DNA of 64,000 nucleotides from Aureococcus anophagefferens (Eukaryota > Sar > Pelagophyceae > Pelagomonadales > Pelagomonadaceae). This document shows positions 1 to 64,000 of the stretch, in pieces. Each line of letters starts with the position of its first letter. The first letter of the stretch is position 1. The stretch lies in the NCBI RefSeq assembly GCF_000186865.1, contig NW_008705561.1:435711-499710 (forward strand), written 5' to 3'. The position numbers were made by a program, and so were the translations under genes. The notes under the pieces are model-generated. The model worked only from the letters and a program-made list of their open reading frames with translations. It made no database searches and was not told where the DNA came from.

Positions 1-360
1 TGCCCCGTCTGCCTCGTCCACGGCGACGAGGACACGTTCGTGCGCGTCGACCACAGCCGGCGCCTCCTCGCGGCCGCGACGGCCGCGCCGGAGACCAAGT
101 TCGTGCCCCACGCGGGCGGCAAGCACGACTCGCGGCGGCCCGACGCCGTGCTGAGCGCCGCCGCGGCCTTCCTGCTGCGCCACCTCCGCCGCGAGGCCGG
201 CGGCGCCAAGGCCGAGCGCGAGCTCGCGAGCTGCCTCGCCGTCTACGAGACGCCCATCTCCGCGCCGCCCTGGGCCGGCGCCTCGGCCTTCACGTCCGGC
301 GCGACCGCGAAGCGCCAGTCCCAGGTCAAGGGCGCCCTCGGGCGGGCCTTTCGGTTCTGA
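1..360 (+). CDS. C-terminal end of an alpha/beta-hydrolase fold protein (5' end outside window)
   Basis: The reading frame is open from base 1 to a TGA at 358-360, giving 119 visible residues. The segment VHGDEDTFV (about residues 6-14) followed by HSRRL matches the acid-residue loop of serine hydrolases of the BEM46/ABHD type. GGKHDS (about residues 39-44) is where the catalytic histidine normally lies, so Asp 9 or 11 and His 42 are the likely acid and base. The nucleophile serine must lie upstream of the window, so enzyme activity cannot be judged. After the histidine there is one helix and a low-complexity basic tail ending in phenylalanines. The fold call is moderately sure; substrate is unknown. 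The next gene lies downstream on the same strand. Confidence 0.6.
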   Translation, partial: CPVCLVHGDEDTFVRVDHSRRLLAAATAAPETKFVPHAGGKHDSRRPDAVLSAAAAFLLRHLRREAGGAKAERELASCLAVYETPISAPPWAGASAFTSGATAKRQSQVKGALGRAFRF

Positions 361-493
361 CGTGTGTAAGATGTTCGCTTTCAAGCTGGCTTCAAGGTGG
401 TTGTTGCCGCTCGACTCGACCTCACTCAGCTTTGCAGTGCCGCAAGGTGAGTGCGCGCCGCTTCCGCGCCGTGGCCTGACCGCCGCTGCAGCC

Positions 494-1543
494 ATGACGG
501 GCCGGCGGCTCGCCGCCGCGCTGCTCGCGTCCATCGCTTTCACGTACACGCCGCAGAACCGGCGACCAACGAAGCAGCGCACCGCGCCGCCACCAACCAC
601 CAGCACGGACCGCGTCGTCGCCATCGGGGACGTCCACGGCGACCTCGAGGCGCTGCGGAGCTGCCTGCGGCTGTCCGGGCTCGTGGACCGCGAGGACGCC
701 TGGGTCGCGGCGCCGGGCGCGACGTTGGTCTCTTGCGGCGACGTGCTCGACCGCGGCGACGGCGACTGGGATTGTTTGACGTACCTCGCGGACCTCAAGA
801 CGCGCGCCACGGACGCGGGCGGCGACGTGCACCTCGTGTTGGGCAACCACGAGGTGCTCAACGTGCTCGGCGACGTGCGCTTCGCGTCGCGGGGCGCGTT
901 GGTGAGGTGCGCGTGCGAGACGGACCCGGGCCGGTCGCCCGGGTCGCGCGACGACGAGTGGCTCGTGGCCGCGCGGAAGCGCGCCTTCGCGCCGGGTTCG
1001 GGCGAGGGCGCGAGGCTGCTGGCGGCGCTCTGCGGCGACGCGCCCGTGGCGCGGGTCTGCGGCGACACGCTCTTCTGCCACGGCGGCCTCCACGTCGTCG
1101 CTCTCACCGTCGGCGCGGCCGCGCGGCGCAAGGCGCGCGGCGGCGACGCGCCGGGCCCCGGCGCCGGCTCCCGCGCCTTGCTCGACGCGCTCAACGGCGA
1201 CGCGGCGCGGTGGCTCGGCGGCGCGGGCCGCCTGCCGCCCGCGCTGTCGCCGTCGCCGAGCTCGCCCGTCTGGAGCCGGTCCTACTCGCATCCGGCGGGC
1301 GCGGAGCCGTCGCCGCGCCAGTGCGGCGACGCGCGGTCGGCGCTCGACGCCCTCGGCTGCGCGCGCATGGTCGTCGGCCACACGCCCCAGCTCAACCAGG
1401 GCATCAACGCGTGCTGCGACGACAGCGTCTTCCGCATCGACACCGGGCTGAGCGCGTACTACGGCGGGCCCAAGGAGGTCCTCGAGCTCCGGCCGGGGAG
1501 GAGGCCCGCGGTGCTCCGCTCCGCGCCCCGCGGCTTCCTCTGA
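494..1543 (+). CDS. Shewanella-like (SLP/Shelph) PPP-family protein phosphatase
   Basis: A 349-residue metallophosphatase. The PPP-family metal motifs occur in order: GDVHG (45-49), GDVLDRG (82-88), GNHE (117-120), FCHGG (194-198) and GHT (295-297), so both metal sites appear intact. The arrangement, with a long insert between GNHE and the later histidines and a C-terminal GHTPQ, resembles Shewanella-like phosphatases found in plants, algae and bacteria. The N-terminus MTGRRLAAALLASIAF is hydrophobic and could be a signal or organelle-targeting sequence. The frame stays open upstream to 362, but only with a GTG; 494 is the first good ATG. It converges with the translocator gene, the stops being 115 bp apart. 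Family call is strong; substrate unknown. Confidence 0.85.
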   Translation: MTGRRLAAALLASIAFTYTPQNRRPTKQRTAPPPTTSTDRVVAIGDVHGDLEALRSCLRLSGLVDREDAWVAAPGATLVSCGDVLDRGDGDWDCLTYLADLKTRATDAGGDVHLVLGNHEVLNVLGDVRFASRGALVRCACETDPGRSPGSRDDEWLVAARKRAFAPGSGEGARLLAALCGDAPVARVCGDTLFCHGGLHVVALTVGAAARRKARGGDAPGPGAGSRALLDALNGDAARWLGGAGRLPPALSPSPSSPVWSRSYSHPAGAEPSPRQCGDARSALDALGCARMVVGHTPQLNQGINACCDDSVFRIDTGLSAYYGGPKEVLELRPGRRPAVLRSAPRGFL

Positions 1544-1658
1544 TCTGGGGAGCCCCAATTCGCAGGCCTCACGTAAATTCGTCTGTACCGTCGTTCGCGG
1601 CTGACAAAGTCGAAAAGCGCTTACCCCGGAGTCGGAGGGCGAGCGCGCGCGGTGTCCC

Positions 1659-2918
1659 CTAGGGCTGCCAGGTGCCCGGCTTCTCGACGGCGACCTCGAT
1701 CTCGACGGGCTTGGGGGGCAGCTTGGACGCTTTGGTCTTCGCCAACGAGTAGAGCAACACGCCGCCCATGGCGACGCTGGAGCCGATGATCTTGCGCGTG
1801 GACACCTGCTCGCCGAGGAAGAGCACCGCGGCCAGCAAGATCGCGACGCGCTTGAGCGAGTTGGCCACGGCGGCGGACACGGGGCTCAGCAGGTCCAGGA
1901 CGCGGAAGCCCATCTCGTTGTAGCCGTAGTAGAGGAAGCCGCACGCGACGAGCTGGCGCGCGAACGCGAGTTGATCGGGCATCTGTTGGAACGCCGCGAG
2001 CGCCGCGCCGCCCTCGCCGAGCGCCGACGGCAGCAGCAGCAGCGTCGTCGAGCAAATGGTAAGAAAGGCGTAGTTGTTCGGCGCCGTCAGGTTGTACTTC
2101 TGCTTCGTCTCCTTGCCCATGAGCGACTTGGCCAGGAGTTTCGCGATCGAGAACGCGACCGTCGACCCCAAAGCCGCGAGCGACGCGTAGCCCACGAGGT
2201 CGCTCAGCGGGAAGGACGTGCCCGGCTTGAAGGCCGCGTAGGCGACGCCGCCGACGATGGGCGTCAGGCACGCGTTGACCCACCAGGGCGCGATCTTGCC
2301 CGTGAACGCTAAAAGCACCAACGTGCCGATGACGGGCTCCGTGGCCTTGATGACGTGCGTGAAGAAGACGGAGCCCGCGCCCATGCTGCTCACCTGCAGC
2401 CCGTGGCCGCCGCAGTGGAGGGCCGCGATGGGCAGGAACTTGAGCACGAGCGACCGGTCGACCTTTGGCGGCGCGCGGAGCTTCGTAAACCACATCGGCA
2501 GCACGAACAGGAGGCCCGACGCGAGCTGGAACCAGGACACGACCCAGGGGTAGGGGAACTGGTTTAGGATGAGCTTGTTCTGCACGTTAAAGAACGCGTT
2601 GAACGCGTACCACAGCCCGATGAACGAGAGCAGCGGGATCACGCGGCCCGCCTTGGACTCGTCGCTGATGGACACGGACGCGGCGAGCGGGCCCGCGGCG
2701 CCGGCGCGGCCGAAGCGGCCCGTCGCCGCGGCGCGGCCGAGGCCCGCGACGCGCCGTTTCAGGCCGGCGGCGGCGCTGGCCGCCGCCGGCGGCGGCGCCG
2801 GCGACGGCGCGGCGTGGCGGGCGACGGCTGACCGGCGCAGCGGCGATCTCGCGGACAGCTGGAGCGCCGCCGCCGGCGCGAGCAGCGCGACGCACAGCGC
2901 GACGCGCAACGAAGCCAT
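1659..2918 (-). CDS. Plastid triose-phosphate/phosphate translocator family protein
   Basis: A 419-residue member of the TPT/drug-metabolite transporter superfamily. It should exchange triose phosphates or related sugar phosphates for phosphate across a plastid membrane. After a variable N-terminus (about 85 residues) come roughly ten membrane segments. Typical motifs are seen: WYAFNAFFNVQNK in the first segment, SFTHVIK-like FFTHVIKATEP, GGVAYA, and near the end ANSLKRVAI, the conserved region with the Lys-Arg pair that binds substrate. The N-terminus MASLRVALCVALLAPAAALQ is a classic signal peptide followed by a basic stretch. This fits the bipartite targeting of complex plastids, although the Phe of the usual ASAF motif is Leu here. 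Start is the ATG at 2918. No intron needed. Confidence 0.9.
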   Translation of the reverse strand: MASLRVALCVALLAPAAALQLSARSPLRRSAVARHAAPSPAPPPAAASAAAGLKRRVAGLGRAAATGRFGRAGAAGPLAASVSISDESKAGRVIPLLSFIGLWYAFNAFFNVQNKLILNQFPYPWVVSWFQLASGLLFVLPMWFTKLRAPPKVDRSLVLKFLPIAALHCGGHGLQVSSMGAGSVFFTHVIKATEPVIGTLVLLAFTGKIAPWWVNACLTPIVGGVAYAAFKPGTSFPLSDLVGYASLAALGSTVAFSIAKLLAKSLMGKETKQKYNLTAPNNYAFLTICSTTLLLLPSALGEGGAALAAFQQMPDQLAFARQLVACGFLYYGYNEMGFRVLDLLSPVSAAVANSLKRVAILLAAVLFLGEQVSTRKIIGSSVAMGGVLLYSLAKTKASKLPPKPVEIEVAVEKPGTWQP

Positions 2919-3025
2919 TGGACGCGTTTAAGCGCGGCGGCTGGGACGCGATTATGTAGCAGCCAGAGACCGCGCGCCTGAGCTCACAAATCGTCGTGTC
3001 TTTTTCGTTCAACGATGCACATCTG

Positions 3026-3469
3026 ATGCACGCATTGTGCCGTCGTGTTGATGCAGCGGTCCTCCTGCTCGACGCGGGCGCGCGAGTCGATGACCGCACC
3101 TACAGCGGGTGGACCGCGCTCCACTACGCTGCCGCCAAGGGACGCACCGACATGTGCAAGCTCCTCCTGAGCCGCGGCGCGTGGCTCGACGTGCGCACCA
3201 ATTACGGCGACGACCCCGAGGCCCGCGCGCGATTCCGCGGCCGCACGGCCACGGCCGACGTCCTCGCGGCGGTCCGCGCGGCGGGCGGCTGGCGCCCCTA
3301 CTGCACCGCGCAGCGCCCCTACTGCGACGCGCCGTTCCTCGAGCTCCGCCGCGAGCTCCGCGCGCCCGGCGCCGTCGCCGAGTCCAGCGAGCGCCTCTAC
3401 GAGCGCGTCTTCGTCGAGCTCCCCAACGCCGTCTTCCCCCGCGTCCTCGCCTTCCGCCCCGACTTCTAG
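3026..3469 (+). CDS. Short ankyrin-repeat protein
   Basis: A 147-residue protein starting at the first ATG (3026). Residues about 12-65 form nearly two ankyrin repeats: AVLLLDAGARVDDRT, then GWTALHYAAAKGRTDMCKLLLSRGAWLDVRT. The TALHYAA core is canonical. The remaining half (YCTAQRPYCDAPFLELRREL onward) is not recognised but ends in an F-box-like or helical tail seen in other short ankyrin proteins of this kind. It lies divergently to the translocator with about 107 bp between the starts. Function cannot be inferred beyond protein binding. Confidence 0.6.
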   Translation: MHALCRRVDAAVLLLDAGARVDDRTYSGWTALHYAAAKGRTDMCKLLLSRGAWLDVRTNYGDDPEARARFRGRTATADVLAAVRAAGGWRPYCTAQRPYCDAPFLELRRELRAPGAVAESSERLYERVFVELPNAVFPRVLAFRPDF

Positions 3470-3871
3470 GCCGCGCTCTTTAAGCGTCCCCGTCGTCGCC
3501 CGCGGGGATGGGCGCGTATGCCGCGCCCGGCGGCGGCGGCGGCCCGCGGCCGCGACCGTCGCGAGCAGCTTGAGGAACGTGCCGATGGCGACGACGAGCA
3601 TGCCTCCTAGCTCTCCCTAACCTCCTACCAGCGCACTATGGCTTAGTTCTTAACGCCCCCGACTTCGAACCCCGCGAGCGGCGCGGCCCCGTCGATCGAA
3701 CGAGCGCGAAGCGCGAGGCGCGCCGCGAGCGAATGTTCGAAGCGCCGGCCGCGGTCCGCGAAAGTCTTCCTCCGAAAGGGTGGTGTTCGAAAACACCGGT
3801 GTGGTTGTGTGAGTGGGCGGCCCGGCGGGTCTTGGTCTTGGTGTCGAGGCGCCCGGGCTCAGCGGGAAGAT
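3470..3871. other. Intergenic stretch, no gene seen
   Basis: About 400 bp between the ankyrin gene and the histone H4 stop codon. Both strands carry only GC-driven frames with no recognisable protein. It must hold the 3' ends of both flanking genes. I see no clear histone-type 3' stem-loop immediately after the H4 stop. Confidence 0.5.
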
Positions 3872-6132
<2,261 letters not shown>

Positions 6133-6283
6133 CGCGGTGCTAGATCTCGGCTGCGGAGTGCATCTTAACAGCTGTAGGTGCATGTTGAACAGCATGCTCA
6201 GGCAGGTCGCAATGGGGGCCTGCCGCGCGCTCTGATGGCCCTACCATAGCAGCGTCAGGCGCCGCGCTGGCACCGCGTCGACC

Positions 6284-7297
6284 ATGCTCGCGGCGCGCGT
6301 CGCGCTGCTCACCGCCGCGGCGTGCGCGTCCGGCAGCGGCGACGACGCGGCCCTCGCCGACTACTTCGCCGTCGCCCGGACCATCTGGCCGGCGACGACG
6401 TCCGCGGGCCGGTGCCTGCGCGTGCAGGAGGCCGAGGGCTGGGCCGCCAAGGGCGCCTCGTCGAGCTTCAAGACCGCGGGCGTCGAGGGCGTCGGCCACC
6501 ACTGGCTCGAGGGCCTCGACCGGTCGCTCTGCGGCGGCAAGCGCTGCGGCGGCCAGCAGTCGTTCTCGGCCTGCGGCGGCTGCTGCAAGGTGTCGACGAC
6601 CAAAGACGCGGTGGCCTACGCCAAGGCGCCGCAGCGCGCGCGGCGCGGCCACGCGTGGCGCTGCTTCAGCTCCGACAAGCCGAACTACCCGAAGCTCTCG
6701 AAATCCCGGCACCACGTCGTCCTCGTCCGCGACGTTCTGGCGACGCACGAGTCCATCCTGCGGCGCTTCTGGAAGTGGGACGCGCGGCCGGGCGGCGGCG
6801 TCGACACGCTGGCGCGGGAGGAGACCGCGCTCGGCAAGGCCATGGCCAAATTGGAGGGCCACGCGTTCGACTGCCGGCGGACGCTGTACCTCAGCTTCGA
6901 CCACGCGCGGCGCCACCCGGCGGCGCACGCGGCGGCCATGGCGCGCTTCCTCGGCGTGCCGTCGGCGTCGAAGCTCCGCGCCTTCTTCGCGAAGACCGCG
7001 GCGCCGGCGAACGGCACCGCGCGCATCGATTGCGTCGCGCGGAACAAGGCGCTCCTGCCGCGCCTCGGCGCCTACCTCGCCTGGCTCCGCGCGACGACGG
7101 CGAACTTCACCAAGCCCGCGGGCCTCCCGGACCCGGGCTGCGCCCGGGGCCTCGGCCGCGTCGCCGACGCGTGCGCCGGCGGCGACGCGCGGCGCTGCGC
7201 CGCCCGGTGGCGGGAGCGCTTCGCGGGCTGCGCCGCGGCGCTCGCGCGGCGCTACCCGACCGTCGCGGCCGTGCCGCCCCTAACGTCGTGCGCCTAG
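6284..7297 (+). CDS. Secreted sulfotransferase-like protein
   Basis: A 337-residue protein with an N-terminal signal (MLAARVALLTAAACASG). HHVVLVRDVLATHESILRRF (about 143-162) resembles the 3'-phosphate-binding strand-helix of sulfotransferases (V-L-x-R-D ... S). LYLSFDHARRHPAAHAAAMARFLGV resembles the following Y-E-D-L ... FLG element. The 5'-phosphosulfate loop is not clear; the N-terminal region is instead Cys-rich (CGGKRCGG, CGGCCK). Likely a divergent, Golgi or secreted carbohydrate sulfotransferase; this is a motif-level inference. It converges with the next gene, whose stop is 50 bp away. Confidence 0.45.
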   Translation: MLAARVALLTAAACASGSGDDAALADYFAVARTIWPATTSAGRCLRVQEAEGWAAKGASSSFKTAGVEGVGHHWLEGLDRSLCGGKRCGGQQSFSACGGCCKVSTTKDAVAYAKAPQRARRGHAWRCFSSDKPNYPKLSKSRHHVVLVRDVLATHESILRRFWKWDARPGGGVDTLAREETALGKAMAKLEGHAFDCRRTLYLSFDHARRHPAAHAAAMARFLGVPSASKLRAFFAKTAAPANGTARIDCVARNKALLPRLGAYLAWLRATTANFTKPAGLPDPGCARGLGRVADACAGGDARRCAARWRERFAGCAAALARRYPTVAAVPPLTSCA

Positions 7298-7347
7298 GAG
7301 GAGCAGCGAGGGCGCGCCGAGAGGCCTATGCCCGCGGGCGACGCTTC

Positions 7348-9635
7348 TTAGTAGCGGAAGAGGTCCCGGGGGAACGCGTACTCCTCGGGCGGCGGGCTGA
7401 AGCAGGCGGCCGCCTTGTCCGCGCCGAGGCCGGCGAGGAACGCGCGGATCTCGGGCCCCGCGGCCGCGGCCCAGTCCGCGCCGAAGGCGACCTCGAGCGC
7501 GTTCTCCTCGTTGAGGTAGCAGGGGTCGTTGGCGACGCCGGCGATGGCCTTGCCGAGGTCGCGCCACCAGTAGAAGAGCGTCTTGACCGTCCACAGGTAG
7601 CCGAAGCCGTAGGCCGTCGGCGTGTCGCGCCGGCCGCCGACGCGGCCGACGTCCGCGCGGGAGTGGCGCTCGCGGCGCGCGACGACGGCCGCGGCGGCGT
7701 CGAGGGCCGCGCGGGCGCCGCCCAGGGCCGCGGCCTTCGCCGTCGCCGTCGCGCCGGGCGCCTGGGCCGCGTAGATGTGGGCGACGAAGGCCGCGCGGCC
7801 CACGAGGAGCCCCGCGGCGTCCGCGAGCTCCGCGACCAAGGAGCCCTCCGCCGCGGTTCGCGCGAGGGCCGCGAGCTCGGCCGCGCGCGCGGCAAAGGTC
7901 GCGTTCATGTCCGCGAGGAGCGGCGCGACGCGGCCGTAGAGCGGGTGGCCGTGGTCCGTCGGCGCGACGCGGCCCGGCCGCGTGCTCGCGACGCCGAGCG
8001 TTTCCAGTAAATCCGTCCACGCCGCGCGGCCGCTGAGGTAGCCGAAGCCCGAGAGGACGCCTAAATCGCCGACGTGCGCGCCGCCGCCGAAGACGAGGAG
8101 CCGCCGCTGGTCCTCCGCGAGTTCCGCGACGACGTCCGCGGCCCGTTCGCCGACGGCTTTCGCGACGGGCGCGAGCGCGGCGCGGAACGACGGCGCGGGC
8201 CGCCAGGCCGCGCGCGCGGCGACGACGTCCGAGAGCCAGGCGCCCCACTCCCAGCCGCTGTCGAAGATGTTCTGGCCGCCGAGGGGCGCGTTCTCCAGGT
8301 TTCGGAGGTCCCGGACGCGGTTCGCGCCGTAGAGCGGCAGGAAGAGGGGCACGTCGACGTCGACGTTGACCCAGTAGTTCGTCTCCGGGTGGTAGACGAC
8401 GTCGCGCCTCGTCGCCTCGTCCCGGAGCCACGCGTCCATGGCGCTGTAGTTGGCGTTGCCGTACGTGCCGCCCGTGGGCTCGTCGAGCGCGTAGGCCTGG
8501 ACCGGGTGGGGCAGCACGCCGAGGCGCGGCGTCGCGAACCTGCGCGATGAGTGTGTGCTCTACACATGTGCGTCCGGACGCCGGCGGCGCGCTGGGGCAG
8601 GAAGTTGAAGTTGAGCGGGTCGCCCGTCGCGGGGTCCGGGAAATCGGCGCACGTCTCGCCCGTCGCCGCGTGGACCTTGATGTAGGCTTTCGCGCCGTAG
8701 GTCGCGTGCGTGTAGTTCGCGAGCTCGTCCATCAGCCGCAGCATCTCGGCGCACTTGGGGTGGAAGAACTCGCTGTAGCCGCTCTCCGTCGAGAGGACCT
8801 CGAAGCCGGCCTGCTCGACGAGCCAGTCGACGCGCGCGCGGACGTCCGCGGCCTGGCGCGCCCAGGGTCGCAGGGGCGACGTCATGACCCAGGCGTTCTG
8901 CTGGAGCTCGACGAGGGGCACGTCGGCGCCGGGGGCGAGCCCGAAGCTCCGCGCGAGGTCCGTGAGCCCGCGGAGTCGGGAGGCGCGCGCGGCCGACGCG
9001 GTAAAGTTCGCGTCGTCCATGGTTTCGTCGTGGAGCAGCACCCACTCGACGCCGTTCTGCCTATTGGCCACGCACCATTCGAAGGCGCGCCGCGCCTCGC
9101 CGACCATGGACGCCCAGGGCACCTTCGAGCCGTCGGCGAGCGCCGCGTCCACACCGTTGAAGAGCTCCGCGGACTCGAGCGGGTGCTCCGTGTGGACGTG
9201 GAGCACGCGCCGGCGCAGGCGGGGCGCCTCGCTCACATTCAGGTCGCCCGGGAGCGCCGCGAGCACCGCGGGGACCTCGGGCCGCAGCGGGTGGAGGAAC
9301 GCGAAGCCGAGGCGCTCTAAAACGTCGTACGCCGCGAAGGCGCTGCCGATGTTTCGGGGCGCCGCGGCGCTCACGCCGTTGCCCCGGCCGCAGACGACGC
9401 CGCCCACGCGTTTCACGACGTAGGCCTCTGGTCCCAGGTCGGCGAGGTCGCGGCCCAGGGCGTCGCAGGGGCCCGAGACGTTGCCGAGGACGAGGGCCTC
9501 CGGGACCTCGAAGCCGCTCAGGAGCGCCCGCACGGATTCGGCGACGGCCGGCGGCACGTCGTCGCCGATCAGCGTGGCGGCCGCGACGCGGGCGAGCAGC
9601 AACACTAAGAAGCAGCCCATTGGAGGGCAGCCCAT
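7348..9635 (-). CDS. Large secreted protein, possible DUF4838/glycoside-hydrolase-like
   Basis: Two frames join into a 753-residue protein: exon 1 at 9635-8566 and exon 2 at 8539-7348. The join is a 26-bp GT...AG segment (8540-8565), the only GT/AG pair that fits the phase; a frameshift is the alternative. The protein has a signal peptide ([16 protein letters not shown]). [20 protein letters not shown] is similar to the segment that precedes the barrel in DUF4838 and alpha-glucuronidase-like proteins. Further on are [32 protein letters not shown] and [14 protein letters not shown], consistent with a TIM-barrel surface enzyme. Family and substrate are not certain. It shares a 55-bp divergent promoter region with the dehydrogenase at 9691. 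Confidence 0.55.
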
Positions 9636-9690
9636 TGTGCTTCTTCAAGAAGACCGCAGGTTTCTGACATTGAATGGGTCGCCGAATAAG

Positions 9691-11430
9691 ATGGCAGCAA
9701 AAATGGGCAGCCTCGTCCGCGCCCTCGTCGCCCGCGCCGGCGCCTGCGCGGCGGCGGGCGCGTCGGCCTGCGACGGCGCGACGGTCGGCGACGACGGCAT
9801 GCCCGTCGCGGAGCGGTCCTACAGCCGCCGGGAGCTCGGCGAGCACCGAAGCGCGAAGAACTGCTGGGTCGCCATCAACTCCTCCGTCTTCGACGTGACG
9901 GCGTTCCTCGCGCAGCACCCCGGCGGCGCGTCGGCGCTCCAGCAATACTGCGGCAAGGACGGGTCGTCGGCCTTCGGCGCGCTCCACGGCGCCGGCGTCC
10001 TCGCGGACGTCGGCGGGCCCTACCGCGTCGGCGCGCTCGCGCCGGACGGCGGCGCGGCGATCATGACGTCGGCGACGCCCGCCGGATTCCAGCACCCGAC
10101 GGGCGAGGCCCTCGCGTCGGGCGCGGCGAAGAAGGCCTTCGACGGGGCGCCGCGCCTCGACGCCGACGCGCTCGCCGACCTCCGGTCGCTCGACGACGTC
10201 GAAGAAGCCGCGCTCGCGCTGCTGCCGGAGGCGCTCGCGCTGTACGTGAACTACGGCGCCGAGGACGAGACGAGCAAGGCGCGGAACCGGCGTCCTGTGG
10301 TGGTGACGAATTCGAGAGATTTTGGCCGGGAAAAAGAAGAGAAATCGTTACCGACATGCTCGGTAGGCGCGGAACCGGCGCGCCTGGGAGGACGTGCTCC
10401 TGCGGCCGCGGGTCCTCGCCACCACGCGCGCGCCCGACGCGTCCGCGAGCCTCTTCGGCGCGGCGACGCGGACACCTGTCTACGTCGCGCCCTTCGCGAG
10501 CGCTCGGGCGAGCCACCCGGACGGCGAGGTCGCGATCGCGGCGGCCGCGCGCGACCGCGGCGGCGCCTTCTGCGTGCCCCACTTCGGGGGCCACCCGCTC
10601 GAGGACGTCGCCGCCGTCGGCGCGCCGCTCCTCGTCCAGCTCTACCCGCCGCGCGACGCGGCCGGCGGCCTCGACCGCGCCTACGCGGCGGCGGCGCTGC
10701 GCCACGCCGAGGCGTCTGGCGTGCTCGCCGTCGTGGTCACGGTCGACACGCCCGTCGACGGCAACCGCCTCCGGACGTACCGCGACCCGGCCTGGCTCCG
10801 CCGCGTCGGCGACCAGCTCGGCGCGTTCCCCGCCGTGCGCACCTTCGAGGCCGCGGGCCTGCCGCGCCACCCGGGCATCGCCGCGCACATGACGTGGGAC
10901 GACGTCGCCTGGATGCGCACCGCGTCGTCGCTCAAGGTCGTCGTCAAGGGCGTCATGACGCGCGAGGACGCCGAAATCGCCGCGGCGACCGCGGACGGCA
11001 TCGTCGTGTCGAACCACGGCGGCCGCCAGCTCGACGGCGTCGCCGGCACGGCCGAGGTCCTGCGCGAGTGCGTCCGCGGCGCGGGCGGCGCGGTGCCGGT
11101 ATTGTTGACGGCGGCGTGCGCCGCGGCAAGGACGTCTTCCGCGCCCTCGCGCTCGGCGCGTCCGGCGTCTTCGTCGGCCGGCCCGTGCTCCACGGCCTCG
11201 CCGCGGGCGGCGCGCCCGGCGCCGCGCGCGTGCTGGAGATCCTCGAGGACGAGCTCAAGCGGACCATGGCGCTCTGCGGCTGCGAGACCCTCGCCGACAT
11301 CACGCCGGCCCACGTCGCGCCGCCGCCCGCGCCGCCGCCGAGGCTCGACTGGACCCGCGCGGAGACCGCGGACGGCGCGCCCTACTGGTACGTCTCCACC
11401 TGGGACCCGCCCGCCCCAGTAAGCTCTTAG
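9691..11430 (+). CDS. Flavocytochrome b2-like L-2-hydroxyacid dehydrogenase (cyt b5 + FMN domains), frameshifted
   Basis: Exon 1 (9691-10278) encodes an N-terminal cytochrome b5 domain ([16 protein letters not shown]; heme ligands probably His 76 in HPGG and His 99) and the start of the FMN domain. Exon 2 (10367-11430) carries LRPRVL, the FMN barrel, [10 protein letters not shown] with the active-site His, and [18 protein letters not shown]. This architecture is that of yeast L-lactate:cytochrome c oxidoreductase, which is mitochondrial; glycolate or mandelate could also be substrates. The intron is a family B introner whose removal gives [19 protein letters not shown], as expected. One base is missing near 11102: codons read ...VPVLL then must shift to VDGGV. 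This is either a sequence error or a real null mutation. The stop overlaps the stop of the convergent ankyrin gene. Confidence 0.8.
10279..10366 (+). mobile_element. Introner element, family B, 88 bp
   Basis: Intron in the flavocytochrome gene, phase 0. The 8-bp coding sequence GCGCGGAA occurs at the start of the intron (10279) and again right after its TAG (10367). Donor is GC, acceptor TAG. The body contains TTCGAGAGATTTTGGCC and ends in TTACCGACATGCTCGGTAG. It has subterminal inverted arms (GGTGACGA-like left, ATCGTTACC right). Removing 10279-10366 restores the exact family consensus of the enzyme. Confidence 0.88.
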
Positions 11431-12227
11431 CGATACGGGTTCATGGAGATGGGCAGGATGCGCGCCTCGCTCCGGTCCCTGGATTTGAGGCTCGCCTTGA
11501 ACTCGTCGAGGGGGATCGCGCCCTCCCGGAGCTTCGCGACGCGGCGCGGGTCCCCGTCGCGGAGCGCCTTCTCGGCGTCGATCATGTCCGCCAGGGCCGC
11601 CTTCGACTGGCTCCGCGCCTACCAAGCATGTCGGTAACGATTTTTCATCGTTTTCCCAGCCGAAATCTCTCGAAAATCGTCACCGCCAGAGGACGCTGCC
11701 CCGCGCCGCGAGCCCGGGCGCCGAGGGCGACGCGTCGCCCCGCGGCTGGCCCTTGATCGTCAAGTCCGCGCCGCCCGCGAGGAGCAGGAGGGCCGCTTGG
11801 TACTCGCCGTTGAACGCCGCGCACCAGAGCGGCGTGCAGTTCGCGAGGTCGACGGCGTCGACGGTCGCGCGCCTGCCGAGCAGCGCCGCGATGACGCGCG
11901 TCCGGCCCTCGGCCGCGGCCCAGTGCAGCGCGCACCAGCCCTCCGCGTCCTTGGAGTCGACGTCGGCGCCGGCCTCGAGCAGCTTCTCGGCGCGCTTCAA
12001 GTTATGCTTCACCTGCGGGCGGGTGCACCAATGCCCGCAACACTACGATGCCATGGCTCACCTTCTCGCCTTTGTAGCAGCCGTCCGCTCCCTCGACGTA
12101 CGCGCCTGCGCGCGACGAGGTTACGTTTCAGGCGACATGCACGCGACGCTGGCGTCGCGCCGCAGGCGATCCGGAAGAGCTCGTCTTTCTGAGCCTGGGG
12201 GAGCTGCGACAGCTCGTCCGCGTCCAT
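11427..12227 (-). CDS. Ankyrin-repeat protein, three exons
   Basis: Starts [19 protein letters not shown] at 12227. Exon 2 (12012-11707) encodes about three ankyrin repeats: [33 protein letters not shown] and [27 protein letters not shown]. Exon 3 (11618-11427) encodes a helical C-terminus ending SMNPYR. The second intron (11619-11706) is a family B introner. The first intron ends at CGCAG (12013); its donor is uncertain. The best in-phase choice is a GC at 12158, giving 146 bp and a 188-residue protein. The stop (TAA) overlaps the flavocytochrome stop on the other strand by two bases. No enzymatic domain is seen; probably a binding protein. Confidence 0.7.
11619..11706 (-). mobile_element. 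Introner element, family B, 88 bp
   Basis: Intron 2 of the ankyrin gene, phase 0. Flanking octamers are GCGCGGGG (donor side) and GCGCGGAG (after the acceptor), 7 of 8 identical. The body reads TTTTCGAGAGATTTCGGCTG on the gene strand and ends TTACCGACATGCTTGGTAG, nearly the same as the copy at 10279-10366 and of identical length. Confidence 0.88.
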
Positions 12228-12391
12228 CGGCTCTCACTACCACATCGTGGCTGCCCGTTGTTGCCTTCATATTGCGTTCAGTGTAAGGCCAACACCTTAG
12301 CGCGCTGACTGAGCTGTCGAGTCTGGGCCTCGTTGTCGGCGTCGTCGTCCTCGATCTTGGCGCCGCGCTGCCGCCGGCGCGCGGAGTAGGT

Positions 12392-13361
12392 ATGGCAGCC
12401 ACCTCGACGAAGGAACTCACCGCCACGGGCGCGAGCGTCACGACGGTGAGCGCCGGCAGCGACGCGACGGCGCCGCCGCCGCTCGAGCCGTGGAGCGCCG
12501 GCGCGCCGACGGCGGCGGTCGTGCCCGCGGGGCAGTGCGCCATCGGCGAGGACTGGACGCCCTGCCCGCTCCTGGAGCGCCTCTGGGTTTCCAAGGACAC
12601 GATCGTGGTGACGTTCGGCCTCGCGGACGCGAAGCCGCTGAACCTGTCGACCTGCGCCTGCGTACTCGCCAGGGGCGGGGCCGACGCCGCGGGCGAGCCC
12701 TTCGTGCGGCCCTACACGCCCGTGTCGACGAACGCGCTCGCCGGCAAGTTCCAGCTGATGATGAAGGTGCGTTCTTCCCTCTCGAATTGGAGTCGGCAAC
12801 AGCAACGCGACTACTTGAGTAGGTCTACGACGCGGGCAACCTGAGCCGGTTCATGGCGACGCTGGCCGTCGGCGCCGCGGCGGACTTCAAGCACATCCCC
12901 TTCAACGTGAAGAAGCAATATCCCTTCCCCGCTTCGGCGCGAAGAAGGTCGGCATGCTCGTGGGCGGCACGGGCATCGCGCCCATGCTCCAGGCGCTCCA
13001 CGCCATCCTCGGGACCGCCGACGACGCGACGGAGGTGACGATCCTCTACGGGTCGCGGTCGTCGGACAACATCCTCGCCAAGGCGACGCTCGACGACTGG
13101 TCAGCGAGCCACGCGCAGCTCACGGTCGTCCACGTGCTCTCGCACGAGCCCGAGGGGTCCGCGTCGCCCCACGCGCGCGGCTTCATCGACGAGAAGCTCG
13201 TCGAGGACCACCTCCCGAAGCCCGGCGACGACGCGCTCCTCTTCGTCTGCGGCCCGCCGCCGCTCTACGACGCGCTCTGCGGCCCGCGCGGCGAGGCCGA
13301 CGCCGTGACGGGCCTCCTCGGGGACCTCGGCTGGGGGCCGGCGCAAGTCGTTAAGTTTTAG
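12392..13361 (+). CDS. NADH-cytochrome b5 reductase, with an 8-nt frame-breaking insertion
   Basis: Exon 1 (12392-12766) and exon 2 (from 12823) are separated by a 56-bp GT-AG intron. The FAD-binding RPYTPVS motif, the KHIPFNVKKQYPF segment, GGTGIAPMLQALHAIL and the CGPPPLYDALCGP NAD-binding region are all typical of the family, which passes electrons from NADH to cytochrome b5. After KQYPF the frame breaks: eight bases (12928-12935, CCCGCTTC) interrupt an otherwise perfect continuation into GAKKVGMLVGG. No splice sites bracket them. The long Pro/Ala-rich N-terminus may be targeting sequence. Without the eight bases the protein would be about 302 residues. Either the allele is broken or the assembly has an error here. 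It lies divergently 164 bp from the ankyrin gene. Confidence 0.82.
12767..12822 (+). other. 56-bp GT-AG spliceosomal intron
   Basis: Starts GTGCGT after ATGATGAAG and ends GAGTAG before GTCTACGAC. Phase 0 is maintained. No 8-bp flanking duplication and no similarity to introner families A or B, so this looks like an ordinary older intron. Confidence 0.85.
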
Positions 13362-13447
13362 TAAGAGCCCGAGCACGTTGAAGCACTTGTTGAAGCGCCT
13401 GCGCCCGTCCGCCGCGCGCGCGCGCGTAGATTGATACCCCCGAAAAG

Positions 13448-16088
13448 TTACAGCGCCGCCTCGACGTCGTCCTCGGGCGCGCGCATCATCTCCCGCTCGA
13501 CCTTGACGCGGATCGCGGACGTGGGCAGCTGCGCCGTGAGCCGCAGGTAGGACAGGTCGTCGTTGTGGTCCTTGCGCGCGATGTCCTGGGAGACCGCGTC
13601 GACGGGCGCGACGTCCGCGGACTCGTCGAAGAGGACCTCCGGCGTCACGTCGAAGATGACCTGGCGCACGTAGGCGTCCTGGCGGACGAGCTGGAGCACG
13701 ACGGCCTCGCTGAGCGGCGGGTACGCGAGGTCCAGGAGCGCTAAGGCGCTCCAGAGCACCAAGACGCCAAAGGCGAAGCACGCGAAGCGCGCCTGGGGGC
13801 TCAGGTGGTGCGTGACCTCGGCCGTGAAGACGACGATGCCGCAGTTGGAGAAGATGGACGCCTTGAGGATGAGGCCGAAGATCTTCTCCCAGACGCCGAT
13901 GGACCGGACCTCGAGGGGCAGGGGCCGCCGGTGGAACCAGAGGAGCTTGTAGCCGTCCTGCTTGAGCTGGACCGTGTTCAGGAAGAAGCAGAGGAGCGGT
14001 GCGAGCGGAAACGCGGCGCCGAAGCCCGCGACGTAGCCGAACTGGACCGCGAGCTCGAGGTAGTCGTCGATCGTGTCCTCGATGTTGTCGTACTCGGCCG
14101 TCTCGACGAACTGGCGCCGAGCGACGACGCGGAGCGGGTCCTCGTCGTCGTCGCCGCCGTAGACGCCCCTGGTCTTCGCGACGACGCGCCGGTGCTGGAC
14201 CCAGGGCGCGAGGAACTGGCCCAGGAACGACGCGGCCGCGCCCGAGAGGAAGAGCGGCCAGATGACGAGGTACGTCTCGTGGAGGCAGCCCCCCTTGTGC
14301 CGGAGCGCGCCGCAGCCGTGGGCGTTGAAGGCGTCGAGGAAGGCCACGAAGACGATGGACGCGAACGTGTTGCAGAGCTTGAAGAGGACGAGCTTCGACG
14401 TCAGGTGGTCCGCGTACTGCGCGTCCGTCTTCCAGTTCTCCCGCCGCGTCATGGTCCGCGCGACGTCCTTGTAGAGGCCGTTCAACACCTGCACCTGCGC
14501 GATCGACGCGACCGTCGCGAGGTCCGTGCCGCTGACCAAGCCGCCCAGGTATCTCTCCCGCCCGTAGCTCTGCTTGAAGTTCGTGATCGCCGCGATGACG
14601 AGGACGGCGAGAAGCAGCAGCGCGGCGACGACGAGCCACGACAGGAACACGGCCTTGCGCCGCCGCGAGTCGGGCCAGTCGATGACGATCTTGCCGTAAA
14701 CCAAGTCCGTCTGGGGGATACCCACGAACGCGGGCCGCGTCTTCGGCCGCGCGACGGCCCAGGCGTAGGACCCCCACTCCTTCGCGTAGGACGCCTGCTG
14801 CCGCTTGAAGTCTGCGAAGAACGCGCCGCCCCAGAGCACGAGGACGGGCGCGAAGACGACGCTCGGCAGCTGGCGCCGCGGGCTCTGGTTCGGACCTCCG
14901 GACTCGGACTCCGGCGCCGTCGCGGCGGCGAGGAAGACCGCGACGCCCATGACGCCGACGTAGAGGCACCACTTCGCCAGCACGCTCAGGAATAAAAAGT
15001 AGAAGCCGAAGAGGTCCCCCAGATAGTCGCGGATCTTGTGGATGGGCACCTTCCAGGGCGGCACGTAGGCCCGGATCCACGTCTCCGTGAGCCACGCGCG
15101 GCGGCTGTCCGGGTCCGTCGCGGGCTCGTGGAGCAGCATGAGCGTCGCCCACTCGGGCCCGAGGTCCGCGTCGCCGTCGTCCATCGTCCGCGAGTTGCGC
15201 CGCCGCCGCATGGGCACGACCGCGCCGAGCTTCTTGCCGACGGTGCCCTTGGCCGCGAGCGCGGCGGCCGCCTCGTGGTCGACGAAGGGCTTCACCTTGT
15301 CCATGAGGCGCCTGCGAGGGTCGGACGAAAGTCCGGGCCGCGCGCGCCGCGGAAAAGGGGACGCCGCGGCGCGCGGGTTGAGGCCCGCGCCGCGCGCGGG
15401 GTGCGGCGCGCCGCCCGGGCCCGCGAGGTCCCGCGACGCCGTGAGCATGCGCATCATGACCTTGTGGCGGTTGTGCGTGACGAAGTTCATGTAGAGCGGG
15501 AGCTTGTCGGCGCGGAGCTCCGCGTAGATGTGGACGAAGGGCGGGTAGAGGCCCTCCTCGATGGTGAGCTCCGCGAGCGACCCGCCGGCCTCCACGGGCC
15601 GCTTCTCGAAGGCGATGGGCGGGTCCAGGGCCGCGCACGCCTCCCGGAGCCGGCCCGGGTGGAGCCGCGCCTAGCGAGCGCGACGGTGACGATGTTTCAT
15701 TGGTTTCCCACCCAAAATCTCTCGAACATCGTCGCGGCCACAGGACGCCGAGCCGCGCCGGTGCGCCGCAGGCCGCCGCGAACTCGAAGAGCCGCGGCGC
15801 GGGCACGCCGAGCTTCAAAAAGAGCACGGCCTCGTTGCCCTTGAGCGCGTGCGACTCGAAGAGGTCCGTGACGAAGCCCGCGCGCTCCAGGTCCCGGCGC
15901 ACGCGCCGCATGTAGCCCGCGGACGCCGCCGGCGTCACGATGGCCATGTCGTAGGCCACGCCTTCCGGCGGCGCGTCCATGGTCCGCTCCTCGTGCTTCA
16001 TCTCCGCCGGAAACGACCCGGCGGCGGCGAGCGCGTCCTCGAGGTCCGCCAGGCCGTCGCCCGCCGGGCCGGGCTCCGGCTGCGCCAT
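13448..16088 (-). CDS. Anoctamin (TMEM16) family membrane protein
   Basis: Two exons (16088-15759 and 15670-13448) give 850 residues. The first about 220 residues are the cytosolic domain, including LPLYMNFVTHNRHKVMM. The membrane region starts at VPIHKIRDYLGDLFGFYFLF and contains about ten hydrophobic segments. VLNGLYKDVARTMTRRENWK, LVLFKLCNTFASIVFVAFL and YDNIEDTIDDYLELAVQFGY are characteristic anoctamin segments, the last bearing acidic residues of the calcium-binding region. Family members are calcium-activated chloride channels or lipid scramblases; which applies here cannot be told. The intron at 15671-15758 is a family B introner. A Pro/Arg-rich stretch after GGAPHPARGAG is in frame but may hide another intron. 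Convergent with the reductase gene. Confidence 0.88.
15671..15758 (-). mobile_element. Introner element, family B, 88 bp
   Basis: Intron of the anoctamin gene, phase 0. The octamer GCGCGGCT is present at the donor side and again directly after the TAG acceptor. The gene-strand body has TTCGAGAGATTTTGGGTGGG and arms CGACGATGTT / AACATCGTC. Removal joins GAP to ARLHPGRLREA in frame. Confidence 0.88.
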
Positions 16089-16266
16089 GGCGGGCAAGTG
16101 GTGCGGATGGATCATCGTCGAGTCATGCGGCGCTGCCCATATGCTGTTTTGCCGCTCAACATGAAGTTCAAGGACCTGAAAAGCTTCACTCATTTTTGCG
16201 GCAGCGAGAGCGCCTTTGCGCCCGCCCTCGCAGCGCGTCGCCTGCTCGCCGCTGGTCGACAATAGC

Positions 16267-17004
16267 ATGGCGAACGGGTCGTCGCCGCGCCCTTTGCACA
16301 AGCCGCCGGTCCTCGACTGCTCCGCGACTGACGTCGCCGCCGGCGACGACGTGCGCGCGGCGCTCGCGTCGACGCTGTCGCCCGTCGTGGCCCTCGAGGG
16401 CCACGGCCTCGCGGCGCGCTGCGCCGCCGTCGCGGCGGCGGCGAGCGCGGCGCACGGCGCGGGCCGCGGCGCACGGCAGGAGGCCTTCGCCCTCGACGGC
16501 GTCGCCGACGCGGCGGCGTTGAAGGCGGACCTCGTCGCGCTCGCGCGAAGAGCGCTCGCGGCCGTCGCTCCCGGCTTCCCGCCGGACGCGGCGCTCGACG
16601 CGCGCTTCTCGCTGCGGCGCTACCCGGCGACGGACGACGGCCGCGACGCGCCGCGCCTCGGCGCGCACGTCGACAACACGCTCTGCACGCTGCTCTGGTC
16701 GACGGGTCCGGGCCTCGAGGTCCTCGCGCCGCGCCGCGACGACGCGGCCTGGACCGCGGCGGACGTGCGCTCCGTGGGGCTGCCGACCATGGGTTCGGAA
16801 CCAAAGGTCGTCGGCGACGGCGACTGGGCCGCCGTGGACGCGCGCGCGGGGGCCGTTTTGTTCACGCCGGGCGAGGAGTGGACGCGGTGCGCGCACACGC
16901 GCGCCGCGGCGCCGCTCCGGTCGCCGACGCTCCACCGCGTCGTCCTCCCCGGCGACCAGACCCGCCTCTCGCTCCCGCTCCTCGTGAGCCTCGCGAATCC
17001 GTAA
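16267..17004 (+). CDS. 2-oxoglutarate/Fe(II)-dependent oxygenase-like protein (isopenicillin N synthase-like fold)
   Basis: A 245-residue protein. LGAHVDNTLCTLLWSTGPGLEVL (131-153) has the HxD iron motif (His 134, Asp 136) in the context typical of IPNS-like oxygenases. HRVV at 223-226 supplies the distal iron histidine and RLSLPLLV (233 onward) the R-x-S element that binds 2-oxoglutarate. PGEEW precedes it as in the family. All three iron ligands are therefore present. Substrate cannot be guessed. The gene is divergent from the anoctamin (178 bp between starts) and convergent with another 2OG oxygenase whose stop is 6 bp away. Confidence 0.72.
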   Translation: MANGSSPRPLHKPPVLDCSATDVAAGDDVRAALASTLSPVVALEGHGLAARCAAVAAAASAAHGAGRGARQEAFALDGVADAAALKADLVALARRALAAVAPGFPPDAALDARFSLRRYPATDDGRDAPRLGAHVDNTLCTLLWSTGPGLEVLAPRRDDAAWTAADVRSVGLPTMGSEPKVVGDGDWAAVDARAGAVLFTPGEEWTRCAHTRAAAPLRSPTLHRVVLPGDQTRLSLPLLVSLANP

Positions 17005-17010
17005 GTGGTT

Positions 17011-18369
17011 TTATTGGAAGCACGCGTCGTAGGGCGGGAGCGGCACGGCGGCGCGGCCGTCGTCGCCGCCGTCGGGCACGGCGGTCCAGAGGCGGCCCAC
17101 GGCGACGGGCGCCGCGGGCTTGCGCTTCCGCGGCGCCTCGGCGCCGGGCGCCGCCGCGAAGAACGGCCGCGCCCACCGCGGCGCGCGCGCGCGCCGCGGG
17201 AAGCGCATCGCGGCCCGCGCGCCGCCGCCGGCCGCGGGCGCCGCGTGGGGCTCCCGCCAGTAGGAGATCATGAGCGTCACGCGCCGCGCGCATGGGTCCG
17301 GCGCGGCGCCGCGGCCGGGCACGACGCAGTGGAGCAGGCGCCCGTCGAAGGCCGCGCAGCGGTTCGCCTTCGGCGGAACGAGCGCGGCGCAGTCGCGCAC
17401 GGGCATGCGCGCGTCGGCGATGGTCTGCGTCGTCACGAGCGTCGGCCCGCCGAGCGTCTCCGTCAGGTAGACGACGACGGACGCGATGGGGTGCCGCGGG
17501 CCCTCGCCGTCGTGGCGGCCCTCGTCGGCGCTGTCGAAGTGGAGCTGGTGGCCGCAGCCGTGGGGGCGGCAGTGGGCCCACCACTCGACGGCGCGGGCGG
17601 CCTCGAGCTGGGGCATGGCCCGGGCGAAGAGGCCGCGGAGCGCGCGCGCGGCGACGCGCGTCGCCGGCTCGTCGTCGCCGTCCGAGTCCGAGTCGTCGTC
17701 GGCGATCGAGTGCACGTAACTGAAGAAGCCCGCGCCGCCGCCGTCGACGTCGTAGCCGTGGGCCGGCCAGAAGCCGCCGTCCGCGGCGAAGCAGCGCGCG
17801 AGCGCGTCGAAGAGCCAGCCGGGCAGGGCGTCGTCGAAGGCCGCGCACTGGCGGGGCGCGAGCGCGGGCGGCGCCGCCGCGGGCGCGGCGCCGTAGCGCA
17901 GGACCTCGTCGCTCAGGCGGAACCGGGCCTCGGGGAACTTCGCGCGGAGCACGGCCTCCGCGTCCGCGGACCGGCCGAGCTGGAAGAGCACGACCGCGTA
18001 GTCGCGCGCGGCCTCGCGCGCGGCGGCGGCGAGCGGCGGCGAGTCGCGGCGCGCGCGCGCGCGCTCCGCGAGCAGCAGCGTCTTCCGGAGCCGCTCGGCG
18101 ACCGCGGGCGTGCCGCCGGCCTGCTTCGCGAGCTTGAGCTGTTCGTTGATGAGCTGTAATGGCTTTTGCTTCTGCGTCGCGGGCGGCGCCGCTTGGCTTT
18201 GCTGCGGCGCGGCTTGGCTGCTTTGCTGTGGCGGCGCCCGGCTCTTCTTGACGCGCTTCGGAGGTGGCGCTTTTGGCGCCTGGCTTTGCTTCGACGGCTT
18301 CGGCGCCTTGCCGCGCCTGAGAGCGCGTCGCCGCGCCCGTAGGCGGAGAGCGGCGGCGGCCCCGGCCAT
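17011..18369 (-). CDS. 2OG-Fe(II) oxygenase, prolyl-hydroxylase-like, with basic N-terminal region
   Basis: A 452-residue protein. Residues 1-70 are Lys/Arg/Gln/Pro-rich (KRVKKSRAPPQQ), probably disordered and perhaps nuclear-targeting. Residues 72-150 are helical. The C-terminal half has GHQLHFDSADE (HFD 277-279), VVVYLTETLGGPTLV, FDGRLLHCVV (His 347) and RRVTLMISYWRE, matching the double-stranded beta-helix of prolyl 4-hydroxylase-type oxygenases with iron ligands and the 2OG-binding Arg. An acidic DDDSDSDGDDE insert sits near 224-234. The neighbour on the other strand is also a 2OG oxygenase but of a different subfamily, so the pair is not a simple duplication. Substrate unknown. Confidence 0.75.
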   Translation of the reverse strand: MAGAAAALRLRARRRALRRGKAPKPSKQSQAPKAPPPKRVKKSRAPPQQSSQAAPQQSQAAPPATQKQKPLQLINEQLKLAKQAGGTPAVAERLRKTLLLAERARARRDSPPLAAAAREAARDYAVVLFQLGRSADAEAVLRAKFPEARFRLSDEVLRYGAAPAAAPPALAPRQCAAFDDALPGWLFDALARCFAADGGFWPAHGYDVDGGGAGFFSYVHSIADDDSDSDGDDEPATRVAARALRGLFARAMPQLEAARAVEWWAHCRPHGCGHQLHFDSADEGRHDGEGPRHPIASVVVYLTETLGGPTLVTTQTIADARMPVRDCAALVPPKANRCAAFDGRLLHCVVPGRGAAPDPCARRVTLMISYWREPHAAPAAGGGARAAMRFPRRARAPRWARPFFAAAPGAEAPRKRKPAAPVAVGRLWTAVPDGGDDGRAAVPLPPYDACFQ

Positions 18370-18480
18370 CGTCTCCTGCTTCGCCAGTTCACGTTGACGA
18401 TGTTGGACTAGTTATTGAAGGGGGTGCGCACCCGAAGACCCCGCCCGATGTTGACGGCAATAACCAAAATCGCTCGCACG

Positions 18481-19569
18481 ATGACTGCTCTCACGCTGGC
18501 TGCCCGACTCGCGCTGCTCGCGTCCGCCGCAAGCGCAGCGCCCGAGCTTCCGGCGCTCTATGGCATGGCTGGTATCGCGCTGCCCAACGGCGCCATCTAC
18601 GCCGCGGAGCTCGCGCTGGGCCCCATCGACGCCTCCGGCGATGCGGTCGCGCTGAGCAGCGCGGCGGTCGTCGACGATGTGCACTTTCTCGACGGCATGT
18701 CCAGCGGCTGCGGCTTCGTCGTCGACGGGGGCATCGCGTACACCGTGGGCTACAGCTGCGACGCTTTGCCGTACAAGAACTGCCCGCCGAGCGCCAACAT
18801 GAGCCTCTTCGGCGTCGACGTCGCGACAGGTACCGTCAAAGTCAACGTGTCCACGCCGCTGCCCTGGTGGGAGAACCTCGACGACCACCACACGAACATC
18901 AAGCGGCGCGCCAACGGCGATTTGGTCATCACGGGAATCACGAACGTTGGCGCGGAGCCGAGGCCGCTCGTCGGCGGCGTCGTCGTCATGCGGCCGGACG
19001 GCACCGTGCTCGAGACCCACGTCATCTCCCAAAATTGGGGAGAGTACATCAAGGGGCCGGCGGGCCTCGACGACCGGGTCGTCTACCTGTCGACGGCGTC
19101 GCTCGGCGCCGAGGATGAAGTGCCGCTCATCAGGTACGATATGGCGACGCGGACGCAGACGGAGGTCGTCCTGCCGCACGGCTTGATCGCGCTGGACATG
19201 GACTTTGATTCCACGGCGGGCGGGCTCTGGGTCTTGGCGTCGAACGCGACGACAATCCTCGAATCCGGCTACCAGCTGGTCTTCGTGCCGCGCGAGGGCG
19301 GCGCCGCCACGGTCCGCGACCTCGGGCGCGGCTGCCTCTCGCTCGAGAACCCGTCGGACAACTGGTCCAGCACGGCGGTGGTCCACGACGGCGTGCTCGT
19401 CGCCGCGGCGCCCTGCCAGCCCGACGCGGCCTCCATCAACACGCACCTCCTCTTCGTCGACGTGAAGACCGCGACGATCGCCGCCTCGCCGATGATCTAC
19501 CCCGTGCCGCTCGTCGCCGGGGACAACCGCACGGCCCAGGTGTTCGGCATCGCGGCGCGGGGGGCCTAG
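18481..19569 (+). CDS. Secreted protein, beta-propeller-like, function unknown
   Basis: A 362-residue protein with a clear signal peptide (MTALTLAARLALLASAASAA). An in-frame ATG at 18448 would add 11 residues. The body alternates short beta-strand-like segments, for example GGIAYTVGYSCD, LFGVDVATGTVKVNVS, VVVMRPDGTVLETHVI, PLIRYDMATRTQTEVV and TAVVHDGVLVAAAPC. This resembles a six- or seven-bladed propeller, but no specific family motif is seen. There are several N-x-S/T sites and a few cysteines, consistent with secretion. Base composition is slightly less GC-rich than in its neighbours. Confidence 0.6.
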   Translation: MTALTLAARLALLASAASAAPELPALYGMAGIALPNGAIYAAELALGPIDASGDAVALSSAAVVDDVHFLDGMSSGCGFVVDGGIAYTVGYSCDALPYKNCPPSANMSLFGVDVATGTVKVNVSTPLPWWENLDDHHTNIKRRANGDLVITGITNVGAEPRPLVGGVVVMRPDGTVLETHVISQNWGEYIKGPAGLDDRVVYLSTASLGAEDEVPLIRYDMATRTQTEVVLPHGLIALDMDFDSTAGGLWVLASNATTILESGYQLVFVPREGGAATVRDLGRGCLSLENPSDNWSSTAVVHDGVLVAAAPCQPDAASINTHLLFVDVKTATIAASPMIYPVPLVAGDNRTAQVFGIAARGA

Positions 19570-19585
19570 GGGGTAAGCTGCGAGA

Positions 19586-19786
19586 GAGCGCTACAAGGAG
19601 GCCCGCTACGGCGCGCTCCTCGCCGCGAAGCTCGTCGCGCGCGACTGCCTGCACCTGCCCGAGCTCGCCGATGACGTCGCCGGCTTCGTCCTGCCGCGCA
19701 CGCGCGTCCGGACGTCCATGTCCGGCGCCGCGCGCCGCCGCTGCGAGTCCGTGGACGAGGCCAACGCGCCGCCGTGCGACGCGTGA
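19586..19786 (+). pseudogene. Orphan terminal-exon relic
   Basis: A frame reading RYKEARYGALLAAKLVARD, then LPELADDVAGFVLP, and ending at a TGA (19784-19786) looks like real coding sequence of the kind found at the C-terminus of short ankyrin proteins. It has no start, lies just after the stop of another gene in a different frame, and no upstream exon is visible. It could be a leftover of a duplicated gene or the last exon of an alternative transcript. The rest of 19570-19917 shows nothing recognisable. Confidence 0.35.
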
Positions 19787-19917
19787 GCCGCCCCGCGCGA
19801 CGAGCGAGCTCCGCGCGAAAAGCGCCGCCGCGCCGAGGCGGTCCGAGTAGATCTATCAAGAAGCGCGTGTGAAACGCCATCGTCGAGAGAACCTTACGCG
19901 CCGCCGTTTCTGCGACC

Positions 19918-22900
19918 CTAGCCCGTGAGGAGGTCCTGCGCCGGGCTCGGCGGCGGCTCCGGGCGCGCGACCTGGAAGCCGATGGTGATGGGCCTCGTGG
20001 ACGTGATGACGTCGACGGCCTCGCGGCGCGAGCAGTTGAGGAGGTCCTTGCCGTCCGCGGCGGCGAGGACGTCGCCGACGCCGATGCGGCCGCTGAGCTC
20101 GGCGGCGGGCGCCGTCGTGTTGCCGACGTCCTTGAAGCGGACGACCTTGAGGGGCATGGTCTTGGAGACGATGAGGCCGAGCTGCGAGGACACGAAGGTG
20201 ATCTCGTACGACTGGAGCGGCACGAGGAGCTCTACGGAGAGCAGCGGCGTCGCGCGGTCGTCGGGCGCCAGGGACCCCCGCGCGGCGTCCGCCGACGCCG
20301 GCGGCGCGACGTTGACGTACGCGTCGGGCCGCACGCGCACAAAGTGGCCCGCCTTGGGTCCGTCGACGACGCGCAGCGCGACGAGCAGCTGCCGCGCGCG
20401 GAGCCGCTCCATGGACGTGTCGCGGCCCGGCCCCTTGGGCGTCGACGCCGCCGCCTCGACGACGGCCAGGTCCTCGAGGCCCCGGTCCGGGGACGACTCG
20501 GAGCCGTCGTCGGGCTTGCGCCGCGCGACGAACTGGAACGTCGCCGCGTCCGCCGGCGACGACGCCGACGCGCAGAGGCAGTAGCGCTGGAAGAGGCCGC
20601 CGACGCAAACGTAGCCCCCCGTGAGCTCCGACTTGAGGCGGAACGTCGCGCCGCTCAGCAGCTCCTCGTCGCGGCCGGGAGACACGACGCCGAAGCCCTC
20701 GTCCGTCGCGCCGTCGACGAAGGCGCCGTCGCCGACGCGCTCCACCTTGAAGGCCATGGCCGTGCGGTAGCCGAAGTCGCCGCCCTTGCCCGCCGACGCC
20801 GACTTGCCGTTGGCCAGTGCGAGCTGCGACGACACGGAGACGGGCGGCTCGCAGCGGAGGTAGCACGCGTCCGCGGCGTCGCTCTGCGGCGGCGGCTTCG
20901 CCGGCGAGTCGGCGTCCTTGGCCGCCGCGCAGCCCCGCGAGCCCGTGGCGCAGAGGTACTGGCCGCCGACCTTGAGGTGGATGGAGCCCGCGTCCTCGGG
21001 GTGGCCCGCGCGCGGTAACGCGGACGCGAGGGACCCCGCGGGGATGTCCTGCCAGAAGCGGTTCAGGGGCCGCGCGATGTGGGGCGCGCGCTTGTCCTTC
21101 TTCGTCGACGACGCGGGCGTCGCCGAGACGGCGTCGTCCGCGGCCTTCTTCGGCGTCGGCGTCGCGGCGCCGAACCCGAGGGACCCGACGAGCGCGGAGA
21201 AGCGGCTCTGCTTCGGCGCGCTCGACGCGAAGAGGCCCGGCGCCGGCGCCGCCGCGGGCTTGGCCGGCGTCTCCTCGACGGCGGCCTTGCGGTCGCCGCG
21301 GGGGCTGCCGCCGCGCTTCGGGGGCGGGGGCGCCGCGTCCGCGCCCGCCATGGACCGCGCGGCGGCCATCCAGTCCGACTTGAGGGACTGGCCCGCCTCG
21401 AGGTCCGCGACCTTGCGCTTGAGGTCCGCGGCCTCGCGGCGGAGCGCGTCGGCCTCCTTGCGGAGCTTGTCGTTGTCGCCGCGGAGCTGCTGGAGCATCG
21501 TCATATACTCGACGCCTTCGGCGGTGCGCTGTGCCTTCAGATCGTCGAGCTCCTGCGTCAGGGCGGCGACGGCGGCCTCGTCGACGACGGGCGTCAGCGT
21601 CGCCTGGGCCTTGGCGAGCGCCTCGGCCGCGGCCTCGGCCTTGGACGCCTCCATGTCGCGCAACTTCTTTTCCATGGCCGCGAGCTGGTTCTCCATCTTC
21701 GCCTGCTCCTTCGCCTCGGCGAGGGCCAAAACGAAGGCGGCGACGGCGCTCCACTTGCGCGCCGACGTCTGGAGGACGACCGCGGACCGCCGCTTCGCCG
21801 CGTAGGCCGACGCGGCCGCGCGGCGCCGCGCGGCCGCGGCGATCCTCGTCGCGCGGTGCACGCGCCGCCGGAGCTTGACGACGCGCAGCGCCAGCAGGGA
21901 CCGCCGCGCGGACTGGGCGATGATGGACGCGACCTTGAGGCGCAAAAAGGCCGCGCGCGCCGTCGCGCGCCGCGACCGCGCGCTCACGAGCACGACGCCG
22001 CGGCGGAAGAGCGTCCAGCGCTTCACGGCGGCGACGCGGCGCCAGGCCGCCTGGGCCTTGGTCGCCCTGTCGCCGAGCGCCGCCGCGCGGAGCCGCTCGA
22101 GGCCCTCGAGGGCGCCGGCCTTGAAGTAGACGCGCGTGACGCCGACCGCGTAGGCGCCGTCGTACGAATCCGACGCCGCGTCGCCCAGCAGGTCCTGCGC
22201 CAGCGCCGCCGCCGACGCCGCGGGCTGTTCCGCCAACACGGCGAAGCGCCGGGCGAACTCGGCGTGGGGCAGCTTGTTCGGGTAGCCCGCGCGCGCGACG
22301 CGGATCGCCTCGATGACGCCCGCGCACCGGAGCTGGTCGACGACCATGGCCAGGTCGTAGTTCGCCTTGGACTTGACCGTGTTCGGCTTGACGCAGCGCA
22401 CGTACTGGACCTTTGTCTTCTCGATGGTCTCCATCAGCAGACTTAATTGGCTCTTGAACTTCGTGCACACCGTGTCGGCGACGAGCGTCGACCCGCGCCG
22501 CTTCGAGCCGCCGCCTAAATTCGCCGCCGGCGCCTGGGGCGCGAAGAGCTCCGCCAGCAGCTTGAAGGTCGCGTGGCGCGCGAGCAGGTTCAGGTCCTCC
22601 ATTAAAGCGTCGTTGTTCCGTTCCAACCACTTCTCCGCCGTGTAGGTGACGTCGCCCGCGTAGTGCTTCACCGTGAACTGGTCCTTGCGGATGCGCGCGG
22701 CGACGAAGCGCGCCGAGGGGCCCGACTCGTCCGTCGCCGACCCGTGGAGGCTCTTCATCTTCGACACGAAGCCCTCGTCGGAGCCCCGGGGCCGGACGCA
22801 CTCCTCGTTGAGCACGTCGATGACGCCCATGCGCCCGTCGATGAGCGCCAGCACCGCGGCGTTGTCCGGGAAGGCGACGTGGGTCCAGGGCACGCGCTCG

Positions 22901-24489
22901 TCGTCGTACTCCTGCTGCACGGTCTTGAAGAGGTCGAGCGTGAACTTCTGCTGGAGTTTTTCATTGGTATAATTGATGCAGAGCTGCTCGAAGCGGTTCA
23001 CGGCGAAGGACTCGAAGCCGAAGATGTCGAGGAGCCCGACGACCTTGACCTTGTCGACGCCGTTGGCTAAAGACGCGAGGTCGCCGCCCGACGTCGACGT
23101 CTCGCCCGACGACGACGTCGACGCGTTAATGCGTTTGACGATCCAGTCGAAGGCGCGCACGTAGATCTCCTTCGCCAGGGCGTCGCGGGCGTCGCGCGCC
23201 GCCTGGGCGTTGAGGGGCACCTTGTAGACCTCGGACCGCGCGCGCATCGTCCGCTCCGTGAGCGCGAGGCTCAGAGCTTCGACGGGGCTCGCGTCGTCGC
23301 CGCGGACCCCGAGCGCCAAAGCCGCCCGCTCCGCCGCGGGGCCCGCCGTCGCCCGGGAGCTGCCGCAGTCGTCGTCCGCCGCGTCCGTCGCCTCGAAGTC
23401 CACGTCGCCGAGCACGAGGATCGCGCCGAGGCACCGCGCCAACGCCGCGCGGTCGCCGTCCTCGACGCCGACGAGGGCCAGGGCCTCCCAGGTCTTGGCG
23501 TGGCGGTCGCCGTCGGGGACGCCCTCGATGGACCCCGTGTCGAGGTCGCTCTCGCGCGTGTAGCGGAGCGCGGCGAGGTCGGGCGCGCAGCCGCTCGGGT
23601 CGTTTTCGCCGCGCGCGACGCCGTAGAAGCAGTGGTAGGTCCGCTCGCCCGGGGCCTGCTGGACGACCCGGGACTTCTCCAGGAGGTAGGTGCGGCACCG
23701 CGACCCGACGAGCGGCGGCCGGTCCCCCCGCAACCCCACGGTGCCGACGTCGAACTCCAATTGCGTGAACTTGCCGAAGCGGCTCGAGTTGTCGTTGCGC
23801 ACCGTCTTCGCGTTGCCGAAGGATTCCAGCAAGGGCTGGGACTGGAGCACGCGCTCGACGACGCCGTCCTTGGCCGCGGCGCCGTCGGCGCCGGCCGCCA
23901 CGGACGCGAGGTGCCCCATCATGATTTTGACCGTCTCCGTCTTGCCCGCGCCGGACTCGCCGGAGACGAGGATGGACTGGTCGAGGCCCGTGGACGCGCC
24001 GCCGACGGACGTCTCCGAGACGCCGACGTAGGCCGCCGCGGAGATGGCGTAGACGTGCGGCGGGAGCTCGGACCGCGGCCGGTCCAGGTACGCGGCGCGG
24101 TCCGCGTCCCGGTAGAGGTGGCTCAGCCACTGGTAGGGGTTGATGGCGATGCACATGGTGCCCGTGTAGGTGTAGGGCAGCTCCCTGAAGTAGCGCGTCC
24201 GCAGGTTGTAGAGCACGGACGCCTCGTGGAGGTAGTCGAGGCTCACCATGTCCGTCGCGCCCTCGGGGCCCAGGCCCTCGTTCTGCAGCGGCAGCGCGCT
24301 CGCGTCGCCGTAGGGCGCCTCCAGCGTGAGCGTGACCGTCTCTTTCACCGTGGAGGTTCCCTCGAGCGGGCCGTCGGCGGCGGGCCGCAGGACGTCGACG
24401 GTGACGCTGGCGCCGTCGGACGACAGCAGCTCCGCCGGCACCCAGACGCGCTCCTTGTCGGGCACGAAGACGCGCGCGGCATTGGACAT
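19918..24489 (-). CDS. Unconventional myosin heavy chain with coiled coil, trefoil-like region and C-terminal PDZ-like domain
   Basis: An intronless gene of 1523 residues. After an SH3-like N-terminus (ERVWVPAELLSS) the motor has the P-loop GESGAGKTE (177-185), switch I NDNSSRFGKF, switch II LDIFGFESF and the actin-side VQYVRCVKPN. The neck is Arg/Ala-rich with degenerate IQ motifs, followed by a short coiled coil (KEQAKMENQLAAMEKKLRDM to RKEADALRREAADLKRK). The tail has a Ser/Pro linker and a beta-rich region with repeated GGQYLCATG and GGYVCVGGLFQRYCL segments, suggestive of a trefoil. It ends in a PDZ-like domain (ITFVSSQLGLIVS; IGVGDVLAAADGKDLLN). It should be an actin motor that carries or anchors cargo through the tail. 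The domain combination fits stramenopile-specific myosins; the trefoil call is tentative. Confidence 0.93.
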   Translation of the reverse strand: MSNAARVFVPDKERVWVPAELLSSDGASVTVDVLRPAADGPLEGTSTVKETVTLTLEAPYGDASALPLQNEGLGPEGATDMVSLDYLHEASVLYNLRTRYFRELPYTYTGTMCIAINPYQWLSHLYRDADRAAYLDRPRSELPPHVYAISAAAYVGVSETSVGGASTGLDQSILVSGESGAGKTETVKIMMGHLASVAAGADGAAAKDGVVERVLQSQPLLESFGNAKTVRNDNSSRFGKFTQLEFDVGTVGLRGDRPPLVGSRCRTYLLEKSRVVQQAPGERTYHCFYGVARGENDPSGCAPDLAALRYTRESDLDTGSIEGVPDGDRHAKTWEALALVGVEDGDRAALARCLGAILVLGDVDFEATDAADDDCGSSRATAGPAAERAALALGVRGDDASPVEALSLALTERTMRARSEVYKVPLNAQAARDARDALAKEIYVRAFDWIVKRINASTSSSGETSTSGGDLASLANGVDKVKVVGLLDIFGFESFAVNRFEQLCINYTNEKLQQKFTLDLFKTVQQEYDDERVPWTHVAFPDNAAVLALIDGRMGVIDVLNEECVRPRGSDEGFVSKMKSLHGSATDESGPSARFVAARIRKDQFTVKHYAGDVTYTAEKWLERNNDALMEDLNLLARHATFKLLAELFAPQAPAANLGGGSKRRGSTLVADTVCTKFKSQLSLLMETIEKTKVQYVRCVKPNTVKSKANYDLAMVVDQLRCAGVIEAIRVARAGYPNKLPHAEFARRFAVLAEQPAASAAALAQDLLGDAASDSYDGAYAVGVTRVYFKAGALEGLERLRAAALGDRATKAQAAWRRVAAVKRWTLFRRGVVLVSARSRRATARAAFLRLKVASIIAQSARRSLLALRVVKLRRRVHRATRIAAAARRRAAASAYAAKRRSAVVLQTSARKWSAVAAFVLALAEAKEQAKMENQLAAMEKKLRDMEASKAEAAAEALAKAQATLTPVVDEAAVAALTQELDDLKAQRTAEGVEYMTMLQQLRGDNDKLRKEADALRREAADLKRKVADLEAGQSLKSDWMAAARSMAGADAAPPPPKRGGSPRGDRKAAVEETPAKPAAAPAPGLFASSAPKQSRFSALVGSLGFGAATPTPKKAADDAVSATPASSTKKDKRAPHIARPLNRFWQDIPAGSLASALPRAGHPEDAGSIHLKVGGQYLCATGSRGCAAAKDADSPAKPPPQSDAADACYLRCEPPVSVSSQLALANGKSASAGKGGDFGYRTAMAFKVERVGDGAFVDGATDEGFGVVSPGRDEELLSGATFRLKSELTGGYVCVGGLFQRYCLCASASSPADAATFQFVARRKPDDGSESSPDRGLEDLAVVEAAASTPKGPGRDTSMERLRARQLLVALRVVDGPKAGHFVRVRPDAYVNVAPPASADAARGSLAPDDRATPLLSVELLVPLQSYEITFVSSQLGLIVSKTMPLKVVRFKDVGNTTAPAAELSGRIGVGDVLAAADGKDLLNCSRREAVDVITSTRPITIGFQVARPEPPPSPAQDLLTG

Positions 24490-24731
24490 CGTCGAGCCGC
24501 GACGACGCGACGCGAAGCGCGCGAAGTCCCGGATGCGAGCGGCCGCGCGCCAAGCTGCGTAGACGTGTATGCCCGCGAGCCGATCGCGACTGGCTGGGGA
24601 CGCAATGTTTGTGGATGCTCGCCAACTTCGGCTTGAGTGCCGTATGAAATCCTTCGGCTGCCCGGGCACGACTGGCAGCCATCCACGCCGCTCGTGGGCT
24701 GCCTGGACACGACTCCACGCCAAGCGCAAAG

Positions 24732-25538
24732 ATGATGGAGGCCATCTTCGGCACCGAGGGCAGCTGCTGCGGGTCCAACACCGTCGACGGCGGCGACGAC
24801 AAGCCGGAGGACGCGCCGGCGGCGGAGCCCGTGGAAGAGGTGCCCGTGGAGGAGGACGACGGGCTCCTGGGCCTGGCCCGCAAGTCGTCGCCGTCCGCCG
24901 CGGCGAGCGAGGCGACGGGCGCGCTCTTCGGCGCGCTGACCTCGCCCGTGGCGGCGCTGTCCAAGGCCGCGGCGCCCGCCGCCGAGCCCGCCGCCGAGCC
25001 CGCGGACGAGCCCCCGCCGGCGCCGGACAAGGAGGAGGCGTCGCCGGGTCTGCTGGGCGGAATGTTTGGGTCCTCCGCGCCCGCTCCCGCGCCCGTCGAG
25101 GAGCCGGCGCCGGAACCCGCGAAGGAGGAAGCTGCCTCGCCCGGTCTGCTGGGCGGCATGTTCTCTTCCGCCCCCGCTCCCGCGCCCGTCGAGGAGCCGG
25201 CGCCGGAGCCCGCGAAGGAGGAAGAAGCGTCGCCCGGTTTGCTGGGCGGCATGTTTGGTTCTTCTGCGCCCGCTCCTGCGCCCGTAGACGAGCAAGCGCC
25301 GGAGCCCGCGAAGGAGGAAGAAGCGTCGCCGGGTCTGCTGGGCGGCATGTTCGGGTCTTCCGCCCCCGCGCCCGCGCCCGTCGAGGAGCAAGCGCCGGAG
25401 CCCGCGAAGGAGGAAGAAGCGTCGCCGGGTCTGCTGGGCGGCATGTTCGGGTCTTCCGCCCCCGCGCCCGCGCCCGCGGCCGCCGCCGAGCCCCCGGCGC
25501 CCGCGCCCGCGACGTCGTCCTACTTCTTCTCCGAGCCG

Positions 25539-25582
<44 letters not shown>

Positions 25583-26468
25583 CAAGGAGCCCGGCGTGCT
25601 CGACTACGGCGTCGCCGTGCCCTACGCCATCGCCTCGGCGCCGATGATGATCGCGGAGACGACGAAAAAGGCCGCGGAGGCGGGCCACAGCTCCGTCATG
25701 GCCAACTTCGCCAGCAACCCGGCGACCCTCTTCGGCGCCGCGCCCGCGCCCGCGCCCGCCGCCGCGGCGCCCGCGCCCGCGCCCGCGCCCGCGAGCTCGT
25801 CGTCGTGGTTCGGCTCCGCGCCGGAGCCCGAGCCCGAGCCCGAGCCGGAGCCGGAGCCGGAGCCGGAGAAGGGCTTCGTCGGCGACATGAAGGAGCTCCT
25901 GGAGAACCCCGTGGAGAAGATGCAGGACCTGCTCCAGAAGCCTTTGACGATGTCGCGCGAGATCCTCGACCTCATCTTCGCGCCGCTCCAGCCCAAGCCC
26001 GAGGCCGAGGCGTCGCAGCCCGGCGCCGACGACGCCCTGCCGGGGAACATGCACGGGACCTGGATCCTGGACCGCGTCGACGGCGACCTCGACGCGTTTT
26101 TGGACGAGCTCGGCGTGTCCTACATGATCAAGTGCGCGGCGACGGCGTTGATCGGGGGCAAGTTCCTCCTCTTCAACAAGGACAACGTGCTCGTGGGCGC
26201 CTACGTGAGCAGCTTCGGCAACGTCGAGATGGAGTTCCCCATGGACGGGTCCAAGACCGAGGACCTCGACAGCAACGGGCTCCCGCTCTACTTCGTCACG
26301 ACGAAGGACGCGGACAAGATCTACATGACGGAGGTGCGCGGCGCGTGGAAGTTCGAGCACGTCATGTTCGCCGTCTCCGAGACCGAGATCCGCCGCCGGA
26401 CGAAGAACGTGTCCGCGAGCGTCGGCGACACGGGCGCGGAGATCGAGAGCGTCATGCTCCGCGCCTAG
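24732..26468 (+). CDS. Repeat-rich protein with C-terminal FABP/calycin-like domain
   Basis: A 578-residue protein. Residues about 98-250 consist of five near-identical units of about 31-35 residues, each containing EEASPGLLGGMFGSS, a PAPAPVEE run and EPAPEPAKEE. Two pure Pro-Glu runs follow (about 271-283 and 365-376). GLLGGMF is a short hydrophobic amphipathic motif in an otherwise acidic disordered chain. The C-terminal about 140 residues (MHGTWILDRVDGDLDAFLDE to TEIRRRTK) look like a fatty-acid-binding/calycin fold: GTW opening, a helix pair with FLDELGVSYMIKC, then beta strands. It may bind a lipid; the repeats could bind membranes or a partner. It is divergent from the myosin (243 bp between starts) and convergent with the C2 protein. 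Confidence 0.65.
25030..25475 (+). repeat. In-gene tandem repeat, about 93-105 bp unit, five copies
   Basis: Each unit contains GTCGCCGGGTCTGCTGGGCG or a close variant, followed by an Ala-Pro run and a GAGCCCGCGAAGGAGGA segment. The last three copies are nearly identical in DNA, so the array expanded recently and is probably length-variable. Simple Glu-Pro codon repeats occur downstream near 25545-25580 and 25825-25868. Confidence 0.85.
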
Positions 26469-26479
26469 TTACGATAGTC

Positions 26480-29400
26480 TCAATGCGGCGTCGCCTTGGA
26501 GAGGAGGCCCGAGCCGACGCCGGCCATGATGGACTTGAGGGAGTCCGTGATGGACACCTCCGCGAGCACGGGGCCGACGAGGTGCGTCGCGAAGCGGAAG
26601 GCGAGCGCGTAGAGGTTGATGCCGTCGTGGCCCGGCTTCGCGGCGAGCTTCTCGCGGAGGTCGAGGCCGTCGACGTAGATGGCGTGGATGTCCTTCTCCT
26701 GCTCGCCGCGGAAGCCCATGAAGAGCGCCTTGAGGTGGAAGTTGATCTGCGAGAGCTCGAAGGAGCGGACGTCGAAGAGCACGGGGAAGTCCTGGAGCAT
26801 GGTCGTCACGGCCGACAGGCTGCCGATCTTCAGGTTCGTCTCCGCGGAGCAGAAGTTCAGCTGGTCCATGGCCTTGTAGGGCCGCTTCGCGAGGACGTCG
26901 TCGTGGTCCCGGGGCCCGTCGTCCTCGTCGCGCGCCCAGGACAGCTCGAGGTCCAGGTCGCCCGTCGCCGTCTTCCACGTCGCGTCGCGCAGCTCCATGG
27001 ACCCCGTGAGGCAGAACGCGTTCGCCTCCGTCTTCGCCTCCAGGTCGTCGCCCCTCACGTACGTCGGCGCGAGGACGAGCATCTTCAGCGTCACGATCCA
27101 CTGGCCGACGAGGTGGTCCGGCCCGACGAGGTCCTCGTAGATCTCGACGTGGAGCACGGCGCTCGGGTCGACGACGTCGACCTGCCAGCGCAGGTTGAAG
27201 GGCCCCGCGGCGCCTACCAAGTGCGACGGGGTCGGATTTCTTCACATCTTCAGGCGAAATTCACGCGAAACAACACTCCTGTTGCTCGACGCTGCGCGGC
27301 GCCGGCCGCGTCCGCGAGGCACCGCCGGCTCTCCTTCGACTCGCCCCGGACCGTGAGCACCGCGTAGAGCTTGTGGCCCCGGGGCAGGTGCTCCCGGTCG
27401 CAGCGCACGCGGCCCACCTTGACGTGGAGCACGTTCGGCGCCTTGAGGCGCCGCGCGGCGAGCGCCTGGCCGACCTTGCCCTCCGCGAGGCGCCGCACGT
27501 AGTTGTTGACGTTGAACTCGCCGTTCCGCGCCCCGATGTCGAAGGCGATGGTGACGCCCCGCGCCTTGAACTCGCGGATCTTCAACGCGAAGAGGTGCGT
27601 CGCGACGAAGTCGGCCCCAAAGGCCGCGCGGATCTTCGCGTGCTCCGACGGGAAGGGCGACCACGCGACCGCGGGCCGCTTCTTGTCCGCGCGGAGGCTC
27701 ACGTACTGGATCGTCGCCGCGATCTTGCCCGCGGGGGCGCCCTTCTTGCGCAGCGTCAGGTTCAGCGTCCGCGAGTCCCCGACCTTGACGCCGGACCCGG
27801 GCAGCAGCGGCACTTCGTCCGTCGCGCCGACGAACATCGCGTCGACGTGGTCCTCCGGGTCCTTGTCGTAGACCAAAAAGTGGACGCAGCGGCCGTCGCG
27901 CGCGGTCCGCGAGCTCGCGAGCTTCTCGCGGAGGGCCTCGAGGGGCACCGTGAACTCGAGCCACGTCGGGTCGAGGTCGCGCGTCTTGTGCTCCGTGACG
28001 GCGACGTTCGGGTGGCGGTCGAGCTCGTACTCGGAGACGTCGCTCCGCTCGCCCCAGGACACGACGTTCTCACTGGACGCGCCGGACGCGCGGCAGAGCA
28101 GCGACACGTCGTACGCGCCGCCGAGGCCGTCCGCCGGCGGCGCCGCGTTCGGCCGCGAGAGCGCCGCGACGCGCACGAAGGGGTCCAGGGACCCGTCGCG
28201 CTTGTGGAAGAACTGGTCCCGCGGCGCGAGGCCCGAGGCCGCGAGCAAGACGCGCGCGTGCGTCGGGCCGCGCGCGTTCCGCCCCGGCGAACCCCCCGGC
28301 GAGCCCGGGGGCGCCGCGGGCGCGGACGCGTCCGCGCCGTCCTCGTCGGCGACGAGGCGCTTGTAGGCCGAGAAGAGGCCCAGGCCGAAGCGCTTCATGT
28401 CCACGGCGAAGCTCAGCGTGAGCTGCTTCACTGCGACCTGGGCAGCAAAAGGGTGCGAAATTCCCAACTTCAAAGGCTCCTCTCTCGGCCGTTTTCCACT
28501 CGTTTCGGCTGATTCTTGGACGAGCGATCATCTCTCGGGACGGTCTCGAAGCGTGGGTGCTGTTTCCGAAACGCGCGCGCGCGGAACACTCACGTTGAAG
28601 CGACGTTGAATCACCCTTTTGCTGCCCTGACGGCCACAAAGTCCGCGTGCACGTAGCCCGCGTCCGGGTCGTTCGCGAGTCGAAAGTCGTCGACGCCGAC
28701 GGTGAGCATGGCCTCCCGCGACGCGTGCGGCGGCGCCGCCGGGTCGCTGTAGAACTGGGCGTGGAGCCGCAGCGCGCCCATGCTCAGGCCCAGGCCCGGC
28801 ACGGCCGCGCCCAGGATCTTCGTCAGCGCGAGGCCCAACAGCTGCGGGAGCTCGAGGTAGAACCAGAGCGCGAGCGGCGGGAAGACGACGAACAGCGCGT
28901 GGTGCGCCCGCAGCCAGCGGCACAGCGCGACGAACCACAGCGCGGCGGCCGCGGCCGCGAAGCGCCGCCAATGATCCGCGAGCTTCCGGAGGCTCGGCGG
29001 GTAGTCGTGGTGCGCCGGCTGGGCCCAGAGGACGACGCGGAGCGTGCCGTTGTGCGTCGTGTCGCCCGTCATGCCCGTCCGCAGCAGCGTGTAGGACTTG
29101 GGCCGCAGGCCGTGGGGCTGGCCGAACGACGCGGCGTCGACGCCTGGGCGGCACGAGAGTGATTCAACGTCGCTTCAACGTGAGTGTTCCGCGCGCGCGC
29201 GTCACGAGAAGAACATCCACGCGTCGAGACCGTTCCGAGAGATGATCGCTCGTCCAAAAATCAGCCGAAACGAGTGGAAAACGGCCGAGATATGAGCCTT
29301 TGAAGTCGGGCATGTCGCTCTCTTGTGCTGCCCCGGTCGACGCGGCAGCAGTCGCTCAGGGGCACCTCGACGTGGCCGAGGCTGTGGTCCGTGACGTCGT

Positions 29401-29914
29401 TCCAGAGCCGCTCGTGGACGGAGAACTTGAGCTTCGCCGTCCTCCACTCCGCGTCGGGCAGGCGGAGCGTGAGCCGCGACTCGTGCTGGTCCTCGTCCTC
29501 GACGAGCGCGCGCTCGCGCGCCTCGGCGGCCGCGGCCTCGTGCTTCTTGTTCGTCGTGGCGCCGCCCTGCTTGAGCTCCTTGTCCATCTCCTCGAGGTGG
29601 AGCACCTCGGCCGCGGACGGCGGCAGGTGCGTCGTCCAGTCGCAGCCGTGCGTCATCACGTTCTTCTCCCGCGGCTTCGTCCGCGCCAAGGCGATGGTCT
29701 TCTTCGACCCCTCGTCCTCGCCGTCCTGGGCCCGCGCCGTGCGCCCGTGGGCGTCGAGGAAGCGCGCCTCGACGGTGAGCGTCGACTTGGAGATGATGTA
29801 CTCGTGGTGGGCGCCGACGACGTCGTAGCAGCGCGCGTGGAAGATCCAGTCCCGCGCGCCCTCGTGCGGGGCGTCGCTACCCTGGGGCTTCGCCTTCTTC
29901 GACGCGCCCCCCAT
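26480..29914 (-). CDS. C2-domain membrane protein with four exons and three introner elements
   Basis: Exons 29914-29344, 29143-28638, 28437-27303 and 27213-26480 join in phase to 981 residues. Exon 1 includes an early beta-rich domain and WRTAKLKFSVHERLWND with LGHVEVPLSD, a typical C2 strand pair. Exon 2 has two hydrophobic segments (AAAAAALWFVALCRWL; LFVVFPPLALWFYLE). Exon 3 contains further C2-like stretches (ARVLLAASGLAPRD, LDPFVRV, LEFTVPLEALREKL, CVHFLVYDKDPEDHVDAMFVG). Exon 4 has LHVEIYEDLVGPDHLVGQ. Multiple C2 domains around membrane segments suggest an MCTP- or extended-synaptotagmin-like membrane tether; the exact family is uncertain. All three introns carry 8-bp target duplications. 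The stop is 11 bp from that of the convergent FABP-like gene. Confidence 0.7.
27214..27302 (-). mobile_element. Introner element, family B, 89 bp
   Basis: Third intron of the C2 gene, phase 1. The octamer GCGCCGCG occurs at the donor and again after the TAG acceptor. The body is more diverged than other B copies but keeps the CAGCGTC left edge, a GAATTTCGCCTG core and the CTTGGTAG end. Excision gives AAGAAGPFNL across the junction. Confidence 0.8.
28438..28637 (-). mobile_element. Introner element, family A, 200 bp
   Basis: Second intron of the C2 gene, phase 0. Flanking octamers are GTGGCCGT and GTCGCAGT (6 of 8), so here the donor is GT. The terminal inverted repeats are CAGGGCAGCAAAAGGG and, reversed, CTGGGCAGCAAAAGGG. 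The body includes TTTTCCACTCGTTTCGGCTG on the gene strand. Nearly identical to the copies at 29144-29343 and 56689-56888. Confidence 0.92.
29144..29343 (-). mobile_element. Introner element, family A, 200 bp
   Basis: First intron of the C2 gene, phase 1. GCGTCGAC is perfectly duplicated at the two ends; GC donor, CCCAG acceptor. Ends CGGGGCAGCACAAGAG and, reversed, CTGGGCGGCACGAGAG. Excision joins SDCCR to VDAASFGQ. Confidence 0.92.
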
Positions 29915-30071
29915 GGTCTGTGGTCGGCGGGAGGGGCTGCAAGGGAGGCTGCCGAAGGAAGCGGGAAGCCACACCACACAATACCTCACGATTTCGAGAT
30001 GATGCCGTCAATGTTGGCACGGTTGCCCACAAGCCGTCGCATGAGACAGGGCCAGGACCCGAGGCGCGACA

Positions 30072-30848
30072 ATGATCGACTTGACAGGCGACGACGATGA
30101 CGCTCTCACTTCTGCGCCAGCGCGATCGGCAGCTGGCGCTCTTACTTCTGCGCCAGCGCCCGGACCAGCGCGATCGGCAGCGCCGTCGACCAACGAGACG
30201 GACGCGCCGTCCTCGACGCTCAAGCGCAAGGCGCCCGCCGCCGGCGTCGAGATCGTCGTCGGCGGCGACCTCTTGAACGCCGAGGAGCCCTACGTCGCGC
30301 ACCAGGGTAACTGCGAGTCCAGGGGCGCGCGCGGCCTCGCGAAGGTGCTCTTCGCCAAGTGGCCCGCCGCCAACGTCTACAAGGATCGCCGCGGCCACTC
30401 GACGCCGGGGTCCGTCGAGCCGCGCGACGTTGAAGGCAAGGTCGTCGTCGCGCTCTTCGCGCAGCGGTCGCCGGGCCTGCCGCGGCGCGACGGCGACGAC
30501 TCCGCCGCGGCGCGCCTCGGCTGGTTCGAGGAGGCGCTCGACTGCCTCGGCAGCCTCATGGCCGCGCGCGGCGCGAGCGCCGTCGCCATGCCCTTCAACG
30601 TCGGCTGCGGCCTCGCGGGCGGCGAGTGGCCGGCGTACCGCGCGAAGCTCGACGCGTTCGCCGCGCGCTACGCCGTGTCCGTCAAGCTCTACGACCGCGA
30701 GCGCGCGTCCCTCGGCGGCGGCGGCCCGTCCGGCGCGTCCCGGGCCACGCGCGAATGCGTCGACTGCCGCCGCCCGCTCTCGGCGCAGGAGCCCGCGTGG
30801 AAGGTCCGCTGCTACGGCTGCTGGAAGGCGAACACGCGTAAGAAGTAG
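30072..30848 (+). CDS. Macro-domain protein (Poa1/TARG1-like) with C-terminal zinc ribbon
   Basis: A 258-residue protein. The first 55 residues are disordered and repeat TSAPAR/TSAPAPG. The macro domain (about 58-225) has VGGDLLNAEEPYVAHQGN at its start, SRGARGLAKVLFAKWP, and MPFNVGCGLAGGEWPAY, where GCGLAGG forms the phosphate/ribose loop. This layout resembles the yeast ADP-ribose-1''-phosphate phosphatase Poa1 and TARG1-like enzymes that remove ADP-ribose. The C-terminus CVDCRRPLSAQEPAWKVRCYGCW has two CxxC pairs and is probably a zinc ribbon, often used to bind nucleic acid or protein. It is convergent with the helicase gene, stops about 31 bp apart. Confidence 0.75.
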   Translation: MIDLTGDDDDALTSAPARSAAGALTSAPAPGPARSAAPSTNETDAPSSTLKRKAPAAGVEIVVGGDLLNAEEPYVAHQGNCESRGARGLAKVLFAKWPAANVYKDRRGHSTPGSVEPRDVEGKVVVALFAQRSPGLPRRDGDDSAAARLGWFEEALDCLGSLMAARGASAVAMPFNVGCGLAGGEWPAYRAKLDAFAARYAVSVKLYDRERASLGGGGPSGASRATRECVDCRRPLSAQEPAWKVRCYGCWKANTRKK

Positions 30849-30879
30849 CAGAAGCCGCATGGCCACAGGTACATGTGGC

Positions 30880-33050
30880 TTAGGCCCAGTCGTCCGCGTC
30901 GTCCGCGGCGGGCGCCGACCCGGACCACGGGAGCGCGCGGCCGACGCCCTGCCGCTTCGGCGGCGTGGGCTGCGGCGGTTCGGGCTGGGGCGGCGCGGGC
31001 TGAGGCTCGGTGGAGCTCCGGCTGGAGGCGCCGGAGTTGCGGGTGTTCGCGGCGGACCGCCGCGCGAGCGCCGCCTCCTTGTTGAGGCGCATGCGCTCGC
31101 GCATCTCCGCGGTGATGACCGGCTTCGGCGGCGCCGCGGCGGCGCTCGCCGGCGCGAAGGACGGCGCGGGCGGCGCCGCGGCGGCGCTCGGCGGCGCGAA
31201 GGACGGCGCGGGCGGCGCCGCGGCGGCCGGCGCGAAGGACCGGTCCCGGGACTGGCGGCGCTTGTGCGCGTCGTAGAACTGCTTCACCGCCGGGTGCGCC
31301 TTCACCGAGTCGGGCCGGAGCGGCGGCCCGTTGAGCCAGAGCCCCTCGAGGCTCGTCGCGCGGCTCAGGGCCACGTAGGACTGGCCGAACTCGAAGGCGC
31401 CCGCGAGCTCGACCTGGAGGCGCTCGAGGGTCATGCCCTGGGACTTGTGGACCGTCAGGGCCCAGGCGAGCCGCAGGGGCAGCTGCGTGCGCACGAGCGC
31501 CGCGTTCGACGAGTTCGCCGGGTACCAGCCGGACACGGGCGCGACGCGGTGTTTCACGCCGTTCGCGAACTCGACCATGGGGCAGGGGAACTGGGAGAGC
31601 CGGAGCTCCTTGATGACGACGTCCGTCGGCGCGAAGGACGTGACGACGCCGCGCGAGCCGTTCACGAGGCCCAGGTCCGGCATGTTCTTGAGCAGGATGA
31701 CCTGCGCGCCGACCTTCAACCGGAGCGTCGGCGGCGCGTTGCTCTTGTCCGCCTTGTCGCCGCAGCACTTGCGCGCGTCCGCGTTCGGCGCCGGCCCCTT
31801 CCAGACGTCGTGCGAGGCGACGTCGACAGGTGCGCCCGGCAGCGCGCCGAGGCGCCGCGCGTTCTCCTCGTCGACGTTACGGTTCGTGCAGTAGAGCTTC
31901 GTCGGCACGATCGCGTCCGTCGGCGGCGGCTTCCGCGACACGTGGCAGTCGTCGAGGCGCCGCCGCGTCGCGGCGGACATGTCGCCCTCGCGGATCTCGT
32001 TGAGGAGGCCGACGAAGGCGCGGTCGTTCTGCTGGCGGACGCAGGTCTCGAGGACGACGCACCCGGGCCGCAGCGGCGACAGGCCCGCGCGCTCCCAGGC
32101 GCGCGCCTCGAAGGCGAAGCCCTTGTTGTAGGGGCCGCCGAGCCCCACGGGGGGCAGCTGGAAGAAGTCGCCGACGGCGACGAGCTGGATGCCGCCGAAG
32201 GGCGCGTCGTTATTCCGGACGGCGCGCGCGATGCCGTCGAGCGCCTCGAAGAGCTCGCTGTCGAGCATGGACACCTCGTCGATGACGAGCACCTTGGCCG
32301 CGGTCCAGCGCGCCGTCGCCGGGCCCTGCTTGGCCACCTTCGCCGCGAGCGCGCCCGGGTGGCCCTTGCCGAGGCCGATGCCCGACCACGAGTGGATCGT
32401 CACGCCGCCGACGTGCTGCGCGGCGATGCCCGTCGGCGCCGTGACGGCGACGGCGTCGTCGCCGTGCTTCTTTTTGAGCTCGTGGATGCAGTACTTGGTC
32501 AGGAACGACTTGCCCGTACCTGTTCGGTGCAACATAAGATAGTGGGGATCGGGCGGGGAATGTAACGCTTAATGGACGCCGAAGAGGTACCGGCGCTGCC
32601 GGTGATGAAGGCGTTCGACCCGTCGACGACGACCATGTCCGCGGCGCGGAGCTGCTCCGCGTTCAGGTCGCTCCGCTTCGGCGGCGGCGGGCCCGCGGGC
32701 GGCGCGGGCCGCGACGACGACGACTCGCCCTTGGCCTTCTTGGGCTTGGGCGCGAAGAACGCCAGCGACAGCGCCGACGGTTCCGCCGCGGCCGCGGGCG
32801 CGCGCTTGACGGCGGCGGCGGCGGAAGCGACGCCCGTCCCGCCCGCCGTGATCTTGAGGAGCTCGTCGCCGATCTTCGACAGCATGGACGGGCCCACGCC
32901 CTTGACGCGCCCCAGCGCGGCCAGCGTCGTCGGCACCTCCTCGCACAGCGCGTCGAGCACCTTGTTCGAGAAGATGCAAAAGGCCGGCTGCTTGTTCAGT
33001 TTGCTCTGTGCCGTGCGGAACGACTGCAGGCGGTCGCGGAGCGACGACAT
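30880..33050 (-). CDS. PIF1-family DNA helicase with N-terminal HRDC-like domain
   Basis: Two exons (33050-32591; 32519-30880) give 699 residues; the 71-bp intron (32520-32590) is GT-AG. Residues about 7-70 (FRTAQSKLNKQPAFCIFSN, VKGVGPSMLSKIGDELL) match an HRDC domain, normally found in RecQ helicases and RNase D. After a disordered linker comes the PIF1 motor: LNAEQLRAADMV, Walker A GSAGTGKSFL, TAPTGIAAQHVGG, Walker B VLVIDEVSML, VGDFFQLPPV, and late motifs LTVHKSQGMTLE and YVALSRA. The intron splits the Walker A codon run between SAG and TGKS. The C-terminus is Ala/Pro-rich low complexity. Family members unwind DNA at replication forks, telomeres or G-quadruplexes. Confidence 0.88.
32520..32590 (-). 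other. 71-bp GT-AG intron inside the Walker A motif
   Basis: Donor GTACCTC after GCCG, acceptor CGAACAG before GTACGGGC, phase 1. Only the first four bases of the flanks agree (GTAC), so this is not convincingly a recent introner insertion. It has no similarity to families A or B. Confidence 0.85.
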
Positions 33051-33132
33051 CGCGCTGCGACGACGCCGGAAGACAAAACTCAGGGGCTATCGGCCGGCGC
33101 CAGGGAATCGTCGTCCTTAAGGCCTTGCAGCG

Positions 33133-34749
33133 ATGATGCCGCTTGCTTGCCGTCATTGCAGTGTGATGCGCCGCGCAATGTTGACCGTGCTAGCAGCGCT
33201 GGTCGCCTCGTCGCAGGCGTTCCAGAGCCCTAAACCGCAGCTACGTCACCTCCGGCCATTGCAGCAGCAGCAGCAGCGCGCGCCGCGAAGCGCACCAGCG
33301 CTGCCGGCGAGCCGGCTCGCCGAGGCTCTGTCGCCGCGCTTCAGCGCGCTCGACGGCCGCATCGCCGCCGTCGCGGTGCCGGCCATCTTCTCGCTCGTCG
33401 TCTTTCCCCTCGTCGGCATGGTCGACACGTTCTTCGTCGGGCGCATGGGCGACGCGATCTCGCTCGCGGGCATGGGCGCGGCGAACGCGGCGTACTCGGC
33501 CGTCTTCTTCGTGCTCGCGGTCGTGCCGACGCTGACGGCGCCCAAGGTCGCGCGCGCGAAGGGCCGCGGCGACGATGAGGGCCTGAGACGAGCGGTCCGC
33601 GACTCGCTCTGGGTCAGCGGGGTGACCGGTTTGCTCGGCACGATCTGCCTCTGCGGCTTCCCGGTGCAATTCCTGGAGGCCATCGTCCTGCCGCAGGGCG
33701 CGCCGGCGGTGCAGCCCGCGGCGGACTACTTGCGGCTCCGCGCGCTCGGCTTTTTGCCCGCGCTCCTGTCGAGCACGTGCTTCGCGGCCTACCGGGGGCT
33801 GCTCGACACGCGGACGCCGCTCCGCATCTCGCTGGCCTACAACGCGCTCAACGCGGTCCTCGACCCGCTGCTCATCTTCCCCGCGGGCCTCGGCGTCGCC
33901 GGCGCCGCGCTCGCCACGGCGGCCTCAGAGCTCGCGGGCTGCCTCGTCTACCTCGAACTCTTAAGCCGGCGCGTCGGCGGCCCGCGGCTCGCGAAGTCGT
34001 TCTGGCGCCGCGCCCCTACAAAAAAGGCGCTCGCGGCGCTCGCGACGGGCGGCGCGGCCATGCAGGCGCGGCAGCTGGCGCTCAACGGCGCGTTCGCGTC
34101 CGCGGCGCGCGCGACGCAGGCCATGGACGCGACGGGCGTCCAGGCCGCGGCCTACGCGATCTCGCAGCAGTTCTGGCTCCTCTGCGGCGTCGCGCTCTTC
34201 GCGCTCCAGTCGAGCGCCGCGGCGCTCGTGCCCGCGGCGCTCGGCGACGGCTCCGGCGCGGGCGACGCGGCGCGGCTCGCGGACCGGTGCTTGGCCTGGG
34301 GCCTCTACGTCGGCGCGGCGCTGGGCGCGTTGCAGGTCGCGGCGCTGCCGCTGATCCGCCTCTTCTCGCCGCTGCCGGCCGTCGTCGACGCGGCGACGAC
34401 GCCCGCGCTCCTCATGGCGCTCGCGCAGCCCGTGAACGGCGTCGCGTTCGTCGCCGAGGGCGTGCTCCTGGGCCTCGGGCGCTTCGGTTTCCTGGCCGCG
34501 CAGACCGCGCTCGGCGCGTGCGCCATGCTCGTCGGGCTCCGCGTCGCCGACGCGAAGCACGCGGGCCTCGCGGGCGTCGTCGCGGCCATCTTCGCCTTCA
34601 ACCTGGTGCAGGCCGTTGCCGCGCTCCTCCACCACCTCCGCCTCGGGCCCCTCGCGGGCCGCGCGGCCGACTGCGCGCCCGCCGTCGGCGGGGGGCGCGC
34701 GGAGCAGGTCTGCGTCGTCGACGACGACGACGCAAGTGCAACCACGTAA
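33133..34749 (+). CDS. MATE-family transporter, probably plastid-targeted
   Basis: A 538-residue multidrug and toxic compound extrusion (MATE/DinF) protein. The N-terminus has a signal peptide (MLTVLAALVASSQAFQSP). SQAF|Q matches the ASAF-type cleavage motif used for import into complex plastids. A Gln-rich patch (QQQQQ) follows. Twelve hydrophobic segments then follow, with MATE landmarks FPLVGMVDTFFVGRMGD, YRGLLDTRTPLRISL, NAVLDPLLIF, AISQQFWLLCGVALFALQSS and EGVLLGLGRFGF. This resembles the plant EDS5/DTX45-47 plastid branch. Substrate unknown. An alternative start is the ATG at 33166. Its stop is one base from the stop of the convergent sulfotransferase gene. Confidence 0.88.
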   Translation: MMPLACRHCSVMRRAMLTVLAALVASSQAFQSPKPQLRHLRPLQQQQQRAPRSAPALPASRLAEALSPRFSALDGRIAAVAVPAIFSLVVFPLVGMVDTFFVGRMGDAISLAGMGAANAAYSAVFFVLAVVPTLTAPKVARAKGRGDDEGLRRAVRDSLWVSGVTGLLGTICLCGFPVQFLEAIVLPQGAPAVQPAADYLRLRALGFLPALLSSTCFAAYRGLLDTRTPLRISLAYNALNAVLDPLLIFPAGLGVAGAALATAASELAGCLVYLELLSRRVGGPRLAKSFWRRAPTKKALAALATGGAAMQARQLALNGAFASAARATQAMDATGVQAAAYAISQQFWLLCGVALFALQSSAAALVPAALGDGSGAGDAARLADRCLAWGLYVGAALGALQVAALPLIRLFSPLPAVVDAATTPALLMALAQPVNGVAFVAEGVLLGLGRFGFLAAQTALGACAMLVGLRVADAKHAGLAGVVAAIFAFNLVQAVAALLHHLRLGPLAGRAADCAPAVGGGRAEQVCVVDDDDASATT

Positions 34750-34750
34750 G

Positions 34751-35812
34751 TTAGGACACGCAGGGCATCGGCGCGAAGGGCGGGAATTCGGGCTCTTCCG
34801 GCGGTCCGTCCCGCGTCGCGAGGAGCGCGTAGAGCCGGTCGTTGTGGGGCCCGTAGATGGCCTGGAGCTCGTCGCGCACGGCGCAGGAGACGTTGGCCTG
34901 GGCCGTGACCTCGCGCCGCTCGCCCGCGCGCTCCTTGGAGTTCGTGTGCGGGAGCCTCTGGTCGCCGCGGGCGGGCGGGAAGCGGAGGAACGCGGCGAGG
35001 CCGCCGTGGACGTCGTTGAAATGCACGACGAGCCAGGAGAACTCGAGCACGAGGATGTGCGCCCGGGGAAAGTGCGAGCTCCAGAGCTCGATCTGCGCCG
35101 CGTAGAATCCCGTGTGAAGATCGCCGTGGCAGCCCGCGCTTCGCCGGCCCCCGAAGCGCCCGCGGTACGTCGCCGCCGCGCCGTCCGTGACCGCCGCCGC
35201 GTTCGCGAGGCGGCAGGCGACGAAGGCCTCGTAGGTCGACCCGGGCGCGACGGGGCACGCGGCGCACCACTGGACGCGGCGCCCGAGCTGCGCGTTGAAC
35301 GCGCTCAGGTCGCGCGAGATCGGTTCCCGGAGCACGGCGATAAAACGGAGCTCGGCCTTGAAGGGCGCGGGCACGGCCGCCGCGAGCTCCGCCGGCGCCG
35401 TGAGGTGCCGGAGGTTCGCGGGCGTCGCCTCGAAAAAGCCCTGAAGGCACTCGCTCCGGCGGTTCGAGGGGTAGAGCCGCGTGAACTGCGCCGCGAGCCG
35501 CTTCGCCGCGCCGCGCCGCGCGGTCCGCGGCGTCGCGTTCCACGCCTCGTGCGCGTCGCCCCAGAAGTGCGTCTCCTTGAGGTCGTTCGTCTGCCGCGAG
35601 CGCCACTTCGGCGTCGCGAGGCGCCGGCGCGTCTGAGGCGTGGCGGCGCAGATTGAAAAGCGCTTATGGATCCACTTGTAGATGGCCGTCGACCCACATT
35701 TCTGACCTCCTAAAACCCAGGTCTGCGGCCAGCAACCATCCTCCGAGCACGACCAAGGGAGCTCTGGAGTCGCTGCGATTGTGTGCGCGAGGAAGAGGAA
35801 TATGAGGTGCAT
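34751..35812 (-). CDS. Secretory-pathway carbohydrate sulfotransferase
   Basis: A 353-residue protein with a signal anchor (MHLIFLFLAHTIAATPE). LGGQKCGSTAIYKWI (34-48) is the 5'-phosphosulfate-binding loop of PAPS-dependent sulfotransferases. FIAVLREPISRDLSAFN is the 3'-phosphate-binding element with the R...S pair. AHILVLEFSWL and a C-terminal NDRLYALLATR helix fit heparan-sulfate-type enzymes. It therefore probably sulfates glycans in the Golgi. The frame is open upstream to 35944, but the signal peptide supports the ATG at 35812. Convergent with the MATE gene. Confidence 0.8.
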   Translation of the reverse strand: MHLIFLFLAHTIAATPELPWSCSEDGCWPQTWVLGGQKCGSTAIYKWIHKRFSICAATPQTRRRLATPKWRSRQTNDLKETHFWGDAHEAWNATPRTARRGAAKRLAAQFTRLYPSNRRSECLQGFFEATPANLRHLTAPAELAAAVPAPFKAELRFIAVLREPISRDLSAFNAQLGRRVQWCAACPVAPGSTYEAFVACRLANAAAVTDGAAATYRGRFGGRRSAGCHGDLHTGFYAAQIELWSSHFPRAHILVLEFSWLVVHFNDVHGGLAAFLRFPPARGDQRLPHTNSKERAGERREVTAQANVSCAVRDELQAIYGPHNDRLYALLATRDGPPEEPEFPPFAPMPCVS

Positions 35813-36285
35813 CCAGGCCTGAATCGCTTGACCGCACTTTGCTGTGGTATAGGCCTTAATTTTGGAGTGGCTGCGTGGGGATTGAGGCCACGGGGCGATG
35901 CGGCGGTGCCTCAGGCCTTGATCGAGATTTGATCGCTGCCTCACTTTGTTTTTACCGCAAGGCCCTCCTAAAAAGTAGGAGGCCTAGTAGGCGTGCCGGA
36001 CGGTGTGTGCGACGCCCGCCGCGGGCGGCGCCGACGACCCGCCGCCACCGCCGGAGCCGGCCTACGACACCCCGGCGCCGCCGCTGGCTCGACGCGAGCC
36101 CGAGCGCCGCGCGCCAGCTCTTCGACCGCGAGGGCGGCTCGTTCTCTGCGGCCGCGGGCAGCGGCTCCGACAGCGACGACTCCCGCGAGCCCGAGCTCAT
36201 CAGCTGGATCCGGAAGGCGGTCCAGATCAACGACGACGACGACGACTAACTGGATCTGAGGTAAGTGCTGGGGGATTCTCAAATT
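35813..36285. other. Intergenic stretch with a decayed coding fragment
   Basis: Between 36003 and 36249 the plus strand reads ADDPPPPPEPAYDTPAPPL in one frame and then DASPSAARQLFDREGGSFS and ISWIRKAVQINDDDDD in another, ending at TAA (36247-36249). It looks like the end of a protein gene with a frameshift and no start. Near 35960-35985 there is a short hairpin (GGCCCTCCTA / TAGGAGGCC). Remaining sequence is unremarkable. Confidence 0.35.
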
Positions 36286-37623
36286 TTACTGGCCTTCGGC
36301 CGCCTTCCGCTCGGCGAGACGAGCCCTGAGCGGTGCCAATGCCGCAGCATGCTCGGCGGAGAGCTGGCTGTCATCGCCGGACCGTTCTATGTGCTCGGCG
36401 AGGAGCTGGCCGTCATTGCTCCCACATATTCCGGGCCGAGCATATAAGTCTTCCAAAGCTCCCACGATTCCGGGCCGAAGGAGTTCGGCAACCGCGTAGT
36501 GGCCGTTGGATAAGGCGATTTCCAGTGGCAGAATGCCGCCTTCGGCTGCCTTGTTCGTAATTGCTCCTTTCTGCATCAGTAGTTCGACGACATCGTAGTG
36601 ATTCTCTTCACACGCCGCGAAAAAGGATGTCTCTCCATCGGCCGTCGCTGCGTTTATTTCCGCGCCGCGATCGATCAGCAGCCTCGCGACCTTGGCGTGA
36701 CCGTTTTTGGAAGCCAGGTGCAGTGCCGTAAAGCCATTTTCGTACGTTCGATTTACGTCGGCGCCGCGGTCTATCAGCAGTCTCGCTATGGACAGGTGAC
36801 CATCCGAGCTTGCTATCGACAACGGCGTACCACCATCGTCCGTCATGCAGTCGACGGTTGCGCGGCCCACGAAGATCAGTAAGCATACCATGCCATAGTT
36901 TCCGGCGATACATGCGACGTGGAGAGCCGTAAGCCTCCCCTCCGGCGTGGTCAGCTCGACGTCGGCACCTCGGTTGACTAGCAATCGAGCGACCTCGATC
37001 TGGTTGCTCACGCAAGCGCTGAACAAAGGCGTCAAGACTCCACACTGCACGACTCGCGTCGCTCCACACTGAGAATCAGGGGGCGGGGGGGGCAGTGAAA
37101 CAATCGCGTCGATGTTGCAACCGCTTTCGAGGCGTGAACGAATCTGATCCAAATCGCCATCGCGGCACGCCGCTAGCAAAGCCTCGACGGGATGGGGCAG
37201 AGCCTCGGCGGGCGTGGGCAGACGGGCCGCGCGGCGGCGCTGGCGCGCGCATGCGCTTTCGATGTTCGCATAGAGGGCCGTCCAATACGCCATCTGCGTC
37301 GCGACGAAGTCCTCGGAAAAATCGTAACGGTACGCGGCGGCGAGATCGGACAGGGTCGGCATCATCTTGCCGCGCGATTCAAAATATCCAGGAATCTTTG
37401 ATAGCTCCTCATCACTGTCTTGTGGTGTGTGGAGATCTTGAACTCCCGCCAATAGCCCCACAACACTCCCGCCAAGGCCACAATCAGTGTTCAAAGCCGG
37501 CCAATGATTTGCCGGGTGCCCGGGTGTGTTTTCACTCTCCCCCGTTGTTACCGTCGTCTGAGCATCGGCGGCCCCCTTCTTCTCGCCCGCCACCTTCTTA
37601 GGCTTGCGCGATTTCTTGCCCAT
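36286..37623 (-). CDS. Ankyrin-repeat protein of lower GC content
   Basis: A 445-residue protein. The start at 37623 (MGKKSRKPKKVAGEKKGA) is preferred; an upstream in-frame ATG at 37725 lies only 18 bp from the divergent glycosyltransferase. A basic N-terminus is followed by an acidic and helical region. At least six ankyrin repeats then run from about 170 to 390: PVEALLAACRDGDLDQIRSR, TPLFSACVSNQIEVARLLV, TALHVACIAGNYGMVCLLI, TPLSIASSDGHLSIARLLID, TALHLASKNGHAKVARLLID and TSFFAACEENHYDVVELLM. Codon third positions are clearly less GC-biased than in neighbouring genes, suggesting a younger or differently constrained gene or transfer. Probable binding or scaffold protein; no catalytic domain. 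Confidence 0.75.
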   Translation of the reverse strand: MGKKSRKPKKVAGEKKGAADAQTTVTTGESENTPGHPANHWPALNTDCGLGGSVVGLLAGVQDLHTPQDSDEELSKIPGYFESRGKMMPTLSDLAAAYRYDFSEDFVATQMAYWTALYANIESACARQRRRAARLPTPAEALPHPVEALLAACRDGDLDQIRSRLESGCNIDAIVSLPPPPPDSQCGATRVVQCGVLTPLFSACVSNQIEVARLLVNRGADVELTTPEGRLTALHVACIAGNYGMVCLLIFVGRATVDCMTDDGGTPLSIASSDGHLSIARLLIDRGADVNRTYENGFTALHLASKNGHAKVARLLIDRGAEINAATADGETSFFAACEENHYDVVELLMQKGAITNKAAEGGILPLEIALSNGHYAVAELLRPGIVGALEDLYARPGICGSNDGQLLAEHIERSGDDSQLSAEHAAALAPLRARLAERKAAEGQ

Positions 37624-37742
37624 CCTACGATCTCGTCCAAAAGTGTCGACGCGCAAGTCGCTCCTCCCACTCCTCCTCTCTTGGCAGTTTTTGGCTGTGG
37701 TATTTAGCGAGTCGAGGTCCGACATCGCGCCGACGCGGCGCG

Positions 37743-39146
37743 ATGCGACAAATCCTCCTCGCCCTCTCTGCCGTCGCCGCCGCCACAAAACCATCAGAGA
37801 AGGCCGATTTCCGCAAGCCGTCGCGCGAGGGGCAGAAGCCCTGGGACCTCTTTGGTATTCTCGGCTGGTGGAACATCGGTCCCGGCATCGGGTGCCCCTT
37901 CGACGAGCCGTCGGACGCGTCGTGGACGCTCAAGGGCGGCGACCACCGGGACTGCGCCTGGCTCCAGCGCGCCGACCCGGACAAGCGGCGGCTCTTCTGC
38001 GGGAAGCGCGGCGCCGGCGGCGTGCCCGCGGCCGAAGCGTGCCCGCACGCGTGCGTTCATTGCTGCGACGGCGCGGCGCTCTTCGGCGGCGGCGCGCCCG
38101 ACGCCGCGTGCGCCGCCGTCGGCCGCGAGTTCTCAGACGCCGCCAAGGCAGCGGCGCGGCTCGACAGCTTCTGCGACGACCCGCCGGCGCGCGCTCGCGC
38201 GACTACTACCCGGACGTTCATGACGGGCCCGCGCTTCATCCAGGGCGCGTGCTTCGGCCGCTTCCAGGAGGCGCACCTATCCGTGAACGCGACGGCCATG
38301 CAGCGCGAGTGCTGCGACCCGAAACTGATCCGCGAGCGCATCCGCGCGGGCCACCGGCGCGACCGGAATCCGAAGAGCGCGGATCCCGAGCCGTACCTAC
38401 TCTTCCCGCGGTCCCAGGTCGAGGCGGCGCGCTTCTATGCGTCCACATCGACGCGCGACGTCGACGTCAACTTCCTCGGGCGGCTCCACCTCGGGGCGCC
38501 CGTGGCGCTGCTCGAGTATACCCAAAAAGCCTGGGGCGACTACGTCGCGCTCGACTTCAGCGGCCACGTCGCCGCGTCGATGCGCCGCTGGGTGCTGCCC
38601 TTCGTGAAGCGCTACTTCACGGCCGAGTCCGTGCTCGTGGACACGTCCGCGGAGGACGCGGCGACCTACGCGCCTTTGGGCGCCTTCGACAAGACCGTCG
38701 CGGGCGGGACGCTCGCGGGCTTCCGGCCCATGACCGTCGCATGGGTGTCGGCCTTTGGCAACCGCAGCGTCCAGACCTGCCGGAAGGCGACCTGCGACCC
38801 GTCCTACTACGCGACGCTCGCGCGGTCCCGCTTCACGCTCGCGCCCGCGGGCGACATGCCCTGGTCGACGCGCTTCTTCGAGGCCATCATGGCCGGCTCC
38901 GTCCCCGTCGTCTCGAGCGAGGACCACGCGGGCCGCAACGCCGAGGAGAAGGCGCTCGGCTACAAGTACCTCCTCGTCTCCGAGTACGTCGCGCGGCGGA
39001 CGCGGTTCCCGGGCGCGGTCCCGTACTGCGACAAATGGGCGGCGCACAACCTCGCGATCTTCCTCGAGCACCAGTCCTACATCGCGGACCCGAGCACCGT
39101 CCGACCGAACGTCGACCGGTGCCGCGCCGAGGCCGACATGCCGTAA
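37743..39146 (+). CDS. Exostosin-like (GT47-type) glycosyltransferase, paralogue 1
   Basis: A 467-residue protein with signal peptide MRQILLALSAVAAATKP. The first third is Cys-rich (GWWNIGPGIGCPFDEP, CPHACVHCCDGAALFGGG). The C-terminal half has the exostosin/GT47 nucleotide-sugar region: YYATLARSRFTLAPAGDMPW, TRFFEAIMAGSVPVV, then a C-terminal helix NLAIFLEHQSYIADP. LLFPRSQVEAARFYAST and DVDVNFLGRL are shared with two more paralogues (41349-42725 and 48393-49814), so this is a local family. Golgi glycan synthesis is likely; donor and acceptor unknown. Divergent from the ankyrin gene. Confidence 0.75.
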   Translation: MRQILLALSAVAAATKPSEKADFRKPSREGQKPWDLFGILGWWNIGPGIGCPFDEPSDASWTLKGGDHRDCAWLQRADPDKRRLFCGKRGAGGVPAAEACPHACVHCCDGAALFGGGAPDAACAAVGREFSDAAKAAARLDSFCDDPPARARATTTRTFMTGPRFIQGACFGRFQEAHLSVNATAMQRECCDPKLIRERIRAGHRRDRNPKSADPEPYLLFPRSQVEAARFYASTSTRDVDVNFLGRLHLGAPVALLEYTQKAWGDYVALDFSGHVAASMRRWVLPFVKRYFTAESVLVDTSAEDAATYAPLGAFDKTVAGGTLAGFRPMTVAWVSAFGNRSVQTCRKATCDPSYYATLARSRFTLAPAGDMPWSTRFFEAIMAGSVPVVSSEDHAGRNAEEKALGYKYLLVSEYVARRTRFPGAVPYCDKWAAHNLAIFLEHQSYIADPSTVRPNVDRCRAEADMP

Positions 39147-39218
39147 TTTGTGGGGGGAGGGATCGAGGGTCTTTGGTCTTTGGGGCGTATGCTTGTGCCC
39201 CGGCTTGCGTGTTGCCCC

Positions 39219-40773
39219 TCAGTCGTCGATGGAGAGGACGGCGAAGCTGACGGCGTAGGACGCGGGCGCGGCGGCCTGGAACGCGCCGAGCCAGCCGGAC
39301 GGCGCGGCCGCGTCCATCGCGGCGAGGTCGTAGTGGTCCGGCTTGGCGGCGAAGTAGTCGAGGAGCGCCGCGGTGTTCGCGGCGAGGTCCTGGAGGCGGT
39401 GGGCCTCGTCTCCCAGGACCTGGACGTATTTCTCGCCGTAGTCGCCGTCGTAGTCGCCGGGGCCGCGGCAGACCGCGCGCGACGCCGCGGGCGAGATCGT
39501 CGAGCAGAGGAACTTGGCGAGGTCCGCGACGGGCACGGGCGCGTTCGCCGCGGGCGCGTCGGGGGCCGGCGCGCCGCCGCCGCCGAAGGACCAGATGCGC
39601 TTCTTCGTCGCGACGTCCGCGCCCGCGCGCTGCTTCGCGGCCTGAGTGGGAATCAAATCTTCAACCCGACTTCAATGTGAGCGTATGCGCCGGTTTCGAC
39701 GCAGGGCCTTCTGCCGTGCTTCGAGAACTCAATGAGAGCAATCGATTCGTCCAAAAATCAGCCGAATCGACTGCGGTTTGGCCGAGATAGAGAGTTCTGA
39801 AGTTTGGTTGGGATAACCCAGCTCACTGTTTGATTTCCACACAGTTCGCGGCGAGCATCGCGTCGACGCAGCGCCGGCGGACGTCGGCCTGCGCGAAGCA
39901 CGACAGGGGCAGGCCCTGGAACGTGAGGGGCTCGAGCATGGCCTTGCCGAGGCTCGACCGCGCGCGGTACCCCGCGAAATCGTTGTAGAAGAGCCGCGAC
40001 TCGTGGATGATCTTCGGCGAGAGCACGGCCTCGGCCGCGAGCGCGGACGCGCCCGCGTCGGGTTCCGCCTCGCGGCCGGCCTTGGCCGCGATGTGCGTGC
40101 CCTTGGCGTCGGCGAGCTCCGCCGCGGCGCCCCGGAGCGACGCGCGCCGCGGCGCCGTCGGGCCCGGCGTCGCGTCGACGGCGACGAACCGCGTGACCTT
40201 GGCGAACTGGAGCCGGAGGCAGCCCAACTCGTTCGCCGCGCGCGCGGCGGCGTCGTCGACGCGGGCCCGCTTCTCGGGCGGCGCGGCCTCGCCGTTCGCG
40301 TCCGCGAGCGCCGCGCGCGCGGACGACGCCGCCGCGGAGCCGAACGCGAACGGGTACGACTCGAGCTTGTTCGCGAAGAAGCCGCGGACGACGTACTCCG
40401 TCTCGCCGGGGCCGAGCCAGAAGTAGTGGTCCGGCGTCGACCGGTCCGTCGTCGACGCCGCGGACGCGTCGGAGCCGCGGCCCGGGCCGCAGGCCTCGTA
40501 GACGACGTCGGGCGCGCCGGAGTCGACGTAGACGCGCGCGCCGTAGAGCACGCCCTCGGGCGGCGGCCGCGCGAGCGTCACCTTGATCTCGAACTTGCTG
40601 CCCGCCTCGGCGCAGAAGAAGGCCGAGGACGCGGTCGAGGTGGCGTCGTCGGCGCTCTCCTGGTAGTACGCGATGGGCGACAGCCGCTCGCCCTCGACGA
40701 CGAGCGACGTCTGGAAGTAGATCGATTCCTCGTCCTGAGACGACTTGACGGTGGATGACTCGGCCTGGCCCAT
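39219..40773 (-). CDS. Unknown protein with predicted N-myristoylation site, two exons
   Basis: Exons 40773-39853 and 39641-39219 give 447 residues. The N-terminus MGQAESSTVK fits an N-myristoylation signal (Gly2, Ser6), so membrane attachment is likely. Residues about 20-150 look like a beta-sandwich: IYFQTSLVVEGERLSPIAYY, KFEIKVTLARPP, GARVYVDSGAPDVVYEACGP and HYFWLGPGETEYVVRGFF. An Ala-rich helical linker and a charged region follow. Exon 2 encodes a Gly/Ala/Pro linker and a helical C-terminus ending AVLSIDD. I do not recognise the family. The intron (39642-39852) is a family A introner with a perfect 8-bp duplication. Confidence 0.6.
39642..39852 (-). mobile_element. Introner element, family A (diverged subfamily A2), 211 bp
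   Basis: Phase 0 intron with GCCGCGAA duplicated at both ends; GC donor, ACTCAG acceptor. The terminal inverted repeats are CTGTGTGGAAATCAAA and, reversed, CTGAGTGGGAATCAAA. The body keeps the family A core CGATTCGGCTGATTTTTGGA and a TTCTCGAAGC block, and so is related to the 200-bp copies although its ends differ. Confidence 0.88.
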
Positions 40774-41348
40774 GATGAGAGGTGCCTGCGGGGGATGCGG
40801 TCGCGCGAGCGGCGGAAGCGCGACGACGGCGCGAACGAGCCGAGTGCGTATTTTTTCGTACGACGAGCCCGCGAGCGCGTTCGTCTGGTCTCCCGGCGTC
40901 GCGGTTCGCGCGCAGAAGTGTCATGGGGCTTTCGATAACGGCCCGAGCTTCGTTTGTAGTCGCCTCGCACGACAGACCGATGAACGGCTTTCTCGTCGCC
41001 GCCGGGGGGCGCAAATCCTCGGCGCCGCTCCCCGACACTTTTTCATGATCCAAAGGCATATGCGAATCGAATGCGACACCAAGAGAGTAGACACGGGTGG
41101 CGCACAGCGACGGCAAAGACGACGAAGCGGTCGAGGTGAAGCGAAGGTTCTCTCAGCTTCACGGCGGAGGCGCCCCGCTGCGAGGCGCGAGAGGAGGCCT
41201 GAGAGGCCTCGTACTAGTCGTAGCCTCCTCGTGAGGCCTCGCCGGCGACCCCTCCAGCCTGCCGGCCGCGTCGCCTCGACGCGCTCGTCGTGGATGAACC
41301 CGTAGGCATACGCATTCGTATGCGTCGCCAATTACGCTCGAAATATAT
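40774..41348. other. 575-bp intergenic stretch, no gene seen
   Basis: Between the unknown myristoylated-protein gene and glycosyltransferase paralogue 2. Frames on both strands are Arg-rich by-products of composition. A short palindrome, GCATACG-CATT-CGTATGC, lies near 41305-41322, and a related GCATATGCGAATCGAATGCG occurs near 41057. I see no RNA gene. Confidence 0.5.
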
Positions 41349-42725
41349 TCACGCGAACCGTTCCGCGAGGCACCGGTCGAGGCGCGGGCGGACCGTGGTC
41401 GGGTCCTCGATGTAGGACTGGTGCTCGAGGAAGATCGCGAGGTTGTGGTCCGCCCACTCGGCGCAGTAGGGCGCCGCGCCCGGGAACCGCTTCCGCCGCG
41501 CGACGTACTCGGAGACGAGGAGGTACTTGTAGCCGAGCGTCTTCTCCGCGCGATTCCGGCCCGCGTGCTCCTTGCTCGAGAGGATCGGCACGCTCCCGGC
41601 CATGATCGCCTCGAAGAAGCGGAGGGACCAGGGCATGTCGCCCGCGGGCGCGAGCGTGAAGCGCGACCGCGCGAGTTTCTCGTAGTAGGCCGGGTCGCAC
41701 GTCGCGCGCTTGCAGCTGCTCGCGTTGACGCCGCTGAACGACATGGGCCGGAAGCCCGCGGCGGATGACGTTTTGTCGAACGCACCGCGCGACACGTACG
41801 TCGCCGCGTCGGTTATGGACGTGTCCACGAGGACGGACTCGGCCGTGAAAAAGGCGTCGACGAAGGGCCCGAGCCAGACGCGCATGCTCGCGGCCACCCG
41901 CGTCGAGAAGACGTCCGCGTCGTAGTCTTCTCGCAACACGTAGTCGAGCAGCGGCGACCCGTCGTCGTCGCCGTGGAGCCGCCCGAGGAAGTTCACGTCG
42001 ACGTCCCGCGTCGACGCGGACGCGTGCGCGCGCGCCGCCTCGATCTGGGACCGCGGGAACATGAGGTAGCGGTCGCCCGCCGGATGATTCCCCGGAAGGT
42101 TCCCGCGGATCGCGCGCTGGATGGTCCGCCGCTCGCGGGCCCGCTCGCGGTTCAGCGCCGCGAAGCTGCAGCACGTCGCCCGCATGTCGCGGCTCAGCGC
42201 CGCGTCGTCCGGCGAGTCGTGGACGTGGGCCTCCTGGAAGCGGCCGAAGCACTTGGACTGCGCCGCGCGCGGGCCGGGGAAGAACGTCAGCGCGTGGTCG
42301 TCGTAGGACCGCGCCGGCGGGTCGTCGCAGAAGCTCTCGAGCGTCGCCGCGGCCGCGGCCGCGTCGGCGAACTCGCGGCCGACGGCGGCGCACGCGCCGT
42401 CGGCCGCGCCGCCGCCGACGAGCGCGGCGCCGTCGCAGCAGGCCACGCACGCGTTCGGGCACGCGGCCGCCGCCGCGGCGGCGCCGCAGGCTCGCCGTCG
42501 GACGTCGGGCGCGCTCGTCTGGAGCCGGGCGCAGGTCCGCCGCGCGCCGTCCGAGCCGACGAAGCTCCCCGCGCCCGGCTCGTGGAACGGGCACCCGACG
42601 CCGTGGCCCAGGTTCCACCACCCCAGGCTCCCTTTGCCTTCGTAGGGCTTCGGCGCGGAGCTATTGTGACCGCGTTGTTTGGGTTCGGCGCACGCGACGG
42701 CGCAGAGAGCGAGGAGGCGTCGCAT
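41349..42725 (-). CDS. Exostosin-like (GT47-type) glycosyltransferase, paralogue 2
   Basis: A 458-residue protein with a signal peptide (MRRLLALCAVACA). It shares the Cys-rich N-terminal half (GHGVGCPFHEPG, CPNACVACCDGAALVGGG), YLMFPRSQIEAARAHAS, DVDVNFLGRL and the GT47 core KLARSRFTLAPAGDMPWSLR, FFEAIMAGSVPILSS with the other paralogues. It is much closer to paralogue 3 (48393-49814) than to paralogue 1; the last 120 residues of 2 and 3 are almost the same. Those two genes bracket the MYND array in the same orientation. Probably Golgi glycan synthesis. Confidence 0.75.
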   Translation of the reverse strand: MRRLLALCAVACAEPKQRGHNSSAPKPYEGKGSLGWWNLGHGVGCPFHEPGAGSFVGSDGARRTCARLQTSAPDVRRRACGAAAAAAACPNACVACCDGAALVGGGAADGACAAVGREFADAAAAAATLESFCDDPPARSYDDHALTFFPGPRAAQSKCFGRFQEAHVHDSPDDAALSRDMRATCCSFAALNRERARERRTIQRAIRGNLPGNHPAGDRYLMFPRSQIEAARAHASASTRDVDVNFLGRLHGDDDGSPLLDYVLREDYDADVFSTRVAASMRVWLGPFVDAFFTAESVLVDTSITDAATYVSRGAFDKTSSAAGFRPMSFSGVNASSCKRATCDPAYYEKLARSRFTLAPAGDMPWSLRFFEAIMAGSVPILSSKEHAGRNRAEKTLGYKYLLVSEYVARRKRFPGAAPYCAEWADHNLAIFLEHQSYIEDPTTVRPRLDRCLAERFA

Positions 42726-42779
42726 CGTTTTGCGTCGCTCCGCGCCCGCGAGAGAGGCTCGCAGACACGCTCTTGCAAT

Positions 42780-42795
42780 GCGTCTCTAAACGTAC
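42780..42795. promoter_or_regulatory. Shared upstream motif of two glycosyltransferase paralogues
   Basis: GCGTCTCTAAACGTACG lies about 55 bp upstream of the ATG of paralogue 2. The same motif, TACGTTTAGAGACGC, lies at about 49903-49918 upstream of paralogue 3 in the opposite orientation. It could be a regulatory element or residual duplicated DNA. Confidence 0.35.
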
Positions 42796-42963
42796 GCGAC
42801 GAGCGCGGTCGATGGCTCAGAGAGCCTCACAGGCGCGCGGGTGTGCCATGGACGCGCTCAGTCTCGCCACAGCAATCGGCGATTAATCGCAATTCTCAGA
42901 GCAGGTGGTCGATCGAGAGTCGATCTGGAGGCGCCCCCCCTGTCGTCGTCGCGCGCCGAAGTC

Positions 42964-44022
42964 ATGTCGTGGCAGGAGAAGAAGTTGGAGTATGAGAATC
43001 GCATGGCCCGAGCGAGGGGCAAAAAACTCGACACTCTCAAGACCTGCACGATCTGCGGCGCCGACAAGGCCAAGGCGTGCCGAGGTTGCGGCACGACGGC
43101 CTACTGTTCGACGGACTGCCAACGCATCGACTGGCGCGACCGGGGCCACCGGAAGGTCTGCAAGAAGATCCAGGCCGCGGAGGCGGCGCGGGCGGAAGCG
43201 CCGACGCGCCCGCCGTCGCCGCCGCGGGACGTGTTCTACGGCCCCGCGCCGCGGTCGGACGCCGACGTAATCCGCGCGCGCATCGCGGCGGAACACGAGG
43301 CCGCCCGCGCGCGGCGCGAGGCGAACCCGGAGCGAGAGCCGCTGTCTGCGCGGTACGGGTCGCGGTGCCCCATCTGTCTCGAGGAGTGGGACGTGAATGA
43401 TATGGGCATGTTACGCGTCTGTTGCTGCCGGACGGTCTGCCGATCGTGCGAGGACAAGATTGGCATCGGTGCGTGTCCCCTCTGTCGTGTATCGCGCGCA
43501 GAAAGCGATGCGGAAAACCTCGCCCGCCTGCGCCGCCATGTGGAGAACGAAGTGCCGGAAGCGATTACGTTTTTGGGAACTGCGTACCGCCGCGGTTACT
43601 TCGGCCTCGTGAAATCCGATAAGAAAGCCGCGAAAATTTGGAAGCGCGCCGTGGAGCTCGGGGACGTGGAAGCAATGAGCCACCTTGCGGAATTGTACGA
43701 GGATGGAAGTGGCGTCAAGCTGGACAAGAAGAAGGCGGAGCGGCTGTATCGCATGGCCGCAGACCGAGGCGACGCGTACGCGCAAAACAGTTTAGGGAGT
43801 TTACTTGATGCTGAAAAGAAACATGAAGAAGCGTTCCGGTACTTCGCGCTCGCGGCGAATCAAGGCGAAACTTTTGCAGAGATCAGCCTTGGCTGCTGTT
43901 ACAGGCTCGGACAAGGCACGGAAGTCGACCTCGGCAAAGCCAGGTACTGGTTCGAGCGCGCCGCTGCCAAGGGCGACGAGGATGCTAAAGGTGCCCTCGC
44001 GCGCCTCGACGAGCAATTATAG
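42964..44022 (+). CDS. MYND-RING-Sel1 repeat protein, tandem copy 1
   Basis: A 352-residue protein starting MSWQEKKLEYENRMARARG. Domains in order: MYND zinc finger (about 27-68: CTICGADKAKACRGCGTTAYCS, CQRIDW, HRKVCKK); a charged helical linker with AAEAARAEAPTRPPSPP; a RING-like finger (CPICLEEWDV, then RVCCCRTVCRSCEDKIGIGACPLC); and four to five Sel1 repeats of about 36 residues (AITFLGTAYRRGYFGL, AMSHLAELYEDGSGVKLD, AQNSLGSLLDAEKKHEE, AEISLGCCYRLGQGTEVD, ARYWFERAA). The RING suggests ubiquitin ligase activity and the Sel1 solenoid protein binding; both are family-level inferences. First of four head-to-tail copies. Confidence 0.85.
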   Translation: MSWQEKKLEYENRMARARGKKLDTLKTCTICGADKAKACRGCGTTAYCSTDCQRIDWRDRGHRKVCKKIQAAEAARAEAPTRPPSPPRDVFYGPAPRSDADVIRARIAAEHEAARARREANPEREPLSARYGSRCPICLEEWDVNDMGMLRVCCCRTVCRSCEDKIGIGACPLCRVSRAESDAENLARLRRHVENEVPEAITFLGTAYRRGYFGLVKSDKKAAKIWKRAVELGDVEAMSHLAELYEDGSGVKLDKKKAERLYRMAADRGDAYAQNSLGSLLDAEKKHEEAFRYFALAANQGETFAEISLGCCYRLGQGTEVDLGKARYWFERAAAKGDEDAKGALARLDEQL

Positions 44023-44341
44023 CCTAACTTTTTCGCCGCGTCGTCGCCCGAGCCCGAGATGCTGCGCTTCAAGTTGCGCGCGGGCGAGTCGTGCTTGGCC
44101 TTGGCCTCGTCGTCGCCGCGTTCCTCTCCGCGCCGACCTTCACGGTCTGGTGCCTCGCGTTCGTGAACGCGAAGCCCGCCTGGCGCAAGGACGACGACGC
44201 CGCCAAGGGGGGCATGGAGAACAACATGAACGCGATGCTCTAGGGGTGGCTTAGCCTGGGGTAAGATTTTGAGCGATTTTGCCTTGCGGGTCGCGGTACT
44301 GTAGTAAGTCGAGTCGAGAGGGATAGGACGCGCCCCGAGTC
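44023..44341 (+). pseudogene. Spacer with fragment of a small membrane-protein gene, copy 1
   Basis: From 44082 to 44243 the frame reads GLGLVVAAFLSAPTFTVWCL then AFVNAKPAWRKDDDAAKGG and ends at TAG. It looks like a membrane segment plus tail from the last exon of an unrelated gene. It has no start. The same fragment follows copies 2 and 3 of the MYND array, so it belongs to the duplicated unit. The region before copy 2 carries GATAGGACGCGCCCCGAGTC directly ahead of its ATG. Confidence 0.55.
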
Positions 44342-45400
44342 ATGTCGTGGCGGGAGAAGAAGTTGGAGTATGAGACTCGCATGGCCCGAGCGAGGGGCAA
44401 AAAACTCGACACTCTCAAGACCTGCACGATCTGCGGCGCCGACAAGGCCAAGTCTTGCGCAGGTTGCGGCACGACGGCCTACTGTTCGACGGACTGCCAA
44501 CGCATCGACTGGCGCGACCGGGGCCACCGGAAGGTCTGCAAGAAGATCCAGGCCGCGGAGGCGGCGCGGGCGGAAGCGCCGACGCGCGCGCCGTCGCCGC
44601 CGCGGGACGTGTTCTACGGCCCCGCGCCGCGGTCGCACGCCGACGAGGTCCGCGCGCGCATCGCGGCGGAGCACGAGGCGGCGCGGGCGCGGCGCGAGGC
44701 GAACCCGGAGCGGGAGCCGCTGTCTGCGCGGTACGGGTCGCGATGCCCGATCTGCCTCGAGGAGTGGGACGTGAATGTTATGGGGGGGCTTCGCGTCTGT
44801 TGCTGCCGAAAGGTCTGCCAATCGTGCCGGGGCAAGATCGGCATCGACGCGTGTCCCCTCTGTCGCCTACCGTGCCCAGAAGATAGTGCGGAACAGCTCG
44901 CGCGTCTGCGCCGCCATGTGGAGAACGAGGTGCCGGAAGCGATTACGTTTTTGGGAGAGGCGTACTTTCGCGGTCTGTTGGGCCTCGTGAAATCCGATAA
45001 GAAAGCGGCGAAGATTTGGAAGCGCGCCGTGGAGCTCGGGAACGTGGACGCGATGGTAGTTCTTGGGGTTTCGTACCAGAATGGAAGTGGTGTCAAGCTG
45101 GACAAGAAGAAGGCGGAGCGGCTGTTTCGCATGGCCGCAGATCGGGGCCACGCGGTCGCGCAATCCAATTTAGGGATTTTACTTTACCATGAGGAGAAAT
45201 TTGAAGAGGCGTTCCGTTACTTTGTGCTCGCGGCGGATCAAGGCTTTACCGATGGAGAGAACAACCTTGGCTGCTGTTACAGGGACGGAAAAGGCACGGA
45301 AGTCGACCTCGGCAAAGCCAGATACTGGCTTGAGCGCGCCGCTGCCAAGGGCAGTGAGCTAGCTACAAGGAACCTCGCGGACCTCGACGCGCGAGTGTAG
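44342..45400 (+). CDS. MYND-RING-Sel1 repeat protein, tandem copy 2
   Basis: A 352-residue paralogue of copy 1 starting MSWREKKLEYETRMARARG, with MYND finger CTICGADKAKSCAGCG, RING CPICLEEWDVNVMGGLRVCC and about five Sel1 repeats (AMVVLGVSYQNGSGVKLD, AQSNLGILLYHEEKFEE, GENNLGCCYRDGKGTEVD). The DNA from the second MYND half to the RING (about 44455-44765) is almost identical to the other copies, while the Sel1 part is more diverged. Its immediate leader is the same as that of copy 4, so copies 2 and 4 may share regulation. Confidence 0.85.
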   Translation: MSWREKKLEYETRMARARGKKLDTLKTCTICGADKAKSCAGCGTTAYCSTDCQRIDWRDRGHRKVCKKIQAAEAARAEAPTRAPSPPRDVFYGPAPRSHADEVRARIAAEHEAARARREANPEREPLSARYGSRCPICLEEWDVNVMGGLRVCCCRKVCQSCRGKIGIDACPLCRLPCPEDSAEQLARLRRHVENEVPEAITFLGEAYFRGLLGLVKSDKKAAKIWKRAVELGNVDAMVVLGVSYQNGSGVKLDKKKAERLFRMAADRGHAVAQSNLGILLYHEEKFEEAFRYFVLAADQGFTDGENNLGCCYRDGKGTEVDLGKARYWLERAAAKGSELATRNLADLDARV

Positions 45401-45717
45401 CCTAAGTCTATACGCCGCGTCGTCGCCCGAGCCCGAGATGCTGCGCTTCAAGTTGCTCGCGGGCGAGTCGTGCTTGGCCTTGGCGTCGTCGTCGCCGCGT
45501 TCCGCTCCGCGCCGACCTTCGCGGTCTGGTGCCTCGCGTTTCTGAACTCGAAGCCCGCCTGGCGCAAGGAAGAAGACGCCGCCAAGCGGGGCATGGAGAA
45601 CGACATGAGCGCAATGCTTGAGGGGTGGGCTTACCCGGGGTAAGATTTTGAGCGATTCTGCCTTTGCGATCGGCCGAGGAGCCTGGAGCGACGCAAGGAC
45701 GCGCGCGGTAAGAGGCC
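45401..45717 (+). pseudogene. Spacer with membrane-protein fragment, copy 2
   Basis: From 45461 to 45643 the frame reads GLGVVVAAFRSAPTFAVWCL and NSKPAWRKEEDAAKRGMEND, ending at TAA after GWAYPG. It has the same fragment as at 44082-44243, still open but with an Arg in the membrane segment, and has no start. The rest of the spacer resembles the other array spacers. Confidence 0.5.
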
Positions 45718-46767
45718 ATGGACCCGGAATTGATCAAGAAGAAGCGAGAGTACGAGGCGCGAAAAACCCGTACGAAGCTGGCGCTCAACATATGCACGAT
45801 TTGCGGGAAGAAGGATGCCCGGCCCTGCAAAGGTTGCGGCACGACGGCCTACTGTTCGACGGACTGTCAACGCATCGACTGGCGCGACCGGGGCCACCGG
45901 AAGGTCTGCAAGAAGATCCAGGCCGCGGAGGCGGCGCGGGCGGAAGCGCCGACGCGCGCGCCGTCGCCGCCGCGGGACGTGTTCTACGGCCCCGCGCCGC
46001 GGTCGCACGCCGACGAGGTCCGCGCGCGCATCGCGGCGGAACACGAAGCGGCGCGGGCGCGGCGCGAGGCGAACCCGGAGCGGGAGCCGCAGTCGGCGCG
46101 GTACGGGTCGCGGTGCCCGATCTGCCTCGAGGAGTGGGACGTGAATCTGCCGGGCGTGCTTCTCGTCTGTTGCTGCCGAAAGGTCTGCCGATCGTGCAAC
46201 GACAAGATCGGCATCGACGCGTGTCCTCTCTGTCGTTTACCGCTAGGAAGCGATGCGGAGCAGCTCGCGCAGCTTCGCCGCCATGTGGAGAACGAGGTAC
46301 CGGAAGCGATTACAAGTTTGGGAAATGCGTACCGCCGCGGTTACTTCGGCCTCGTGAAATCCGATAAGAAAGCCGCGAAAATTTGGAAGCGCGCCGTGGA
46401 GCTCGGGAACGTGGACGCGATGGTACACCTTGGGATATTGCACCAGCATGGAACTGGCGTCAAGCTCGACAAGAAGAAGGCGGAGCGGCTGTATCGCATG
46501 GCCGCAGATCGGGGCGACCCGGTCGCGCAATGCAATGTAGGAAAGTTACTTGATTCTGAGGAGAAACATGAAGAGGCGTTCCGGTACTACGCGCTCGCGG
46601 CGGATCAAGGCTTTACCCCCGGGGAGACTCTCCTTGGCCTTTGTTACCACGAAGGAGAAGGCACGGAAGTCGACCTCGGCAAAGCCAGGTACTGGTTCGA
46701 GCGCGCCGCTGCCAAGGGCAACGAGGATGCTAAAGGTGCCCTCGCGCGTCTCGACGCGCGAGCATAG
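45718..46767 (+). CDS. MYND-RING-Sel1 repeat protein, tandem copy 3
   Basis: A 349-residue copy with a replaced N-terminus (MDPELIKKKREYEARKTRTK) and a modified first MYND half (CTICGKKDARPCKGCG). From GTTAYCSTDCQRIDW onward it is again nearly identical to the others. The RING reads CPICLEEWDVNLPGVLLVCC. Five Sel1 repeats follow (AMVHLGILHQHGTGVKLD, AQCNVGKLLDSEEKHEE, GETLLGLCYHEGEGTEVD). The sharp change from diverged to identical sequence inside one gene suggests gene conversion or a recombinant origin. Confidence 0.85.
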   Translation: MDPELIKKKREYEARKTRTKLALNICTICGKKDARPCKGCGTTAYCSTDCQRIDWRDRGHRKVCKKIQAAEAARAEAPTRAPSPPRDVFYGPAPRSHADEVRARIAAEHEAARARREANPEREPQSARYGSRCPICLEEWDVNLPGVLLVCCCRKVCRSCNDKIGIDACPLCRLPLGSDAEQLAQLRRHVENEVPEAITSLGNAYRRGYFGLVKSDKKAAKIWKRAVELGNVDAMVHLGILHQHGTGVKLDKKKAERLYRMAADRGDPVAQCNVGKLLDSEEKHEEAFRYYALAADQGFTPGETLLGLCYHEGEGTEVDLGKARYWFERAAAKGNEDAKGALARLDARA

Positions 46768-47091
46768 AGCCTAACAATATTTACGCCGCGGCTTCGCCCG
46801 GGCCCGAGATCCTGCTCTTGCGCGCGGGCGAGTCGCGCTTGGCCTTGGCGTCGTGTCGCCGCGCGCCTCTCCGCGCCGACCTTCGTGGTCTGGTGCCTGG
46901 CATTCTTGAACGCGAAGCCCGCCTGGCGCAAGGACGACGACGCCGCCAAGGGGGGCATGGAGAACGACATGAGCGCGATGCTTGAGGGGTGGGCTTAGGC
47001 CTGGAGTAGGCTTTGAGCGATTTTGCCTTTGCGAGCTCGCGAAGTCGAGTCGAGACCTCGAGAGGAGCGGCGATAGGACGCGCCCCGAGTC
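46768..47091 (+). pseudogene. Spacer with membrane-protein fragment, copy 3, frameshifted
   Basis: The fragment is seen again from about 46826 to 46998 (SAPTFVVWCLAFLNAKPAWR ... MENDMSAMLEGWA, TAG), but a small deletion near 46850 puts the membrane-segment half out of frame. This shows the fragments are not maintained by selection. Confidence 0.5.
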
Positions 47092-48156
47092 ATGTCGTGG
47101 CAGGAGAAGAAGTTGGAGTATGAGAATCGCATGGCCCGAGCGAAGGGCAAAAAACTCGACACTCTCAAGACCTGCACGATCTGCGGCGCCGACAAAGCCA
47201 AGGCTTGCGCAGGTTGCGGCACGACGGCCTACTGTTCGACGGACTGCCAACGCATCGACTGGCGCGACCGGGGCCACCGGAAGGTCTGCAAGAAGATCCA
47301 GGCCGCGGAGGCGGCGCGGGCGGAAGCGCCGACGCGCGCGCCGTCGCCGCCGCGGGACGTGTTCTACGGCCCCGCGCCGCGGTCGCACGCCGACGAGGTC
47401 CGCGCGCGCATCGCGGCGGAACACGAGGCCGCCCGTGCGCGGCGCGAAGCGAACCCGGAGCGAGAGCCGCTGTCTGCGCGGTACGGGTCGCGGTGCCCGA
47501 TCTGCCTCGAGGAGTGGGACGTGAATGCTGAGTGGGTGTTACGTTGCTGTTGCTGCCGAAAGGTCTGCCGATCGTGCGAGGGCAAGATCGGCACCAACGC
47601 GTGTCCCCTCTGTCGTGTACCGTACCCGGAAGATAACGCGGAAAACCTCGCGCGTCTTCGCCGCCATGTGGAGAACGAGGTGCCGGAAGCGATTACGTTT
47701 TTGGGAAGTGCGTACCGCGGCGGTCGGTTGGGCCTCGTGAAATCCGATAAGAAAGCCGCAAAGATTTACCGGCGCGCCGTGGAGCTCGGCGACGTGGACG
47801 CGATGGCATTTCTGGGGGAAATGTACGACGCCGAGGACGGGGAAGGCGTCAAGCTGGACAAGAAGAAGGCGGAGCGGCTGTATCGCGCGGCCGCGGACCG
47901 GGGCGACGCACACGCGCAAAACAATTTGGGGGTTTTACTTTACTGTGAGAAGAAATTTGAAGAAGCGGTCCGGTACTACGCGCTCGCGGCGAATCAAGGC
48001 TATACCGATGGAGAGTATAACCTTGGCTGCTGGTACCGCGATGGAAAAGGCACGGAAGTCGACGTCGGCAAAGCCAGATACTGGTTCGAGCGAGCCGCTG
48101 CCAAGGGCGACGAGGATGCGAGGAAGAACCTCGCGTGCCTCGACGCGCGAGTGTAG
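47092..48156 (+). CDS. MYND-RING-Sel1 repeat protein, tandem copy 4
   Basis: A 354-residue copy starting MSWQEKKLEYENRMARAKG, closest to copies 1 and 2 at the N-terminus. MYND finger CTICGADKAKACAGCG, RING CPICLEEWDVNAEWVLRCCC, and Sel1 repeats including AMAFLGEMYDAEDGEGVKLD (two residues longer than in the other copies), AQNNLGVLLYCEKKFEE and GEYNLGCWYRDGKGTEVD. The linker between the fingers is almost the same as in all copies. It is the last of the array and is followed by a different gene fragment. Confidence 0.85.
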   Translation: MSWQEKKLEYENRMARAKGKKLDTLKTCTICGADKAKACAGCGTTAYCSTDCQRIDWRDRGHRKVCKKIQAAEAARAEAPTRAPSPPRDVFYGPAPRSHADEVRARIAAEHEAARARREANPEREPLSARYGSRCPICLEEWDVNAEWVLRCCCCRKVCRSCEGKIGTNACPLCRVPYPEDNAENLARLRRHVENEVPEAITFLGSAYRGGRLGLVKSDKKAAKIYRRAVELGDVDAMAFLGEMYDAEDGEGVKLDKKKAERLYRAAADRGDAHAQNNLGVLLYCEKKFEEAVRYYALAANQGYTDGEYNLGCWYRDGKGTEVDVGKARYWFERAAAKGDEDARKNLACLDARV

Positions 48157-48163
48157 CCTAAGT

Positions 48164-48346
48164 CTTGCCGCGCTCGCGATCAACATCACCACCAAGAAGC
48201 TCGCCGACCCCTACGGCCACGACCTCGACGACATCCACATCCTCTCGCTCTGCAAGCTCATGCCCGGCGCCTGCGCGCGCATCCTCGAGACGTCGCCGCC
48301 GCCGCGCTCCGCCGAGACTACGACCACGTTCGTTCGTTCGAATTAA
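48164..48346 (+). pseudogene. Orphan C-terminal fragment, possibly bestrophin-like
   Basis: The frame reads LAINITTKKLADPYGHDLDD, IHILSLCKLMPGACARIL and ends at TAA (48344-48346). NPFG/DPYG-D-x-DD segments occur near the end of bestrophin-type channels, so this may be a piece of such a gene, but the match is short. It has no start and directly follows MYND copy 4. Confidence 0.35.
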
Positions 48347-48392
48347 TTCAATCCCGCCGCGCCGAGTCCGCCGAGACTACGACATAAAGTAA

Positions 48393-49814
48393 TCACGCGA
48401 AGCCCTCAGCGAGGCACCGGTCGAGGCGCGGGCGGACCGTGGCCGGGTCCTCGATGTAGGACTGGTGCTCGAGAAAGATCGCGAGGTTGTGGTCCGCCCA
48501 CTCGGCGCAGTAGGGCGCCGCGCCCGGGAACCGCCTCCGCCGCGCGACGTACTCGGAGACGAGGAGGTACTTGTAGCCGAGCGTCTTCTCCGCGTGGTTG
48601 CGGCCCGCGTGCTCCTTGCTCGAGAGGATCGGGACGGAGCCGGCCATGACGGCCTCGAAGAAGCGGAGGGACCAGGGCATGTCGCCCGCGGGCGCGAGCG
48701 TGAACCGGGACCGCGCGAGTTTCTCGTAGTAGGCCGGGTCGCAGGTCGCCTTCTTGCAGGTCGTGGCCCCCGTCGTGAAGTTGAGCGCGATGGGCCGGAA
48801 GCCCGCGAGCGCGCCGTCGCCGCCGACGGACCGGTCGTAGGCGCCGAGCGGCACGTGGGTCGCGGCGTCTTTGACCGACGTGTCCAGCAGCACGGAGTCC
48901 GCCGTGAAGTAGCGCTTCACGAAGGGGAGCACCCAGGCGCGCATGCGCGCCGCGACGCGCGACGAGAAGACGACGGGGTCGTAGTCCTTCCGTAAAGCGT
49001 AGTCGAGGAGCGACGCGCCGTCGTCGCCGTCGCCGTCGTAGAGGCGCCCCATGAAGTTCAGGTCGACGTCGCGCGTCGACGTCGCCGCGTAGTGGCGCGC
49101 GGCCTCGATCTGGGACCGCGGGAACATGAGGTAGCGGCGCGTGTCCTCGATCGTGCCCCGGATGATCGCGGACGCGTTCCTCCGCCCGCGGTTCAAAATC
49201 TGGTAGTTGCAGCAGCTCGCCTGCATGTCCCGGCTCAGCGCCGCGTCGCCGGGCGATGCGGACACGTGGGCCTCCTGGAATATGCCGAAGCACGCGCTCT
49301 CCACCGCGCGCGGGCCCGGGTAGTGCGTCCGGTTCGCGTCGTCGTGCCGTCGCGGCGGCGGGTCGTCGCAGAAGCTCTCGAGCGTCGCCGCGGCGGCCGC
49401 GGCGTCCGCGAACTCGCGGGCGACGGCGTCGCAGCGCGGGCCGGGCGACGCGTCGAGGAACGAGGCGCCGGCGCAGCAGCGGACGCACGCGTTTGGGCAC
49501 GCGTCCGCCGCGGCGACGCCGGAAGCGCCCGTCTGGCGGCAGAGGCGGGCCCGCTTCTCCGGCGGCTTCTTCTGCGTGGCGTTGCAGGTCTGCTTCGCGC
49601 CCCGGGGGCCGACCCAGTGCCACCCCGGGTCCTCGGCCTCGAAGAAGGGGCACCCGATGCCGTGGCCCAAATTCCACCACGCCGGCGGGCCCTTCTTTGA
49701 CCCGATGGTTTTCTTAATTGGCGCGTCGGCCGCGGCGCCGGCCTGCTTCTCCCGCCGCGTTTTTCCCGCGGACGCGACGGCGCCGAGCAAGACGACGCGT
49801 AGCAAGCGCGTCAT
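48393..49814 (-). CDS. Exostosin-like (GT47-type) glycosyltransferase, paralogue 3
   Basis: A 473-residue protein with a signal peptide (MTRLLRVVLLGAVASAGK). It shares GHGIGCPFFEAEDP, CPNACVRCCAGASFLDA, YLMFPRSQIEAARHYA, DVDLNFMGRLYDGD and the GT47 core KLARSRFTLAPAGDMPWSLR, FFEAVMAGSVPILSS with paralogues 1 and 2. The C-terminal about 360 bp are nearly identical in DNA to paralogue 2, 7 kb away. That points to recent duplication or gene conversion across the intervening MYND array. Confidence 0.75.
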   Translation of the reverse strand: MTRLLRVVLLGAVASAGKTRREKQAGAAADAPIKKTIGSKKGPPAWWNLGHGIGCPFFEAEDPGWHWVGPRGAKQTCNATQKKPPEKRARLCRQTGASGVAAADACPNACVRCCAGASFLDASPGPRCDAVAREFADAAAAAATLESFCDDPPPRRHDDANRTHYPGPRAVESACFGIFQEAHVSASPGDAALSRDMQASCCNYQILNRGRRNASAIIRGTIEDTRRYLMFPRSQIEAARHYAATSTRDVDLNFMGRLYDGDGDDGASLLDYALRKDYDPVVFSSRVAARMRAWVLPFVKRYFTADSVLLDTSVKDAATHVPLGAYDRSVGGDGALAGFRPIALNFTTGATTCKKATCDPAYYEKLARSRFTLAPAGDMPWSLRFFEAVMAGSVPILSSKEHAGRNHAEKTLGYKYLLVSEYVARRRRFPGAAPYCAEWADHNLAIFLEHQSYIEDPATVRPRLDRCLAEGFA

Positions 49815-49971
49815 GCTGTGAGGTTTTGCCGCGGGACCTTTGGCGACTTTTGGCGCCTGTGAGGCCCCTCAGCCTCCCGCCCTGCGGTTCCTCCCCGCCC
49901 CTCTACGTTTAGAGACGCGTCGAGGCGACTTTGGGGCAGCTCACACTGCTCCACACACTCGTACCGACACC

Positions 49972-51255
49972 TTAAACCGCGTCCTCGGCGTCGTCGTCGA
50001 AGGCGTCGCTCGCGGCCGCGGCCGCGGCCCACGCGTACGCGCTCGACCGGCGGCGCAGCTCGCGGCGCCGCTCGCTCCGCTCCGCGCGGCGCGCGGCGAG
50101 GCGCGGCTCCCAGTAGCGCGCGCGCCAGGCGTCGTAGGGCTCGTCGTCCGGCGGCGCGCGTCCAGAGCCCCGGAGGCTCGCCGGGACCCAGAGCTGGGCG
50201 CTCGACGGCCGCTTCGGGAGCGCGTGGACGTCCTCGGCGGTAATCATCGTCGAGAACTTCGTGGCTCCCGCGAGCGCGTCCCAGTGGAAGTTGCGGCGGA
50301 TGGCGAACAAGATCTGGTCGTCGACGATGTCCGCCTTGACCAGCGTCGCGACGACGTAATCCGCCTCGGACAGGGCGGGCTCCGCGCCCGCGCGCTCGTC
50401 CTCCGCCGAGAGCGCCGCGTACTTGTCGAGGAGCATCTCCTCGAGGTCCAAAGGAGTAGGGCCAAAGTCGCAGACGTCCTCGTCCCGTAAAAGTTGCCGC
50501 CGTCGGATCGCGAAGAGCTCCGCGATGGAGTTGGCGAGGACGACGACGACGAGGATCGTGTACGCGGACAGCGCGATCGTGAAGCGCTGGCCCCGCGAGT
50601 GGTGGAAGTTAAAGTCGCCGTAGCCGACGGTCGTCGACGTGATGACCGCGAAGTAGATTGCGTCGGACCATTCGAGCTCGTCGTCGCCCTTGCGGAACTC
50701 GGCGACGCCGACCACGAACCCCGCGAGCAGCAGCGCCACGGGCGCGGCGGCGAGCAGGTAGCGCTTCCAGTACTTGACGACGCGCGACACGTCGCGCGGC
50801 CGGTACTCGTCGATCGGCAGGCTCCGCGTGTCGACGACGCGGACGCCGAGGAGCGCCAGGGCCGCCTACGCGCGAGACGGGTTTCGAACGTCGACGACGG
50901 GTTTCGGACGCCGCGGTAAAGCCTCCGTGCCCCGTCGAAGCCAGCCCTGGACGGCGCTCATGTAGCGTGCGATGATGGAGAAGACGAGGACGATGCCCGC
51001 GGGCGCGTACGCGGTCACGAACCACTTGCCCGCGACGGTCGTCGGCGTCACGTCGCCGAAGCCCACGGTCGTGAGCGTCATCGACAGGAAGTAGATCGTC
51101 TTCCCCGTGTGCCACTCCTCGAGCCTTTTGAGCACGGCGATACCCACGTAATAATACATGAAGACGGCTAAGGCGTCGCGACCAACGGGCGCGAGGCGCC
51201 GGAGCGCCGGGTGGGCGAGGCACCGCTTCACGCGGGCCATGAGCGGCGGAGACAT
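49972..51255 (-). CDS. Two-pore-domain potassium channel (TPK/KCO type)
   Basis: Two exons (51255-50956 and 50865-49972) give 397 residues. The first pore is FLSMTLTTVGFGDVTPT and the second FAVITSTTVGYGDFNF, each flanked by hydrophobic segments (DALAVFMYYYVGIAVL, TAYAPAGIVLVFSIIARY; LLAAAPVALLLAGFVVG, TIALSAYTILVVVVLANSI). This is a complete two-pore subunit; two subunits make a K+ channel. The long C-terminus has FAIRRRQLLRDEDVCDF and an acidic/Arg-rich tail but no clear EF-hand. The 90-bp intron (50866-50955) joins YMS to AALALLG in phase. Because the pore loops are exact, K+ selectivity is expected. A start further upstream cannot be excluded. Confidence 0.85.
50866..50955 (-). other. 90-bp intron, possible old introner
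   Basis: Assigned GC donor (GCCGTCCA) and CGTAG acceptor followed by GCGGCCCT; phase 0. The flanking octamers agree at only about 5 of 8 bases and the body contains a direct repeat (CGAAACCCGTC twice) rather than the family B core. Length and acceptor resemble family B, so it may be a decayed or unrelated element. Confidence 0.5.
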
Positions 51256-51424
51256 CGTGACGCGTCGATTTGTTGTGTTGAGCGTCGGGGCGACGAGCGC
51301 ACGGAACGGCGCGCGAGCGGTCAGGAGGACGCGGGCGCGAGAGATGGGCAAGCATGTGGCGACGACTTCACCAAAACTCGTTTCACACGGCACGATGGCT
51401 GCCCATCGACCCATGTGAGGAGGC

Positions 51425-52399
51425 ATGCGCCGGCGCCGCTGCGCCACCGCTTGCATCGCTGCCGCCTGCATCGCCGGCACGCTGCTGCTCGCGCTCACGT
51501 CGTTCGCCGCGCCGCCAACGCGACCGCCGCGACCGCGACCCGCCGCCTGGAACGCCACGACGACCCTCGAGCGCGCCGTGCGCGAGCAGCGCGCCGTGAA
51601 CGTGGCGGAGCTCTTCGCGCGCGCGCGCGCCGCCGCGGGCGTCGCCGCCGCGCCCACGGACGCGTCCATCGCGCGCGCGTGGCGCCGGCGGCGGCCGACG
51701 CCGCTCGTCGTCCGCGCGCCGCGGCTGGCCTACGTGCGCGTCTTCAAGGCGGGCAACGACGCGCTCCACCACCACATGCTCCACGTCTGGGCGAACGCGA
51801 CGGCGGGCCCCGCCGTCACCTTCACCTTCGTCCGCGACCCGCTCGCGCGCTTCGCGTCGGCCTACGGCGAGATCGAGATGCGGCTGACCGAGCGGTGCGC
51901 GGGCGACGCCGCGGCCGCGGCCGCGGCGGCCGTCTTCCTCCGCGCGGCGCCGGCGGCGCGGCCGCGGGCGTTCCTGGCGGACTTTGTGCTGGGGCCCGGG
52001 CTGGCCGCGTACCGCGACGCCCGCGCGGCCGGCGGCGAGGGCTGCCTGGTCCGCGAGGCCGTGCTCGAGCACGCGTGGCCCATGGCGTCCTTCGTCGCGC
52101 CGCTCCGCCCCGGGTTCGTCGGGCGCCTCGAGACCTTCGACGACGACCTGCGGCGCCTCGCGGCGCGCGTCGGCGCGCCCCTGCCGTGGGACCCGGCCCT
52201 CGGGAGGCACGGCGCCGTCGCCGCGGAGCGCCTCTCGTTCGAGGCCGCGCGGCGCCGCGCCCAAGCCGCGCTCCGAAGCGACGCCGGCGTGCGCCGCGCG
52301 GCCTGCTACCTCTACTTCGACGACTTTAGCCGCTTCGGCTACGACGTCCCGCCCGAGTGCCGGCGGCTGCCCGTGACGACCGCGCGCGGCGTCCCCTGA
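51425..52399 (+). CDS. Type II membrane sulfotransferase-like protein
   Basis: A 324-residue protein with a short basic N-terminus and a signal anchor (CIAAACIAGTLLLALTSFA), as in Golgi type II enzymes. RLAYVRVFKAGNDALHHHML (about 100-119) resembles the 5'-PSB loop of the chondroitin/HNK-1 sulfotransferase family (P-K-V-A-S/G-x-x). TFTFVRDPLARFASAYGEIE is a good 3'-PB element (F-V-R-D-P-x-x-R-x-x-S-x-Y). LETFDDDLRRLAARVG fits the later helix. It likely sulfates glycans; specificity unknown. Its stop is 7 bp from the stop of the convergent gene. Confidence 0.7.
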   Translation: MRRRRCATACIAAACIAGTLLLALTSFAAPPTRPPRPRPAAWNATTTLERAVREQRAVNVAELFARARAAAGVAAAPTDASIARAWRRRRPTPLVVRAPRLAYVRVFKAGNDALHHHMLHVWANATAGPAVTFTFVRDPLARFASAYGEIEMRLTERCAGDAAAAAAAAVFLRAAPAARPRAFLADFVLGPGLAAYRDARAAGGEGCLVREAVLEHAWPMASFVAPLRPGFVGRLETFDDDLRRLAARVGAPLPWDPALGRHGAVAAERLSFEAARRRAQAALRSDAGVRRAACYLYFDDFSRFGYDVPPECRRLPVTTARGVP

Positions 52400-52406
52400 G
52401 CGCGTG

Positions 52407-53936
52407 TTACGCCGCGGCGGGCGTGGGCTCCGGCGGGGGCGACGAGAAGGACGAGCGGAGGGCGTAGTCCGCCGCGTGGACGCGCCGCTGGGACGTCGAC
52501 GACTTGAGGTCGCGCCGCGACTTCGAGCTCCGGACGTCGCGGCGCGCGGGCGACACCATGGTGAGGATCTTGTCCCCGGCGGGCGACGGGTAGTCGAGCC
52601 AGTTCGGCGGCCGCGGGAAGCCCATGAGGTTCTTGGGCGCGAGGATGCCCTCGGAGCTCACGACGATGGGCGCGGCCTTCTTCCGCGCGCGGCCGCCGGG
52701 CGTCTTCGGCGGCGCCTTGTAGCCGCAGGTCAGGTTCAGCGACGCCCGCGCCTCGTCCGTGATGGGCGGCGCGTTGGGGTCGCAGGGGTCGTAGGCGCAG
52801 GGGCCCGGCCCGTCCGCGCACCGGAGCTTGCCCGCGTGGCGCATGCCGTCGATGAGCTCCAGCCGGTCCGCGGACCCGAACATGCGCTGGCGCACGACCG
52901 TCTTCTTGCCCGGCTGCCGCCGCTTCGGCGGCGGCCAGGACGCGCCGGGCTTGGCGTTGGGCCACCACGCGCGCGCGAGGTTGTGGCGGTCGTCGCCGTC
53001 CGCGTCGACGGGGTCCGGGCCGTGCCTCCGGACGGCCTTGGCGGACGCGGGGTCCGCCAGCACCTTGTGGAGCCCCGCGTGCTCGTAGACCGGCAGCGGC
53101 TTGCGCTTCGGGATCTCCTGGGGGCAGCACTCGCGGGGCACGCCGCAGAGCATGTAGGGCCGCCGCGTCTGGAGCCGCTTCTTCTCCGCGAGGATGACGT
53201 CGTAGTAGAAGGAGCCCTCGCCGTTGATGTCGATGTAGGACGTGGGCCCCTCCTTGCCCTCCATGAAGGCCACGCGCCGCTCGCTCTCGCCGATGGTGTA
53301 GCTCTTGTGCGCGTTGCCCGCGGCTTTCGTCGTGGCCGTCGTCTTCGCGAAGTGGATCTCGTCCTCGTAGGCGCCGGGGACGGCCCGCACGTCGATGGGG
53401 TCCTTCTCGAAGCGCTCGGCCCGCGCGAACTGCGACCCGTAGCACGCGTCCAGCGCCCGGGGCATCGCGTACTGCTCCTGCGACCGCACGCTGCACGCGA
53501 CGACCGCGCCCATGGTCGCGCCGCCCCAGGTCCGCTCCGTGAGCTCGCGCACGGTCTCCTCGGCCGTGCGGCCCTTGGTCGTCTTGCGCATGGGCGCGCG
53601 GAACTCCGCGCACACGGGCGGCGCGGTGCCGAACGACCCGTCGCCCTCGCCGCCGAGCTCGTAGCGCTCGGGCCCGGGGCCGGACGCGCACCAGCGCGCC
53701 GCGCCGCCGCAGGCGACCTCCCAGCCGCCGGCGCCGCCGCCGCCGATGGACCGCAGGTAGGAGAAGGCGTCCTCGCGGGCGCTGCGCCCGAAGGTCGACG
53801 TGCCGTGGAACTGGCCCCGGGGGTTGTCGAACTGGCTCGGGATCTGGAAGTCGGCGCCGCTCGGCGACGCGTCGGGGATCTCGAAGAGGCCGTCGGGCAC
53901 GACGAGGCCCCGCTCCTCGAGCACGGGCGTCGTCAT
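52407..53936 (-). CDS. Unknown protein with Pro-Gly-rich (SHIPPO-like?) segments
   Basis: A 509-residue soluble protein without signal or membrane segments. Short PG motifs followed by Tyr recur: GPGPERYELGG, VPGAYEDEIHF, GPGPCAYDPCDP, with basic and Pro-rich text between them. Such spacing is seen in sperm-tail PG-rich (SHIPPO) proteins that decorate microtubules, but the match is weak. RSIGGGGAGGWEVACGG, EGSFYYDVILAEKKRLQTR and FPRPPNWLDYPSPAGD are further landmarks. The C-terminus is Ser/Arg-rich. I do not recognise a family. Confidence 0.5.
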   Translation of the reverse strand: MTTPVLEERGLVVPDGLFEIPDASPSGADFQIPSQFDNPRGQFHGTSTFGRSAREDAFSYLRSIGGGGAGGWEVACGGAARWCASGPGPERYELGGEGDGSFGTAPPVCAEFRAPMRKTTKGRTAEETVRELTERTWGGATMGAVVACSVRSQEQYAMPRALDACYGSQFARAERFEKDPIDVRAVPGAYEDEIHFAKTTATTKAAGNAHKSYTIGESERRVAFMEGKEGPTSYIDINGEGSFYYDVILAEKKRLQTRRPYMLCGVPRECCPQEIPKRKPLPVYEHAGLHKVLADPASAKAVRRHGPDPVDADGDDRHNLARAWWPNAKPGASWPPPKRRQPGKKTVVRQRMFGSADRLELIDGMRHAGKLRCADGPGPCAYDPCDPNAPPITDEARASLNLTCGYKAPPKTPGGRARKKAAPIVVSSEGILAPKNLMGFPRPPNWLDYPSPAGDKILTMVSPARRDVRSSKSRRDLKSSTSQRRVHAADYALRSSFSSPPPEPTPAAA

Positions 53937-54263
53937 CGTGCGGCGCGCGCGGCGGCGCCGCGCGACGACGAGAGCGCGGCGCTAAAAAACGCCTCCGAGG
54001 GCTTTGTTGAATGTGGAATCCAAAGGTGCAGTTGGTTGCGCGCGCCAGACCGGACCTCGGACGTCGTAGGCGCGCGTCGCCGCGGCCGCCGTCGCGTCGC
54101 CGATGTCGCGGCACCGGCTGCGCCGCGACGGGGGTCGCCGAGCCGTCGGCCCGTCCCGCGGCGCCGCGCCGCTCCGACGCGCGCGACGCTCACTTGCGCT
54201 CCGCCGCGCGGGACGCTCGCCGCGGAGCGGCGCCCCTCCCCCCGGAAGCACGCCACCACCTTC
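53937..54263. other. Intergenic stretch, no gene seen
   Basis: 327 bp between two minus-strand genes. It must contain the promoter of the upstream-reading 53936 gene and the 3' end of the YbaB gene. No recognisable protein or RNA feature. Confidence 0.5.
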
Positions 54264-54773
54264 TTACTTGCCGTCGCCGAGGGTCTTGGCGATGTCCTTC
54301 TGCATCTCCATCATGATGCCCTTCATCTTGCCGAGCGCCTCCGTCTGCGCCTTCTTCGCGGCGTCGGTGACGGCGGCGGAGACGGCTTCTTCGCCCTCCT
54401 TGAGCGCGTCGGGCTGCACCTCGACGGACACGGGCTGGCCCTGGCCGTCGTAGGTGACCTTGACCTTGCCGCCGAGGCCCGTGCCCTCGACGACGACCGC
54501 CTTCATCTTCGCGGACATCTTCTCGCGGAACTCCATGGCGAGCTTCATCTCCTCCTCGGAGATCTCGCCCATGCCGGGCACGCTCATGCCCGACCCGCCG
54601 CCCGCGGGCGCCGCGGGCTTCGACTCCTCCTCCGGCGGCGCGCCGCCGAAGAGCGTGCGCGGCGCGAGCGCGAAGGCGCGCCGCCGGCCGGCGTGGAGCC
54701 GCGGGGCCGCCGGCGCGAGCCGGAGGGCCGCGCAGGCCGTGAGGAGGAGCGCGTAGAGCGCGGAGCGGGCCAT
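54264..54773 (-). CDS. YbaB/EbfC-type nucleoid-associated protein, plastid-targeted
   Basis: A 169-residue protein. The N-terminus MARSALYALLLTACAALRL is a signal-like sequence followed by an Arg-rich region with RRRAFALAPR and GGAPPEEESKP, fitting a bipartite plastid presequence. From about residue 70 it is a YbaB/EbfC protein: MKLAMEFREKMSAKMKAVVV, GGKVKVTYDGQGQPVSVEV and AVTDAAKKAQTEALGKMKGI. These dimeric proteins bind DNA and help organise nucleoids or recombination in bacteria and plastids. Length of the mature part matches the family. Confidence 0.85.
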   Translation of the reverse strand: MARSALYALLLTACAALRLAPAAPRLHAGRRRAFALAPRTLFGGAPPEEESKPAAPAGGGSGMSVPGMGEISEEEMKLAMEFREKMSAKMKAVVVEGTGLGGKVKVTYDGQGQPVSVEVQPDALKEGEEAVSAAVTDAAKKAQTEALGKMKGIMMEMQKDIAKTLGDGK

Positions 54774-55195
54774 CGTCGCGGACTGCTACTCGGTGCTCAA
54801 GCCTCGAGAGTCTTCAAGCTCGCGAGCGACTTGGCGCATGAAGCCTGCATGTTGCAGATTTCGAGCGGCGTGCGCATCCGTCCTGGCGTTCTCGAAGCGC
54901 ACCATGTCCCGAGGCCCGTCGGCTGCATGCCTACTCGCGATGCTGGGTGGTGCTGAGCTAGGTAACCCTCCGGAAAAATCGAAGAAGGGGCCCATAAGGT
55001 CGAAATTTGGGCGGGAGAGCGCAGACCCTTGGCGCTGGACATCCAGCCCGGTCGACCGAGGCCCGGCCGCGCATCGCGCGCGCAATACACGACGCAGGCC
55101 TCGGATGTCGCCGCGCGGCGCCGATGCACACCGAGGTTGAAGGCAATGAGAGCCTAATGAGCAATTTCTGCCACTGAGTTCTTGATCTCGGCGCG
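54774..55195. other. Intergenic region between divergent YbaB and trifunctional-enzyme genes
   Basis: About 420 bp, probably a bidirectional promoter. No coding signal on either strand. It is locally less GC-rich than the genes on either side (for example around 55135-55190). Confidence 0.5.
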
Positions 55196-57901
55196 ATGAG
55201 CTCGCTACTGCGGTATTCTGCCCGCCAGGTCGCCGTCGCGGGCCGGCGGCGGCTCAGCGCCCAGCCCGTGGCGTCCGAGGGGTCGCGGAGCTGGGAGTTC
55301 TTCGCCGGGGACCCCGAGGTGACGGCCGACGGCGTCGCCATCGTGCGCCTCGATGCGAAGAAGGCGAAGATGAACACGCTGAACCCGGCGCTCCAGGCCG
55401 AGGCCCAGGAGATGTGGAGCGAGCTCATGGAGGCGCGCGGAAATGACGTCAAGGCCGCCGTCTTCATCTCCGCCAAGCCCGACAACTTCATCGCGGGCGC
55501 GGACATCTCCATGCTCGCGGCGAAGAAGGCGAGCGGCGACGAGGACTCGCTCGAGGCCATCTGCCTGAGCGGGCACACCATGTTCGCCGAGCTCAAGGCG
55601 ACGAACATCCCCATCGTCGCGGCCATCCACGGCGCCTGCCTCGGCGGCGGCCTCGAGTGGGCGCTCAAGTGCGACTACCGCGTCGCGTCGACGTCCCCGA
55701 AGACGAAGCTCGGCCTGCCCGAGGTGAAGCTGGGCCTCCTGCCCGGCTGGGGCGGCACCTACGCCCTGCCGAAGCTCATCGGCCTCACGGAGGCCCTGCC
55801 CATGATCCTCCAGGGCAAGGAGGTCAAAGCGGACAAGGCGAAGAAGCTCGGCCTCGTCGACGCCGTCTGCGACCCCGCGGCGCTGGAGCGGCTCGCCGTC
55901 GCCAAGGCCGCGGCGTTGGGCAACGGCTCGCTGAAGCTCAAGGAGAAGAAGAAGTCGTGGATGCGCTGGGCCACGGAGGACGTGAGCTTCGGCCGCGACT
56001 TCGTCTTCAAGAAGGCCAAGGAGACCGTCGACAAGACGACGCGCGGCAAGTACCCGGCGGCCTACGAGATCATGGACTGCGTGAAGCACGGGCTGGGCAA
56101 GAGCCCCGAGGAGGCCTTCGCCTTCGAGGCCAAGGCCTTCGTGCGCCTCGCGAAGACGCCCGAGTCGTCCGCGCTCATCGGCCTCTTCGACGGCGTCGCG
56201 CCGCGTGGGAATCGACCGCCGGTTCGGGACGTCCCCGACCAAACTTGAAATTCTCGGTCAATTCGAAGTCGATTCGGCTGATTCTTGGACGGATCGGTTG
56301 CTCTCGTCGAGTTCTCGAAGCGCGGCCGAAGAGGCTGGTCCGAACCGTTCGATGACGCGCGCGTCGAAGTCGGGGTGAAGATTTGAGTTCCACGCAGGCA
56401 TCACGGCGTCGAAGAAGAACCGCTACGGCAACGCTTCGGACCCGGCGACGCTCAAGGCGCTGGACACGGTGGCCGTGCTCGGCGCGGGCCTCATGGGCGC
56501 GGGCATCGCCCAGGTCTCCGCGGAGAAGGGCCTGAACGTGCTCCTCAAGGACGCGTCGCCCGAGGGTTTGGCCAAGGGCGTCGACTACGTCGGCGGCAAC
56601 CTGGCCAAGAAGGTCAAGCGGCGCCGGATGACGGACTACACGCGCAACACGATCACGTCCAAGGTGATGGGCTACCACGACGGCCCCGGCGGCGGCCAGG
56701 GCAGGACAAGAGAGCGAAATTCCCAACTTCAAAGGCTCATATCTCGGCCGTTTTCCACTCGTTTCGGCTGATTTTTGGACGAGCGATCATCTCTCGGATT
56801 GGTCTCGAAGCGTGGATGCTTTTTCCGGAACGCGCGCGCGCGGAACACTCACGTTGAAGCGACGTTGAATCACCCTTGTCCTGCCCAGGCGGCGGCGGCG
56901 ACGCCGCGTGGCTCCGCAAGGCCGCGACGGCCGACGTCGTCGTCGAGGCCGTCTTCGAGGATCTGGACCTGAAGCACAAGGTCTTCCAGAGCGTCGAGCC
57001 CCTCGTGTCCGAGGCCTGCGTCCTCGCGACGAACACGTCGGCGATCCCCATCGCCAAGGTCGCCGCGGGCGCGGCGAAACCGGAACGCGTGCTCGGCATG
57101 CACTACTTCAGCCCCGTGCCCCAGATGCAGCTCCTGGAGATCATCCCCCACGCGGGCACGGACCCCAAGGCCATGGCCGCGGCCTTCGCCGTCGGCATCA
57201 AGCAGGGCAAGTTCTGCATCGAGGTCAAGGACGTGCCCGGCTTCTACGTGAACCGGTGCCTCGCGCCCATGATGGCGGAGCTCGCGCCCCTCTTCCAGGA
57301 CGGCGTCGAGCCCAAGCAGCTCGACGAGGCCATCCTGGACCTGGGCATGCCCGTGGGGCCCGTGACGCTCATCGACGAGGTCGGCGCGGACGTCGGGCTG
57401 CACGTGCAGCGCACGATGCTCGCGGACGAGACCATGGGGGGCCGCATGGCCGGCGCGGACCCGGCCATGCTCCAGGCCGTCGTCGACAAGGGCTGGCTCG
57501 GCCGCAAGTCCGGCAAGGGCTTCTTCGTCTACGACGGCAAGAAGAAGACGCCGAACGCGGAGGCGAACGCGTACGTCGAGTCCGAGGTCAAGCGGCGCGA
57601 CGCCGGGCTCTCCGTGGAGACGATCCAGGACCGCTACCTCACGCGCTTCGTCAACGAGGCCGCCGTCTGCCTCCAGGAGGGCATCCTCAAGACGCCCGCG
57701 GACGGCGACCTCGGCGCCGTCTTCGGCGTCGGCTTCCTCCCCTTCACGGGCGGGCCCTTCCGCATGCTCGACGCCGTCGGCGCGGCGACCTACGTCGACA
57801 AGATGAACCGCCTCGCCGACGAGTACGGCGACCGCTTCGCGCCCTGCGACCTCCTCGTCGACCACGCGAACTCGGGCAAGAAGTTCTACCCGTCCAAGTA
57901 G
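55196..57901 (+). CDS. HADHA: Mitochondrial trifunctional enzyme alpha subunit (enoyl-CoA hydratase / 3-hydroxyacyl-CoA dehydrogenase)
   Basis: Three exons (55196-56192, 56398-56688, 56889-57901) give 766 residues, close to the human protein. The N-terminus MSSLLRYSARQVAVAGRRRL is Arg-rich and amphipathic, as for mitochondrial import. The hydratase half has FIAGADISML, HGACLGGGLEWALKCDYR, and LPEVKLGLLPGWGGTYALP with the catalytic acids. The dehydrogenase half has VAVLGAGLMGAGIAQVSAEK (NAD), VVEAVFEDLDLKHK, NTSAIPIAKVAA, and MHYFSPVPQMQLLEII with the catalytic His. It catalyses two steps of long-chain fatty-acid beta-oxidation and normally partners a thiolase beta subunit, not seen here. Both introns are family A introners, of two different ages. 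Confidence 0.93.
56193..56397 (+). mobile_element. Introner element, family A (subfamily A2), 205 bp
   Basis: Phase 1 intron. Flanking octamers GCGTCGCG and GCATCACG agree at 6 of 8 positions; GC donor, ACGCAG acceptor. Terminal inverted repeats are CCGCGTGGGAATC and, reversed, CTGCGTGGAACTC. The body has GATTCGGCTGATTCTTGGAC and GTTCTCGAAGCG, the A core. Excision gives FDGITASKKNRYG, matching the family. Flank and end divergence suggest it is older than the 200-bp copies. Confidence 0.88.
56689..56888 (+). mobile_element. Introner element, family A, 200 bp
   Basis: Phase 1 intron. GCGGCGGC is perfectly duplicated at 56689 and 56889. Ends are CAGGGCAGGACAAG and, reversed, CTGGGCAGGACAAG. The rest is near-identical to the two copies in the C2 gene 28 kb away (for example TTTTCCACTCGTTTCGGCTG). 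Excision gives HDGPGGGDAAWLRK. Confidence 0.92.
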
Positions 57902-58124
57902 GCGCGCGCGCCCGGCGCCGCGCGCGCGCTCTCCCCCCTCTAACTGCCTGATCGTCTGCCTTGTTCGCTGTTGTTCGAGGTGCTTCGGCGGAAGCGCGGC
58001 GGCTTCGGCCGCTCGACCCGTGATTGAAGCTCTCGTTGCCGGCAAGTTTACGAGTCTGGTAACGCTAAATCACACCTCAGCTCTGCTCTCGCACCCTCGC
58101 GCCCTGCCCACGTGAGCACACACG

Positions 58125-58769
58125 ATGACCAAGGTCTGCGTCATCTTCGGGACGGAATCCGGCGGCAGCGAGCGCCACGCCAAGCGCCTGAGCAAGGCCT
58201 GGACGGGCGTCGACTTCGACGCCTCGAAGGACTTCATGTCCGGCGACGCGGCGGCGAAGAAGGGCCTCGGCGCCCTCGCCGCGGCCTACGACTTCCTCGT
58301 CGTCGTCACGTCGTCCTACGGCGACGGCGACCCGCCGTCCAACTACACGACGTTCCTCACGGCGCTCTACGCGGCCGAGGGCCAGCCGCTCGCGGGCTGC
58401 CAGCACTGCGTCCTCGGCTTCGGCTCCACGGACTACGAGACCTTCCAGAACTGCCCGCGCCTCACGGACAAGCTCCTCGGCGAGTGCGGCTCGACGCGGG
58501 CGCTCCAGCGCGTCGAGGTCGACGAGAACGACACCGTGGGCGGCGACAAGTCGCTCGACCAGTGGGCCAAGGACGTCGTCGCGGCCTTTTCGAAGAAGGC
58601 GTCGTCCGACGTCTGCGCCTGGACGTCGCCGCACTCGGAGGTCTTCGACAAGAAGGACGAGCTCCTCAGCGCGGGCGGCGGCGGCGGCGCGATGATGGCG
58701 CCCGTCGTCGTCGTCGCGCTGGCGGCCGTCGGCTTCGGCTACTGGAAGATGACCCAGAGCGCCGAGTAG
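58125..58769 (+). CDS. Tail-anchored flavodoxin-domain protein
   Basis: A 214-residue protein. VCVIFGTESGGSERHAKRL (4-22) is the FMN phosphate loop, and SSYGDGDPPSNYTTF and VLGFGSTDYETFQNCPRL are the two isoalloxazine loops. Together they resemble the FMN domain of cytochrome P450 reductase and sulfite reductase more than free bacterial flavodoxin. The C-terminus APVVVVALAAVGFGYWKM is a single membrane anchor with three residues after it, so it is probably a tail-anchored ER or mitochondrial outer-membrane protein facing the cytosol. It lacks the FAD/NADPH half, so it must receive electrons from a partner. Partner unknown. Confidence 0.82.
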   Translation: MTKVCVIFGTESGGSERHAKRLSKAWTGVDFDASKDFMSGDAAAKKGLGALAAAYDFLVVVTSSYGDGDPPSNYTTFLTALYAAEGQPLAGCQHCVLGFGSTDYETFQNCPRLTDKLLGECGSTRALQRVEVDENDTVGGDKSLDQWAKDVVAAFSKKASSDVCAWTSPHSEVFDKKDELLSAGGGGGAMMAPVVVVALAAVGFGYWKMTQSAE

Positions 58770-58800
58770 GTGTCTTGGGCGCCGATTTCTAAGTGCGCGC

Positions 58801-59736
58801 TTAGTCGCTGTCCGACGACGACGAGGAGGACGACGACGAGCTCGAGGAGGAGGAGCTAGAGGACGACGAGGACGACGACGAGGACGACGAGCTCGAGGAC
58901 GAGGACGACGAGGACGACGAGGACACGGAGTCGGAGCGGGGCTTGGCGACGGCCTCGCCGTCGCGCTTCCGCTTCTTGCCGCCGCGGCCGTCGTCGCCGC
59001 CGTCGCCCGCGCGCTTCTCGCCGCGCGGCGGCGGCGACGGCGACCGTTTGACGTCGCTCTCGCGGTCGCGCCGGGGCGCGTCGCGGCGGTCCCGGGCCTC
59101 GTAGCGGTCCTCCTGGCGGCGGCGGTCGTCGCGCTCGCGGTCCAGGAGGCGCCGCTCGCGGTCCGCGAGCTCGCGCTCCCGCGCGTCCAGCGCCTCGCGC
59201 TCCCGCTCGCGGTCGCGCCGCGCGCGCTCCGCGTCGTCGCGCTCGCGCTTCGCCGCGCGCTCGGCCTTGAGCGTCTCCTGGAGCTCCCGGTCGAAGGCGG
59301 CGCCCTCCACGAAGCTGTCGCTCTTGATGCCGAACGCGTCGCGGAGCCGCGCGTCGTCGCGCGCCTTCGCTTCCGCGGCCGCGTGCGAGTCCGTGCCGAC
59401 GCGGCGCGACGCCTTCTGGGCCAGCTGCTTCGAGAGCTTCGCGCGCAGCGCCTCGCAGCGCACGTCGATGTCGTCCTCGTCGAGGCCCTGGTCCTCGAGC
59501 TCGTCGCGGAGCTCGAAGACCTCGGCCTCGATCGCGCGCTTCGCGTTGTGCTCGCAGATCTCCGCGTTGCCCTCGGCGGACGTCTGCGCCTTCCAGGCCT
59601 CCTCCTTGTTGAGCCCGCCCCGGTTCAGCTCCGTCGCCGTGCGCACGTTGATGGCCTTGACGAAGGCCTTGTTGGTCTGGACGTACCCATTCGTCCCCGA
59701 GCCGCGCACGGTGCGCAGGCCGATGCCGTTGTACAT
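58801..59736 (-). CDS. Spliceosomal CWC21/SRm300-type protein with long Ser tract
   Basis: A 311-residue protein beginning MYNGIGLRTVRGSGTNGYVQ, the diagnostic N-terminus of CWC21/SRRM2. The cwf21 domain follows (NKEEAWKAQTSAEGNAEICE, KRAIEAEVFELRDELEDQG). This segment enters the catalytic spliceosome near the 5' splice site. The middle is an Arg/Asp/Glu-rich coiled region (RERDDAERARRDREREREAL) and the end carries KRSPSPPPRGEKR, a basic patch and a run of more than 40 serines (DNA 58804-58925). A factor that contacts the 5' splice site is notable beside so many GC-donor introns, but nothing ties it to them directly. Divergent from a nuclear-type cyclophilin. Confidence 0.85.
   Translation of the reverse strand: MYNGIGLRTVRGSGTNGYVQTNKAFVKAINVRTATELNRGGLNKEEAWKAQTSAEGNAEICEHNAKRAIEAEVFELRDELEDQGLDEDDIDVRCEALRAKLSKQLAQKASRRVGTDSHAAAEAKARDDARLRDAFGIKSDSFVEGAAFDRELQETLKAERAAKRERDDAERARRDREREREALDARERELADRERRLLDRERDDRRRQEDRYEARDRRDAPRRDRESDVKRSPSPPPRGEKRAGDGGDDGRGGKKRKRDGEAVAKPRSDSVSSSSSSSSSSSSSSSSSSSSSSSSSSSSSSSSSSSSSDSD
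58804..58925 (-). repeat. Serine-codon low-complexity tract
   Basis: Alternating GAC/GAG-type triplets on the plus strand encode an almost uninterrupted Ser run at the C-terminus of the CWC21-like protein. Mixed TCG, TCC and AGC codons argue for selection on the protein rather than simple slippage. Confidence 0.8.
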
Positions 59737-59951
59737 GGTCGCGCGGCGGCGGCGCGGCCGGGACGACGACGGGGCGCGCGGGGTGTCGAGTTTGTGCGGT
59801 GGTTGGCGCGGCTGGCGGCGGTGGTGTCGCTCGCTGTGGAGTGGGCGCCGGCGGAGCTGCCGCAGCCCGCCTGCGCCGCCGCTGCCGCCGCGCCGCGCCT
59901 GCGACTCGCGCCCGCCTGCGCTGCCGCACACGCGCCGCCGAGAGCGCCGCG

Positions 59952-60890
59952 ATGAACTTCTCGACGAAGCGCAAGGCCAAGGCGCGGTCCTGGAAGGACG
60001 TCGACGACGCGCCGGCGAAGAAGGCGAAGGACGACGGCGACCGCGAGCACGGCGAGGAGGACGGCGAGTGCGAGGTGGACGCCTTCGGCCAGCTCAAGCG
60101 CGAGCTCGCGGAGCGCGAGCGCATCAAGGCTTTGCGGAAGAAGGAGCTCGCCAAGGCGGCGGCGGTCATCGGCCGCACGCGCGGCGACGACGAGGGCGGC
60201 GAGGCGCGGCGGCCGGGCGTCCACGTCTGGCTCGACGTCGAGATCCCGAAGCGGTCGACGCACGAGGCCGGCCGGGGCCGCCTCATCTGCGAGCTCTTCG
60301 AGGACGTCGTGCCGCGGACGGCGAAGAACTTCCTGTCGCTGATCACGGGCGAGAAGGGCGACGGCCTCGAGCTCGCGGGGACCGTGTTCCACCGCGTCGA
60401 GCCCGGCGTCGCGGTCACGGGCGGCGACGTCGACCGCGGCGACGGCTCGGGGGGGCGGTCCATCTACGGCCGCGACTTCGAGGACGAGAACCACACGCTG
60501 AAGCACACGAACGCGGGCGTGCTCACGATGCACAGCCGGCGGCCGAATTCCAACAACTCCCAGTTCCAGATCCTGTTGGACGAGCGGCCCGAGCTCGACG
60601 GCCGCCAGGTCGTCTTCGGCCGCCTGGTCGACGGCTTCGCGATCCTACGCGAGGTCGAGAAGCTCGGCACGGCGACGGGCGCGCCCAAGGAGCTGGCGAA
60701 GATCGCGCGGTGCGGCGTCTGCAAGATGCACGCGACGGTGGAAGAGACGCTCGAGGCCTACCGCACGGATCTGGTGCTCTGCAAGGAGGTGACCGACATG
60801 AAGCAGATGGCGCGCAACTACCGCAACAAGACGAACTACTACGACAACTCGACGCGGTCCGCGCTCTTCTCCTGGACGACGTCCTGCTAG
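59952..60890 (+). CDS. Cyclophilin-type peptidyl-prolyl isomerase, nuclear type
   Basis: A 312-residue protein. The first 75 residues are Lys-rich and acidic (MNFSTKRKAKARSWKDVDDA; KRELAERERIKALRKKELAK), likely nuclear-targeting. The cyclophilin domain (about 94-265) has ICELFEDVVPRTAKNFLSL, VFHRVEPGVAVTGGDVDRGDG with the catalytic Arg, GVLTMHSRRPNSNNSQFQIL and LDGRQVVFGRLVDG. The cyclosporin-contact Trp is Leu and the SQFFI Phe is Gln, so activity and drug binding may be altered. The C-terminus contains NYRNKTNYYDNSTRSALF. Its ATG lies about 215 bp from that of CWC21 on the other strand. Confidence 0.85.
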   Translation: MNFSTKRKAKARSWKDVDDAPAKKAKDDGDREHGEEDGECEVDAFGQLKRELAERERIKALRKKELAKAAAVIGRTRGDDEGGEARRPGVHVWLDVEIPKRSTHEAGRGRLICELFEDVVPRTAKNFLSLITGEKGDGLELAGTVFHRVEPGVAVTGGDVDRGDGSGGRSIYGRDFEDENHTLKHTNAGVLTMHSRRPNSNNSQFQILLDERPELDGRQVVFGRLVDGFAILREVEKLGTATGAPKELAKIARCGVCKMHATVEETLEAYRTDLVLCKEVTDMKQMARNYRNKTNYYDNSTRSALFSWTTSC

Positions 60891-60913
60891 GCGCGCGTAA
60901 ATTCCACAAACTT

Positions 60914-63900
60914 TTAGGATGTCCCGCCGCGGCTCTTCTTCGCGATCTTCGCCAGGGACGCGTGCGCCTCCGCGCCGTCGGGCTCGAGGTCGCGCGCGGG
61001 GACGACGGGCGACGTCGACTTGCCGAGCGCGGCGAGGACCGCGTCCATCTTCGCGTCGAGGCCCGCGACCTTGTCGTGGAGGTGCGTGATGCGCCGGTTC
61101 AGGTCGTCCTCGGCGCGGCCGACGACGGTCTTCACGAGGCGCCGCGTGAAGGCCAGGGACCCCTCCTTGGACTGCGTCTCGTCCAAATCCTCGAGATCCT
61201 CGTCGTCGCGCGTGCGCTCGTCGTCGATCTGCATGTCGATGCGCAGCATCTTGCGGAAGGAAGAGATGATCGCGATGATGCAGTGGTCGAGCTCGAACCA
61301 GGAGAACTTCTTGCCCTTGTGCCAGAAGAGCCACTGCGTCACGGCCGCGACCTGGTCGTTCTCGAACATGACCGCGTAGGCGCCGTCGTCGCAGAGCGAC
61401 GACACGCGCGCTCTCAGAGGCCGCTTCTCGAAGACGCCGCGGTGCTTGATGCGCACCTTGACCGTGGACCCCTTGGGGTGGCGGCTCCGGATGTCGGCCG
61501 CGCCGACGACCTTGTGCACCTCGGGGAACCGCACGGCCGCCCACCGGCTCACTTTGCCCTCCGCGGCGTCGAACTTCTCGGACACGCTGATGAGCCGCGC
61601 CTTCTCGAAGGACGCGTCGGGCGTCGGCCGCGCGTGCACGCGCATGTTCACGCGCGTGCGGCCGTCGGGCGGCACCTTGACGTCGACGCCGAGCTGCAGC
61701 TTGCAGTCCATCGCGTAGAAGCACACCTCGTAGGACTTGGCCGTGTCGCGCGACGTCTTCGCGTGCGCTCTCACGACCCTCCCCGGCCGCAGCACGGTCC
61801 GCGCCCAGTAGGCCTCGATGTCGTCGTCGGGGACCCAGGGGCCCTTGAAGTCGCGGTAGGGCGGCACGACGCAGTGGCGCGGCACGTGCCGGTTCCGCGT
61901 CGGCAGGCGGTGGTGGAGGAGCCCGAGCGACGGCGCGCGGCCCTCGTGCTGCGCCCGGCGCACGCGCCGGTCCTTCTCCTTGCCCTCGACGCCGAGCTTC
62001 TCCCAGAAGACCTTCTGGAGCGCGAAGGCCGTCGTGTAGTACTTCAGCCGCGCCTCGCGCTCCTGCATGGCCAGACGCCCGAGGCGCAGCACGCCGCTCT
62101 TGAAGACGCGCCAGCCGGCGACGTGGCGCAGCTCCGCGAGGATGCGCGGGCACAGGTCGTTCGTCGCGATACGCGCGAGCGCCGTCGACGTGAGCACGTT
62201 GCACGACGCGTGGCCGATCGCGGACACGGAGTACGCGCAGATCATGGGCGCGCCGACGAGCGTGTTGATGATGTCCGTGCCGATGACGGCGAAGTTCTTC
62301 GCCGAGAGGTAGCGCGCCTCGTCGAAGCCCTTCTTGTTCGAGCCGCCGAAGTTCGAGAGCGACGCCGCGCCGCCCTGTTGTTGCCGCTGCTGGTCCTCGA
62401 GCGTCCGCTGGTTCAGCGTCCGCTTGTTGCGGAAGGCGCTGCCGTGCATCAACAAATACAAGTCCGTGTTCGTCGACCCGGGCCGCACGATGAACTCGCC
62501 CATCATGAAGAGCTTGGGCCGCAGCGCCAGGGAGAACTCGGAGACGATGCGCTTCCACTCGCGGTTGCCCTCTTCTAAGCGCGCGCCCAGCGGCGAGCTC
62601 AGGGGCAGGTGGACGCGCTCGTGGGCCACAAAGTGCTCGACCTGGATGTCGAAGTCGCCGCCCTGCTCCCTCTCGTGCTGCTTGAAGCTCAGCACGTTCG
62701 CCGTGTGCCGCGACGCGTGGTGGCCGTGCGCGCGCGGGTCGTAGAAGCGCACCGTGTAGGTCAAAAAGGGCGTCAGCTCGACGATGCGCCCGGGCATGAG
62801 GTCGTCCTGGGTCCAGTGCGCGCCCGCGTCCTTGCGCAGGAGCATGACGTCGACGCCGACGCGCAGCCCGCCGACGGACGCGAGCGCGTCGTTGAGGAAG
62901 GGGATGTTCCGCACCCAGGCGCCGAGCTCCTCCGTGGCGCAGGCGCGCTGGAGCTGGGGGCTCAGGTTCGACAGCATCTCGCGGTGGTAGGCCTGGCGGA
63001 AGAGGGCCTCGCTGTTGATGAAGTACTCGCGCATCTGCGACTGCAACGGCTTCGTGATCTTCTGCTCGTGCATGTACTGGTTGAGCTTGTCCATGGTCGA
63101 CCGGTAGTCGTTGAGCGCCGGGTCGAAGTTCGTGAGCACGTTGGCGATCTCGCCGATGAGGAAGGCCATGACGATGGCGCCGACGATCATGACGACGAAG
63201 CCGACGCACTTCTCGCCGAACGTGATCGTCAGCGCGTCGCCGACCATGGACTTGATGGCCCAGTCCAGCGCCGCCACGTAGACGTACCAGAGCCCCCGGC
63301 GCCGGAACTTCACGGTGGCGAGCCAGCAGGACGGGTTCGCCATCTCGTAGACGCCGTCGCGGTCGTACCAGCCGTCGTCGCCGTCGCCGAGCGCCTCGCC
63401 GACGTTCGCGAGGCAGCCGCTCGGCGACCCGACGATGCGGATGACGCAGGCGAACATGTGCGTGAAGCCGATGACGAGCAGCGTGAACTTGATGATGGTC
63501 TGCGACTTGTAGGAGATCTGCGTCTTCGCCGCGAACCGCGCGATGAGGCGGCCGATGCGGAGCACGCGGAGGAGCTTCAGGAGGCGCATCAACTTCAACA
63601 TGCCGAAGAGGCCCAGGGCGCCGCCGCTCGTGTCGCGCAGGCACGTGTACAGGCTCCGCACGAAGAGGCTCCCGGACCCCGCGTTCGTCGCCGCGACGAT
63701 GGAGTCGATGGGGAGGCACGACACGAGGTCGACGACGAACCACGAGCCCAGGTACTCCCGCGAGATGACGGAGCGGTCCAGCACGTACTTGGCCTGCTCC
63801 CAGTCGTAGGACGACGTGTTGAAGTTGACGAAGATGTCGAGCAGGAAGTAGAGGTCCACGACGAGGTTCGGCACCAAGAGCGCGCACGAGTCGTCGATGA

Positions 63901-64000
63901 AGGCGATCTCGAAGGGCGTCACGACGGCGGCGTAGACGATGCAGGGGACCATGGCGCCGCTCCAGCAGACGAAGAAGCGGCCGTTGGGGTTCACCAAGAA
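60914..64000 (-). CDS. Large CNBD-type (EAG/HCN-like) cation channel with atypical pore, N-terminus outside window
   Basis: At least 1028 residues, open to the window edge. FLVNPNGRFFVCWSG begins the pre-S1/S1 region, S2-S3 contain LVVDLYFLLDIFVNFN, and S4 is LMRLLKLLRVLRIGRLIARF with spaced Arg/Lys. S5 is IIKFTLLVIGFTHMFACVIR. The pore reads DWAIKSMVGDALTITFGEK, lacking the GYGD of K+ channels. S6 is VVMIVGAIVMAFLIGEIANVL. A C-linker (QYMHEQKITKPLQSQMREYF) leads to a split cyclic-nucleotide-binding-like domain interrupted by beta-rich inserts (MPGRIVELTPFLTYTVRFYD). More such Tudor/SH3-like segments occur near the C-terminus (RVSSLCDDGAYAVMFENDQ). A tetrameric cation channel is likely; ion selectivity is open. 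Confidence 0.8.
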   Translation of the reverse strand, partial: FLVNPNGRFFVCWSGAMVPCIVYAAVVTPFEIAFIDDSCALLVPNLVVDLYFLLDIFVNFNTSSYDWEQAKYVLDRSVISREYLGSWFVVDLVSCLPIDSIVAATNAGSGSLFVRSLYTCLRDTSGGALGLFGMLKLMRLLKLLRVLRIGRLIARFAAKTQISYKSQTIIKFTLLVIGFTHMFACVIRIVGSPSGCLANVGEALGDGDDGWYDRDGVYEMANPSCWLATVKFRRRGLWYVYVAALDWAIKSMVGDALTITFGEKCVGFVVMIVGAIVMAFLIGEIANVLTNFDPALNDYRSTMDKLNQYMHEQKITKPLQSQMREYFINSEALFRQAYHREMLSNLSPQLQRACATEELGAWVRNIPFLNDALASVGGLRVGVDVMLLRKDAGAHWTQDDLMPGRIVELTPFLTYTVRFYDPRAHGHHASRHTANVLSFKQHEREQGGDFDIQVEHFVAHERVHLPLSSPLGARLEEGNREWKRIVSEFSLALRPKLFMMGEFIVRPGSTNTDLYLLMHGSAFRNKRTLNQRTLEDQQRQQQGGAASLSNFGGSNKKGFDEARYLSAKNFAVIGTDIINTLVGAPMICAYSVSAIGHASCNVLTSTALARIATNDLCPRILAELRHVAGWRVFKSGVLRLGRLAMQEREARLKYYTTAFALQKVFWEKLGVEGKEKDRRVRRAQHEGRAPSLGLLHHRLPTRNRHVPRHCVVPPYRDFKGPWVPDDDIEAYWARTVLRPGRVVRAHAKTSRDTAKSYEVCFYAMDCKLQLGVDVKVPPDGRTRVNMRVHARPTPDASFEKARLISVSEKFDAAEGKVSRWAAVRFPEVHKVVGAADIRSRHPKGSTVKVRIKHRGVFEKRPLRARVSSLCDDGAYAVMFENDQVAAVTQWLFWHKGKKFSWFELDHCIIAIISSFRKMLRIDMQIDDERTRDDEDLEDLDETQSKEGSLAFTRRLVKTVVGRAEDDLNRRITHLHDKVAGLDAKMDAVLAALGKSTSPVVPARDLEPDGAEAHASLAKIAKKSRGGTS

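Follow-up and report, generated by a model that had tools for sequence, protein, structure and literature searches.

In Micromonas pusilla, introners are introns that derive from short repeats in genes and co-opt one splice site. Those of Aureococcus anophagefferens carry one splice site and co-opt the other. A CAGGG-like end motif is found in MITEs that are mobilised by hAT-type transposases. Introners of M. pusilla and A. anophagefferens were reportedly described by Huff, Zilberman and Roy in Nature in 2016.

Introner length in A. anophagefferens is put at about 210 bp in an excerpt of PMC9481584. The available part of PMC10228655 states in general terms, from Huff 2016, that introners insert in both orientations, and it places insertion between nucleosomes in A. 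anophagefferens and M. pusilla. Splice sites are co-opted in several ways according to the accessible passages of PMC9860276 (Gozashti et al., 2022), which also describe an Aureococcus sp. introner family 4 that has an 8-bp duplication, brings both splice sites with it and lengthens the transcript by 12 bp. As excerpted, PMC7789003 holds that direct repeats, terminal inverted repeats and canonical splicing motifs are invariably present in the elements of A. anophagefferens. The part of PMC3488318 at hand contains nothing further on the introners of this species.

We analyzed a window of 64,000 nucleotides of A. anophagefferens DNA, in which five introns are very probably introner elements, that is, short non-autonomous DNA transposons. 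They resemble the A. anophagefferens introners in length (about 200 bp), direct repeats, inverted-repeat ends and the pairing of a carried with a co-opted splice site, and introners in general in occurring in both orientations. The link to Aureococcus drawn in the preliminary description of this DNA is borne out: the elements are most likely of the kind already described in this species, and so are already known and do not add a further species. Their likeness to the M. pusilla introners, from another lineage, is one of description (introns from short repeats with a co-opted site). Aureococcus sp. family 4, as far as the excerpt describes it, shares the genus and the 8-bp duplication but differs in carrying both splice sites. 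The hAT-mobilised MITEs have 8-bp duplications and, as here on one side, a CAGGG-like end, whereas the outer ends of the window elements are unlike each other (CA...AG, gene sense). What the present analysis adds is a measure of the strictness with which surviving copies keep to the splicing rule, in end-rule counts, coding strand and GT enrichment. At the level of titles and abstracts we found no prior report of the end-rule counts or of two mirror-image classes, and novelty is not claimed. The system offers a very clean signature of intron birth by DNA transposition.

Results

Five Introns in the Window

The five introns reported in the preliminary description were all found, with the positions and lengths given there, and are mutually related. 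Two lie in one minus-strand gene. The first, at 28438-28637 (200 bp, GT-AG), is an antisense-type intron of subfamily A; its element spans 28438-28629, and the intron copy (28630-28637) and exon copy (28430-28437) of its direct repeat match at 6 of 8 positions. On the plus strand its ends read CTGGGCAGC...GCTGCCCTG, and the reading frame is open across the joined site. The second, at 29144-29343 (minus strand, 200 bp, GC-AG), is of the sense type of subfamily A and consists of the element 29144-29335 and the intron copy (29336-29343) of a perfect 8/8 repeat, with the exon copy at 29136-29143. Another minus-strand gene contains the subfamily B intron at 39642-39852 (211 bp, GC-AG), which has CTGTGTGG-like ends and an 8/8 repeat (intron copy 39845-39852, exon copy 39634-39641); its joined site has a coding score of 62.9 and is free of stops. 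The last two lie in a plus-strand gene for an enoyl-CoA hydratase/3-hydroxyacyl-CoA dehydrogenase. One is a subfamily B intron at 56193-56397 (205 bp, GC-AG), with repeat copies at 56193-56200 (intron) and 56398-56405 (exon) that match 6/8 by reading; its coordinates were also set by reading, as automated placement took another register, in which the coding score was negative. The other, at 56689-56888 (200 bp, GC-AG), is a sense-type intron of subfamily A with an 8/8 repeat (intron copy 56689-56696, exon copy 56889-56896). The donor, by reading, is GC in four of the five introns and GT in the 28438 intron alone.

Terminal inverted repeats were found at the element ends in each of the five, and the octamers outside them were as first described, three perfect and two matching at six of eight positions. 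The three 200-bp introns had been called nearly identical. They are related, but the wording is generous for a mutual identity of 88-91% (BLAST among window elements). The 39642 and 56193 introns are 77% identical over 172 bp, and the two groups have core pieces of 23-62 bp in common, at 76-91% (both BLAST). Judged by these identities, the five introns form two related subfamilies, A (28438, 29144 and 56689) and B (39642 and 56193), and the single family first proposed stands as to relatedness but not as to number. The ends of subfamily A follow CNGGGCRGS...SCYGCCCNG, and those of subfamily B are mostly CTGTGTGG...CCACACAG. Sense orientation in the gene had also been claimed for all five. For the introns this is correct, as GY...AG is read along the coding strand in 5/5 cases. 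It is not correct for the element itself: the core is inverted relative to the gene in 28438 and in sense in 29144, from the same gene, and in 56689.

Copies across the Genome

The 49-Mb assembly (86 contigs, window included) was searched with the window elements, as the preliminary description had suggested. The 28438 element recurs in at least 40 places at 95% identity or more, the 40 listed being on 19 contigs; the segment 56697-56878 has at least 40 matches at 97% or more, and the 39642 element at least 40 at 87% or more, each count including the window's own copy. The elements are therefore not unique to the window, and many of the copies have 8-bp duplications. With the inverted-repeat ends and the frame kept across the empty site, these copies support the introner reading, and the many at 95-99% identity bear out, at the level of sequence, the proposal that the family was recently active. 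The fetched copies were chosen by similarity to three window elements and are not a random sample.

Counts of end patterns, which are unbiased by place but need intact end sequences, gave the same picture. Left ends with at most one mismatch numbered 1,964 genome-wide (7 for a reversed control pattern) and right ends 1,222 (control, 1); exact antisense-type left ends numbered 488 and exact sense-type right ends 904, with a control count of 0 for both. A chance origin of the family is excluded because there are at least 40 close copies and 1,964 left ends against 7 in the control. Among the first 100 of the 1,222 right ends, 64 end in AG and are read as sense-type, and 36 lack AG and are read as antisense-type; from the 1,964 left ends, too, this comparison drew on the 100 listed. 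Searches of viral contigs with two exact patterns for introner cores returned 0 matches each.

Anatomy of the Copies

From the fetched DNA, 90 of 99 subfamily A copies were parsed; five short hits had been dropped beforehand, and L001-L008 were excluded as places fetched again or inside the window. Among the nine unparsed copies, L100, L015:4499, L027:4892, L013:5302 and L015:8036 fit the same rule by reading, L088 and L016:7583 are each missing an end, L026:9847 is truncated where the locus stops and L028:7040 is badly diverged. In gene sense, a copy runs repeat, CN, GGGCRGS, core, inverted end, AG, repeat. The first two element bases are CA in 77, CG in 10, CC in 2 and AA in 1 (n = 90), giving CN...AG ends in 89/90 and AA...AG in one. 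Direct repeats at the standard spacing match at 7-8 of 8 positions in 85/90 copies, and three more do so at a shift of 1-2 bp; the exceptions are 28438 (6/8) and L093, which has none. Over their first 12 bp the inverted repeats agree fully in 66/90 copies, with one mismatch in 19 and two in 5. The core is in sense orientation in 51 copies and antisense in 39, and AG lies on the gene strand in both kinds.

Three of 32 subfamily B hits were too short and were left out, and 4 of the remaining 29 could not be placed in register. The inverted repeats agree at 9-16 of 16 positions in the 29 copies. CTG stands at both ends in 20/25 in-register copies, and AG is therefore offered on either strand; 9 copies fit the sense reading, 10 the antisense reading and 6 both.

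The outer 12 bp of the inverted repeats seem to be kept alike within a subfamily A copy. Positions 7 and 9 agree between the ends in 72/90 and 81/90 copies, where about 47 would be expected; positions 13 and 15 often differ. RNA structure was considered as the cause of these paired variants and rejected: departures at positions 7 and 9 are, by reading, not G-U pairs, and the one intron that was folded did little better than its shuffles (z = -0.71, with 45 of the 200 folding equally well). An Rfam search of 28300-29500 gave no match. Shared descent is our preferred, tentative explanation of the paired variants.

Some copies depart from the common plan. In L093 the ends are intact and the direct repeat is absent, and the flanking octamers are nearly inverted copies of each other; it is possibly a rearranged site. 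In L009:2677 and L010:3089 the exon bases after the direct repeat resemble the element's own end, so that the apparent duplication exceeds 8 bp.

Donor Rule and Splice-Site Choice

Sense-type right ends are followed by GY in 893 of 904 exact cases, and antisense-type left ends are preceded by RC, the same rule on the other strand, in 474 of 488. GY accounts for 20% of the dinucleotides in exon flanks, which is the expectation for this rule, and it is broken at 25 of the 1,392 ends. Four ends (L121-L124) were fetched and read by eye, three of them seeming exceptions among those listed and the fourth an odd end. L121 is a GA-AG candidate that would need a GA donor, with a coding signal on the same strand to its left and right. 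The other three conform to the rule, with small indels in L122 and L123. The donor-side repeat starts with GC or GT in 88 of the 90 parsed subfamily A copies. In the other two, L085 has an N, and L019 reads TC at the best shift with GT one base further. Judged from these ends, one predicted splice site is carried by the element and the other is borrowed from the target that it duplicates.

Among the 85 copies whose repeats are clear, the donor is GC in 43 and GT in 41 (N in 1). GC makes up 79% of the GY available in exons, and GT donors are thus enriched about 3.6-fold (p about 1e-8). A splicing filter would select for such an excess over exon supply, and a transposase is not expected to care. 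The other half of the repeat has RC at positions 7-8 in 26/85 copies (22% expected, p = 0.09), a weak mirror preference. GC-AG introns make up 39.6% of all introns in A. anophagefferens and were called an enigma, according to the available text of PMC3033335 (2011). Introners that borrow any GY of a GC-rich exon, with about half of the donors GC, offer a partial answer. The canonical splicing motifs named in the excerpt of PMC7789003 contrast with these GC donors, half of those among the copies here.

Proposed Mechanism

The model that we favor builds on features read directly from the DNA, namely the direct repeats, the inverted-repeat ends, the frame across the empty site, the genome-wide copies and both core orientations. 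An element, landing in either orientation of its core, would duplicate an 8-bp target. If the target, read on the coding strand, starts with GC or GT, its donor-side copy would become the 5' splice site, with the 3' splice site provided by the terminal CCCAG of the element (CACAG-like in subfamily B). Exact removal of the intron, with splicing itself presumed, would restore the mRNA. We infer that the elements are moved by an unseen transposase and that insertions that cannot be spliced are removed by selection.

A genome-wide search for an autonomous partner, limited to exact inverted-repeat ends joined to an unusual next base, returned 16 places, none of them a partner. All were fetched, and 16/16 proved to be introner copies in which a base has changed; one copy runs into N. 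A single transposase family was tried: the model for the hAT dimerisation domain (PF05699) gave 0 hits, and its control was also silent.

Coding Context and the Choice of Insertion Sites

The sense or antisense label of each copy was taken from its ends alone, and a codon model then scored the joined flanks. Because its training set consisted of long open frames in the same loci, the model is not wholly independent of the flanks. This could be done for 54 of 90 subfamily A copies, the other 36 having too little flank. At fixed spacing, 53/54 copies scored on the predicted strand; when shifted repeats were joined accordingly, 54/54 did, all with a score of at least 20. A score of at least 20 on either strand was reached at 63% of 3,000 random sites in the window and 55% of 3,000 in 20 ten-kb loci, the latter sites not having been cleared of introners. 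When stops were disallowed and a lead of 20 over the opposite strand was required, 51/54 copies qualified, against 52% and 42% of the random sites. Intron phases 0, 1 and 2 occur 24, 13 and 16 times (53 copies).

No copy outside coding-like sequence was found among the 54, and filtering alone does not explain this well. One alternative to random placement followed by a filter is that chromatin, transcription or the splicing machinery directs insertion to transcribed coding exons. We regard this as possible but doubtful. It gains from the fact that all 54 copies are coding-like though 37-45% of random sites lack a comparable signal, and from how few ends violate the GY rule. On the other side, a splicing filter fits both the surplus of GT relative to GC and the rarity of any other donor, weak coding may hide among the random sites, and the reported preference for nucleosome linkers might suffice.

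A further proposal concerns the two mirror-image classes. In the younger subfamily, A, the outer bases CA...AG, which define the splice sites, are fixed to the gene strand and the core is flipped inside the inverted repeats. Cores might flip by recombination between the inverted repeats, with insertion coupled to coding exons and not only filtered afterwards, a combination that we consider unlikely. The coupling may be real, because the donor rule holds at about 98% of ends and 0/54 testable copies lie outside coding-like sequence. As for the flipping, a tree of the cores puts 32 of 39 antisense copies in one supported group and 7 among sense copies. Five switches between sense and antisense are needed on this tree, but its well-supported branches force only one, too few to establish recurrent switching. 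Were cores to flip, one element would serve both gene orientations without re-evolving a splice site.

Spread through RNA, by reverse splicing of an excised intron into a different transcript and subsequent copying back into DNA, would also place copies in coding-like sequence on the spliceable strand, as in 54/54 testable cases. We consider it highly improbable: in nearly every intron the first eight bases come from the target and are duplicated, where a reverse-spliced intron would be expected to bring its own constant 5' end, and the core is found both along and against the direction of transcription. Inheritance of one intron by paralogous genes, which the duplicated stretches of the window might suggest, can be dismissed almost entirely, as similarity ends at the element and its 8-bp repeat, the host exons differ between copies (by reading) and the 40 listed places of the 28438 element are spread over 19 contigs.

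Host Genes and Protein Evidence

Without its two introns, the 56-kb gene encodes a 766-residue enoyl-CoA hydratase/3-hydroxyacyl-CoA dehydrogenase. Two public proteins, P0012 (98% identity) and P0013 (87%), align through the 56193 and 56689 junctions without insertion; the source of P0012 would be either spliced RNA or an empty site. Four more distant relatives align through the first junction and are a few residues shorter or different at the second. The gene with the 28438 and 29144 introns has no homologue at an E value of 0.001 or better, and there the frame alone therefore supports splicing.

An A. anophagefferens enoyl-CoA hydratase, P0014, is identical to the predicted protein over residues 1-283 (283/283) and 345-420 (76/76) and matches at 274/301 positions over residues 440-766. 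P0014 lacks about 60 residues ahead of the 56193 junction. At the 56689 junction it contains RAGQESEIPNFKGSYLGR, which is the window element translated in another frame from 56698. Since P0014 carries this translated piece, the 56689 element appears to occupy the same site in a public sequence of A. anophagefferens, where part of it was annotated as coding. The divergence of P0014 looks like a poor gene model, and introners may damage other public gene models too. P0023, a second protein named A. anophagefferens, is 98% identical over 441 aligned residues. A tabulated identity of 84% had first suggested that the species was a mere relative of A. anophagefferens, an idea that was abandoned once the proteins were compared block by block; the source is most likely A. 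anophagefferens itself. Elsewhere in the window, the ion-channel protein encoded at 60914-63994 speaks against that name, with matches named A. anophagefferens at 35% and 46% and another match at 98%; a gap in public annotation would be a candidate explanation of this discrepancy.

Other Repeats in the Window

Several diverged duplicates of longer stretches, 74-88% identical and in both orientations, lie within 37860-49684. At 24979-25496, repeats spaced about 95 bp apart form an array that overlaps long open frames. A shorter repeat of about 75-95 bp occurs at 10278-10376 (plus strand), 11609-11708 (minus) and 15665-15760 (minus), with GTCC...TAG boundaries by reading. No inverted repeat of 12 bp or more was found within a copy, and 41 of the 42 genome matches listed for it have at least 89% identity, the window's own included. 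This repeat looks like another introner family, one that carries both splice sites, and in that respect it may be nearer to Aureococcus sp. family 4 as excerpted from Gozashti et al. (2022).
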